Positions 1 to 64,000 of a stretch of 64,000 nucleotides of DNA are shown piece by piece (position 1 is the stretch's first letter; the number at the start of each line of letters is the position of its first letter). Source of the DNA: Schoenoplectus triqueter (taxonomy: Eukaryota; Streptophyta; Magnoliopsida; Poales; Cyperaceae). The position numbers were made by a program, and so were the translations under genes. Location: positions 62,001-126,000 of the forward strand of contig CAXKVV010000142.1 of NCBI GenBank assembly GCA_964058805.1. The letters run 5' to 3'. The notes beneath the pieces were generated by a model, which was given only the letters and a program-made list of their open reading frames with translations, was not told the origin of the DNA and ran no database searches.

Positions 1-1840
1 TGCAATATTTACTGTGTGCACTCGCGCATGCCAAAAATATGACCTCAACTCGTCAATATAATAACATAATTATTTATTTTTGTTTAAATTATTACCGCAT
101 AATTAATTTTTATACATACAATTACCCATTTACTATTTCTTAAAATTGATATATTCATATAAATTAAAGACTGACTCAGCGCAATGCATGATAATGAATA
201 AAATTAATCTCAAATGCAGGTTTTGAAAAAAATATAATATAATTAAAAATCATCACCAGAATACAAGATCGTCACATCCAAATATATAATACAAAACATG
301 TCCATCATCCAATTCGCAAAATTTCTGCACTATTTATCTCAAAACTATAAAATCGCCCTAGTCTGAGTCTTTAAGATCTATTAACTGGAGTTGATAAGAA
401 GGGAATTTGAACCTCGCTTCACAGTGCTTCTAGGCTTCTGGTAAATTTTAACTGCCACAATATTCATTTGCTCTTCTTTTGCCACTATATTGACAGTCTA
501 TTGCTCCATTATATTTCACAAGTTGCTTTTGCCACCAAATGACATTCAGTATTTCCTATATTGTTTTGCCAGAAATGAAGTGGCGATGAGAAGTAAGAAC
601 TTGAATAATGAAATATTGCGAAATAGTCCTGTTATTATCAGAAACCATACCAGAACTTGTAGAATAATAAATTTAGCTTGCCAATTTCATTTCACAACTC
701 GATTTCATACCAGAATGGATTTCACAATATAATTTCACAACAAAATTTCAATTATAAGCTGCTAAGTAAAAATTATTCAAAATATATCATATTTTACCAT
801 ACCTGACAAGATGACAAATGTATTGGGAATTTGTTTGCCTTTACTCTTCCCCTATTGTGTATACTAGATTTCTCCTTGGATCACTCTACTTTGTTGTCTA
901 GATAGTGCCTGATGCCTTACATACATCAATACAAAACAAAAGATAATAGAAACTACTGCACCAAAGGTATTTGGCAGTAGATTCACTGATCATAAGAAAT
1001 AAAAAGAAGCAATATATGAACCTTAAGGTCTTCAAAATATTACACATTCCTAAGAATAATTGACGTCTTGGGTGCAGGAGTGATCTTTACCTGCATACAT
1101 GACTTGAATCCAAAATCAATAAGCTTTGTGTCAAATGAACTGTGATATTTAATTACCTTTAAATAGCAATAAAAACTCTAAAATGTAGATGCATATGTAT
1201 AATCCCTTTGTTTAGGAAAAATAAAATATCCCTTTGTTTAGGAAAATAAAATATCATTTTTTAATGCGAGCTTAAAGTCAACACCTGAATTAACGTGACC
1301 TAATTTGCATTTTACTTGGACTATCTAATTAGTCTGATAGAGATAATCAAATAGAATTACTATATGAAAATTGAAAATTGTATTAATCTCAAGGTGTATA
1401 TGTAGCAGAAGGGATGGAACTGGGCAGTATTATTATACACCTATCCGAGCAAAGAGAAACAACAATTAAACAGGCAAATACAAAATCAAAATCATATTGT
1501 CAGCATTTCAAATATCAGTAATTCAGAATAAACCATCCACCATTCTCAAATAACATACCAGTATTGTACAAAGCGTACAAAGTAATATCCCTATATTACT
1601 GTCAGGAAACAAATAAAAAATAGGAAACTGGGCTTTCCTTTGTAATTGAGGGACAAATCTTGTATATTCTTTATAATCTTATAACATGTACACACTTTGG
1701 CTTATTTAATAAAGTTTATGTAGGCTGGCTTGCTATAAAAAAAGAGTAAATAAACTTAAAAGTGAATCAGAAGCTAAAAATTCTGAAATAGTCCATGTTT
1801 ATACACAGATTCATACCAGAAACTAAATCAAGAGCTTGGG
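1..1840. other. AT-rich stretch, no supported gene
   Basis: Only short open frames without recognisable protein sequence are present, and there are no clear repeats with ends. If the minus-strand exon suggested at about 1.84-1.91 kb is real, its 3' untranslated region would lie here. Confidence 0.5.
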
Positions 1841-1841
1841 A

Positions 1842-2235
1842 AACTGAACTTGCCTTTCTTCTTCTTATGCCGATCATACTGGACTTCTTGCATCGATTGG
1901 CAGTCTTTATACTGGAAAGAGAAAGGGAGAGAGATGAGATATGTGAGAGAGGATTGTTAGGGTTAGGCGACTGAAGGGAGATCGGTAAAAGCCAATGAGG
2001 AAAGAGAAGAATTAAGGCGAAGCTGGAAGACAGAAAAGGCGAGACCGTGGTAGAGGGCTGCCAGGGTTAGGACTGGAAGGAGTATAATAGGGAAGGACTG
2101 AAGGACATAGAGAGAGATAGAGAGGTAGGAAGGGAAAGCGAGAAAGGGAAGTACAGTGGTGGAGGCCGCTGGGGTTTCAAAGGCGGGGAAGAAGCGGAGA
2201 CTGAAAGGGGCAGAGGGAACGCCGTAATGGGAACC
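1842..2235 (-). other. Possible 5' region and short exon of a minus-strand gene
   Basis: The minus strand is strongly pyrimidine-rich from 2225 to 1918 and carries two telo-box-like AACCCTAA motifs (complement at 1957-1967 and 2063-2071), as in leaders of plant translation and housekeeping genes. A good acceptor (pyrimidine tract then CAG) lies near 1914. It is followed by a short frame that reads QYKDCQSMQEVQYDRHKKKK and ends at a stop near 1830. I do not recognise this peptide. It could be the last exon of a small gene or a chance frame. No companion exon was found with confidence. Confidence 0.25.
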
Positions 2236-5200
2236 ATATCACCTGCAGTCCGATCATTTATTAACGATTAAAATTTATTAATGGAACCATATCACCTGCT
2301 CCGCACTCTTTTAATTTGTACGATCTGATTATTTATTAACGATTAAAATTTATATTTAGACTTTTGCATAGTGGTTATGGCAAAATTTATATTTAAATTT
2401 TCTCACAGTCATTATGATTTTTTAAATCGTTATGATTTCACAGACGGGGTCCATTATTTCATTGGCGTGTGTTGTTAAACACCCATCCAACAAATACAAT
2501 TTATGCACGTCAAAAATAAAAATTCTAGTAGTGATACAATAAAATTTAATCATGTCATGTAACTTATGTAAAATTAGAAAAAAAAAAAAGACGAGCTCTC
2601 AGTCCCCTTATCTCTGTCCCTATCACCAAAGATATCTGATATTATGTATTCATGTGAATGAAATAATATGAATAATCTTTTCAATAATAGCCCTACAGTT
2701 AATTATACCAACTTTCGACCAAAGCGCGAAGGAATAGAGACACGGGTGATCCGGAGAAGTTAACACTTGCGTTCTTATTCTACGATCCTTTTTTACTTTT
2801 AGAAAAAAATAACTTTTTCTCGGAGTGATATAAAAATTTGGTCGATCGAAATTTTTATCTCGACCATTATATTTTATCTTGTTCCACCAATAAAAAAATA
2901 AAAAATAAAAAAATGTAAATGGACTATTTTGTGTAAAAAAAAGTGATCAAACAGATTCCGAGAAATCAAATTATTTTTTTTCTAAAAATAAAAAATTATT
3001 TATTCTACTGTAGTACAATATATATTATTTTATTATTATGCATACATCTCAGTCTAATAGAAATAAATAACAGTCAAAAGGTTGTCCATCTCAGTTACCA
3101 CGTTTTTATTTTTAGAAAAAATCATTTTTTTTTCTTGGGATCTAGCATGAAAGTTTTTTTAGACGAATTGGAGTGGATCAAGATAAAATCTTGTTTCTTG
3201 TAAAGATCAAAATTTTATTTCGATCTCTTTACATTTTATCACGTTTCAGAAGTACAAAATAGTGTAAAGAAATAAAGGAACCGAAATTTTATTTTGGTCC
3301 CTTCTTAGTTGGATAAAAAATCTATCATGCAAGATTCCGAGAATAAAATTTGACTCTTTCTAAAAATAAAAAAAATCATTTCCCATATTTTATATATTGA
3401 TCGATTTTATCATTTCGTGTTTTCCTTTTTTTAAGTTTTGGCTCAACTTTTGTAGTTTTATTTATACCTCAACCTAAAGAAAATAGTACATCGCTAACCA
3501 AAAAAAAGGTTTAGTCATCCAAATTTTCAAGCCAAGTAATTCAACTTCTTTTGTGGGTCGTTTGGAATTGGAGCTTTTAAGGATTAATTGATATTTTATA
3601 TACTTCAACTCTGACTGAATTGAACCGCCTAATTATAATTTGATGATCATTTAAGGATTAATTGATAATTTGATATAGATTAATTCTGTTAACTCCTGTT
3701 AATTGAACTCCATTTATTCCTTTGTTAGTTCCTTCATGGGTGTAGATATTGTCTCTGTTTTCTTTGTTTCTAGTCCGTAAAACGTTAAGTCTATAATGAA
3801 CCAAATATTAACAGCTTTTATATCGGCAGTACATCCCTTTTGCCTGAAGTTTCTAAATTTTTCTAGAATATCTTAGAAATTTTTTTGAGAAATTTTATCA
3901 CCTTTGGTCACGAAAGGTAAATATTTGAATTTCTCGATATTTTATTTGAGAAAATAGAACCCAGTATCCAGTAAGAAACTAATTCACAACGAAAGCTTAA
4001 AAGAAGCTCATTAATTTGCAAATCCCCCTCTTCCCACTCGGGTTCTGAAAATGAGAGTGAATACGATGGTTCCAACTCCTCTGATGAATAAGGATCATCG
4101 ATTGATCATTTGAAGTATCTCACTTCCTTTTTTTATACTTTGTAGTAAAGTCAGAACACAATATTCAGAAATAGTATTATTTTTTCATAGGATTTAATGA
4201 AATTCTCAATGTGGGAATGAACCCTATTGCAACGACGTCTTAAAAATATATTGAAATGTAAGCACAGATGTGTAATTTGAGGTTAAATGAATTTTAACGA
4301 AAAGCTGTACCATAGACAACTCTGCCAAATTTATGTCTAAACAGTTACTTAGTTTGCACAATTAGAAATTATACTTTGATATCGTACAATAAACTGGTTT
4401 GTTTGCATAAGGATTGAAAGAGTCCTTAAGGCAGCACAATGCATGAACATCCTCCCATTTTATACAAGACATTTCATTGAGCACTTTGCAGACGGTGAAA
4501 TGAAGGTACTACTGGTTGTTGAAACTTTCAATGAATTAGGCGATTCAACACCACAGAAGCACCAGCTGAACGCCGTTATGATGCAAAATCACATCCCTCT
4601 TTTCCATTCTCTATGCCCCTCCCCTTCCTCTTGCCACTTCGAGTCATTAATCACGAGTTTTTATCGGAGTATTCGCTTCAAAAATGTAATAAAGCGACAT
4701 GCTTGCACTTGGCTACAAGCCTACACAGCCGTAGTAATGTGTGTGTATATATATATATATATCCAGTAGAGGTTCTATCATCTCATTTTGTAGATTTTGG
4801 ACAGAAGACTTGAACCCAGAAGCTGTGGACCGAACCAGAAATTCGGCCCATTTTGATCTATGAAACACTTTAAAGATTTGGGCTTAAAGTTACAGCTTCT
4901 TGATCAACGGGATCATTTGCATGCAGAAATAACCATGTTTGCAGTTGCAGCTCCTCCATTTTGAGTGTAATTTGGTCATATAAAAATAAAACCGATGTTT
5001 CTTCAGTTTTGGTTGAAAACTAAAATGATGTGATCAAATGAATACTAGCATTGGGTTCTATTATATAAATTCCTCAAACTGATAATCTTAATTACATTTC
5101 TCAAATTCAAATCATTCTACTCAAAAATGAAGTTCCAATATTTCTTAGTATGCTATTGCTTCAAATTATACATTTAGATGCATATACTTCACATATATTC

Positions 5201-5341
5201 ATTGATATACTAAGATATTTGAGAAAGCCAAGACCTTCTTATTGTAAATATTAATTAGCACTCAAACATACTTAATGTATGCACTGATATATGTAAGTTC
5301 ATAATGTTCTTTTTTCTTTTATTAAAGTACCATTCTATATC
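2236..5341. other. AT-rich intergenic DNA, no supported gene
   Basis: No protein family is recognised here. The longest frame (4443-4769, plus strand) has no recognisable similarity, ends in a TA dinucleotide run at about 4746-4762, and is treated as chance. No element ends with target duplications were seen. Confidence 0.5.
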
Positions 5342-5349
5342 AAAGAAAG

Positions 5350-5781
5350 CAGGGGCGGATCCAGGATTTTGGTCAGGGGTAATTATCGGATTGTAATGGC
5401 TTATCGGGTTCAAACTCATTAACTAATCGGATACTAAATAAATTAATTAATAATTTAATATATATTCTTACCTAATAAAAAAATATTAAAATAATAACAT
5501 TTTATATATTAAAAATAACAACAAAATAAAACACAAACTAATAGATAATTAAGTTGATGAAGAAAATTTTCATCTATGTAACTTTATATTTGGATATATT
5601 TGCATAATTATTTCATTATACATGATATTAAATATTTTTTCTCAATAAAAAAAATTAGACAATTTAGGGGGCCAAAAAAAATTTCAGGGAGGATAAATTA
5701 CCGAAAATATTATCGAAAAATATTATTTTTCAAAATCCGAAGGGGCACGTGCCTCGTGGACACCTTTAGATCCGGCCCCTG
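5350..5781 (+). mobile_element. hAT (Tip100-like) non-autonomous element, copy A
   Basis: The element opens with CAGGGGCGGATCC and closes with GATCCGGCCCCTG, which form imperfect terminal inverted repeats of the type known from Tip100-like hAT elements. It is flanked by a perfect 8-bp duplication, AAAGAAAG, at 5342-5349 and 5782-5789. At 432 bp it has no transposase. Its interior matches copies at 8.2, 33.8, 41.3 and 52.6 kb. Small frames inside it are element sequence, not genes. Confidence 0.9.
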
Positions 5782-5789
5782 AAAGAAAG

Positions 5790-7600
5790 CGATGGAAGAA
5801 AACATAATGATGGGTCCAATGAAATATACACCACATTTTCTCTCATAAAAAATAGTCTATGGTATAAAACGCAGCATTACAATTCCCGTGCTTTGGAGCA
5901 AACTAATAGTCAAAACTTGTTGAGTATATTATTGATGAGCTTCTCCAAGAGGATAATGATCTCGATCAGTAGCGAAGCAATATTAAGAAAATTTATATGC
6001 TCACATTTCTTGTTCATTTCTACGGCAGAAAGAAGAAGCTTATGAACATGATGATATGATGGTATATATCCAGAACACTCACAATTATTGTTGTAATGTA
6101 ATGGTGTTCAACACATTTTGTACGTGTAAGAGCTGTCATGCTTTTAATTTTGAGTTCTCAATTTTTTTAATTATTCTAAGATGTTCTGTTACTTTTTGTA
6201 ATATAAAGAAAAGTAGAAGATGAGTTTTATGTAGCTACATTTCTTTTTGTTCCGTTACAATCAGAGCATTTATAAGAATGAAAGTGATATCTGTCCATTT
6301 TCTATTATATATAATATATAATGGTTATTTTCTTTTTCTTTTTTAAAAGAATGAGCTTATACTTTTGTAATTATGTTTTTTCTAATGAAAAAATGATGAT
6401 TATTAATCCATATGCATTTGAGATTCATTAACTCTTGTTTATAATTCTCAACATGCCCATCTCAAATTTTCCTCGATGGAATTTTTATGGTAATTAAAAA
6501 AAAAGGAAAGAGTAAGATTACATCCCAAAATTACACTCATAGTCCGGACTGAGTTTGAAACTCGATATCAGCTACTCTGGATTAAGTTTCAAACTCGGTC
6601 CCAATTTTTTTTACTGACATTTCTTTGTTGATGGGATTAGTATCGATGATATTTTTGTTGATGGGTTAAATTAATTTGTCTATTTTGTTCAAATATTTGT
6701 CTTTTATTTAATTTTTTTAATTTTTTTAATTTTTTTTAATTATGTGTGGTTATGTAATTATATTTATTAAGGGATAAAAGTATTAAAAATCTAGAATATT
6801 ATAGATAAACAAATAACATACTATTAAATATTATAAAAGACATAATATTATCATAAATAAAATATAATGTCAAATAATATTTAGAATATTAAAACAATAA
6901 TAAAAAAAATAAAATTTTCTCATAATTTTAATAATAAAACATTAACACTAGTACATTAAAGATAAAAATAATATTCTATTTGAACATTCTCGACCTCGAC
7001 CTCATGTTGGAAGTATGCTGATACGATCCTCCATTTTATCCATAATCATTAAAATACATATTTTGTTCCTCTTGTCTCTGTTGATTTTTGTTGGATCTGG
7101 TCTGATGATCGGATCAGTGTGCATTGATCAATCTCATTTGTTGTCATAATTATGTCAACGATCAAATCATGTGGTGACATAAATTGTAAATGCTACGATA
7201 TGGACTAACATATAGAGTGTGATCCAGCATTCTAAATGAATAAATCGTAAATAAGTGATCACATAAAATGTCAGTTAATTATGATTTATGATACCGATAA
7301 TTATCAATTCAATGGTATGATATCATAAATTCTTAATTTTTCACCATGATGTTTTATTAGTTTTGTGATCTTTTGAGAGAAGATTAAATTTTGGACTTCC
7401 CAAGCTGTTGTAATTCCTCGTTGTTTATAGAATCATCCAATATATTTTTACCATTATTCTCCATAATAACACATACCAACAATTATCTGACAATCTTAAA
7501 TATATTTTTGCTATATTATTGAAACAACATTTTTAAAAACTTTAACTGAGTAGACAATTCTAACATTGCTTAATTATTTCACTTAAATTAAGCTCTTTCG
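5790..7600. other. AT-rich intergenic DNA, no supported gene
   Basis: Nothing gene-like is visible. By analogy with block X, the membrane-protein gene belonging to the upstream-block relic at 7.6-10.9 kb would have lain around here or further left, but I find no trace of it. Confidence 0.45.
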
Positions 7601-7619
7601 ATGTTATTTTTTAAAACTT

Positions 7620-8090
7620 TCATTTGTACAATGTTAGTCTTTGAATTTTTGGAAAGAAACTAAATGGTTATTAAATATTAAACTATATCAAATAAATCCT
7701 TAAACATTTGGAAAAAAATAATTTGGTTCTTTAAATAGAGAAATCCTAGAATAAAATTAATTCTTTTGAAAAAATTTAAGGACCAAATTAGTTTTTTTCT
7801 TTTCAAAAGTTTAAAGACTTATTTAGTATAGTTTGAAATTCAAGAACCAACTTAGTTTCTAAAAAGATTCAAGATGCAACTTATTTAAAAAAAAAAAACA
7901 GGAACCAACTTGAATTTTTTTTAAAGAAAAATCTAAGGACGACTTGAAAAAAATATTAGAAAGCATAAATTTCTCCTTCAAAATAAAAAAAAATTCTTAA
8001 CAGCAAAATATCGATGGTGCGGCAGCTTTTGTTGCGATTTATAAAGGAGCTAACTAATACAGCACATTTTTTTAATTAAGAATAAAGGTC
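7620..8090. repeat. Relic of the array's upstream block (third copy)
   Basis: This stretch resembles 27.7-28.48 kb and 35.93-36.3 kb. It has the same run of poly-T/A segments with TTTAGTATAGTTT, followed by a match to the segment containing CTTTTGTTGGCATTTG (28.45 kb; here CTTTTGTTGCGATTTA at about 8027). In block X this DNA lies upstream of the 26 kb gene, so here it marks a degraded array unit. The alignment was made by eye. Confidence 0.6.
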
Positions 8091-8193
8091 TAAATTGTTT
8101 GATTTTAATTATTCATAAAATTTCAAGTTAAATTTCGAACCTACGGGCATCTAACTTTGCCAATATATCAAAACCAATTCTGACAGATGTATC

Positions 8194-8645
8194 CAGGGGC
8201 GGATGCACACTTGGCCGGGCGGGCAGCGCCCCCACTGGATTTTGAAAAACAGTGTTTTTCGGTAATACTTTTGGTAGTTTGCTCCCCCCCCTCCCCCCGA
8301 AAATTTTTTTTGCCCCCCTGGATTGTCTGATTAATTTTATTGAGAAAAAAATATTTAATATCATGTATAATGAAATAATTATGCAAAGATATCAAAATAT
8401 AAAATTTTATAAACGAAAATTTTCTTCATCAACTTGATTATCTATTACTTTGAGCTTTATTTTATTATTATTTTTAATATATAAAATGTTATTATTCTAA
8501 TAATTTTTTTATTTGGTAAGAATATATATTAAATTATTATTATTTTATTTAGTACCCGATTAGTTAATGGATTTAAACCCGATAAGTTATTATAATCCGA
8601 TATTTGCCCCCCCGGCCCCTGACTAAAATCCTGCATCCGTCCATG
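8194..8645 (+). mobile_element. hAT (Tip100-like) non-autonomous element, copy B
   Basis: The ends are CAGGGGCGGATGC and GCATCCGTCCATG. A perfect 8-bp target duplication GATGTATC lies at 8186-8193 and 8646-8653. The length is 452 bp and the interior is shared with copy A. Frames on both strands inside it are fortuitous. It is inserted in the upstream-block relic. Confidence 0.9.
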
Positions 8646-8829
8646 GATGTATCGCATTAAATCAACTGTTCGCATAAAATTCTATGACTAAATAGTTCAA
8701 AAGATTCAAAAGAGGATAAGGGTTCGTTTGGCAAATCAAGGAATAGATTTCAAGAGTGATATAATAGCTTATTTTTTTAAGAGTGTTAGAAGAATGGTAT
8801 TCCTAACTATTTGGAAGAGCGAAAATATC

Positions 8830-10110
8830 ATTTGATAGTTGTTAATTAGAATAATTAAAATATGGATAATTATGATACTAACAATGATAATGACAATAAT
8901 AATAGTAAAATAATAATAATATAATAAAATCAAATAATGATCATAATCTATAATCATAATCATAATAAAAAATAATATTTATAGTTGTAATTATAATAAT
9001 ATAATAAAAAAATTAATCATAATATAATAATATAATATAACATAATTGCATAATAATCATAATCATAATCGTAATCAAATAATATAGCAATAAATAATTA
9101 TAATCATTATAATTTAATAATAATATAATCATCATGATAATCATAATATAATAATATAATTATAATATAACCATAATCAAAATATCATAATATAATAAAA
9201 AATAATCATAATTATAATATAATGATAATAAATAATAATAAAATAAATGATATTATAATACTAATATTAATATAATATAATATATACTAACATATCATAA
9301 TCATAATCATAATCATAATATAATATAACATAATCAAGCAATAATCGTTATTCCGACGAAAACTAATTCGGTGTACCACCTATAACTTGGTATACCGAAT
9401 TAGCACTCTACCGCATTATTCTATTTTGTCTAAAATTTGTTTGGCAAGTATGTTTGGCTCTCAATGGAATAGCAAAAAAGTTGAAATAGAATTACTATTC
9501 TGACGAATTAATTTGTCAAACAAATTTTAGACTAACTAGAAGAGTGCGGAAGAGTGTTAATCCGGTATACCAAGTTATATATGGTATACCGGATTAGCTA
9601 GCTCTCGTTGGAATAGAGATTATTATTTGATTATGTCGTATTATATTATTATATTATGATTATGATTATGGTTATGGTTATGATTTATTAGTACTATTAT
9701 ATTATATTATGATTTATTATTATATTAATATTATGATTATTATTTTTTACTATTGTTGTTAGTATTATAATATTATTTATTATCATTATATTATAGTAAT
9801 ATAATTTTAGTATTATATTATTATATTATGAATATAATATGGTTATTTATTATTATGATATTATTATAATTATAATTATTTATTATTTTTATTATTACAT
9901 TATTATAATTATGATTATTTATTTTTATATTATAATAATATAATTTTAGTATTATATTATGAATATAAATATGATTATTTATTATTATGATATTATAATT
10001 TTGATTCTTTATTATTCTGATATTATTATTATTATGATTATTTTATTATTATAATTATGATTATTTATTATTATGATATTATTATTATTATTATTTTATG
10101 ATTATATTAT
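8830..10110. repeat. Low-complexity inverted repeat of TAATCA-like units
   Basis: The left half (to about 9340) is built of irregular AATAATCATAAT-like units and the right half (from about 9600) of the complementary ATTATGATTATT units. Between them, 9350-9420 and 9540-9610 form a cleaner inverted repeat carrying TATAACTTGGTATACC and its complement. The whole forms a large imperfect palindrome with its axis near 9.47 kb. It has no coding content. Confidence 0.8.
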
Positions 10111-10120
10111 TATATTTTGA

Positions 10121-10229
10121 TGAAGTGTAACATAATTTGCATCGAAGCAATTACAACGAGTAATCGAAAGATATGACAGGTGAAGTGTAACATAATTTGC
10201 ATCGAAGCAATTACAACGAGTAATCGAAA
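10121..10229. repeat. Two-copy 60-bp direct repeat
   Basis: A segment starting TGAAGTGTAACATAATTTGC is present at 10121 and again at 10181, nearly unchanged for about 48 bp before the copies diverge. It lies in the third copy of the upstream block, matching about 28.69 kb, where only one copy is seen. Confidence 0.85.
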
Positions 10230-10266
10230 ATGTACTATTCCGGCTAGCCAACGCACGTGCAAGTGT

Positions 10267-10600
10267 CGCCGTCTATTTGAAAAAGAAAAAGAGAAAAGTA
10301 TGGTAAGATCTGCTTCTAAAGTCCACATCTTTGAATAATGTCGAAATTGTGTTCTTTCTCCTCCAAGCGACTGCGCCGTCTCTTTGAAAAAGAAAAAGAG
10401 AAAAGTATGGTAAGATCTGCTTCTAAAGTCCCATCATCTTTGAATAATGTCGAAATTGTGTTCTCCTCCTCCAAGCGGCGGCGCCGTCTCTTTGAAAAAA
10501 GAAAAAGTGAAAAGTATGGTAAGATCTGCTTCTAAAGTCCCAACATCTTTTTTTTTTTTGACTGAACTTGTGTTCTTTCTCCTCCAAGTCGCGCCGTCTC
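10267..10600. repeat. Tandem repeat, period about 107-110 bp, three copies
   Basis: CGCCGTCT recurs at 10267, 10374, 10482 and 10592. Each unit contains a purine-rich stretch (TTTGAAAAAGAAAAAG), CTGCTTCTAAAGTCC, CATCTTTGAATAATG and TTCTCCTCCAAG. A related single unit lies near 28.93-29.0 kb in block X, so this copy was amplified locally. The small frames reading through it are repeat artefacts. Confidence 0.9.
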
Positions 10601-10910
10601 TTGAATCATCTGTCTCGTCTCGACCTAGTCAGCGAGGAGCCGGTCACTAAGCAAATACCAACCATTACTTCAGTTCATTGTATGTTTTTAATTGCCTGAT
10701 GTTGTTGCGCAGATAATACCAGAAAGAAATTATGCTTGATTGTATGGACTAGTTCAGTCTGTAACAGGGCATGAATTTCTCCATTTCTTTATCGGAGAAG
10801 TGGGCAATTGGCATTATGACATCGATCCATAGTTATGTATTTGTTATTATTCTAACTCTAACAGCAGTACGTAAAGGCGGAGATAATTTCTTAAGTAGGA
10901 GTTAACGATA
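10601..10910. repeat. Upstream-block relic, distal part
   Basis: The segment with ATTATGACATCGAT, then GTATTT, TCTAAC and a GGCGGAGATAATTTCT-like end resembles 30.35-30.46 kb (ATAATGACATCG to GGAGGCGATTTCTGTACG). With the previous entries it extends the third copy of the upstream block to the edge of the NPF fragment. The match was made by eye. Confidence 0.55.
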
Positions 10911-11019
10911 AAATTACAGATTTTGCTTCACAATTCTAATTTTTTTTGGAAGTACGAAATCACAATTAACCTACTTAATAGGAAAAAAAATGAGTTATAA
11001 ATTATAAGCCCCAAAAAAA

Positions 11020-11529
11020 CAGAGCCAGCTAAAAAGAACCGCACCATTTGCTTCTTTTCTGTTTTGTCAGTATCATCAAACTGGTCTGAGTCGAAACCTG
11101 GCACGCTTGACTTGAGACCAACTGTACCTAAGGCAGTGAGATAGAGTGCCAAGTACAGCACAGCAAGCTGACCAGCAGATGCTTTTACACAACAGCCCGA
11201 TGTTGGGTTCGTGCACGGAGGTGGCTCTAGACGAGGCGCAGCCGTTGGTATTGTTGGAATGGTCACACCCTGCCAAGGTAAGTGGCTGCTATGAAACCAC
11301 CAAGCAAACACAGCATGAAAGAAGTGCCCAGAAAGTTGGTGGCTGTGTTGGCCGACACTGCATTGCCGGGATGCATAGTGTCGGTGAGGTAAGTTACCAG
11401 GTTGACTGCTATGCCGAATGCCGTGAGTCTCTCACACAGCTCCACACCTAAAATCATAATCACGGCTGCGCTAGCCCATCCGCTTGTTGGAGATCGCACA
11501 AGCGACGCGGCCCTTGAAGTCCCAGACAC
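11020..11529 (-). pseudogene. NPF6.3/NRT1.1-type nitrate transporter fragment (pseudogene)
   Basis: Read on the minus strand, the first part (11529-11263) gives NPF N-terminal sequence: GWASAAVIMILGVELCERL, then FGIAVNLVTYL and NFLGTSFMLCLLGGFIA. The second part (from about 11311), in another frame, gives PTSGCCVKASAGQLAVLYL and ALYLTALGT with SDQFDDTDKTEKKQM. These are conserved blocks of plant NPF (PTR/NRT1) transporters, closest in memory to NPF6.3. The frame breaks after TYLGR with a deletion that removes the YLTIAIF-type segment, the first coding exon is absent, and similarity stops after VRFF. A full NPF protein is about 590 residues; only about 150 survive here. No ATG starts the fragment. 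It cannot make a transporter. Confidence 0.9.
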
Positions 11530-11565
11530 AATTCCAGTTCTAGTGACTTCTCTTTTTTTGTTTAC

Positions 11566-11677
11566 CCATATTCACGACTTCACCTATAAATACCCTCCCG
11601 TTTCTAGCTATCTATTCATTCTCTCACAGCAAAGCACCTTCCCCTTTCAAGTTTTCATTCATGGTCATGCCATCATT
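11566..11677 (+). pseudogene. Inverted 5' fragment of the membrane-protein gene: promoter, leader and start codon
   Basis: On the plus strand, CACCTATAAATACCCTCCC is followed by CTATCTATTCATTCTCTC, a leader, TTCCCCTTTCAAGTTTTCAT and ATGGTCATGCC at 11661. The same order and nearly the same sequence occur on the minus strand upstream of the 12.0 kb gene, which begins ATGGTCATGGCC. Similarity stops about 15 bases after the ATG. The fragment is therefore a copy of the promoter and start in opposite orientation, joined to the NPF pseudogene at about 11.53-11.57 kb. Confidence 0.85.
11585..11592 (+). promoter_or_regulatory. TATA box of the inverted orphan promoter
   Basis: TATAAATA lies 76 bases upstream of the orphan ATG at 11661. 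This matches the TATA-to-ATG spacing of the 12.0 kb gene (about 78 bases). Confidence 0.6.
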
Positions 11678-11689
11678 ACAAACTAACAA

Positions 11690-12029
11690 GCGCTTAATAA
11701 AGATTAATTTGGTGTCGCTTCAACATCCGTTTTTTAAATTTTAATGTACCAGTGTCAATGTGTCACTTCTGTACCAGCTAGGAACGACCATATCATGATG
11801 CTTCCCTAAACTGGATTTCGGAATTTCAGAAGTAAAATTACGAAATTGAGGAAGATATAGGATCTGAAATTGCCACAAAATACTTGCACACGTATTAATT
11901 ACCACAAAATTACAAAAACAAAGAAACACAAAAGCGGAACTGAAGCAATAAACAACTGCAAAATCATAAACTATGACATAACAGTTTAGAATCGAGAGAA
12001 CCTTGATTCTAAACATAACTAGTTTTAAT
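11690..12029. other. Spacer between the orphan promoter and the 12.0 kb gene
   Basis: This short AT-rich stretch would hold the 3' untranslated region of the minus-strand 12.0 kb gene. Its frames are unconvincing. The two promoters (orphan plus-strand, functional minus-strand) face each other across it. Confidence 0.4.
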
Positions 12030-12722
12030 TCAAACCACTAAGGCCACCATCATATGAACGCCAATCAGTGCAGTAGTGAAGCTCATCGCAATTGTCATCG
12101 TGACTAAACGCTCCATCATGACTCCAGAAATCAGGCGTTGCAGCCCATCAGACGTGGCGCTTACACGGACCAGCAGAAGCACCATTGCAAGATTGAAATC
12201 ACAGAACAAGAGAAGATGGAACAGTATATTGCTTATGGAGTTGGTCCAGTTGTGGAATGAGAAAGATACGATTTGGTCAATGAGCAAGAGGATACCGGTT
12301 GAGATGCAAAGTATGGGAAAGGCCGGTACGAAGCCACCCTTGGGAAGGTAAATGGGTAAATCTAAAGATTTTGCAAAAAAAACACATACGATTAGCAGAA
12401 CAGTACCTTCAACAGCAGGCTTGACAGTATCCGGTATGACAACGGTTGTAAGTGCTGGCAACACCACAGCCGCCGCTCCGAGGAAAAGAGTAGTGAAGGT
12501 TACAGCCTGGGTCGCCATGGCCAGATGTTTTGTGTAAACTGATTGTGGTACGGCTACATGGAGGATCAGAAGAAGGATTGCGGAGAAGAAGGTGAAGAGG
12601 AAGGCGGGAACAACAAGCGGAATGAGGGGATTGTCACGGCTCTGATCAGCGAAGGTTATGAGAATGCCCACTGTGAAACAGAGAGTGAGAAAAAGGAGAG
12701 GTGGAATTGAGGCCATGACCAT
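12030..12722 (-). CDS. Multi-span membrane protein of the tandem family, copy 1 (clade A)
   Basis: A single-exon gene of 230 residues starts at ATG in MVMASIPPLLFLTL. The function is unknown and I do not recognise the family. Hydrophobic stretches suggest about seven membrane segments: near residues 5-25, 35-58, 68-92, 95-115, 128-150, 160-185 and 205-230. Shared motifs are FADQS after segment 1, LHVAVPQSVYTKHL after segment 2, a VPAF..LCIS stretch, LLLVRVSATSDGLQ and a C-terminal MMERLVTMTIAMSFTTALI. The start is supported by the same ATG context in the inverted orphan copy at 11.66 kb and by a TATA box 78 bases upstream. It groups by eye with the 15.1 kb copy (FADQS, no PFNR loop). It looks intact. 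No enzyme motif or signal beyond the membrane segments is visible. Confidence 0.8.
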   Translation of the reverse strand: MVMASIPPLLFLTLCFTVGILITFADQSRDNPLIPLVVPAFLFTFFSAILLLILHVAVPQSVYTKHLAMATQAVTFTTLFLGAAAVVLPALTTVVIPDTVKPAVEGTVLLIVCVFFAKSLDLPIYLPKGGFVPAFPILCISTGILLLIDQIVSFSFHNWTNSISNILFHLLLFCDFNLAMVLLLVRVSATSDGLQRLISGVMMERLVTMTIAMSFTTALIGVHMMVALVV

Positions 12723-12792
12723 GAATGGAAACTTGAAAGGGGAAGGTGCTCTGCTTAAGAGAATGAATAGATAATTACATACAGGGGAGGGA

Positions 12793-12800
12793 TATTTATA
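12793..12800 (-). promoter_or_regulatory. TATA box of the 12.0 kb gene
   Basis: TATAAATA on the minus strand lies about 78 bases upstream of the start codon. It is followed by CCCTCCCC and a pyrimidine-rich leader, and the same arrangement occurs in inverted form at 11.585 kb. Confidence 0.7.
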
Positions 12801-12973
12801 GGTGAAGAAAGGAAATGGTGGAACTGCGAAAGGAGATGGTGGAACACCCGCGGGACAGCATTTGGTAGGTGATTAGGTGACAATTTAGTTGCACAATACT
12901 TATTCTTGCAAGGTTTACCAAGTACTGACGTGGTCGATTCGTAGCGAACTTCTAAGAACGCCGTTCAATAGAA

Positions 12974-13202
12974 ATCTGCCATGTAAAGCAAAGTGTAAAC
13001 TGCGTGTATATTATAGTATGTCTCTCTGGCATGTAAAACAAAGTGAAAACTGCGTGTATATTATAGTATGTCTCTCTGGCATGTAAAACAAAGTGAAAAC
13101 TGCGTGTATATTATAGTATGTCTCTCTGCCATGTAAAACAAAGTGAAAACTGCGTGTATATTATAGTATGTCTCTCTGCCATGTACAACAAAGTGAAAAC
13201 TG
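12974..13202. repeat. 50-bp minisatellite, about 4.6 units
   Basis: A unit with ATGTAAAACAAAGTGAAAAC, TGCGTGTATATTATAGTATG and TCTCTCTGCC repeats at 12981, 13031, 13081, 13131 and 13181 with few changes. It lies about 250-480 bases upstream of the 12.0 kb gene. The units abut with no spacers, so it is not a CRISPR array. Confidence 0.95.
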
Positions 13203-14034
13203 CCTTATTCTGGTCCCCCCCGGCCCACAACAACAACGGCAGCCGCCTTCTACTAAAATGTGATCCACGTCATCGCACATTATTCCAGGAAGATTTCGGT
13301 CAATTCATTGCCAATTAAATTTGTTCAAAAAGTCTTTTGTATTTTAACAAATTCCTCCCTACAATTTTCTAAATAGCAGTCCTTTTTACCACATTTTGAC
13401 GTTGACTTGACACCAAAGCCCCTATGCTGTCTGTCATGATCTCTGAATAAAAAACCTTGCTCTTTTTGAACCCAAATCCTCTGGAATTGAAACAAGTTAA
13501 AACATATAAAGACATTAGATCCCACTAATTTTGTTTTAGTGTGTAATCAAACGACATAAATGCAATCATGAGATTTCTGAAAAATAATTTCTTATTTTAA
13601 TGTAGACATAACGAAAAAACTATGCAAATAAATAGGCATGTAATGTGAAGCAGTTAGAAAAAAAAAGGTTCAAATTAATCATTTAACTGATACAAGAGTG
13701 CTCCAAATAAAATTTGTAAAAAAAAAAAAGTTTTTTAGCTGTTGTTTTCGTTTTCCGTTTATTTTTGGAGGAAAAAACATGTTTTGTGGGGGAGGCGTTG
13801 TTTTGAAGTGCAGGAAGGCGTGAATTGGTAATCCAAATTAATTAAGGAACTGTATCGAAATAAAGATCAATCGCCCCTTTCGAATTATTGGAAACTGGCC
13901 CTTTGTTGCACAATTGAAAGTCTGAATCTCGCGGATTGAAAGATAATAAAGAATAATTTGGGGACCGCTTCACAAGAAAGTGCGTGTCTTGTTTTACAAG
14001 CACTGTCACTTCTGGTACGTACCAGCAAGTAACA
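13203..14034. other. Intergenic DNA, nothing supported
   Basis: The stretch is AT-rich with short frames only. The last eight bases (14035-14042) are the left target duplication of the next element. Confidence 0.45.
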
Positions 14035-14042
14035 ATCATAAT

Positions 14043-14736
14043 TAGGGCTGTTATTCGAGCGAGTTCGAGCGAGTTGGTATCAGCTCGAACTCAACTCGTG
14101 TGTTAAACGGGCTGAGCTGACTCGATATCTCAAGGCAGATGCGAGCTGAAAAGTCAGCTCAAACTCAACTCGTCGAAAACACGAGCTGGCTCGGAGCTCA
14201 TGAAATAACTCGTACAATGGCGACGAGGTTGGAAGGTGGTGATGCGGAACCGGACTCTGCTCCTCTCGACGTTCAGGTCTTGTGGAGAATGAAGATGTCG
14301 AGTGGTATTGAAAAAATTATCAGATTTAGAAAATGGAAATGAAGGGAGGAGTAAATATTTTTTTTTTGTTTTCCAATGATTCCTAGACAATAGGCTACTT
14401 GTCTATACGCAACCTACAGCCACTTGTTCAAAAAAGCTCTTTTTATTTTAAATTTTGAATGTCCTTGTCGAGTCATGTCCTCCTCATAAATTGTTGAATT
14501 GAATTATTGAAATAAGAAGACAAATCGCTGCTGAGTGACTCAATGAATAGATCGAGACTCCACTGTACGCGAATTGACGAGCGAGCCAGTGTTAACTCGT
14601 ACTCGGCTCAGATTTTATACGAGCCAACGAGCTCGAGCCGAATGAGTTCGAGTTGAATATGAGCTAGCTGTTGTCGAGTTAAATTGCGAGTGAGTTACGA
14701 GCGAGTTACGAGTTATGAGTTTTTTATCCAGCTCTA
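14043..14736. mobile_element. hAT non-autonomous element, 694 bp, GAGCTCG-rich
   Basis: The element begins TAGGGCTGTTATTCGAGC and ends CCAGCTCTA. A perfect 8-bp duplication ATCATAAT lies at 14035-14042 and 14737-14744. Both ends carry many copies of GAGCGAGTT, GAGCTCGAGC and their complements, the typical clustered subterminal motifs of hAT elements. There is no transposase. Frames inside it are not genes. It lies just downstream of the 15.1 kb gene's old 3' end. Confidence 0.9.
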
Positions 14737-14823
14737 ATCATAATATCATCTCGTTAAACTTGATGTCGGAATTCCAAAAGGTAAATTACGAAATTAAGGA
14801 GTAAGACAAAATTAGTTAAATTA

Positions 14824-15081
14824 TCAAGGCACAACATAATCAAGCACATATGTTACCATTAAAACGATAATAAATATAGCAGTTACGCCACACCAGAAAC
14901 TAGAATATACCCATCTAGAGGGCTCAAATGCAAGATTCAAACAAAACTGTTTTAGCCTCAGCCCTCGACCAATAATTCCACCATCGTATGGACATACATA
15001 CACGCCAACCAGCACAGAAAGTGAACCTTGCTGCAACCTTGTCTTCACTGAGCGCTCTATTATGACCGTTGAAATCAGGCA
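14824..15081 (-). other. Orphaned C-terminal reading frame of the 15.1 kb gene
   Basis: This frame is exactly in phase with the 15.1 kb gene beyond its stop. It begins CLISTVIIERSVKTRLQQGS, which aligns with LISGVMMERLVTMTIAMSF of the 12.0 kb copy, then diverges into a longer tail with one more hydrophobic stretch (FIIVLMVTYVL). It shows that the ancestral gene read through this region. Confidence 0.65.
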
Positions 15082-15696
15082 TCATGTCCCGTCTGGCGCG
15101 GCACTTGCACGGAGAAACAGTAGCACCATTGCCAGAATGAAGTTACAGAACAAGAAAAGATGAATCACTATGTTGCACAAGGAGCTGGAGTTGTGGTGGT
15201 ACGGGACGGATAAGGCAGAGAGGGTACCAGTGGAGATGCAGAGAAGAAGAAAAGTGGGGCCAAAGCCTGTAGTAAGGTATCTGGGCAAATTAAAAGATGA
15301 TCTTACTAATAGAAGATAAGTAATCAGCAGTGGCGCGACTATGACAGTGGGCTTGATTGTGTCTGGTACGATGGCAGAAGTGACAATGAAATTCACCATG
15401 AGAAGAGCTCCGAGGAGGAGAGTGGCAAGTGTGAGAGCACGGGTAACCATGGTCAAATATTTGGTGTAAACTGATTGTGGTATGGCGACATGGAGGGCTA
15501 AAAGAACGATTGCAGAGACGAAGGTTAAGTGGAGAAAGAAGAAGAGGGAGGTGCGGACAGCTAGGGAAACGAGGGAACTGTTGTGACTCTGATCGGCGAA
15601 GCTGATGAGGGGTTCGAGCATTATGACGATAGCCATTAAGAAAGAAAGAACGGGAAAAAGGAATTCCCGAATCTCTGCCATGAATGGAAGCTCCAT
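15082..15696 (-). CDS. Membrane protein of the tandem family, copy 2 (clade A), shortened by an early stop
   Basis: The open frame has 204 residues in a single exon. The first ATG gives MELPFMAEIREFLF; the paralogous start is the second Met (position 15681), because TTCCATTCATGG matches the 12.0 kb leader and start. Motifs are FADQSHNSS, LHVAIPQSVYTKYL, a LLLCIS stretch and LFLRASAAPDGT. The frame stops with TGA two codons after PDG, where copy 1 reads on as LQRLISGV. Homologous sequence continues in phase for about 28 codons past the stop. The product would lack the last membrane segment. It may be a recent pseudogene or a shortened protein; transcripts would decide. The function is unknown. 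Confidence 0.6.
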   Translation of the reverse strand: MELPFMAEIREFLFPVLSFLMAIVIMLEPLISFADQSHNSSLVSLAVRTSLFFFLHLTFVSAIVLLALHVAIPQSVYTKYLTMVTRALTLATLLLGALLMVNFIVTSAIVPDTIKPTVIVAPLLITYLLLVRSSFNLPRYLTTGFGPTFLLLCISTGTLSALSVPYHHNSSSLCNIVIHLFLFCNFILAMVLLFLRASAAPDGT

Positions 15697-15820
15697 TAGG
15701 AATTAGGAAATGCTCTGCTCAGAGCCTCAGAGAGGGATAAATCTTCGTGTGGGGGGTGGGGTGGGGTTGTGGCCTTGTGCCCTTGTGGGAGATGAGAGGA
15801 CTCTGTAGAGGACGAGATTT

Positions 15821-15830
15821 AATATTTATA
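15821..15830 (-). promoter_or_regulatory. Possible TATA box of the 15.1 kb gene
   Basis: TATAAATATT on the minus strand lies about 125 bases upstream of the first ATG, farther than in the paralogs (about 75-85 bases). A weaker candidate (GATTTATCC) lies near 15.735 kb. Confidence 0.4.
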
Positions 15831-15839
15831 AAAAAAAAG

Positions 15840-16549
15840 GTCATCGGTAGCAAATGCATTCACATCCATAGTCACCATAACCCATTGGGATGCCTCCATT
15901 TCATAATTACTCCCCCTTTAAGAGGTATTATATTTCTCTTATCCATTAGATTAAATTGAGACTATATATTGTAATAAAAAAAATAGAATCTTGCCTGCTA
16001 TTGTAAAATGGGACCACCTAAAGTTTTTAAATTAAGTTTCGAATTTGATAGGATAAGTTCAGATGAACATAATAATGTGATTTGCAAATTGCAGTGAAAA
16101 ATAAAATCAATAGTAATTGCATAGTTCTCCAGAGTGCAGTGTGTAGAGTGTAGACCACAATCAAATCCATCCACAAATGAGCTGATTATTTTGAATCTGA
16201 ACGAAAGATGTGCGGCTACGCAATAAAATTAATGAGTTTACTAAAATATGTGGCCGCCAAATTACTTTCCTATATAGTATCATAATTATTTTTTCTTTCC
16301 AATACAAGTTAGTTGTTTTAAGAACCTTCTTTCAAGAATAAAATAATTACCCTATATCACTCAATTTATTTGGACCAGTTATGATCGACATGTTGTTTAA
16401 ATAAAGTACTATGCACATTTATTAAAAAGTTAATTAATTATTTTCAAATTGTTATATATAGAATGCCATTAGGAGCTGATGAAGAGCCAAGAGAGCAGGT
16501 TGAACAAATAAACCACATGCGATATATAGATGGTACGCTATATTATGTT
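15840..16549. other. Intergenic DNA, nothing supported
   Basis: AT-rich, with no recognisable gene or element ends. Confidence 0.4.
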
Positions 16550-16601
16550 GACCCACGGCCAGAGGGAAGCTACAGGACAAGAAAAGATGTATCAGTATGT
16601 T
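16550..16601 (-). pseudogene. Short fragment of a membrane-family gene
   Basis: The plus-strand stretch with GCCAGAGGGAAGCTACAGGA and ACAAGAAAAGATGTATCA resembles 15134-15174 in copy 2 (GCCAGAATGAAGTTACAGAA then ACAAGAAAAGATGAATCA), which encodes part of segment 6. About 45 bases match before a hAT-like end begins at 16602. It is too short to be certain. Confidence 0.45.
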
Positions 16602-17036
16602 TAGGGCTGTCAACGAATTCCGTTTCGACCGCGTTTCATTTCGTTTCGTGGTAACGAAACAGTTAATGAAATGAATTTCTGTTTCGTTTTATTAAATGAA
16701 ACTGTTTTCTATTTCACGAAACGGCCGAAACGGTTAACGAAACGGTTTTTTTCATTTCGTTAAGAGTATTTCAGTGTGTAAAAGACACGAAATTTTGTGT
16801 TTCGTTCCATTTCGTGATAAATAAAATGGTTAACGAAATGATTTTCTGTTTCGTTTATTAAACGAAACGGTTAACAAAATTGTTTTCTGTTTCGTTTATT
16901 AAACGAAACAATTAACGAAACGGCACTATTATTAATTTTTTATTTAGTACCTAATTAATTATGGAATTGAACCCAATAAACTATTATAATCCGATAATTA
17001 CTTTCCTTAATTAAAATTCTGCGTTCGTCGTCCCAG
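16602..17036. mobile_element. Chimeric hAT-like element
   Basis: The left part starts TAGGGCTGTCAACG and carries many TTTCGTTT and CGAAACGG subterminal motifs to about 16922. The right part from about 16923 matches the 3' end of the Tip100-like copies (TTTAGTACC, GAACCCAATAAACTATTATA, TCCGATAATT, ending CTGCGTTCGTCGTCCC). No matching pair of ends or clear 8-bp duplication is seen, so two elements appear fused or one has been cut by the other. Confidence 0.6.
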
Positions 17037-17230
17037 TTTGCATGAACAATGGAGATCATAATAATTTATTAACCCGTGACGAAAGGAATGACGGAAACTT
17101 ATTAGAAAGGGGACACAACTCACAACTCACAAGAGGTCTGAATGGGAAGTGTGGAACCGAGATCCCTTTCAAGTTACAGGACGGATCATAATAATTTATT
17201 GATTTTTTTGGTATGATAAAAAAATCCGGA

Positions 17231-17763
17231 CGGGTCAAACCCGATCCACCAAATCCGTGGCCGCGATCCGACCCGTCCCGACCCGTGACTCAACCCGTCA
17301 AACCCGTGACCCGTTAGAACCGACAGATTTAACACAGACATGGGCAAAAAATTTTCAAAAAACCTCGTGCTAGACCCGACCCGACCCGTCCAACCCGTGC
17401 AAACCCAGGAAAATTCAAAAAATGTAAGAAGAATTATTTTTTTGGTAAAAATATAAATATTTATATATTTTTAATATTCTAAATAATTATTTTTAAATTT
17501 TTTGAAATTTCTGAGAATTTATTTGGATTTTATTGGGTTATTTTTTAATTTTGAAAAAAAACTTTGGACCCGACCCGACTTGCCCCACTCTTGAACCCGA
17601 CCTGATCCGCCCCGCCGACTCGTCCAACCCGACGGGTTTAGGACGGGTCGCGGCCAAACCCTCCAAAATGAACTCGTACTAGTCCCGTGAAAATCAATTG
17701 ACCCGTCCCGCTAAAACCCGCCGACCCGTGCAAATCCGTCCCGACCCGACCCGTTTTTAATTT
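17231..17763. mobile_element. ACCCG-rich hAT-like element
   Basis: Dense CCCGACCCG repeats occur at both ends (17.23-17.42 and 17.56-17.76 kb) around an AT-rich core. This is the same composition as the elements at 31.3, 36.7, 45.8 and 63.7 kb, which have TAGGG-type ends and 8-bp duplications. Exact ends were not found. Confidence 0.6.
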
Positions 17764-18278
17764 ATTTGAGTACCAACTTTCATCATCTATCTTTTAACAT
17801 CAAATCCTATTTAATTTATGATTAGCTAATATCTACCCTAAATTACTAGAATTCACTTTTGCTCCATCATTAATAAGTCGAGTTGAATAATAACGTCCCC
17901 TCATATTTCTACACTTTTACTTTCACTTCATCACGTAAAAATGTAAGTTCATGGTTTTCGGGATTAATCACAAGCAAATATTATTTTGAACAAAAGAAAA
18001 TACTTAAGCAAATACTTATGTTTTAACCAATTATAATCAAAACTATGTAGCAAGATTAACAATTCAATAAAACAAAGCAAATCAAAGAACAAATCTGACC
18101 CTAGGAGATAGCCTAGCCTACTATGATGCAAGTAAACTAGTGTGATCCATTACTTTGCCATCTACATTGTTTCATCTCTAAAATCCTAAAACTACATGGC
18201 TCATATAGAAATACGGAAAAACCTGATGGGATAATAGTTGTTACGTCAAGACGCCCCGGCATGAAAGGGACTCAGATG

Positions 18279-19716
18279 GGGCAATTTTATATTTTGCCCT
18301 TCTTTCAAAATTTTTAAAACAAAATACCCTCCCCTCTAAATTCTTCAACAAAATACCCTTGTGTACCTTATTTTTTATTATTTTTTCTTTTCCATCTCCA
18401 TTACTATGCTTTATTTATTTTTTTCATTTAGTTTCTTTCATTTAACATACATTTTCATATGTAATTTTTTTTCATATGATATAGATTTATATTCATGGAA
18501 TTTTTAAAAATATTATGTATTTAAAAATAATTACAATTTGTGTTTGTTTTTATTCTAGTATGTTTGTATTCATTAATTATATATTTTTAAAATGATCCCT
18601 AGATTATTGAATATATTTCGAAATAAATAATAATACTGTTGTTCTAAATATAAGAAAGTAATATAAAATAAATATTTTTCTTTATAAATCTTGCAAAATA
18701 ATAATAGATATAAAAATTGCATTGGAAACATATATTAAATCATTAAGTAAATAAAATAATATACATTAAATGTTAAATTCATTTTGTTAAATAAAATTTA
18801 TTTTTTTATTTTATCACTCATCATATAGCATTAGACTAGGATGACTCAAACGGACAATTTTCTGTTTTGCTCTTCTTTCAAAAATTTTAAAATAAAATGC
18901 CCTATTCTCCAAATTATTCAATAAAATGCTTTTATGGATAGTTTTTTTCTCTTTCATCTCCATTATTATGCTTTATTTATTTTTTCATTTAGTTTCTTTC
19001 ATTTACACACATTTTTTCATATAAAATAATTAACAATATATCTTGTTTATTTTTTAATTTATTCTTTTTCTTTTATACACTCAAATTTTCATAAAATCTT
19101 CATTTATGAAATTTTTAATGATATTATAAATTTATTCAAAAATACATATAATTTGAGTCATCCTAGCCTAATGCTATATGATGAGTGATAAAATAAAAAA
19201 TAAAATTTATTTAACATAATGAATTTAAAATTTAATGTATATTATTTTATTTACTTAATGATTTAATATATATTCCAAATGCAATTTTTATATCTGTTAT
19301 TATTTTGCAAGATTTATAAAGAAGAACATTTATTTTATATTACTTTGTTATATTAAGAACAACAGTATTATTATTTATTTTGAAATATATTCAATGATCT
19401 AGGGATTATTTTTAAAATATATAATTAATAAATACAAACATAATAGAATAAAAATAAACACAAATTATAATTATTTTTAAATATATAATATTTTAAAAAA
19501 TTTCATGAATATAAATCTATATCATATGAAATTCTTTTACATATGAAAATATATGTTAAATGAAAGAAACTAAATGAAAAAAGTAAATAAATCATAATAA
19601 TGGAGATGAAAAAAAATAGAAAAATAAGGTACACAAGGGCATTTTGTTGAACAATTTAGAAGGGAGGATATTTTGTTTTAAAATTTTTGAAAGAAGGGCA
19701 AAATATAAAATTGCCC
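18279..19716. repeat. Large inverted repeat, about 570-bp arms
   Basis: The left arm (18279 to about 18850) begins GGGCAATTTTATATTTTGCC and ends GGATGACTCAAA. The right arm (about 19157-19716) is its near-complete reverse complement, from TTTGAGTCATCC to AAAATTGCCC. The loop (about 18850-19156) holds a second, direct, degraded copy of the start of the left arm (TTTTCTGTTTTGCTCTTCTTTC). The arms stay alike over their full length, so a transcript would fold into a long hairpin. ATG occurs on both flanks but may be part of the palindrome. No coding content. Confidence 0.9.
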
Positions 19717-20516
19717 ATGGTCATCGGTTGTGTGTGTCTATTTAAGGATATAATGAAATATATTGAATATATTGTCCCACAAAGGACAAAACTGATAAAA
19801 AGAAGAAAGATTAATTAAGGGCTATCAACATCATTCTTTTAGCCTTTTTGCAGTTGCCAGTTGGTGCTCATAGGATGTTGGCGGCCTGACCTGAACACAG
19901 CTGCACAAGTCAACTAGGTGCATGACCCCACAGAGTCTCAGCCAATAAGACTTTTCATAGACTCTTTGGCGTGCTGCTGCATCCATAGAGGATATGAATT
20001 TCCACTTCTCTTTTTAGATAAAGCAACATAAAGTCATCCTTTTCTAGATTTGCCAATTGTTGTCGTTTCAAACTTCAAAAACAGTCGAGATAGAAGTAAG
20101 TTCTTCGTATAAAATTTAAATATGCAAACTTACGTATATATTTCATTTCATAATTCTAGCTTTTATTTAACTATTTTTATTTCATAATTCTAGCTTTTAG
20201 TTTCTTGTGATAATTTTATTTTATTTTTTTAAAAAAGTGAGAAGACAAATGCGATAAAAAATCATAATTTTTGAAATGGAGGTATACCTTATATTAGATC
20301 TTTTGATTTATCATTTAAATTATTCACGGCTAAAAATTTACATACTGATCTTTTGATATGGACTTGATTTGTTCATTTCAGATCAAAGACAAAATAGTCC
20401 AAAAGCACACATGTCTACCGGGTATACATGAAATTATGCGTCCAACTGTCCAAGTGGAAATACAAATTGTTAAGTAGCTAGAAAGATTATTAATTAACTT
20501 AGGACCAAGCAATGAC
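19717..20516. other. Intergenic DNA, nothing supported
   Basis: No gene or element recognised. Confidence 0.4.
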
Positions 20517-21143
20517 TTGTTGTTCCTTCCTTTTTCAAGGAGCCTCAAGGCCCACAAACAAGACGAGGCCCAAATTAATTATTCTAAAAGTTTTCAGCCA
20601 AGCCTGAGAGCCCAGCAAAGGGGAGCATTCAGGACATCCCAAATAGTACTAACATTTCGGCACGAGACCATAAGGTTTCAGTACGCTTACTCTGAAAATT
20701 AAAAATAAAATAAAAAAGAAGATACCAGTAACGAAACAACACTGGCACCGACTGGTACAAGTGCCAATAAAGACAAAGAGGCATTTTAAAGTATGCTTCA
20801 AGCGTGAAAGTCTTTCATAACTGAAATATCAAAGTCTACAACATCACTAAAGATTAAATGCCCCCTCAAGACTAAGTTATAGAAAGAATAATCTAAGGAT
20901 CAGTATAGAATACCTAACTTCTGAAAACCCATTTTCAGCATTTCAAAATCACACGTCAAGAGTTCATAACCAAGTACCTGTACTGTCTGGTACCAATACC
21001 TAATTCCGAGTAAAACCCTTTATACCAAAATAATAATTTAAGAAATTTCATGGGGCCTAATTGTTATTTTCTTATTGCAGGTTTAACTCGGAACTAGGTA
21101 ATGGTACCAGATTCTGGAAGTACAGTGATTACTTATTTTCTAT
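20517..21143. repeat. Array downstream block, copy at 20.5 kb
   Basis: This is one of four related downstream flanks (also about 24.7-26.0, 32.9-34.5 and 38.4-39.5 kb). Shared marks are GGCCCAAATTA, GTTTTCAG, then GATACCAGTAA, GACTGGTAC, GAAATATCA, a TCACTAAAGATT-like motif and CTGGTACCAATACC. It lies 3' of the minus-strand 21.1 kb gene. No conserved reading frame was seen. Confidence 0.7.
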
Positions 21144-21818
21144 TTAAACATGGCTAATTGAAATGATCCCAACCAGGAATTGTACAACCATGCAAAAGTC
21201 GATCAGTGCAATAATGGAACTCATCCCCAGCACTGCCTCAACCAAATACTCAATCACAACAGCAGGTATTACAACTTGTGTTCCATCCGTAGGCACACGT
21301 CGGCTGATAAATAGCAGAACCAAGGTGAGAAGGAAGTTAAAGTAATTCAGTGAGAGAAAGAGAAGCTCAATTGGAATGGGGCCTAAGCTGCTTTTGTCAT
21401 TTTTGTCAGAGAAGGAAAACAAGGGGCAAATGAACAAGATGGTACTTGCTGAGATGCATAGTCCAATTAATGCTGGTACCAAATTTCCGCCCAATTGACG
21501 GGCATAATTGATACATATATTGAATGGATCAAACTTGTACATTGCTGCGGCTGCCACACCTATAAATGGTGCCACATGGATGATGCGAGGTGTACTGAAG
21601 AACAGAATAGCAGAAACAAGAACCTGGAATACAAAATTGGTCAAATGGTTGGTGTAAGCAGATTGTGGCATGGCCACATGGAGGGGAAAATGAATAATAT
21701 AAGAGGTGAGGGTAAACCAAAACAGGCAAAAGAGGAAGGTTATGAGCGAGCCCGAAAGCATGAAACCAGTAATTGATATAACAAGAAAGAGAAAGAGGAG
21801 AGTATGATCCGGCTTCAT
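21144..21818 (-). CDS. Membrane protein of the tandem family, copy 3 (clade B), internally shortened
   Basis: A single exon encodes 224 residues, starting MKPDHTLLFLFLVISITGF. Motifs are LHVAMPQSAYTNHL, FDPFNICINYARQ, NLVPALIGLCISAST, LGPIPIELLFLSLN, VPTDGTQVVIPAVVIEYLV and a C-terminal hydrophobic segment. Compared with the 26.0 kb copy it lacks about a dozen residues after SLITF (the SNQ..NNS loop) and about a dozen after HVAPF. Both gaps keep the frame. The stop lies five residues past the paralog's end. The frame is open, so it may be expressed, but loss of the loop and part of one hydrophobic segment may alter topology. The function is unknown. Confidence 0.7.
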   Translation of the reverse strand: MKPDHTLLFLFLVISITGFMLSGSLITFLFCLFWFTLTSYIIHFPLHVAMPQSAYTNHLTNFVFQVLVSAILFFSTPRIIHVAPFIGVAAAAMYKFDPFNICINYARQLGGNLVPALIGLCISASTILFICPLFSFSDKNDKSSLGPIPIELLFLSLNYFNFLLTLVLLFISRRVPTDGTQVVIPAVVIEYLVEAVLGMSSIIALIDFCMVVQFLVGIISISHV

Positions 21819-21897
21819 CGGTTGAAGCTCAAAATCAAATTAAGTTGGGTTTTTTTGAGAGTTGAGATGATGCTTATGTCAAATAAAATTGAGGTTC

Positions 21898-21906
21898 TTA
21901 TATAAA
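21898..21906 (-). promoter_or_regulatory. TATA box of the 21.1 kb gene
   Basis: TTTATATAA on the minus strand lies about 80-88 bases upstream of the ATG, a position shared with the 12.0 and 26.0 kb genes. Confidence 0.65.
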
Positions 21907-21909
21907 GCC

Positions 21910-24180
21910 TGATTAGAATTTGGAGAAAAATTATAAATAATTGTCGTTTACATTTTAGAGTTTCACCAAGGAAGGTGATATTCCATAATCAAGGAAATTT
22001 CGTGGCTGTTTGTCTAGTCCTAATGTTGATTGGTAGTTGTAGAAAAATTTAGATGACATTATAATAAAACGAGATCATAATGGGGCAGTAGTAAAGGCGC
22101 TAATACATTTCACTGGAGAAATTCAACGGATATAGAAATGAATCACTGGACCCATTGGGCAGTGAATTTCTTTGCTGCGCTGAGTTGCAATTGCCAGTAG
22201 CCACACACGAAGAAGCAAGGGACTTGCAATTGGAAGTGTAGATGCTCTAGAGAGTAGTAGACCTCATGTTTCTTTGTCAAAGTTCGCTTAATTTGACTCT
22301 GGGAACTTTATACTTTCCTTCTCAAATTTTTTTTTTTTCCTTTTGAACGCTTTTTGGGAGCAAATCTCGGCTGGTCCAATTGGCACGTCTCTTCTCTAGT
22401 CATGGCCCAGTACATTTTATTTTTTTATCATTTGCAGCTGCTGTACAAAACTGAAGAAAAAAGTACGTAGCAGAACGATAAAAAAAATAATTCATTTGGA
22501 TATTTTCACCTTATAGTACTAGCGGAGCTTCACACAAAATCAAGAGGGGCCAATAAAAATTACCAATATCAAAGAAATGAATTAATTTTGAACCAATCAC
22601 TATTTAGATTTAGACTCTTTTATGGGAATTGCTACTCATATAAGAGGGGGTCATACCGTGATCAACAATAGAAATGAACTAAAAATATAAAGGATGTGCT
22701 ATGTATTTTAAAATTTCAAAGGGGGGCCATGGCCCAACTTCCATACATGAAGCTCTGCCTTTGCTTTGTAGCTTAATTATGGCCACAGTGACAAGTACCA
22801 TGTTCGAGAAAAGTTTGACGAGATTTAAAATTTGTGATTCAGATATAATTCGGATATAATTCATGAAAAATTCGTTTCATATAATATATTTAATAAAATA
22901 AAATTAGTGGAATATCTAAAGAAATAAATTTTATGAATAATGTGATTAATAATTGAGTTTTAATTATAATTTATAGATAATTATTTTATGTATAGACAAT
23001 GAAAATAATTATGCATATATGTAAATATTAATGAAAAAGACAAAATCAAGATGGGAAGACCGATGTTTGTACAAAGTCCAAACTTGGGTTCACACTCCAC
23101 GGAAGATTAAAAATTTAAAATAGACATCAGTAGATAATAATAAATTTTTACATCTTTTTTGAGAGATAATAATAAATTTTCACGCATCTTTGCAGGGTAA
23201 GAAAAAGATTGCACAAGTCAATAAAAGTAACGTCTGCATCTTTGCAGGGTAAAGAAAAAGATCGTACGGTTAGATCATTAAATTTATTTTATGATATTAG
23301 TATTTTAATTTTACTTTTGCTATTGACATGTGGAGTATAGTTCATTTTAGTAATCTAATCCATCACATTAAACTTTTTGTAACAATAAAGAGCTGTAAAT
23401 TAAAAGGTCTTGATGAATTCTCAAATGATCATATGACTGAACAAAAATCGTGTCATTGGTCTATTATTCTCTCCATCAATTTGGATTGCACTCTCATGTT
23501 TTGGATTAATTAACTTCTGAACAAAAGAGACGTGGTAGAAAAATTTATTCAAATAAAAAGAAGGCTAACTCAGAAATACTGAGCTTAATTACAAAAGTTA
23601 TTTTTATGATTTCTTAGACATTTTTCTCTGTCTTAAAATGAAATTCGTAACTAAATTATCTGACAGATGTTTGGCCGTCTGATATGGAACCAATAATTAT
23701 AACCAAAATGATTTATCTGTTCAGATTATGATTATAAAAAAAATATTTAGTTGGGAAGGAAGAGATAGGAATTATAATGAGACTGAATTAATGAAGAAAT
23801 GCACTAAAATGCATTTTTATATATAATAAATATTGGTTAAAATATCAGAGGGAAAAAAACTGTGTACAACAAACTCAATTAATAAAGCCTCAATTGACCC
23901 ATTTTCTTTTTGGTGGGTGAATATTTGTGCTAGTTTGTCCCATTTTGTTTGCCTTGGATCTTTCCCAACCCACTAGTTTACTCTTGTCTACTCACCAATA
24001 TAGTCCATTTTCTAGTAGTGGTTGAATTCAAAATCTGTTAAGAATCCATTAAATATCTAATGTTTTTCAGTAAGATTTGTTGTTTCGAAATGTATGCTGA
24101 AAAATAAGGTATAACAATTATTCAGATAGAAATTTGTGTTACGGGACAATACAAATTAAAAAAAAAACATAATTTTGCTT
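21910..24180. other. Intergenic DNA between array units
   Basis: No gene is supported. A GA/CT and AT mixture with short frames only. A possible small hAT-like element at 22.52-22.76 kb is listed separately. Confidence 0.4.
22520..22763. mobile_element. Possible small hAT-like element with GGAGCTTCA ends
   Basis: TAGCGGAGCTTCACAC at the left and CATGAAGCTCTGCCTTTG at the right form an imperfect inverted repeat resembling CAGGGGCGGAGC-type ends. Interior GGGGCCAAT and GGGGGGCCATGG sit near the ends. No 8-bp duplication was found. Confidence 0.4.
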
Positions 24181-24323
24181 TCAGATTTTGAATATCAAAA
24201 GTTTGATCAAGCGATCCAAATCAATTAACATAATCTACATATATAAATATTGTGAAATATCAAGTTTTATTATTTTAAAAAAAATTAATTGTGTTTGCAA
24301 ATATGTGGAAAAATATTCCTAAA

Positions 24324-24324
<1 letters not shown>

Positions 24325-24398
<74 letters not shown>
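24325..24398. repeat. (ATT)n microsatellite, about 24 units
   Basis: A pure ATT run of about 74 bases. The matching site in block Y (about 31.82 kb) is only a short interrupted AATAATAA tract, so the expansion happened in X or the run was lost in Y. Confidence 0.97.
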
Positions 24399-24399
<1 letters not shown>

Positions 24400-24699
24400 A
24401 GAACGGCACATAATAACGTTAGAATTCTTTGTGTAGTCTAAGTCTTATTGGGAACAGTATGACAGATAATTTCAACATTGTGTACCATAATTGAGTCCTT
24501 TCCGCATATACCATCGCCCGCAGACAAATCTTTGTTCTAATTTTTTATCTCATCTTTGCTGTCAAAGCTGATTATTTGGTCCAGATGGAGAGGTCGTTCT
24601 CACAGTACTAGAGAATGCATCCAAACATCGTTGCATTAATACTTTTTTTTTCACTAAATAGAATTCATATTAACACGAACATTTGTTTTTGTTTTCATG

Positions 24700-26042
24700 T
24701 ATTATTTCGAAACTTGAACCGCTACAGAAAAGTAGAAGAAAGTCGAGGACCAATAAATAATTTCTTTCTTTCTTTTTCCTTCAATAATTCAAGGCCCGGA
24801 GGCCTACACACGAGCCAAGGCCCAAATTATTTCAAGTTTTCAGAAAAGCCCGATAACCCATTTAGACCCAAATCATAATTTTGACGATTGGGACAATGAA
24901 ATTCGAAATAAGGATACCAGTAAAGGAAGAACAGTCAGTACCGACTGGTAACGATGTCAATAGTGCCACTGAGGGTGTTTTACTGTATGTCTCAAGCTTA
25001 AAGAAAGGTTCTCATACCCGAAATATCAGAGGTGAACACATCACAAAAGATTGAATGCTCCTTCAATACAAAGTCAAGGGAAATAACAAACTAAGCCCAT
25101 TGATTTGTTTAGAAAACTTGCTTAAAATTTTGGGAAAAAATTTTCAGCAATTCAGAATCACTGGTCAAGAGTTAAATCCTTATGTCTCAGGTTAAATCCT
25201 TAACAAGTCCATATGTTATATGACTGACTAGACCTACAGTCTTGGATCAATACCGAACTGCGTGTTAAACCCTTTATGAGAAGAGAAAAATTTAAGCGTC
25301 ATGAAATTTCTATGCTACACGACTCACTAGACTGCTACAATCTTGCGCCAATAACAAGTTCCAGGTTAAACCCATTATGACAATTTAATTATTTAAGCGT
25401 GGTGAAATTTCTTAATTGACATTTAAAACCAGAATCACTCTTCTTGAAGTTTTTATTTGCATTTTAAATTATTCATTAAAGTCAAATAGTGTACAATTTA
25501 GGGTTTAGATTAAAACCCCAAAACCCGTCCCGACATCATATGCCATTAACCCCTCAAAATCCAATTTAAGCATCACACAAAAAGCCCCAATGCATGATTG
25601 TTTGTGTCTTACAGATATCAGTTCACAGAGATGCATGGAACCACTTATGGTGCGTATCAACCCCCTTCTGCCTTTGGAGGTCACAGATAAAATAAGCATG
25701 TCAGGCTATCAGCGCTATCACACAGACCGTTATTGTGAGCGCTACTCCGAATTAGTTGTAGTATTAATCAAGTTTTAGTGTTAAAAATTGTTTTTACAGA
25801 ATTGGGACATCACCCGGACCACAAAAATATACAGTCAGTATTAAAGCAATAACTACAAAAACAGAACTTAGAAATGGAGCAGTGAGCACTCTTCTTCTCT
25901 ATTTAAACTTAGCTATTTAAACCTCAAGCCTAGTATAGATGATAATAAGTTTCACCTCTCTGAGAAAGACATACGAAAAATAATATATATCGGAAATTAT
26001 AAGAGCCTTTTTTTAAAAAAAGAAAAGAAAAGCATATCTTAT
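24700..26042. repeat. Array downstream block, copy in block X
   Basis: The copy has AAGGCCCGGAGGCCTACACA, CCCAAATTATTTC, GATACCAGTAA, ACCGACTGGTAACGATGTCA, CATACCCGAAATATCAGAGG, and the short-frame segment at 25.5-25.8 kb. It is colinear with Y. At 25654-25661 GTATCAAC is the empty site of the Tip100-like insertion present in Y. Confidence 0.75.
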
Positions 26043-26789
26043 TTAAAAAATCCCAACCAATGATTCTACAATCATGCAAAAGCCGATCAGTACAATATTG
26101 AAACTCATCACCAGCACTACATCAACCAAATACTCAATCAGAACAGCAGGTATTGCAACTTGTGGTCCATCTATGGGGAAACTTATGCGGATAAATAGCA
26201 GCACCATGGCAAGAAAGTAGGTTAAGTAATTCAGAGAGACGGAGAGAAGCTCGATTGGAATGGGGCCTAAGGTGCTTTCGTCAATTCTGCCAGAGAAGGA
26301 AAAGAAGGGGCCGACGAACAAGAAGGTACTTGCTGAGATGCATAGTCCAATAAATTCTGGTACCAAGTTTCCGGCTGTTTGGCGGGCATAATTGATATGT
26401 CTATTGAATGGATTATACTTGTATATTGCTACAGCCACCACACCTATGAGCATGAACTTGAGAGTATCCAGCATGATGGCCTCAGTGAATCCCACGTAGA
26501 TCATGAGAGGTGTACCAAAGAGCAGAATAGCAGAAACAAGAACCTTTGTCGCAATATTGGTCAATTGGTTGATGTAAGCAGATTGCGGCATGGCCACATG
26601 GAGGATCAAAAGAATAATAGCAGACATGAAGGTAAATGGAAACAGGAAAAAGAGGAAGGTCCGAAAAGCTAGCAAAGCGAGAGAATTGTTACTGTACTGA
26701 TTGGAAAATGTTATGAGAGAGTCAGAAATCAAAATACCAGTAATTGAGAGGGAAAGAGACAGAAAGATGAGAGTTTGAACCGGCTCCAT
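26043..26789 (-). CDS. Multi-span membrane protein of the tandem family, copy 4 (clade B, full length)
   Basis: A single-exon gene of 248 residues begins MEPVQTLIFLSLSLSITGI. It is the best full-length clade B copy. Predicted membrane segments lie near residues 7-27, 40-63, 80-100, 104-123, 142-163, 176-200 and 222-246. Motifs in order are ITFSNQ with an N-N-S sequon (34-36), LHVAMPQSAY (63-72), FGTPL (91-95), YNPFNRHINYARQ (125-137), NLVPEFIGLCISAST (141-155), LGPIPIELL (174-182), DGPQVAIPAVLIEYLV (207-222). The function and family are unknown to me, and no catalytic or transport signature is visible. The start is supported by paralog alignment and by a TATA box about 80 bases upstream. It is intact and the most likely active clade B copy besides that at 39.5 kb. 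Confidence 0.8.
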   Translation of the reverse strand: MEPVQTLIFLSLSLSITGILISDSLITFSNQYSNNSLALLAFRTFLFFLFPFTFMSAIILLILHVAMPQSAYINQLTNIATKVLVSAILLFGTPLMIYVGFTEAIMLDTLKFMLIGVVAVAIYKYNPFNRHINYARQTAGNLVPEFIGLCISASTFLFVGPFFSFSGRIDESTLGPIPIELLSVSLNYLTYFLAMVLLFIRISFPIDGPQVAIPAVLIEYLVDVVLVMSFNIVLIGFCMIVESLVGIF

Positions 26790-26863
26790 CGATTGAAACT
26801 AAAAATCAGATGAAATTGCTGAAGTGAGATTTGAGACGATGCATATCAAAGAAAAGAGATGCT

Positions 26864-26872
26864 CTTATATAG
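26864..26872 (-). promoter_or_regulatory. TATA box of the 26.0 kb gene
   Basis: CTATATAAG on the minus strand lies about 75-83 bases upstream of the ATG, matching the paralogs. Confidence 0.65.
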
Positions 26873-27573
26873 AACAAGATTGAAATTTGGAGGGAAAAAA
26901 AATTCCTTTTCCAATGAAATGTCTGTGAAATACAGTGATGCACCATCCAGGAAATTTCATCGCTGTCCCTGTCCTGATGTTGATTGGCACTTGTAATGTG
27001 GTGGCGCTATCAATCAAGTAAAAACTTTTGTAAGGGGAAGGATTCCTTTGACTGGGGTTATTTTGACAATTTTAAAATGGATAAATATAAAAAATCTTAA
27101 AATTAGAAAATATTTTATAGATACATTTTTTTAGTTATAGATTGATAGTGTTTCAGAGTTTATGCAATTTCATTAACGTTTGATAGTCTACTAATGTCCG
27201 TTAAATTGAAATCATTATAAATTATATAAAATTTTGATGGTTTTTGATAGACTATTAAGCGATAATGAAATTGTATGAAATTTAAAAAGTTATCAAGTAA
27301 AATAATATATCTATATATTTTTTATTTTTTTATATTTATTGAAAAGTTCATTGTGAAAGTTAATAAAATAATAATTGTCAAGGAATCCCTCTTTTTTTAT
27401 AAAATTCCATGACTGTTTTCCTTTGAAGGTATGTGATTAGTAGTTGAATGAGAAGAGGATCCAAAGGACAGTAGTGTGGTGAGGGGGCAATGCAACGGAT
27501 ATACAAGTCGGTGAATTTTTCACTTCCAATTTTATTATTTTCGCATATTAATTTGAAGTAGTTCTCTTTCATT

Positions 27574-28245
27574 TATCATGCTATTAAATAACATCGTATT
27601 TGTAGGTTTTGATTTTCAGTTCAATCATCAAGCATAATAAATTCACACTATTACTGTTTCAGTGAAGTTCTTTTGATGTTGTTTATTAAATTTTCATCTT
27701 CACCACTAGTCCTTGAATTTCTGTAAAAAGAACTAATTTATTCTGTAAAAAGAACTAATTGAAATCTGTAAAAAAGTAAAATCCAAGAATCAAATTAGTT
27801 TTTTTTTTAATTTCAAGGATCAAATTAGTTTTTTGTTTTGTTTTGAAAAGTTAAAGGATTTATTTAGTATAGTTTAAAATTTAAAGACGAACGTATAGTA
27901 GGTTTTGATTTATCATGCTATTAAATAATATCGTATTTGTAGGTTTTGATTTTCAGTTCTATCATCAAGCATAATAAATTCACACTATTACTGTTTATTG
28001 AGTGAAGTTCTTTTGATGTTGTTTATTAAATTTTCATCTTCACCACTAGTCCTTGAATTTCTGTAAAAAGAACTAATTTAATTCTGTAAAAAGAACTAAT
28101 TGAAATCTGTAAAAAAGTAAAATCCAAGAATCAAATTAGTTTTTTTAATTTCAAGGATCAAATTAGTTTTTTTTTGTTTTGAAAAGTTAAAGGATTTATT
28201 TAGTATAGTTTAAAATTTAAAGACGAACTTATTTTTTTTAAAAAA
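27574..28245. repeat. Tandem duplication, period 337 bp
   Basis: TATCATGCTATTAAATAA begins at 27574 and again at 27911. Each copy continues through TCGTATTTGTAGGTTTTGAT, CACCACTAGTCCTTGAATTT and CTGTAAAAAGAACTAA to the TTTAGTATAGTTT segment, with only small differences. It lies upstream of the 26.0 kb gene. Y has a single degraded equivalent at about 35.94-36.03 kb. Confidence 0.9.
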
Positions 28246-29290
28246 TCTAAGAATGGATATAGTTTTTTTTTTAAGTCGAAGGACTGATTTGGTATTTTTT
28301 TTAAATTCAAGGACCAATTAATACAAATGATAGTTTATAAACTAAATTACTTTTTTAAGAAAAAAGTCCGTAGACCAAAATGTAATTTTTTCCCTTTAAA
28401 AATTTAGAAGAGCTCTTTAACCACACAAGATCAATGGCGTGGTCGCTTTTGTTGGCATTTGTTAAGGATCTAGCCTAATACACACGTACCACATTAAATC
28501 AAGTAAATATATTGTGACCGACCGAGTGGTTGAAAAAAGAAAAAGGTCCAAAGGAAGGTGGCGTGCTGCTCTTCTACTATAATTCACTGACTCTGAGTCA
28601 CTGAGTCTACGGGTCCCATGATAATGTGACTGTGAGAATAGAAGTTACTGGGACCCGCTATACAGGGGAAGAGCAGCTTAAGTGGCATCCGAGAAGTTGC
28701 AACAGATGATCGAAAATGAACTATTCAGTATTCACGCACGCAACGCTGGTGCCTGGTGGTTTGCGGCTTGACCCACCCCTTATTTGTCGTCCCATTTGCT
28801 GTTTTCTTAGCTGAGCTCACAGTGGGTCCCATCCACAGGTCCCCCCCCCCCCCCGCACGTGCGAGTCATGTGAATTGAACGTGACGGCTAAGAAAAGAGG
28901 CCCAATTTGCTTGTTTCTTAGAAGCACAAGGGAAAAAGCAACATCTGCTTCTCAAGCGCCAACATCTTTGAATAATGCTGAAAGTGTGTTATTTTCTCCT
29001 TCCAAGTCACTAAAGTAACGTCTGCATCTGGAATGAGTCACCAGTACCTTTAGTACAATTATTCACATACAGATACAGGCCCTTACACACAATTTATTAC
29101 TACGTGGCGACTTTCTATTGGATGCGTGCCACACAGGAGTAAAATATACTCGGTGTGTTTATGTTTCAAGTAATTTTATTTCGGCGTCATGACTGATGTG
29201 ATGTGGGTCAAAAAAGATAGAGCCGTGACAAAAGGTGTAGCGTGTCTCCTGATACCTGAGCAAGTGACAACTCCTTCCAAATATTAATTA

Positions 29291-30719
29291 ATATTATATT
29301 AGTGACGAGGCTAATAAATCATGGGCGTATGAGCACCCACGCTTCAGTACATGAAATTTATACAGCACAAAATGACAGACGTTGAAAATGCATAAATATA
29401 CTTAAAAAAAATTCACATACAAATTTCCTCCAAGATAGAAAATTATTGTATGTAACTTCATTAACATCCAGGAACACACAAATTCATCCATCATCTAAAT
29501 ATTTTTTTGTCAAAACTAAATCTTGATAGAAAAAATTGACCTTTCCTAAATTAAATATTTATATAACATGACTTGGAGTACGTTAATTAATTAACTAAAT
29601 GTGATATTTGTTGAAGCTTAAACTCCAACTCAACATCTTAACAAATTTGGTCTTGGATAAATAAAAACTAGTGCTTCTAAGTTTCCTGAGACTAAATTTG
29701 GAATTTTTTTTCTCTTTGTCGAGATGTGCAAGGTGTACATAAAATAATGCTGAAAACATACACATAAATTAGTGTTGATAAACTTTTAGTCATACCACAT
29801 CTACTTTCTATCATTAATTTTGTTTTTCTCTTCATTTGTCCTAATTAAATGTCTCATATCATTTTTCTCTTTCCACATTTAAAGATATGATGTGATCTAC
29901 CCAAGGTAGAATAATTTAAGTCTTAAAGCAATAAAATGTTTTGTAATCTTTTTATATAAATTATATAGTTAACTATAATATTTATCATTTTGAAAAAAAA
30001 ATAATATAGTCGTGTTCAGAATTGACACAAAGACCTTTTATTTAATTAAGGATAATTTATTTTATTTTATTTTATTTTATTTTTATTTTTAAATTTATAA
30101 AATAAATTTCATGAATTGGCAATCCACAAACAGACTAGCTAGTATAACACAACAGGTACAAGGAAGCAGGATTGGTGGGTGATGGACCACGTTGCACAAG
30201 CCTCGGCTCCCTGATTAATTAGGATTTAAACAATGGGGACAAATTGATCATGACGTGCATGAGGCTGATAACACCAAAAAGAAAAAAATTTTGTGCTTGA
30301 TCTGGCATACTTCAATTTTTTTCACAGGGTATTTAAAGAAATAAAGAGAAGTGACATAATGACATCGTTTTCACGGTTCTGTGTATTTAATTGTTCTCAC
30401 CCTTATATTGAAAGCAGTAAAGAAAGACGGAGGCGATTTCTGTACGTATAAGATTCTAAGTCTTTTATTATTTTCAAAAAATAAAAAAGGAGAAAATGCC
30501 ATACATTGTATTAATTATTTTTGAATGAGGTGGTTAATTGGCGTACTTATAATTAAATGCGTCACTGAAATGCAAGTAAAACGTTAAAAGTATTTGTTCT
30601 TCAATTTTTTTGGACCTCATTCTCCGCGGATCACGATCTTGTGCAGTGCGGTGCGCGCGCATGCAACGCGTACAACTATTTTTAGATTCATATGATGTCT
30701 TTGAGATTGGCGAAGTATA
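29291..30719. other. Spacer between block X and the Helitron-like element
   Basis: No gene is supported. About 30.35-30.46 kb resembles 10.78-10.89 kb, so the array's upstream block reaches this far. A TTTTA microsatellite lies near 30.06-30.09 kb. Confidence 0.5.
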
Positions 30720-31108
30720 TCTTTACTATTATATAAAATATTTAAGAATTGAAGGGTTTATTTTTTTTTATCATGGTAATTTTTAGTTATACCAATTTTA
30801 TCCCTCAATTAGACGGATAATATTTATTTTTGGTTGATCGAATGTATGTAATCACGTCCATTGATCTTTTTTTTTCTCTCCATTTCTTTCCATAATATAG
30901 TTTTTTTTTATTTAGCAATTTTGTACATGTTTGGTAAAAAAAATTAATGGTGATAATATATATTGGAATAATTCACTTTTGTTACCATAAATTCATGAAT
31001 CATTAACTCATACTGTGTAGAAAATCTCATCAATGTGAATTTTTTTATCTTATAATGTTTTAATGTTTAAATAAAAGAGTATGCTGCAACGTGCGGATAT
31101 ATAGCTAG
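30720..31108 (+). mobile_element. Non-autonomous Helitron-like element, 389 bp
   Basis: The element starts TCTTTACTATTATATAAAAT after a flanking A and ends GCAACGTGCGGATATATAGCTAG before a flanking T. TC at the 5' end, CTAG at the 3' end, A-T insertion and the GCAACGTGCGG motif near the 3' end fit plant non-autonomous Helitrons. It has no terminal inverted repeats or target duplication, as expected. No coding content. Confidence 0.75.
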
Positions 31109-31288
31109 TTATATCTCAATATAGAGCAGATGGTCATCAAACCGTGCCGCATGGTGTCGCATGGCAATATACTACTAAGAATTATATATTTGTATGACAA
31201 TTATGTTATGGTCTTTGCAAAGTAAAAAGAAAAGAAAAAAAAACATTATTTAGTTTTCAGATTTTGAATATGAAAAGTTTGATCAAGC

Positions 31289-31696
31289 TAGGTTGTTAAT
31301 ACTTGACCTAATTTGATGGGTCAATCTGAACTTGATCACAATTGAAATGATTAGAGAATAAATGAGTTGGATATGGATTAAAAAATTTTGAGCCGTCAGA
31401 GGTCGGGTCAGGCATGGGTCGATCAGACTCGACCCATTTAATTATATTATTTTTAATTATATTTCATAATTTATTAAAATTTATATGTATAATAATTGAG
31501 ATTAATTATATATTAGTTAATATAAAATACTCAAAAATATATAGAATTTTTTAATAAATATTTATTTATTTTATTTGCATCGAGACGGATCAAAAAAATA
31601 TTAACCCGGTTTTAAAAGAGGGGTCAGAAGGGAAAAAAATAAAATAAAATAATGATGACCTAACTCAACCCCGACCTGAACTATTGATGTCCCCTA
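31289..31696. mobile_element. hAT element (TAGG-type ends, GACCC-rich), block Y insertion 1
   Basis: The element begins TAGGTTGTTAATACTTGACC and ends TTGATGTCCCCTA. A perfect 8-bp duplication GATCAAGC lies at 31281-31288 and 31697-31704. The intact single GATCAAGC site lies in X at 24205-24212. The 408-bp interior carries GGTCGGGTCAGG-like motifs and an AT-rich core. No transposase. Confidence 0.92.
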
Positions 31697-32415
31697 GATC
31701 AAGCAATCCAAATCAATTAACATAATCTACATATATAAATATTGTGAAATAACAAGTTTTCTGATTTTTAAAATTTTTAGTTGTATTTTCAAATATTTGA
31801 AAAAAATATTCCTAAATAACAATAATAAAATTATAAAACCTACACAGAAAAATGTCAACTTTTAAAATTCTATGTGTAGTCTAACTCTTGGTGGGAACAG
31901 CACGACAGATAATTGTAACATTGTATTAGCATAATTGTTACACATACATCAGTGCTTTTAAATGTAGCCGTATGAATCGCATATACGTATATGATATGTA
32001 AAATGTTGTTAGAATATTATGCAATCCTTTGCTCATATGCGGGTCCATTTGATTTATATGCGGATTCACACGGTCTATATATAAATTCATATGTTCAATA
32101 TGTTGGTCCATGTAATTTATATGTGGGTTCATGAAATTTAAAATGTTATAGTTAAGTATTTCTTTTATTATATTATCTACTTCAAAATAAGAAAAAAATT
32201 ACATATATACATCGTCATGAAAATCTGTATATACAATATGCCGGTGCTTTCCGCATGTATGAAGAAATTTACATTTAAAAACATTACATACAACCGTATC
32301 GAGTCTTTTTCGCATATACCGTTGCCCTCAGCCAAATCTTTCTTCTATTTTTTTGCCTCATCTTTGTGATCGATCTGATTCTTTTGTTCAAAATGAGATG
32401 TCATTTTGTCGTTCT

Positions 32416-32766
32416 TCTTAGTGTCAATGGGTCAAATTAGATCGGATAAAATCTATTATCATTATATTATTATTTTTTATTCAATCTGAATAAAATAATT
32501 AAGTATTTATTAATTATATATATATTTTTTAAGTAATTTGATATTAAATAATATATAATTAATCTCAATTAGTATATATATATATATAAGTTTTAATTAG
32601 TATTAAATCATAAAATGAATAAAATAATACAATTAGACGGATCGGATAGAGTTAACTCATACCTAATCTAACTTGATTCGTAACAAACCAAAACTTCGTG
32701 ATTCATATTTGACCCGTTTATTCTAGTAACATTTTAAATCGATAGAATCAAGTTTTGACCCCCCCT
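32416..32766. mobile_element. hAT-like element, block Y insertion 2
   Basis: Extra DNA starts just after GTCGTTCT, with TAGTGTCAATGGGTCAAATT, and ends near TTTTGACCCCCCCTGATTCT. X reads GTCGTTCTCACAG without it (24593-24605). A GTCAAAT/TTTGACC inverted end pair is visible but the target duplication is degraded (5 of 8 bases), so the exact ends are uncertain by a few bases. Confidence 0.65.
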
Positions 32767-32879
32767 GATTCTCACAGTACCAGAAAATACATTCATACAT
32801 CATTCGCATTGATTTTTTTTTTCTGAATTGAATTCTTATTAACTGGACATTTGTTTTTCTTTTCATGTACCATGTTTTC

Positions 32880-34534
32880 AAACTTGAACCCCACGAGAAA
32901 AGTCGAAGGAAGTTCAGGACCAAACAATAATTTATTTTATTTCTTTCCACTTCCTTCAATGATTCAAGGGGCCGGAGCCCTGAGGCCTAAACACGAAACG
33001 AGGTCACGAGGCCCAAATTATTTCTAATAAAGTTTTCAGCAAAAGCCCGAGAGCTTTTTTAGATCCTCAAATCAAAGGTTTTCACGATCGGAACAATGAA
33101 ATTCGAAACATGGATATCAGTAAAAGAAGAACAGTCAGTATCGACTGGTAACGATGTCAATAGTGCCACTGAGGGTGTTTACTGTAGAACTCAAGCTTCA
33201 AGACTGGTTCTCATACCCGAAATATCAGAGGTTAAGAAATCACAAACTAAGACCATCTATTTGTTTAGAAAACCTTGCTTAAAATTTTGGAAGTTCTTTT
33301 CAACATTTTAGTATCACAGGTCAAGAATTCATGACCAACTATGCATCAGGTTAAATCCTTAACAAGCCTATATTTTATATGATGAACTAGACTGGTACAA
33401 TCTTGTATCAATACCAAATTGCGTGTTAAACCCTTTACCAGAAGATAAAATTTAAGCGTCATGAAATTTCTATGTTACACGACTTATTTGGACTGGTACA
33501 TTCTTGTACCAATAACAAGTTACAGTTTACACTCCTTATGACAATTTAATTATTTAAGCCTCGTAAAATTTTCCTAATTAACATTTTTAATCATTCATTA
33601 AAGTCGAATCGTGCACAATTTAGGGTTTAGATAAAACCCCCAAAATCCATCCCGACATCATATCTGATCTGCCAATAACGACTCAAATCCAGTTTAAGCA
33701 TCACAACCAAAGCCCCCATGCATGATTGTGTGTATCTTACAGATATCAGTTCACAGAGATGCATAAAAGCCCTTATGGTGCATATGAACTAGGGACGGAC
33801 CCTGTAAAAACTAGGGAAGGTCAACTGACCCTTCTGAATTTTGAAAAATAGTATTTTTAGATTAATATTTTGTTAATTTGATCCCCTCTGAATTATTTGA
33901 TTATTTTTTATTGAGAAAAAAATATTTAATACCGTGAATAATGAAATAATTATGTAAATATTCTAAAATGTGTAGTCCTGTAGAAAAAAGTTTTCTTCAT
34001 CGACATAATTATCTACTATTTTGAGTTTTATTTTTTGTTATTTTTAATATATAAAAAGATATTATTTTGATAGTTTTTTAATATTCCAAAAATATATGTT
34101 GAATTATTGATTTTTTTATTTAGTATCTGATTAGAAAATGAATTTGAATCTGATAAACTATTATAATCCGATTACTGACCCCGATCAAAATCATGCATCC
34201 GCCCCTGGTATGAACCCCTCTGCCTTAGGGAGTGCACAGAAATAAAGAAAACGAGGCAGTGTCACACAGGCCGTTATTGCAAGTGATAGTCTGAATTATT
34301 ACTAAATCAGTAACTAAAAATTATTTAGTACTAAAGCAGTAACTAAACAAGGTTTAATACAAAAAATTGTTTTTACAGAATTGGGGACATCATCAGGACC
34401 ACAAAAATAGACAATAACAGCAAAGACAGAACTTAGAAATGAAGGATCAGTGAGTACTCTTATTCTCTATTTAAACTAAGCTTATTTAATCCTCAAGCTT
34501 AGTATAGATAGTAATAAATCTAGCCTCAGTAGTA
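32880..34534. repeat. Array downstream block, copy in block Y
   Basis: Colinear with 24.7-26.0 kb, including GACTGGTAACGATGTCAATA and CATACCCGAAATATCAGAGG, but interrupted by the Tip100-like copy C at 33.79-34.21 kb. Confidence 0.75.
33790..34207 (+). mobile_element. hAT (Tip100-like) element, copy C, block Y insertion 3
   Basis: Degenerate ends TAGGGACGGACC and GCATCCGCCCCTG. The target duplication is ATATGAAC (33782-33789) and GTATGAAC (34208-34215), 7 of 8 bases. X holds the unfilled site GTATCAAC at 25654-25661. The 418-bp interior matches copies A, B, D and E. Confidence 0.88.
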
Positions 34535-34954
34535 CTACTTCAATCTCTGAGAAAGATATATGAAAAATAATATATATCGGGTTGACAGAAACCTATTTTT
34601 TAGAAAAAGAAAAGAAATGCACATCTTATTTAAAAAAATCTCAACCAATGATCCTACAATCATGCAAAAGCCGATCATTATAATATTGAAACTCAAAACC
34701 AGCACTGCCTCGACCAAACACTCTATCAGAACAGCAGGTCTTGCAACTTGTGGTCCATCTGTGGGGACATTTATGTGGATAAATAGAAGCACCATGGCAA
34801 GAAAGAAGGTTAAGTAATTCAGTGAGACGAAGAGAAGCTCGATTGGAATGGGGCCTAAGGTGCTTTCATCATTTCTTCCAGAGAAGGAAAAGAAGGTGCT
34901 GATGAACAATAAGGTACTTGCTGAGATGCATAGTTCAATAAATGCCGGTACCAA
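34535..34954 (-). pseudogene. Membrane protein of the tandem family, copy 5, 5'-truncated
   Basis: Only the C-terminal half remains. The frame enters without an ATG at LVPAFIELCISASTLLFI and continues through LGPIPIELLFVSLN, VPTDGPQVARPAVLIECLV and a final membrane segment. Then the old stop is lost and it runs on into a tail ending YLSQRLK. Compared with the 26.0 kb copy, the first 141 or so residues and the promoter are gone. The break lies after GGTACCAAGTTT, exactly where a foldback element starts. It is dead as a gene. Confidence 0.9.
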
Positions 34955-35274
34955 GTTTAACTCAAAAAATATATCAAATTGTTTCGAAATTTTAATTTAT
35001 CATTCTCATTAAATTTTTTATATGAAAATATCATGGGATGCAAAAATTTAGAGCGTTTTGAGCTTTTCAAGTCGTGATTTTTAATTTTTGAAAATCAGCT
35101 CTAAAAATAATAATAATATATTCAATACTTGATATTTTAAAAAATTAAAAATGATGACTTAAAAAATTCAAAACACTCCAAATTTTTGCATCCCACAAGA
35201 TTTTTATAAAAGAATTTAATGAGAATGATAAATTAAAATTTCGAGATGATTTGATATATTTTTTGAGTTAAACT
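34955..35274. mobile_element. Foldback element with about 155-bp inverted arms
   Basis: The left end GTTTAACTCAAAAAATATAT and the right end ATATATTTTTTGAGTTAAAC are inverse copies, and the similarity continues inward through AATTTTAATTTATCATTCTC and GGGATGCAAAAATTT to a short AT-rich centre near 35.11 kb. No clear target duplication remains, because the left flank is the broken gene and the right flank is unrelated to the gene. Confidence 0.85.
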
Positions 35275-36694
35275 CACGGAAGGTCTTCGTAAGATTAAGC
35301 TCTTTATTTTAGTTTTCTTGAATAAATATTGTGGCTGATGGATGGCTTATTATTATATTACATATGAATCCTCAAAATTGATTCGCCTTATCTTTTGATT
35401 CAAATTTAAATCTTTTACACTTGATCTGTTAAGAATCGATTAAATAATGTTTATGTAATCTTTTGCAGAAGATTTATGTTGTTTCAAAATGTATGCTGAA
35501 AAATGACAAAAAACAATTATTTATTGTGTATTGGACTTGTGGTGTGCATTCCAAATAAGACCAGACGATGACATGTACCACAGAATTTAATATTTTAATT
35601 ATCATGCTACAGACAAAATTTAATAATAGGAGGTTCAGCTGTCCATCATGTCGTCATTGTTTAATTTTCTAATAACTCAAACTTAAAAAAAATTATAAAA
35701 ATTATTGTTAAATTTAATCTATATTACTTGTTTACTTTATTTATGCATAGAAAAGAAATTATAACATTTTGATATTCCTCGGTTTAACTTCAATAGAGTT
35801 TAGAAGAAATACATTGACGTAAATGACATTGATTGTTTAACTTTTGTTTCATATAAAATGAAAGTGACAAAGCGAAAAAAAATATTACATGAAAATAATA
35901 TACTATAAATTAAATCTAACAATTTTATTTTGATATTTAAATTTAGTTCAAGGATCAAATTAGTTTTTCTTTTGAAAAGTTAAAGGACAAATTTAGTATA
36001 GTTTAAAATTTAAAGACAAACTTACTTTTTAAAACAAAGTTCAAGGACCAACTTAAAAAAAAAATCCAAGGATGGATGTAGTTTTTTTTTAAAGTCCAAG
36101 GATTGTTTTGGTATTTTTTTTTTTAAATTTAAGGACCAATTTAATATAAATGGTAGTTTATAAACTAACGTTTTTTAAAAAAGGTCAATAGACCAAATGT
36201 AAATTTGCCCTTAATTTTAGAACTTTGAAGCACACAAGATCAATAATGTGGTCGCTTTTGTTGGCATTTGTAAAGGAGCTAGCTATAAGCTATAGATATG
36301 TACGACACTAAATCAAGTACATAATAAAGTACAAGAAAAGGGAGGCCCAATTTGCTTGCTTCTTAGAAGCAAAAAGGAAAAAAAATAACATCTGCTTCTA
36401 AAGTGCCAACACTTTTGAATAAATCACCAAAAGTCATTGAAGCGTCATTTGCGTCATAAAGTAAAGTGGCACCTTCTCTGAAATCACGAGTCATGACCTT
36501 AGAACAATTATTCACATACAGACGCTTACACTGTTTATTACTACGTGGCGACTTTTTATTGGATGTGTGCCACGATAGATTAAATAAATTCGGTGTGCGC
36601 ATGTTTAAGTAATTTTATTTCGGCGTCATGCAGGTCAAATAAGAATGAACCTTTTCTTAAAAAAAAAAAGCCGTGACAAAGGTATAGCGTGTCT

Positions 36695-37063
36695 CAATAA
36701 GTCCGATCGGGTCGGATTATATTATTTTATTATTATTTTTGTTCTGATCCGAATATGATTCGATTAAATTCGGATAAAATTTTTTTGATTCATATCTAAC
36801 CCGTATAAAATAATTATTTTTATATAAATTTAAGCAATAAAATATTAATTAATTTATAATTAATCTTAATTAGTGTATATTTAAGCTTTTATTAGTACTA
36901 AATAAAAAATTACTTCAAAAAATATAATTAATCGGGTCGAGTTGACCCGAACCTGACCCGACCCGATTCGGGTAAAAAAAATTGAACCCATACCCGACTC
37001 ATTTATCTTTAGGTCGTGTCGGGTCGGGTTCAGGTCGGATCGGGTCAAGAATTGACACCTCTA
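36695..37063. mobile_element. hAT element (ACCCG-rich), block Y insertion 4, 5' end lost
   Basis: A perfect 8-bp duplication GCGTGTCT lies at 36687-36694 and 37064-37071. The right end is ATTGACACCTCTA. The left end starts at CAATAAGTCCGATCGGG and lacks the expected TAGGGGTGT bases. X has a single GCGTGTCT site near 29.25 kb. CGGGTC motifs cluster at both ends. Confidence 0.88.
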
Positions 37064-37246
37064 GCGTGTCTCCATCATATGATATCTGAGCAAGAGAAAG
37101 AGAATAAAATTAAAATTGAGGCCGTGAATTTTATTTAGGATTAATTGTTTTGTTGTTGTTGTTGTTAGGATTTTAAGTTGATTAATGAAAAGTACTAATT
37201 ACTGAAGGTCTGATTTTATATGAAAATGTGTTACTTTGTTCGTGTT

Positions 37247-37578
37247 TAAGGATGTCGAAATTTGATCTAATCCGATCTAAAATGAATTGGATTAAGATTT
37301 TTTAATCCGTCACGCTTAATTATATTTTTTATATTATTTTTATGATTTAACTCTAATTAAAAATTATATATGTTAATTAATATTAAATTGCTTAAAAATA
37401 TATTAGAAGTGATTAATATACATTTAATTATTTTATTCGGATCGACGAATCAATCTGCGTTGCGTTAGGATTGGATAAATAAAAAAAATTAACTAAATGA
37501 ATCAAATTAGATCAGATAAAAATAATAAAATAATAATAATGATGATCACAACCGAACCCAAATCATTAACGCCCCTAT
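37247..37578. mobile_element. hAT-like element, degraded
   Basis: TAAGGATGTCGAAATTTGAT at the left and CATTAACGCCCCTAT at the right resemble the TAGGGGTGTCAA-type ends of the neighbouring elements, and the AT-rich core is related. Target duplication is not clear (5 of 8 bases). Confidence 0.55.
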
Positions 37579-37579
37579 T

Positions 37580-38329
37580 CTTTATAAACGAATCATTCGT
37601 CAGTCGATAGAAGCAGAAACATTTTTCCCCCTCTTTTGCATCCAATTTTTTTTCTCCAAATACATTTGAATCCGTCCAAAGAAGCTACTGTTTTAAAAAA
37701 GAGAGAATAAGAAGAGAACGAATTAAGGTCAATTAATTGTCACAGTCATGCATCTTCCAAGTCTCTTTCAAATATTCAAACCCTTCGAAATTTCAACCAG
37801 CAACTGCAAGGATGGTGGTACACGTAACAAGTACATATATACCTCGACGTTGAATTTTGTCCGCTTTTGGATTTCAAGTTCTCAACAAAATAGATGGCAT
37901 TAGATCAGCAAAATTGGACTTACTTACGTCACCAAAAATGTACTTATATTCCATGAAATTTACAGCTTTCTTTGCTCTTAGAAATGTACTTAACCATCTC
38001 ATAATTTTATTTTTCAAATAAATAGTTAAAGCATGTTGTAAGAATATATGAAGAAACGATAATGTGAAGCACATTGGGGATTATATAAATTTCCTTAGAA
38101 CTACTCATTTTAAACATACATCTGCCTTATTCGCAAATGTACCACTTACAAATTACAATTATAATATGCAAAACATAAAATACAAGAGGGTCTTCAACAC
38201 AAAATGATTAATAATTTTGGCAATTTTGAGGTAGTTTAACCAGCAGCTATCAAGTTAATGTAGCTCCTACCAGTTCATTAATTGATTAATTTGGAAATTT
38301 GTAAAAAAATAAATAAATTTGCAGCTTAG
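37580..38329. other. Intergenic DNA, nothing supported
   Basis: No recognisable gene or element ends; frames are short. Confidence 0.4.
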
Positions 38330-39530
38330 TTACCAAGGTTGAGGAATGAAAAGATATTCGGCAAAGAGTTTAGTATAGCAGCCCAAGTTGCAATTTGGAT
38401 TAAATTGGGTCTAATATCACCTATCCTGTCTCAAAAATCAACAAAGGCACCAAACTTCAAGGCCCATATTTCCTTTTATAATTCATGTAGCCCATAGGCC
38501 GACAAACCAGACGAGCCCAAATTATCTGTAATTTTTTTAATTCAAGTCCGAGAGCACAGAAAAGGGGGGTATATTTTAGTGCTTGAATTTAGAATAATAG
38601 ATACCAGTAAAAAATTAAAACACTGGTACCAACTGGTACGAACATCAATTATGTCACAGAGGGAGGTTAGTATATGGCTGAAGCTAAAAGAAAGCCTCTC
38701 ATACTCGAAATATCAAAGTTTTGTACATCACAAAAGATTGGACACCCACTCAAGAGTCAAGACTAAGAGAAAGAACAAACTGAGACCCAGAAGCGTTTAG
38801 AAAACTATAAATTTTGAATAATCATTTTCTGCGTTTCAAAATCACATGTAATGAGTTTATGACTAATTATGCTTCACTTTAAATGCTTCACAGTCTTATA
38901 TGCTATATGACTGACTAGACTGGTACAGTCTTGTACCAATACCTAATTTTGGGTTAAACCTCATTGTTAAGAGTTTTGAGCACAAACAAGCAAAAAAAAA
39001 AAAGGAGAAATGACCTCATGGAATTTCGTAATAATCAGTTAAAGCCAGATCACATCTCTGATGTCCTTACTAATTTGCATTCTAAAGCATCTGCAGGAAT
39101 CAAAAAATCCAGCCCAACATCATAATAGAGCTGCCATTAACCCCCCAGAATCCAATTTAAGTATCACAAGCAAAATCCAAATGAATTATTATGTATGTTA
39201 GATATATCAGTTCACAGAGATGCATGAAAGCCTTTATTGTGCATGTTGCTGTTGTCTGCCTCTGGGGCGCACCGGTATTAAAAAAAAAAAGAATTTGTCA
39301 TTGTAGGCAGTAGTGTCACACCGGTACTGGGTCAAATTTGGTAGTAGTATCAAATAAGGTCAGATATTTTAAAATAGGTTTTGCAAAATTGGGAACACCA
39401 GACCTGGACCTCAAAAATAGAAAGCCAGTACTAAAGCAATAACTGCAAGAATAGAACATAGACAAAAAAAAAAAAGGGCACTGGACACTCTTATTCTCTA
39501 TTTATACATAATTATTTACATGATCCCAAC
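38330..39530. repeat. Array downstream block, copy at 38.4 kb
   Basis: Begins with AAGGTTGAGGAATGA and CAATTTGGATTAAATTGG, which recur at 53.76 kb. It continues with GACGAGCCCAAATTAT, GATACCAGTAA, CTGGTACCAACTGGTACG, ATACTCGAAATATCAAAG and a GGTACAGTCTTGTACCAATA palindrome, like the other downstream flanks. Confidence 0.7.
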
Positions 39531-40271
39531 CTATAATTCTTCAATCATGCACATGACAATCAGTACAGTAGTGAAACTCATAACAAAGATCGCCTTCATC
39601 AAGTGCTTGATCAGAACAGCAGGTATGACATCTTTTGGCCCTTCTGCCAGCCAACCTATGCGGATAAACAGCAGCAGCATGGCGAAAACGAAGTTCAAGA
39701 AATTTAAAGCCAGTAAGAATTGGATCAGTATGGAAATTGAGGCACTTTCGTGGTATTGAAGGTGGAAGGAGAAGAAGGGATCGATGAACGAGATGGTAAA
39801 TATCGAGATCCCAAGTGCCACGAAGGTCGGAACAAAGCTTCCATCAGTTTGACCGGCGGAATCGAAATATTCTTCGAATGGATTAAAATTATATGCCACC
39901 CCCACTGCTGCTGTCACCACTGAGCCAATGTACATGACCATTAGAGTATCCGGCGTGACTGCCTCGGGGAATGACATGTGGGCCACAAGAGGTGTTCCAA
40001 GGAACAGAGTACTGGAAAAAAGAACCCTGCTAGCTGTGATCAAGCGCTGGATGAAGGAATCTGAGTGGGGCACGGCAACATGAACGAACAGAAGGATAAT
40101 TGTAGAGGTGAAGGTTAATGGTACCAGCAAAAAGAGTAACACATGAACAGCTATGAAAAGGAGGGAGTTGTTGGGGTGCTGATTAGAAAAGGTTATGAGG
40201 GGTTGGAAGAGTACAACGGCATTGATTGAGAGAGAAAGAGAGAGAAAGAAGAGAACTTGAATTGGAACCAT
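39531..40271 (-). CDS. Multi-span membrane protein of the tandem family, copy 6 (clade B, divergent)
   Basis: A single exon encodes 246 residues, starting MVPIQVLFFLSLSLSINAV. Motifs are ITFSNQHPNNSL (sequon N-N-S), FVHVAVPHSDSFIQRL in place of LHVAMPQSAY, FLGTPL, YNFNPFEEYFDSAGQ, SFVPTFVALGIS, LLFIRIGWLAEGP, and DVIPAVLIKHLMKAIFVMSF. It is the same length class as the 26.0 kb protein and about seven membrane segments are predicted. It is more divergent than the other clade B copies and ends MIEEL. The frame is intact. The function is unknown. It lies at the right edge of the array. Confidence 0.8.
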   Translation of the reverse strand: MVPIQVLFFLSLSLSINAVVLFQPLITFSNQHPNNSLLFIAVHVLLFLLVPLTFTSTIILLFVHVAVPHSDSFIQRLITASRVLFSSTLFLGTPLVAHMSFPEAVTPDTLMVMYIGSVVTAAVGVAYNFNPFEEYFDSAGQTDGSFVPTFVALGISIFTISFIDPFFSFHLQYHESASISILIQFLLALNFLNFVFAMLLLFIRIGWLAEGPKDVIPAVLIKHLMKAIFVMSFTTVLIVMCMIEEL

Positions 40272-40370
40272 GGAGGGAAGCTGAATTGGAATTGATCCGA
40301 CTCTGATAAGAAATGGTGATATTTCTCTTTTTCCTTTCTCTGTTGTGTCTTTTTCGATTTTGGTTCGGGG

Positions 40371-40377
40371 ATTTATA
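40371..40377 (-). promoter_or_regulatory. Probable TATA box of the 39.5 kb gene
   Basis: TTATAAAT-like sequence on the minus strand lies about 100 bases upstream of the ATG, slightly farther than in the paralogs. Confidence 0.5.
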
Positions 40378-40379
40378 AG

Positions 40380-41262
40380 AGGGATAGATATTAAACTTGG
40401 TAAGATGTAGCAGCGGATCGATGTACGCTTGCTGGGTTTAATGTATGATGCTGATAAGCGGTGGAATAAATTGGGAGTATCGCATAATTAATCCTGGTCA
40501 GGCAAGACAGTGGTCGCTAGTGTGAATGTGTGATTGCGTCTTTAGTCACTATAATATTTATTTGACTTGCTTTTCGTTCATAAAAATAAAGAAGGGAAGA
40601 GGAATGAATGATTCTGAAGAGGGGGTGGTGAGCAAAGTCTATGCTTCGAGTCCATTGACTTCTTAATGAAATAGAAGGGATGATAGTATTATGCACGAGG
40701 AGAAGTTAACAAAACGAAGGAAACTACATCTGATGTCCTGAGGATTACATCATACACTCTTTTTTTCTGTGGCGCGGGCACCGTTTTTCTTCTCTCATCA
40801 AGTGGCTTTCTTTCTCTCTCTCTTTTTTTATTATTATTTTTTATTTTTTATTTTTTATTTTTTTTGGCGGTACCGTGTCTCACTCTTTCTTCAGCCGTTA
40901 GCCAAGTCACTTTAGTTCTCTCTTATCTTCATGTGTTCTTTTACAATATAGTCCCTCTTCTATTCTAGTCTTCTGTAATCGAACCACGATCCAGTGCTGT
41001 CATAGGATCACGTCACATTTTCGTTGTAATCAGATCACATTTTTCTCTGTTTTTTTTTAAAGTCGTAAATCGTGATCAAGTCAATTTCATTCTCTCTCTT
41101 TTTATTTTTATCTTCTTTTGGTACGATATTGTCTCTCTCCTGTAATGAAATGGTCACTTTCATTTCCAGTTCCTTTATTTTCATTTTATTCCGCCGTACT
41201 GTCCCTCTTCTCTATTCAAAATTTGGCCAGTCCAACTGACAATAAATACTTCTTCTCATGAT
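40380..41262. other. Intergenic DNA, pyrimidine-rich patches
   Basis: CTCTCTTTTT-type patches at 40.8-41.2 kb and a TATTTTTTA run; no gene supported. Confidence 0.4.
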
Positions 41263-41687
41263 CAGGGGCGGATCCAATATAATTCAGGGGGGCACGTGCC
41301 CCCCCTGGATTTTGAAAAATAATGCTTTTCGGTAATTGGCCCCTCCCTGGAAATTTTTTTTGCCCCCCCTGAATTGTCTGGTTATTTTTATTGAGAAAAA
41401 AATATTTAATACCGTGCATAATGAAATAATTATGCAAAGATATCAAAATATAAAGTTATTTAGTCGAAAACTTTGTTCATCAACTTGATTATCTATTACT
41501 TTGAGCTTTATTTTATTATTATTTTAATATATAAAATATTATTATTTAATAAAAAAATTATTAGTTAAGTATATATATTAAATTATTAATTTTTTATTTA
41601 GTACCCGATTAGTTAATGGGTTTGAACCCGATAAGCCATTACAATCCGATAATTGCCCCCCTAATCAAAATTCTAGATCCGCCAATG
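41263..41687 (+). mobile_element. hAT (Tip100-like) element, copy D
   Basis: The ends are CAGGGGCGGATCC and GATCCGCCAATG. The target duplication is CTCATGAT (41255-41262) and CGCATGAT (41688-41695), 7 of 8 bases. The 425-bp interior is the closest in this window to copy A. It is not a gene. Confidence 0.88.
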
Positions 41688-41695
41688 CGCATGAT

Positions 41696-42650
41696 TGCAA
41701 TAATACTTGAGGCAAAGTTCAACACTGGAAATCAAACTGACATCTTTGGACTGTGCTCAAGTAAAATATTTTTGTTCCCCACATTTTTTAATGCATTAAT
41801 TAATGCTGAATTGCTGATGTTGAATTTTCGCCCCTTCAAGTCGCCTTATTATTAACTTTCAATAATAATCAGTGGCGTCAGTATATATATTTTTCTTTAA
41901 AAAAAATTAACTAAATTATATATTCATTTGGAGATCTTCAATTTTAGAAAATATTACCTAAGGGTGATTTAATTTTAAAGTGTAACTTCAATTAAACAAA
42001 TTAGCTGATCAGATTCCTTGGATGTTAACCCATGTTGAAATCCACGCCAAATTTGCTATTTTACAATTTAAAAATATTGATTTGGACTATCACGTAATGT
42101 AGTTCTGCAAGAGGTATATATTAAAATTGTGCTCAAAACACGCGTAGTTGGATCATGTGCAAAGTAGGATGAGCAAATTTAAACAGAAGGTACAAGGATA
42201 ACAAAAATTTAAATAGCATGTGGGGGCTGAGATCATGTGCCAGTGACACAAATGACAAATCTTACCCGGCTTTACTTAAATAGTTAGATTGACGTCGATT
42301 GAAATAAATTATATTTCGAGCTTGAAATCGTTAACACAGATTCCTCCCTGCCTGTGCCGTTTTTTTTTTTTGTAAGCAGGCTAAAATATAAATAAAATTA
42401 AATAATTAGGCAGACAACGGTTTAATTTTGATATATAGATAGCACGGAGGAGCCAGACACGTTTCATAAAATTCAAGGAACGACACTGTTAATAACATCC
42501 CAAATAAATGAGACGGAATCACCAACAACGTCCCTTTCTGTGGGACGGTACAACCCGACCCATCCAATAGCTTGGGAGTTGGGACGTGATTCCCAACCCC
42601 GTTCCATGCATTGCATAGATAAAATTTGTCTGAGCGTTCAACTGACACTC
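41696..42650. other. Intergenic DNA, nothing supported
   Basis: No gene or clear element. Confidence 0.4.
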
Positions 42651-43140
42651 ACGTGCAACCGAAATAATTATATTTATCTGAATTTTTTTCGGTTTGTCAA
42701 AATTTAAACTGAACCAAATTTTTAAAAATATTAACTGAATAAACTGAAATTTTATTTGATTTATTTGGTTAAACCGAAATTATATTATTTAAAGAGGAAT
42801 AAAAATATCAAAATTTATAAAAAATTAATAGAAGAAACATATAGTTTAAAAAATAAAATAAATAACTAAATAAAATTTATAGATAATAAATATATTTGAA
42901 TTATCTTTGATATAATCCTTATTTATATCAAATAAAAGAAAATTATTTAATAAATTTTGGACTATTCTGTTTATTCGGTTTATTTAATTTAGAATAATCA
43001 AAACCGAACCAAAAAATAAAAACCGAATTAGCTAAAATTTTCAACCAAACTAAAATTTTTAAACCGAAAAATCAAACCAAATAGTCTAAAATTTAACTGT
43101 TCAGCTCAAAATCAATTAAACTGATCCGTTTACACATACT
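42651..43140. repeat. Degraded repeat with AACCGAA motifs
   Basis: AACCGAAATT, CGGTTTGTC, AACCGAACC and AAACTGATCCGTTTACACA motifs cluster at the two ends of an AT-rich core, as in plant hAT-type elements. Exact ends were not found. Confidence 0.45.
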
Positions 43141-43917
43141 AACTTGAGATAAATTTAATTTATCATGAAAAGCACCACACTGTAAAAGGAACCTTATATA
43201 GAACCTTCAGCCAAAATGCCCAATATACGAACAAAATGTCGCTACACTGCTTTGTCAGAATAAACAAAACAAAAAGAAAAGAACAAAAAATTAGAAAAAA
43301 ATGAATTCAGAAGTTTCACGCATGTTAATTCTTGAACTCTCCGATCAAACAAATAAACGCAGATGGCAGTCAAACTGATAAATCTTACCTTAGTTCCTAC
43401 TCAACCAAACAAACAAGAAGCAAAATGTCGCTGCAAGGCTCTGGCCCAGAGCCGACCGTCCGACGACATGGTGAGGCTGAGCTCGGCCGCAAGCTTTTTG
43501 CGCTTGCCTCTTTCTTCTGTGAAGGTTTTGAGAGTCCGGAGTTTCTTTTGACAAGAGGTTTTCCATGGAGATTTGGCGTTTTAGTTTGATTCTTTTAAAT
43601 TGAATCTGTTGCTGAAGGGGAACTTGGATAATTATTAACATTTTTCTTCATTTTTTTGCTCTTTTTTCCTTTCAGTAAAAAGTACTTGGTATCATCCGAT
43701 GGGCCTGCAGGAGGCTGGAACCCGAAGCAATTAAATATTTGGTACGTACCATCAGATAGTAAAAAGTAATTGACAAAATTTTTAAACAACCCAGGCGAGC
43801 TCAGCTCTCTGATAAAATTTATTTATGCAAGGCATGGGAGGACGGTTGGGCTGTTTCGTCCCCCTCATTTGGGACGGGTTTTGTCATTGCCTCCTCTGAT
43901 CTGATATGGGACCAACT
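43141..43917. other. GC-richer island without a recognised gene
   Basis: 43.42-43.58 kb is GC-richer than its surroundings. Frames on both strands overlap; the minus-strand one reads MENLLSKETPDSQNLHRRKR and continues basic. I do not recognise it and cannot choose between an eroded exon and chance. Confidence 0.3.
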
Positions 43918-45682
43918 TAAGGCTGTCAATGGCATCTTTTAGCCGTTTATCCGATCCGTATTGTATCCAATGAGATAAATATAGGTAAAATTTTATTTTC
44001 GTTAAGTTATCAGGTATGTGTATGGGTAAAAAAAATTGTTGTTAACTTATCGGATATGGATATGGATAAGAGGTTTTCGTTATCTGTTATCTGTTATCCA
44101 TTGGATAAATTATATAAATATATATAAGTACAATTATTTTATATTTTTAATAAATATATATATAGTTAAATTATATAAATATATATATATATAATAATAA
44201 TAATTAGTATATATTTTTTATAACAATTGGCATGAAAAAAATTATATGATTTTTGTTATATCTAAAATATTAATTATTATTGCACTTTATTAGTATATTT
44301 ATTTAATGCTATTTATTTATCTATGTTGTACTAAATATATTTTTTGATTTGTCGATTTATAAAACAATCTTGAATTTTATAATTTGTCTTGTTTGAGTTT
44401 TGTGTAGAAATTAAAATGTAAAATAGATTAGTGCACAAAAATCAAGGCTAATGATGAAATATAAGAGCTTAATCAAGACTGCATTATGCCTAGATTTAGT
44501 TAAACTCAAACTGGATTGAATTGGTTAAGATAAAATGTACTTAAACAACAAAGAAAAATACTTTGCCCAGCAAATTGTTATAACAGTTCATCTCAATACT
44601 CAAAAATATTCTAAAACAAAAAAATTCTCAAAGAGCCAGAGCGAATCGTTGTCTGACGGTTAAGCAATCATTGCAATGGTTTGGAAATCGTTAACGGTTG
44701 ATCAAATCGTTATAACATTTCAGCTCGACCAGGTCCAACAGCTATCCTTTCTAAGCCCTTATAACGATTCTGAAATCGTTATAACAGTTCATGCCGAAAA
44801 TAGTTTCTTCATCTGTTTCAGAAAAAAAAATTTAACGATATCAACTCTCTCACTGATTAGAATCTGATCCACCTAGTTAAATTATTTTTCCTAAGAGCTT
44901 ACTAGCCATATACAAATTGAGAAAAATAATCTTAAGAGATAGAAACACTTAATTAGTCAAATTCCTATTTAAGCTCAATCTAGCTTCTCTCCATTCTTCC
45001 AATGTGATCCTTCGAGATCTACTATCCTTGTAAACTATTTTAAGTTGTAGTGTTTACTTTTCTTGAGTGTGTTGTCACTCACTTTTTTGAGTGTATTGTC
45101 ACTCTTGTTACTAATAGGCTTGACAGCCCATTTTTGTACAAAGGGACCAAATTATACAAGTATAAAACTATTTTTTTAGTGTTACTACTTAACCTCAATT
45201 GTTAGAGGTTGAGAGTCCCGGAGACGTAGGCATTGTAAACCGAACTCCGTCACATCTTGTGTTCTTGTTTGATCTTTTCTTTTCGTTTCTCTTATTTCTT
45301 TAATTGCTATATTCTTTTGAGAATTGAATTGAATTGAATTAAATTGTCTTCCTCCACCATTACACTTGAACACCAAGCCCCAAATCGATTTATACATTTA
45401 TATCTTATGTTCTTTACAATCTTGTATTATTTTTAGCCTTAAATACCATCTTTATTAGGGCCAACAGTCTAAATCATATAATATTTTCATTGATTTTTTT
45501 ATTTATTTTTATCTGTTATATACTGTTATTTGTTCGTTACCTGAAATTTTTAATAGGTAAAAGTAAGATATGGATAAAAAAAAATTTAATGGATATGAAT
45601 GAAATATGGATAATTTTTTTTTAATAAGTATGAATATGAATATAAAAATATTTGTACCCTATCTTATCGAATGATGGCCCTA
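43918..45682. mobile_element. hAT-like element interrupted by a solo LTR
   Basis: The outer ends are TAAGGCTGTCAATGG and GATGGCCCTA. Flanks GACCAACT (43910-43917) and GACAAACG (45683-45690) agree at 6 of 8 bases. Both ends carry GGATATGGATA-like and TTATCC motifs. A 1143-bp LTR-like sequence is inserted inside. Confidence 0.6.
44324..45466 (+). mobile_element. Probable solo LTR of a Copia retrotransposon
   Basis: Begins TGTTGTACTAAAT and ends GGGCCAACA. Flanks ATCTA and GTCTA agree at 4 of 5 bases. Near the 3' side, GGAGACGTAGGCATTG, AACCGAACTCCG and CTTGTGTTCTT resemble the conserved transcript-start/U5 stretch of plant Copia LTRs. Internal repeats with AAATCGTTATAACA lie at 44.70-44.79 kb. 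No coding part follows, so only an LTR remains. The 5' edge is the less certain one. Confidence 0.65.
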
Positions 45683-45755
45683 GACAAACGTCCCCTCATT
45701 TGGGACGGTTTGACAATTGCGTCCCCTGAGCTCATGGGACAAACTCTGTCCAGTC

Positions 45756-46158
45756 TAGGGATGTCAATTCTTGATCCGACTCGATGGGTTAATTTGACCC
45801 GACTTGACACGACACGAAAATAAATGGGTTGGGTATGGGTTCAATTTTTTTGACCCGAATGACCCGATTAATTATATTTTTTGAAGTAATTTTATGATTT
45901 AGTACTAATTAAATCTTAAATATACACTAATTAAGATTAATTATAAAATAATTAATATTTTATTGCTTAAAATATATAAAAATAATTAATAAATATTTAA
46001 TTATTTTATACGGGTTGGGTCGGGTCGGATCGACCCGTGAACCGTTGGGTCAGGTATGGATAAAAAATTTTTAATCCGAATTTAATTGGATGAAGTTCGA
46101 ATCGGATCAAAAATAATAATAAAATAATGTGACCCGACCCGACCCATTGACACCCCTA
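45756..46158. mobile_element. hAT element (GACCCG-rich), 403 bp
   Basis: Starts TAGGGATGTCAATTC and ends TTGACACCCCTA. A perfect 8-bp duplication GTCCAGTC lies at 45748-45755 and 46159-46166. GACCCG motifs cluster at both ends and the core is AT-rich. This is the best complete member of the family also found at 31.3, 36.7 and 63.7 kb. Confidence 0.93.
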
Positions 46159-46424
46159 GTCCAGTCTATACCTCGAAATACAACCAACTATGTCTAATTA
46201 TTTAATTTTGGCTTATAAAAAAAATGTCGCTTCTGAGGATCGCCGGCCATCACACGATTTTAAACTACTCCGAGAATTTCTACATAAAATTATTGTGGGA
46301 ATATGAAATCTTTAGAACCGTTAGATGCAGTTAATTAGATATTACCAGCCCCTTTAATAAACTAGTATAGAAACCGTTTGTTTGTTATGTGTACCTCTTA
46401 ATTTAAAAATATTTATATTTAGTA

Positions 46425-46862
46425 CTAATTTTATTATAATTAGTGTCTAAATTAATTATAAAGACCATTAAATTATTAAATAAATTTAATTTACTATTTA
46501 ACAAAAGATGATGTACAAAGTATAATATTTTTTTTAGTAAAGTCATATAATGTGTAGTTTTCTTTTTGTTACAACAAAACTTAGTTGATATTTAATTATT
46601 TGATATATATATATTTTTTTATAAAATAATTATATTTAATATTAATCCATTATGAATATAATATATTTTTATTAGATATAATTTATATATAAATGAATTA
46701 TAAAGACTCTTCAATTTTTAAATAAAATTAATTCATTATTTAACAAAAGATAATGCACAAAAATAATTTTTTATTTTTTGAATAATATTGTATAATGCAC
46801 AGTTTTTTATAATAAAAATTAACAATAGTTGATTCTTAATTTATTTGGTATATAATTTTTTT
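46425..46862. repeat. Two-copy direct repeat, about 235 bp
   Basis: TTTATTTAACAAAAGAT-like segments recur: ATTATAAAGACCATTAAATT then TTTAACAAAAGATGATG (about 46.46-46.51 kb), and ATTATAAAGACTCTTCAATT then TTTAACAAAAGATAATG (about 46.69-46.75 kb). Each is followed by ATAATG(T/C)(G/A)CAGTTTT-like and TTAATTATTTG-like stretches. No coding content. Confidence 0.7.
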
Positions 46863-47974
46863 AGACTTTTTATAATTGCATTGGTAAAAAGTAGCAAATG
46901 AAATGCAAAGGGAAAATGAGTTTGACTGAAATCTGAACCGTTGCTTTTATAAAACCAAACAATCTCAAACATAAATTGAGTAAGAGAATTTCAATCATTA
47001 CATATTATCTAATAACATTGATAGACGTCTCCAATATATACGTTCTTTATAATATAAATATAGATATTGGGTTCACGATAGTTATATTTTTTTTTTAAGA
47101 AAAAAAACGATGGAGTGAAATCACTCAATTTTTGGATAAAATCTCTCAGTCAAATTTTGTTGTGATCTCCCCAGGCTCCATTAATATACAAAATTACTGA
47201 GAACCAGCTCTTGAACCGTTGCTTTTGATCCAGTGAGAAAAAACCCTTCATATGAAAAATTATAGATTTAAAACTCAAATGAGAGTCTTGTATGAATATT
47301 TATAAAATTTAAAAATTTAACTCTTATTTTCCTTATGAAAAAAAAAACATTTCATTTTACATGCGCTATAGAAAATATGGCTACCTTAAAAAAATGCAAC
47401 TGGCCTGAAAACATTAAACTTAGAACATGATGCTCGAAGAATTTAGCAATTATGAGATTATTTTTACCTGGTCAATGGATAATGTAACTGACATTCGTCC
47501 AACTCTTTACTACTTTCGACATTTGTACAAAAATAAATAAAAAGACAAGAACAGCAGTAAGGTAATTAATTTAATAACGCCTGTCGCAAGGACAACTTTG
47601 ATTCAAGTAAATAAAATCAGCAGTCGATAAACAAATATCATTTGTGAATACCGGATTGATCCAGATCCACATTAAAATCACAGTGACAACAAATGTTCAA
47701 CAATACAGGAGTAACAGAAATAGCAAATAAATATACAACTTACAAAATTGGACATGGATTAAAATCACCACTCAAAAATAAATTAAAAGGAAAAAAAAAA
47801 CGAAAGACCAGACTTCAAGGCATCTAAGTGTCGATCTAGCTTTTAATCCAAACCAAATCCTGTTTATGCAATTTATTTTTTAAGAAAAAAGTCAACAAAA
47901 AACACATGATATTATGAGAAGTATGTTGGATGATAGAATTAATAAACATAGAATACCTCTATCGGAGAACAGAA
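46863..47974. other. Spacer and probable 3' untranslated region of PRMT10
   Basis: AT-rich. No gene was found; the part nearest 47974 should include the PRMT10 3' untranslated region. Confidence 0.4.
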
Positions 47975-52129
<4,155 letters not shown>

Positions 52130-52270
52130 AGCTGTCAATTTGAGAAAACGAGAAGGTAGAGAAGAGGAAGAGAGAGACCGAGAGAATGAAGCAGGGAATA
52201 GGAATAAAGGCCGGAGCAGAGTTGTGGGAAGCATATCCTCTGAAATGGGTTTTACGACTGGACTGTTCAA
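52130..52270 (-). other. In-frame open leader upstream of the PRMT10 start
   Basis: The minus strand is open in phase upstream of MGTKENG to an ATG at 52270, with another ATG at MLPTTLLRPLFLFPASF. The would-be peptide is rich in Ser, Leu, Arg and Phe and almost free of acidic residues, like an organelle presequence. The same bias would come from a pyrimidine-rich untranslated leader, which is my preferred reading. Confidence 0.5.
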
Positions 52271-52560
52271 TTAGGGCTTTGGAGGCGGGGAGAAGGGGTC
52301 TGCACCGTTAGATTAAAGTCTGATTTGTTCTAGGCTGTAGATGAGAGCTTTCGTTTCTCTCAAGCGTTTAGTTTTGTCCCTGACTCTGTGGCTTGTCGTC
52401 TCGGAACAAGTAGCAATCTTTTATTATTATTTTTTTATGTAAGAATACTCCGTTGGGTCATTTAAGTGGGGTCGGATGTCAGTGAGTTGCTAACGAGGAA
52501 CTCGGTCAACCGCAGCATACAATTCGGTTCTGACCGGACCCAATCTAAAACAACTCCGAG

Positions 52561-53445
52561 TAGGGTCAGCAAAAAACGTTCGTGATTTATGATTCGCTCG
52601 TAAGTGGATCGGGTTGTTAATAAATTGGCTTGTTATTAGAGGCGGATGGAGGTGGAGTCAGGGTGCAGTTGCATTTTGAATTTTAAAAAATAGTATTTTT
52701 AGATAATATTTTCGGTAATTTATTCCTTCAATTTTTTTCTGTTCATCTGAATTGTTTAATTATTTTGATTGAGAAAATATTTAACATCGTGCATAATTAC
52801 TGCATAATGAAATAATTATGTAAAGATTTCAAAATATAAAATTCTCTAGTGGAAAACTTTCATCATCAATTTAATTATTTATTACTTTGAGTTTATTTTG
52901 TTGTTATTTTTAATATGTAAAAGAATATTATTTTGATAGTTTTTAATTAAGTAATAATATATATTAAAGTTAATGGATTTAAACCTGATAATTGCCCCCT
53001 CCTGATCAAAATTCTGCATTCGCCTCTGCTCATTAAGCTCGTTAAGTCGATGAGCCGAGCTTGAGTTGTGGCTGTCTCGACTCGTTAGACTCGTTTGGCT
53101 CGCTAAACTATTAATATTTATCATTTATATTATTTTTATTATTGTAAGTAAATTTTAGTATGAAATGTATTTAAATTGTTATATTAAAATTATATGAAAT
53201 ATGTTACCATTAGTTATTTTATTAATTTTTATATAAATTTTAATATAAAATATCATAAAAATATTATTAACTATTAAGTAAGTTTTAACAAGCTAACTCG
53301 ATTAACTCGTTAACTTAACAAATCAATCTCAAGTCAATTTTTTTTGGCTCAAAAACAATTAATGAGCCAACTCGGCTCGATTCGTTAAATTAAAGAATCA
53401 AATATAAATTTGACCTAACTCAACTCGGCTTGTTTACATCCCTTA
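52561..53445. mobile_element. hAT element with GAGCTCG-type motifs, interrupted by Tip100-like copy E
   Basis: Outer ends TAGGGTCAGCAAAA and TTTACATCCCTTA. Flanking ACTCCGAG (52553-52560) and ACTCTGAG (53446-53453) agree at 7 of 8 bases. Subterminal motifs include GATTCGCTCG, GAGCCGAGC and CTCGGCTCG, related to those of the 14.0 kb element. Copy E lies inside. Confidence 0.82.
52637..53028 (+). mobile_element. hAT (Tip100-like) element, copy E, nested
   Basis: Degenerate ends TAGAGGCGGATGG and GCATTCGCCTCTG. Flanks CTTGTTAT (52629-52636) and CTCATTAA (53029-53036) agree at 5 of 8 bases. The interior (TTTGAAAAATAGTATTTTTAG-like, GCATAATGAAATAATTATGT) matches copies A-D. It is the most diverged copy. 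Confidence 0.78.
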
Positions 53446-53755
53446 ACTCTGAGCAGTGGAGTTTTGTTGTTCAACAATAATGGACATTTTTTACACTGAC
53501 TCTCCAATTATCGTATTTTACAAGATTTGTGGTAAAATGATGTCAACATATCAGATATTTCTAACGGAACTTTGAGGCCAATTACAACACAAGATATTTA
53601 ATATTTATTGCGATGCTGATTGTATATATAATAAGGTCAAAATAAGTTCAATATTATTTTATAGTATAAAAACATTTTTTTCCAATTAATAGTTCTTCAC
53701 TGTTACATTATTAAGTTATTATTTTTTTATGTTGGATTTAAGATGCTTTTCTTTG

Positions 53756-53900
53756 CACTTGGATCAAGGTTGAGGAGTGAGTATATCAGCCCAAGTAGTA
53801 ATTTGGATTAAATTGGTCCGGTATCACCTACCTTGTCAGAAAAAACAATAAAAGGAACTAAATTTAAAGTCCCATATTAAAGAGCCCAGAAAGAAATTTG
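53756..53900. repeat. Orphan piece of the array downstream block
   Basis: CAAGGTTGAGGAGTGA, AGCCCAAGTAGTAATTTGGA, TTAAATTGG and GGTATCACCTACCTTGTC match 38.34-38.48 kb. No membrane-family gene follows. It lies about 13.5 kb beyond the last gene of the array, on the far side of PRMT10. Confidence 0.75.
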
Positions 53901-55604
53901 CTACAAGAAAAACATATTTTTTGAAGGGAGAGTTCATGTGATGGGCTGAGTTCTTTTTAAATATGGAATGATTGAGACATGATTAATTGCACACCATTGA
54001 AAATTAGTACAAAATAAAGTTATGAATATAGACTAATGATACGCACAAAATTCCGAAATAATTGGTTGGCAAACAAAAAGAAACCAGACTGTTTTCTACT
54101 AAAAATGTTTTTTTTTCCCTTCTTTGTTCTTTTTAAGCTGCATTTTTGTTTTTGTTTTTTTTGTTAAAAACTGCATTTTGAATCCTTGCTTGAAACTGTG
54201 TCTGCTATTAAAAAAAGCCTCTCTGAATATAAGTTCCAAACTTCCTACGATAATATGCCGGAAAAAAATAAATTATCTAAGGAATCTATGTTTAACGATT
54301 TTTTTACATGTAATTTGTTATTAATTTATCTTCCCATTTAAAACAAGATGAGCGTGGACTTGGCGTTATTTACGAGAAGTAATATATTATAAGTTAGTGT
54401 TAAAAAAATGCAAAATGCGCAGAGCCAAAGACTATAAATATACTATTGAGTCCAGCATCTCTGCAACATCTTTGACCTTTGCATATATAATTTCAATTTG
54501 ATTTGTTCTATGCTGTTCTATTTAAAAAGAGCAACGACTTTCTTTCACTTGATGTGAGAAATTATTTAATTGTAGAAAGAAAACAACGACCCAACAATAC
54601 TGCTACATCTGACAAGTACCCTGATGAATTGACCCAACAAAAGAATAGCATCATAATTTAGATTCAGTTTTTTTTTAATGCGTACTGTCATATTCAGCTT
54701 TGCGCTGAAATTAGAACTGAAATAAACATTTGTGCAGACATTAATTTGGTGGCTTCACTGAGCAAGAAATTTATTTATTTATTTTTATTGAAAAGAAGGA
54801 TCAAATCACGCCAATTACGAAAAATAAATTGAGTGGGTCAACGACAGAGAACGCTGTAGAACTACGAACGATTGAATATTTTAAAATTCAAAGAAGGAAT
54901 ATTCAGAATTTGGTGAAGGTATTGGGTTAATGGAACCGGTTAGTTACACCTGCACGAAGCCTTTATCTTCACGATTGGTCCCACCCTTGCGATGGCCTAC
55001 CTCACTACACCTGTGAAAACCAGCGCCACATTTTAGGAATTACACAAACGGTGTATAATAACATTTAATATAGACTGTTAGTAACTTACAGGTTCTAATT
55101 CAAAGAGAAGTTTAAAACATGATCAAAGCCAATATTAATATAGGACAAAGCTCTCATTTAATGCCAAAAACCGTGTTCACCGAATGATCCGCGCGAACGA
55201 AAATCGTGCAGAGCAGTATTACTGTTCTAGTGTATGTGATCCCGGATCGTGAGTACGTTATATGCACCCGGAGCATAGCATCTCCAAATAAAACATACTA
55301 ACCATGATACGTCTTTACTCCAGGTGCATCTAGTGTATTTGACTTATCGACCCCGCAGTTGTTGGGAAATGGGAAGAGACAAGTGCTATCGGATCGGGTC
55401 CGAAAATCCGAGTCCAACCGTCCACCTACCGAAAGCGTCCGCTACTGCCTCTGTTCCTGTCGCTCTCTTTCTAGTGTCTACAAATCAATTCTTTCTTTTA
55501 TTTATTCCTTGGTCCTCAATCTCTCGCGTTCCCTCCCAATTCCCAAAGTACCAACCGATGCAACAATCCTCCGATCTCCGCTTCTGACCGTGCCGCCTGC
55601 TCCC
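53901..55604. other. Spacer and 5' region of the KEA gene
   Basis: No other gene is supported. The last 150 or so bases before the KEA ATG are pyrimidine-rich (CTCTCGCGTTCCCTCCC), consistent with a leader. A frame open upstream of the ATG starts at TTG, not ATG, and is not used as the start. Confidence 0.5.
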
Positions 55605-58600
55605 ATGGCTCCCGCCCCAAGAGCGACCTGGACTAATCAGGCGGCGCCGCTCTCGCTATTGTGCCTTGTGTTGATCTGGAGCTGCACGGGAGTTGTCAAA
55701 GGTAGACCCGATAAGGAGACGAGAGAGAAGTTCTACGGGAATCTCGTCAATGGATCTAAGAACAGTTCCTCTGGAGAAGGGAGCATCGCTGACATGTTCG
55801 ATCGTGTGCTTGAGAAGGAGTTTTCTGACAATGATGCCCCTGAAAGTAGAATATTTTCTTTTCACTTAATTATGTTGAGATTTCTCTATCTTCCTAGGCC
55901 TTATATGCGATTTACTAATTGCTAGCATGACAACCCTCGACTGGTAGAAATTAAGTACCGAATTGCTGGTATGACAGTCCTCATACAAGGACGACTTCTA
56001 CTGTTCATCTCAAATTTTATTATGAATAAATTCAGGACCTCCATGCTTGTATCAGTCGCTGGTACGCATGGCGGTACACTTCACTGGGTGGTTCTCCACC
56101 AAACCAATCATGATCAGCCTCAAATAACTGTTGGCGGTCTGTGTTTACGATGCAATTCGTAAAACCTTTTGTTTTAATCATCCCTGTAGCACACAACATT
56201 GCTACTACCTCATATTGATGAGCACGGATAGCACGTCAGATTGTGTTTCTTTTCTTTCTTTTATATGGAGCATCAGAAACTTCAAGCATATGAAACACAG
56301 AAATATACATATTAAATCTAAACACTTAGAATCTGGAATTCTCCTGTTCATGTCTTCTGAACTTAGGCCTTTTGATTTTAAGCAGCGTCCTAAAAATTTT
56401 TCAATTCGTCAGACAAAAACAATGTGAAATTATGTAACTGGAATTTCCACAAATTCAGATATCTGTATGAAGCAAACAGTTATAACTGAGAAATAGAGTA
56501 GCACAAAACAAAAAAAATATACAATTCAATTATCTTTGGACAAAAATAAGCCAGTATTTCGAATTAAAAATAATGATCTATGTAGGTATCTATTTTTTCA
56601 ATTTGAAAAGTAGTATGTTTATTTACGATAGAAGGACAAAAAAGAAATGGACTTTACTTATTATTATACATTTAAATACTTAAAATTGCTTAAGGTGGAG
56701 TTGCACGCACGTGCTATTAGGTTCCTTTCGTCTGATTCCTACACATTGTTTTCTTTCCTTTTTGCAGCTCCAGAGAAGAATAGCTTCAATAATAGCATTG
56801 CAGATAATCAAGTAGGTGTGACTTTCCTCCATGTTTTATCTGTTGCAATGTAGATTCTTTTCAAGAATAAAAAAAAATGGAAACTAATCTATATTCAGTC
56901 AGCAATTTTTGGGCAATTTGAGCATGTTTTAAAGGTCACTGATGGGCAAAAAACTTTTGTTCTCTGAAGTGCTTTCTTTATTATTTTATGTTTCATTAAG
57001 TGAAACAACAAATTGAAACAACATGTTTTTCATAGCAATTACAGGTAAAACTCGTAACTAAAGTAACTTTGAGTTTCTACATCTGAATTTAGACAATGAT
57101 ATCAAAGTGGTTGTTGTAATATCTCATATGCTCTTTACAGGCTGTTTTGGAGACTGTAGCAATTATTACACATGACAAGAAAAAAAATGAAAGCCACCAG
57201 GCTAAGTAAGTTGGTATTTAAAATTTTATGTCAACCGATACAATATTTATGGCATAAAATAGCATGTTTACCACTTTGATATTGTTTGCTATAAAATGCA
57301 GTACGAGTAAATCTTTCCAAATTGGTGATGTGTTTGGTTTGGAAAATGATGGTTCTGATGACATGACAACTCTGATAGACAGAAAGGTAAATTTTCCAAT
57401 GTTCAGGAAAAGACTCAATGCTTGGTTTCATATTGCTGAAAAAGGTGAGGTGTAAATTAAATGAAACTACATAGTTGTTAATATAATTTAGCTCATTCTG
57501 TAGGATAATGTCTTTGTGATGTCCAACCGTAAATCAAAGTACCCTGTTCTTCAAGTGGATGTAAGGTATGCCATTGGCCAATACTTCTTGTTGTTTTTCT
57601 CCAGCTTCCTTTTCTTTTTATTTTTCAAATCAAATGCTATCAAATTTGATTGAGACAGGCTACAAATGCAGGTTAATTTCAGATTTGGTGGTTGTGATTG
57701 TTTCTGCCACAATTGGCGGCATTCTTTTTTCATGCTTGGGGCAGCCTGTAAGTAAATTGTTATTATCTGTATTACATAATTGGTTATGCATAAATTCATG
57801 CATTTTGTTCTATAAAAATTTAAAGTTAATTTTATTGATTAATTTTTTTCTTGCATTTTGCAAGGTTATTGTTGGTTATCTTCTTGCTGGATCTCTGATT
57901 GGGCCAGGTGGATTAAATTTCATTAATGAAATGGTGCAGGTAGTTGGCTGTCTTTTAGTTAATACAAAACTAAAGTAAATAATTTACCCGTTGCAATCTG
58001 TGAATCATCTTTTACTGCACTTTTAAACATAGGAACAAACAATCAGAATTGTCTTTACTATTTTGATTATGACTGCTGATGAATAGTAGTATTCTTATAT
58101 CCTATGATGGCAGTTCTTCCAAGAATTTACTTAGTTCTTGTCCACTTTTTAGGTTGAGACGGTTGCACAGTTTGGTGTGGTCTTTCTTCTCTTTGCTCTA
58201 GGTCTTGAGTTTTCTTTGACAAAGGTATCTATTGTATATGAACATGATAGTTATAAATTTTGGATCTAGTGATTTGAACCAGCACTCACTTTAGTCTTTA
58301 TTTTATATAGCTGAAAGTGGTCGGTGCAGTTGCCATCTTTGGAGGTCTACTTCAGATTGTTCTTTTCATGTTCCTGTGTGGAGTAACTGCCACGGTACGT
58401 TACTTCTTTTCATATTGATCAAATTTTATTGCACTACATGTTGATGTACAAATGTTTTTTCATGTAGTTATGTGGTGCTAAATTGTCTGAAGGCGTTTTT
58501 GTTGGTTCTTTCTTGTCAATGTCTTCAACTGCAGTGGTAATGGTTTGAAATTCTGAATATCTGTAGTGAAGCAGAATTAATATTATTTTCGAAAAGTTGT

Positions 58601-61098
58601 AATATCATTTAGTTAATTAATTCCTTTATTGCATCAGGTGTCTAAATTTTTGGTAGAGAAGGGAAGCACAAATGTGCTTCATGGTCAAGTTACAATTGGC
58701 ACACTGATTCTTCAGGTTCAGAAATTTAATTTTGAATATTCTCCCATCTCATTGTACTATGCTTTTGTTCCTACAAAAACTTAAATACTAGTAGTATCTA
58801 CAAGGAACATGTTAAGGATAAAGAATTAATTTCAATACAAAGCTTGTTCACCCAGCAAAAATTAGATAAATTTGAATCTTTGTTTTCTGCAGGACTGTGC
58901 TGTTGGCCTCCTATTTGCTCTACTGCCAGTGTTAGGCGGCAGCAGTGGTGTTTTAGGAGGAATAATGTCTATGGGGAAGTTGTAAGAAATATACCATTAT
59001 CATATATGATTTTTAGAAACTTAATTCTAAATATACAGAAGTTATATGGTGTTGTTACTTGAGCATTTGCACCATTTTTATGTAATGAGAAGCATTGTTT
59101 GCTCAAATACAGGCTATTGGTGCTTTCTGGTTTTATAGCTGTCACAACTTTTCTGTCATGGTCCTTTGTTCCTCGATTTCTGAAGCTCATGATCCAGTTA
59201 TCTTCTCAAGTGAGTAAAAGTTTCACGTAATATTTGTGTTTATTTCTGCTCCTTTTGACTAAGATCAGTCTCAAATTATTGATAATATATTGATATGCCT
59301 AGATTTGACATTTGCCAAAAAAAAAGGACACAAATGACCCTGCCTATGTTTTCTTACTATATGCCACTTTCCTTTCGCCAGGAGTTATTGTTACTGATTG
59401 TTTTTTCATATTTCTTTTCAGACAAATGAACTTTATCAATTGGCTGCTGTGGCATTCTGCTTGTTACTGGCCTGGGTTAGTACCTGCTTAATTTAACAAC
59501 TCCTTGATTGTTGAAGAATCAAAGAAATGTCCATAAATCATTACAAGTTATGACCCAATTGTATTCAAAATTTAAACAACTATAATACTTGAGGTCTTCA
59601 TCAAAACTTTCTTAAAGTTAGTTATAGAAAGAGCAAAAGGAAAATATTACTGCAGCAACTGATCTGCTTCTATTGCGCCATCTTTGTGATGGTTAGTGCA
59701 GTGATGTGTTAGGCTTGAGCTTAGAGCTGGGCTCCTTTGTTGCTGGTGTTATGGTATCTACCACTGACTTAGCTCAGCATACTTTGGAGCAGGTGATTTC
59801 CTCTCTCTTGCAGTCATCTTAGATTATTTAAGTGCATTTGATGATATTCACTGAAATTAACTATTTTTTTTCCTGTGAAATAAAGGTGGAGCCTATAAGA
59901 AACTTATTTGCTGCACTATTTCTCGCTAGCATTGGCATGTTGATACATGTGAAGTTCCTATGGATCCATGTCGACATACTACTTGCTTCTGTCATTCTTG
60001 TTATCATAATCAAGACTGTTGTTGTTACCATAGTTGTCAAGGCATTCAATTACAGCATCAGAACGGCTTTTGTTGTAAGTATAGGCAATACAAATTTTGT
60101 TTAGGCATGAATTGGGTTATTAAAATCAAAGTCAGCCTCATCTTACTATTATATTCTGTATTCAGGTGGGATTATCTTTAGCGCAAATCGGTGAATTTGC
60201 ATTTGTACTCCTAAGTCGTGCTTCACATCTTAACCTTGTTGAGGTGATTATCTCATCTAGTCCACATTTCCTTTTGTTATCTTCCCACTATCTGATAAAC
60301 ATTTTTGTTGCTTCTATCGGTGCAAAAACATAAACAAAATGACCTAGGTTAAGATTGTTTCGTGATATGATAATTCTCAGAGAAGGTATCCCTTTGTGAT
60401 GGCCTCATGTCATTCATTTTAATTTTTTTCTATAATAACTTTGCTTTATAGGGGAAAATGTATCTTTTGCTGCTTGGGACCACTGCTTTTAGCTTGGTAA
60501 AAACCTTTTTATTGTTTGTTATGATTTTATTAGTACACGACTTTTGTAACTTTTTAAATTTAGGACTTTAAACTTAATTGTTTTATACATTGTGTAGGTG
60601 ACGACTCCTCTAATTTTCAAATTGATACCTGCGGTAATGCACCTTGGAATTCTCATGCGGTGGTTCCCTTCAGAGAGTAGCATGCACAATGAGGTATTAG
60701 TTATTTATATTTATAGCCATTATGTACTTGATTTTCAATAGTAACCTATGGGGAATCATTTGTTTCTGAAACTGTTATGGAGCTGGATATCATCATGAAC
60801 CCAACAGTCAATGCTAGTTGTAATCGCCTTATTTTCTGGTACTCATATCCTTGTTTAGATGTTTTTAAAATGTCGATTACTTATATGTGTTTATAATGAG
60901 TTCTGCAATGAAGTTCAAGGGAAGTCATTTCTGTTTTTCTTCTCTCAGCGGGAGTTTGCTTCAAAACTTGCACGTGACTGAGAGAATCAGAGATTTAAGT
61001 TTGCAATGCCAAACTCCCAACCAAGGCTCACATTGAAATTGAACTGTTTACAGGAGAAGGCTGTGATGCTTGAGGCCTACAATGCCAGATCCTTGTGA
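55605..61098 (+). CDS. K+/H+ antiporter, KEA4/5/6 type (CPA2 family)
   Basis: Twenty exons join in phase to 1740 bases, 579 residues, the size of Arabidopsis KEA4-6 (about 570-590). Exons: 55605-55845, 56768-56811, 57141-57205, 57302-57386, 57504-57565, 57672-57747, 57865-57939, 58153-58224, 58311-58394, 58468-58536, 58638-58715, 58893-58981, 59113-59209, 59422-59475, 59697-59792, 59886-60074, 60166-60243, 60452-60496, 60598-60693, 61054-61098. KEA4-6 exchange K+ for H+ in Golgi, trans-Golgi and prevacuolar membranes. Seen: a signal peptide (LLCLVLIWSC), SIADMFDRVLEKEFSDND, GDVFGLENDGSDDMTTLIDR, then the antiporter domain with GYLLAGSLIGPGG, FLLFALGLEFSLTK, MSSTAVVSKFLVE, LFALLPVLGG, LGSFVAGVM, VEPIRNLFAALFLASIGML and GLSLAQIGEFAFVLLSRAS. 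There is no C-terminal KTN/RCK domain, as in KEA4-6. Exon 15 uses the acceptor GGTTAG; the CAG four bases later breaks the frame. Confidence 0.93.
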
Positions 61099-62637
61099 CA
61101 CCAGTGCTCATTTTGTCAAACATGCTGGTTCACTGGATAACACACCGCTAGTTATGCTGAACTCAGTAGTAAGAAAACAGAAGATTTTAGAGTTTGGTCT
61201 CTGGCGCATTCATTTTATAGCTCACTACTGTTGTTACATTGATATGTAAATAGCATGACAATTGAAATTGCAAATTCTGTTGTAAACATCTTTTCATTTT
61301 GATAGAAGTTGTTATGTAAACTGGTAATTCTTTAGTGCCTACTGGGTCGTATTGTAAGTTGTGGTTGGGTACATTACATATTTTTCTTTTCAAAACTGAC
61401 AAGGCTGGTACTTATTTAACTGTTAATCTTAAGCAATATGTGCAAATCGTACCTTGAAGAGCTTTCATGTATATACAAAATTATCTAATTTCAAAGCTAT
61501 TGCAATGTACCTAAATAAAACCCTAAATTGTAAGCGTGGAGATCAGAAGTTTACAAATAAATTACCAAAATAATATCAAATATCGGCCTTGGGGGGGGGG
61601 GGGGGGGTTCAACTGTTAGGTTTAACGCATTCACTACGGGCTCAAATGATCATATCGATTATTGACATACTAATCTTTATTGGTTTTCAAATATCTCATA
61701 AAGTCGATATGCATATTTTTATGGAGTGAAGTGAAACTGAAGCGATATATTACTTGAAATATGGAACGGAATTATTTGGAAGATGTCAAACAACTGTTTC
61801 GAAGATTATATATGAAAATTGGGTCGGGATGGATCACACCATTTTAGTTTTTCACATAAGCCTAAGCATGAAAGACGCAATAATAATATATGGTAGAAAA
61901 TCTGTTTAATTTTCTCTGTTCATTTATAAATAAATAATTTCCATGGAAAATGATTTTATGAAGGAAAAGAAAAGAAAATTCCCTTGTTCATTTGTAAGTA
62001 AAGGAAAAAGTATTTTCTTTTGAACTCTGTTCAGTCTGATGGAAAAAAGAAAATATAAATAGCTAGTGTATGATTATTTCTTTCATTTTGGTGATAATTT
62101 ACCCCTGTAGAGAGTTGATCGTCACCAGCTTAATTGAAGCATGGTTTAATATAATGGATTAATTAGCTCCATTTTTTTTATTGAGAAAAACACCAGTAAA
62201 CAACAGAGTTACTCCAGTATGTTGTTGTCATATTGGTCAAATTTAGTAACTCAACTAAAAGGGAATTTTTCTCTTTTTTTACTGCAAATTTCTTTTGAGA
62301 AAATATAATTTTATTCAAGACAATAAATTGCAACTTTCTAAAAAACCATTCATGCAAATTTCAAACATCATTGATGCTAACAAGTAACAACTATTATAGA
62401 ATACTGTTAACAATTCCAATTTGCTTTTATGAACTTCTCCATTGTATTTCTAAAATTTTCTAAGCAGATAAGTTCAGAATTACATCAAAGTGTAAAAGCC
62501 CTCAGCTCAACCTGTCTTCGATAACATGTGAGAAACAGTAACAATTAGAGCTAGGTAACAGTAAAAAGCTTCAAATTAGTGATAAAATAGAAATATAAAC
62601 AGTGTTTAGTGTTTCATACTGATTCACCATTCACCAT
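61099..62637. other. Spacer between KEA and the F-box pseudogene
   Basis: The first part should hold the KEA 3' untranslated region. A run of 17 G lies at 61591-61607. Otherwise AT-rich with no supported gene. Confidence 0.5.
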
Positions 62638-63685
62638 CTATCCAAGGAAAGGAATTACCCATGTGCCCCATTTCTCCGACTGGTACAGCAGCTTCTCTAC
62701 TGTACCATCAGCCAGATTATATCTGCACAGAATAAAGATGGGATGAAGTGCATCCTCCAAAATTTCTCCTTTCAGGAAGTAGATGCTATTCCCCACACAG
62801 CCGGCAAAATCACCGGCACTAAGCACCAGCCCGGTGGCCGAGTAATCCAAGAACAACATCTCATCTCTGATATCTTTCACCTCCATCCAAAATGCCTGAT
62901 CCCCATCCATACACAGCCGGTACACTTCAAAATAAATATCCTTGAGATCCAAATTGATATCATACGGCCGGTGAACCTTGAGCAGTTCACCAGAGGACGA
63001 CTCAATCAAGCAGTGCATCTGCGAGTCTTCCGAGTTTGCACGCTCCTGAGGAGGTATTTCAGACAGAACCTTACCAGAATAGATATTGGTAACCGTTGTA
63101 GTTATCTTACATGAAGACGCAGTCATCTGAGTCTGAGAGGCGCAAATCAACATCGCATTTCTTGTGATATATGATGTTCTCAAAGTAAAACCAATACTCT
63201 CCATTCCTTTCAGCCTTGGGTTTCATCATCTCAAGGCGGTGCCAGACACGTGGTGGTGGAACCAGAATGAGAGACCGAAAAGGAGGGTTCAAGGGAGCAA
63301 TCGCCATTGCTTTCCAGTTGTCACGATAGAAAGTACTGGTCAAGAGATCCGTAGCTGGATAACCCATACCTGATACGGAGCCAAACACCTTGTCAGTGGA
63401 TTCGAAAGTGATAGTCTTAGCATGGGGAAGGGAGTAGAAATCGAAGTCGGATTCCAATGAATTGCGATGTTGATAGATCCAGGGGAAGCGCGGCGAGGGG
63501 TCGGAGCGGGGGACAGCCGACCGCCATCGTTTGCACACGGCTCGAAGCCTGACGAAGTCGGAGAGGTCGGGGAGTTTCTTGGAAATGAGATAGACAAGCT
63601 CCTGATGGAAAGCTACTGAGCAAGAAATTCTAGGATTGCAGGGTACTAACCGAATACACGACAATCTCCGTCGCTGGATCCTAGC
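62638..63685 (-). pseudogene. F-box/DUF295 (KIB-type) protein, frameshifted and 5'-truncated
   Basis: The first frame (63685-63107) has the F-box: FHQELVYLISKKLPDLSDFV then RLRAVCKRWRSAVP. It continues with the DUF295 beta-propeller start and ends at a TAA after DDCVFM. A second frame, shifted by one base, continues KITTTVTNIYSGKVLSEIPP and on to ILCRYNLADGTVEKLLYQSE and a WGTWVIPFLG end. The switch lies at about 63108-63110. The F-box side has no ATG: the frame begins at a TTG-rich stretch and runs into a hAT-like element starting at 63686. An intact relative would be about 350-380 residues and would act as an SCF ubiquitin-ligase substrate adaptor. ATGTAAGA at the break could serve as a splice donor, but no good acceptor was found, so a frameshift is preferred. 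Confidence 0.85.
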
Positions 63686-64000
63686 TACGGCTGATAATTC
63701 TCGACCGAACCGATGGGTTAATTGAATCCGACTTTAAATAAATAAATTAGCTATGAGTTTAATTTTTTTTGATCCGAATTTGAGTTAATCCGATTAATTA
63801 TATTTTTTAAAATAATTTTGTAATTTAACATTAATTAAAATTTAAATATACACTAATTAAGATAAATTATAAATAAATTAATATTTTATTGTTTAAAATT
63901 ATATAAAAATAATTATTAATTAATTAATTATTTTATACGGATCGGGTCGGGTCGACCCATGAATCAGGATTTTTTGACCCGAATTTAATCGGATCGGGTC
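63686..64000. mobile_element. hAT-like element, cut by the window end
   Basis: TACGGCTGATAATTCTCGAC then CCGATGGGTTAATT matches the 5' end of the 45.8 kb element (TAGGGATGTCAATTCTTGAT then CGATGGGTTAATT). The AT-rich core and CGGGTCGGGTCGACCC follow in the same order. The right end is outside the window. Confidence 0.75.

What the first reader, a model, noticed from the sequence alone, without database searches (positions are those of the whole stretch)
12030..40271. Tandem array of an unrecognised, single-exon, multi-span membrane protein family
Six copies lie on one strand over 28 kb, each with about seven hydrophobic segments and shared motifs (LHVA-PQSxY after segment 2; a VP-F--L-IS stretch; DGPQxxIPAVLIE). 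There is no intron and no motif of a transporter, channel or enzyme that I know. Two sequence clades (12.0 and 15.1 kb; 21.1, 26.0, 34.5 and 39.5 kb) suggest old and newer duplications. The family could be lineage-specific. This is the main candidate for an undescribed system. It may still be a known family that I fail to recognise.
Basis: partly seen in the sequence, partly recalled or inferred. Interest (0 to 1): 0.75.

Follow-up and report, generated by a model that had tools for sequence, protein, structure and literature searches.

The report
Orphan seven-helix membrane protein gene array
A stretch of plant DNA carries a row of related genes, some intact and some broken, for an unnamed membrane protein that looks like two copies of a three-helix unit joined by a seventh helix, an arrangement best known from sugar exporters, although no kinship with those could be found.

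Summary
The array is real. Six related minus-strand copies lie at 12.0-40.3 kb in plant nuclear DNA, with a seventh fragment about 2 kb left of the window. Four have full open frames (12.0, 21.1, 26.0, 39.5 kb). The 15.1 kb copy stops before its last helix; the 34.5 kb copy keeps only its 3' half, next to a high-copy palindromic MITE-like element. Three protein queries found no other copy in the 82 Mb held of this genome, which may be partial. Pfam, NCBIfam and PDB sequence searches give only scattered weak hits. The only relatives found are five metagenome proteins; four match single copies at 94-99% identity. New here: an internal duplication, helices 1-3 matching helices 5-7 (hhalign E 8.8e-8; 0 of 500 hydropathy-class shuffles reach its score). 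It implies a parallel 3+1+3 layout as in SWEET sugar facilitators, but SWEET sequence tests fail. Deep pairs show moderate constraint by one method (NG86 omega 0.42-0.57; YN00 higher); young pairs do not differ from neutral. Best reading: an undescribed, old, partly decayed plant 7-helix family, most likely a small-solute facilitator (mechanism about 0.3). Fold and expression are unconfirmed; lineage restriction is untested.

The parts
12030..12722 (-). c12: intact 230-aa frame (family start Met at 12716), clade 1
   Evidence: counterpart P0005, 226 identical, 2 mismatches
12795..12800 (-). TATA motif (TATAAA) 84 bp upstream of the c12 family start
   Evidence: sequence
15082..15696 (-). c15: 204-aa frame, clade 1, premature TGA before the last helix; homology continues to 14995; no TATA motif in the 140 bp scanned; probable pseudogene
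21144..21818 (-). c21: 224-aa open frame with two in-frame deletions relative to c26
   Evidence: counterpart P0003 shares the deletions
21898..21904 (-). TATA motif (TATATAA) 86 bp upstream of c21
26043..26789 (-). c26: intact 248-aa frame, clade 2
   Evidence: counterpart P0001, 234 identical, 14 mismatches
26499..26765 (-). internal repeat unit A of c26, residues 9-97 (TM1-TM3)
   Evidence: hhalign of the two halves of alignment A3
26067..26354 (-). internal repeat unit B of c26, residues 146-241 (TM5-TM7)
   Evidence: hhalign of the two halves of alignment A3
26865..26871 (-). TATA motif (TATATAA) 82 bp upstream of c26
34535..34957 (-). c34: 3' half only (family homology 34634-34957), pseudogene
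34953..35275 (.). palindromic MITE-like element at the broken end of c34
   Evidence: 88 matches in the held genome, palindromic copies counted in both orientations; 40 of 1917 candidates scored
39531..40271 (-). c39: intact 246-aa frame, clade 2
   Evidence: counterpart P0004, 244 identical, 2 mismatches
40372..40377 (-). TATA motif (TATAAA) 106 bp upstream of c39
24860..25310 (-). non-coding block 3' of c26, also 3' of c34 (33058-33470) and c39 (38584-38960), and in part of c21 (20720-20976); the search of the held genome with it found only the first three places

Best explanation
A tandemly duplicated plant nuclear family of apparently intronless 7-helix membrane proteins that arose by internal duplication of a three-helix unit: TM1-3 matches TM5-7 and TM4 is the linker. 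Because each unit has an odd number of helices, the two units sit parallel in the membrane as a pseudo-twofold pair. I think the protein works as a small-solute facilitator with a path between the two units, in the manner of SWEET; a basic residue sits at equivalent places at the ends of TM2 (His of H-V-A) and TM6 (Arg or His in five of six copies). Three copies (c12, c26, c39), and perhaps c21, look like functional genes; the others have decayed. Shown here: array, frames, internal sequence repeat, some past constraint, decay of copies. Inferred: fold, path, transport. Probability: anatomy about 0.85; facilitator mechanism about 0.3.
For: Internal repeat: hhalign between halves E 8.8e-8, probability 94.4, score 47.4, against a maximum of 24.8 in 500 hydropathy-class column shuffles (0 of 500 reach it) and 13.0 in 100 reversed-rotated controls (these are rotations of one profile, hence not independent). 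On single sequences the halves outscore all rotated-reversed controls in 9 of 10 proteins, narrowly in c21, P0003 and c26. The parallel 3+1+3 layout is described for SWEET in PMC7162841 (passages). Constraint: NG86 omega 0.42-0.57 in six deep pairs, 0 of 300 bootstraps at 1 or above in each; neutral simulation keeps the frame open in at most 1 of 1000 runs in each of four deep-pair settings. TATA motifs 82-106 bp upstream in 4 of 5 copies that have a 5' end. Counterparts of c12, c39 and c21 with 2, 2 and 1 mismatches in metagenome DNA.
Against: No sequence link to SWEET: no MtN3_slv hit in hmmscan at E<=10 (the filters drop most matches above 0.1); hhalign probability at most 0.1 in 6 comparisons with SWEET exon fragments of the same genome, positive control 88.6. 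AlphaFold models are poor (pLDDT 42.6 and 45.4); Foldseek on the second gave 0 of 143 matches at E<=0.001. Loop charges of c12 suggest an N-terminus inside, opposite to SWEET (recalled). P0002 does not show the repeat: 93 of 98 controls reach its score. YN00 omega is higher, near 1 in some deep pairs; young pairs are near-neutral; between c26 and c39 the 3' flank (66.5%) is as conserved as the coding region (67.5%). The proline after TM2 has no constant partner after TM6: c12 and c39 lack it. No transcript data.
Confidence: 0.3

Rival explanations
1. A dying family: the proteins once had a membrane role, but in this plant the array is now under weak or no constraint and most copies are relics.
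For: Three of seven copies are broken or fragments. Four young pairs have omega 0.65-1.28 with bootstrap ranges that include 1. YN00 omega is near 1 in some deep pairs too. c26 differs from P0001 at 14 sites while c12 and c39 differ at 2 from their counterparts.
Against: c12 and c39 are 99% identical to their metagenome counterparts, with open frames and TATA motifs; deep pairs are below 1 by NG86. Omega on short young pairs is imprecise.
Confidence: 0.3
2. A non-transport membrane protein: a 7-helix receptor or scaffold, or a membrane-shaping protein of the secretory pathway.
For: Seven helices; a parallel 3+1+3 layout is also argued for GPCRs in PMC7162841 (passages).
Against: No GPCR, opsin or other receptor family in Pfam; short loops and tails, so little room for ligand or partner domains (alignment).
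Confidence: 0.2
3. A highly diverged member of a known plant membrane family that sequence profiles cannot reach, such as SWEET/PQ-loop or NPF (an NPF-like fragment lies next to c12).
For: 3+1+3 repeat; PTR2 fragment at 10928-11311.
Against: No MtN3_slv, PQ-loop or PTR2 hit listed at E<=10; hhalign to SWEET exon fragments negative. NPF has about twelve helices (recalled).
Confidence: 0.15

Closest known systems
SWEET sugar facilitators (MtN3_slv; PMC5742349 abstract, PMC7162841 passages)
   Same: Seven helices, two three-helix units in the same sense with TM4 as linker; similar length of about 250 aa (recalled)
   Different: No detectable sequence kinship; single open frame, whereas the SWEET matches in this genome fall in separate exon-like pieces; weak charge bias in c12 suggests N-terminus inside
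[quoted passage not shown]
   Same: Mostly 7-helix proteins thought to descend from an internal duplication (recalled in part)
   Different: None of the weak Pfam hits is a TOG family that I know (recalled); membership would need structure
NPF/POT (PTR2) transporters
   Same: Plant multi-span transporters; an NPF-like fragment lies beside c12
   Different: About twelve helices (recalled); no PTR2 match in the array proteins

Membership tests
SWEET (MtN3/saliva) | MtN3_slv domain (PF03083) | tested here: not met
   hmmscan at E<=10: no hit in 6 proteins nor in 10 members of A3; matches above about 0.1 are mostly filtered out
SWEET (MtN3/saliva) | profile similarity to SWEETs of the same genome | tested here: not met
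   hhalign probability 0.0-0.1 in 6 comparisons with 3- and 4-row alignments of SWEET exon fragments; positive control SWEET vs SWEET 88.6
SWEET (MtN3/saliva) | two parallel three-helix units plus linker helix | tested here: inconclusive
   met as a sequence repeat TM1-3 vs TM5-7; structure not obtained
SWEET (MtN3/saliva) | sugar transport | not testable with these tools
   needs an uptake or efflux assay
TOG superfamily | fold or profile link to a member family | tested here: inconclusive
   no such Pfam hit; Foldseek on a low-confidence model, 0 of 143 matches at E<=0.001
NPF/POT | PTR2 domain (PF00854) | tested here: not met
   no hit in array proteins at E<=10, while the neighbouring fragment scores 2.8e-11
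Family restricted to one plant lineage | absent from other plant genomes | not tested
   no plant genome or proteome collection on hand; only JGI metagenome proteins found

The most novel reading that the evidence does not exclude
A plant family of transporters that reached the parallel 3+1+3 pseudo-twofold architecture independently of SWEET, by its own internal duplication, and is confined to one plant lineage.
Probability: 0.15. Interest if true: 0.7.

Novelty: new variant of a known kind. Interest (0 to 1): 0.4.

Why it matters
If the 3+1+3 repeat is confirmed by structure, it is a further route to the architecture of SWEETs, in a family that no Pfam model recognises. The array also shows such a family being duplicated and broken, with a MITE-like element at one broken end. 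If the copies prove unexpressed, it is an ordinary decaying orphan array.

Tried and rejected
Dispersed or mobile origin of the proteins: rejected, because the seven copies lie on one contig in one orientation, and the 3' flanking block of c26 was found only there.

Chance frames in AT-rich DNA: rejected by the neutral simulations for deep pairs.

Weak family hits: in the six window proteins Holin_9 E 1.2, EMP70 E 2.9, CATSPERD-E_C E 3.8; among 10 members of A3, APO_RNA-bind E 0.0049 and DUF423 E 0.033, each in 1 of 10, CATSPERD-E_C in 2 of 10 (best 3.3), Holin_9 and EMP70 in 1 of 10; MobC E 0.7 in 1 of 10; radixin E 0.86-1.1 in PDB. Taken as chance: each is seen in only one or two members and all but APO_RNA-bind and DUF423 have E above 0.1.

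The structure route failed: two AlphaFold jobs, mean pLDDT 42.6 and 45.4. The Foldseek list (best 50 of 143 shown) is from the low-confidence second model and is not used as evidence of fold.

A first SWEET comparison used the wrong strand for five of seven loci and is void; it was redone.

Other collections: no relative in viral contigs (3 stretches matched a pattern, none confirmed) or genome contigs (40 stretches, none confirmed). By their descriptions these hold viral and prokaryote sequences, so little was to be expected. Paper searches: motifs (0 papers), family description (0 papers; 7 listed, titles and starts of abstracts seen, none about this family as far as those show). A claim that it is not in print rests on these three searches only.

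Full report
What is there. The window is part of a 511-kb contig (C140:62001-126000) of an 82-Mb assembly in 2086 contigs, 32.6% G+C. It is plant nuclear DNA: TTTAGGG arrays occur in the assembly (359 overlapping matches), and the neighbours of the array include an NPF/PTR2 fragment, an F-box piece and a KIB1-4 propeller piece. SWEET-domain matches fall on only four contigs (7 matches), against 17 SWEET genes in pineapple and 25 in Medicago (abstract starts of PMC9697096 and PMC6783836 in the listing), which suggests, from one gene family, that the 82 Mb are part of a larger genome.

The array. Six minus-strand copies lie at 12030-40271. By tblastn all match each other. Six-frame searches of the held genome with c26, c12 and c39 return 7, 7 and 6 places, all in this array (all candidates of the first look were scored). 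The seventh is a 3' fragment at C140:59981-60271, about 1.7-2.0 kb left of the window, 82-83% identical to the C-terminal part of c12. Full open frames: c12 (230 aa), c21 (224), c26 (248), c39 (246). c15 stops at a TGA before the last helix, and its homology to the others runs on past the stop. c34 has only its 3' half: homology stops at a 323-bp palindromic element (34953-35275) and no N-terminal half was found in the next 3.6 kb upstream. That element is a MITE-like family: 88 matches, palindromic copies counted in both orientations, with 40 of 1917 candidates scored; the 39 best other matches are 92-93% identical.

Gene-like signs. In the 140 bp upstream of the family start, TATA motifs stand at 84, 86, 82 and 106 bp in c12, c21, c26 and c39; c15, the copy with the premature stop, has none. 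A random 80-bp stretch of this window holds such a motif with frequency 0.16; the scanned stretch was longer and the pattern was chosen after a first look, so this is supporting evidence only. Starts align across copies, so single-exon genes are the simple reading. No transcript evidence was available.

Evolution. The protein tree (11 rows, the outside fragment left out) has two clades, c12/c15 and c21/c26/c34/c39, each 100/100; c15 is a long branch and the tool warns that long branches meet. NG86 omega with codon bootstrap was computed for ten of the 21 pairs. Deep pairs: c12/c15 0.42, c26/c39 0.51, c12/c26 0.56, c12/c39 0.48, c15/c39 0.53, c21/c39 0.57, with 0 of 300 bootstraps at or above 1 in each (bootstraps with saturated dS were scored as 0, which leans towards constraint; the upper bounds are 0.62-0.80). 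Young pairs: c12/fragment 1.28, c26/c34 0.85, c21/c26 0.99, c21/c34 0.65, with ranges that include 1. YN00 values are higher, several near 1 even in deep pairs (c12/c26 0.79, c15/c26 0.94, c21/c39 1.0), so the constraint is weak to moderate. Flanks give a mixed picture: c26/c34 coding 90.8% against 3' flank 80.8%, but c26/c39 coding 67.5% against 66.5%. The open frames argue for constraint independently: neutral drift of c26 or c39 to their mutual identity leaves a stop-free frame in 1 of 1000 runs each, c12 to c26 or c39 distance in 1 and 0 of 1000; for the young c21/c26 distance in 15-20 of 1000, and for c26/c34 in 135 of 1000. The simulation has no indels.

Relatives. Three searches of 5.8 billion proteins gave five JGI metagenome proteins in all. 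P0005, P0004 and P0003 are counterparts of c12, c39 and c21 with 2, 2 and 1 mismatches (P0003 also has two more residues), P0001 of c26 with 14; P0002 (64% to c26) is a further copy not seen in the held genome. So the differentiated copies exist in other plant material, of the same or a very near species. The profile search scored only the 7993 candidates sharing most words, and I made no control for plant coverage of the collection. Absence elsewhere in plants is therefore not shown.

Internal repeat. The first and second halves of alignment A3 (10 rows, effectively about six distinct proteins) match each other over TM1-3 and TM5-7: hhalign probability 94.4, E 8.8e-8, 21% identity, score 47.4. 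Controls: columns shuffled within hydropathy classes, maximum 24.8 of 500; reversed and rotated second half, maximum 13.0 of 100, though these rotations are not independent of each other, and the 100 forward rotations made in the same script were not reported because they keep the true match. On single sequences 9 of 10 proteins outscore all rotated-reversed controls, narrowly in c21 (41 vs 40), c26 (65 vs 63) and P0003 (37 vs 33); P0002 does not (93 of 98 controls reach its score). The match spans all three helices in c12, c26, P0001 and P0005, about two in c39 and P0004, and one in c15, c21 and P0003, in these between equivalent helices. The fourth helix links the units. Three helices plus one plus three gives two units of the same orientation. 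PMC7162841 (passages read) describes this construction for SWEET and gives about 20% as the average identity between units in several such families.

What it is not. No MtN3_slv, PQ-loop, PTR2 or receptor family is listed by hmmscan at E<=10; the weak hits are scattered over one or two members each. SWEET exon fragments of the same genome do not match it by profile comparison (probability at most 0.1; SWEET against SWEET 88.6). No solved structure by sequence. Both AlphaFold models are too poor to use: the c12 model has seven helices, the c26 model eight, with the fourth split in two. The Foldseek search of the c12 model has nothing at E<=0.001.

How it may work. Inference only: two parallel units around a central path would let a small solute through, as SWEET does. 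A basic residue stands at equivalent places after TM2 (His of H-V-A, in all five copies that keep this part) and after TM6 (Arg or His in five of six copies; c21 has Ser there, followed by two Arg); these could mark the two gates. The proline after TM2 has no constant partner after TM6. In c12 the loops alternate in charge (loops 2, 4, 6 net +1; loops 1, 3, 5 net -1), which by the positive-inside rule puts the N-terminus inside; SWEET has it outside (recalled), so the likeness may be of design and not of descent. The other copies do not show this alternation cleanly.

Verdict. A real, partly decayed tandem family, undescribed in the sources searched, with a convincing internal duplication. Interest 0.4.

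Noticed in passing
10928-11529, - strand: Fragment of an NPF/PTR2 transporter gene between the seventh array fragment and c12 (PTR2 E 2.8e-11 for 10928-11311; the adjoining frame to 11529 reads like its N-terminal part, recalled).
   Followed up: partly
62638-63664, - strand: F-box piece and KIB1-4 beta-propeller piece in overlapping different frames, as if one F-box/KIB1-4 gene were frame-shifted.
   Followed up: no
55359-57978, + strand: Frames that read like exons of a KEA potassium/proton antiporter (recalled; the two frames scanned gave no Pfam hit at E<=0.01).
   Followed up: no
20720-20976, 24860-25310, 33058-33470, 38584-38960: Non-coding block 3' of four copies; the c26 block is 77% identical to that of c34 and 72% to that of c39, and no place outside the array was found in the held genome. 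Possibly a 3' UTR or regulatory element.
   Followed up: partly
34953-35275: 323-bp palindromic MITE-like family on many contigs; the 39 best other matches are 92-93% identical to this one.
   Followed up: partly
5350-5750, 8237-8645, 33826-34207, 41291-41683, 52680-52981: Dispersed repeat of about 300-400 bp in both orientations, 72-83% identical among these five places.
   Followed up: no
12975-13203 and 27567-28232: Tandem repeats: about 50-bp steps upstream of c12, and a duplication of about 330 bp upstream of c26.
   Followed up: no
L015 3437-4168 and 5946-6350; L018 6203-7843: Beyond the array: frames that read like pre-mRNA splicing factor PRP38 on the left and a class III peroxidase on the right (recalled, not searched).
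   Followed up: no
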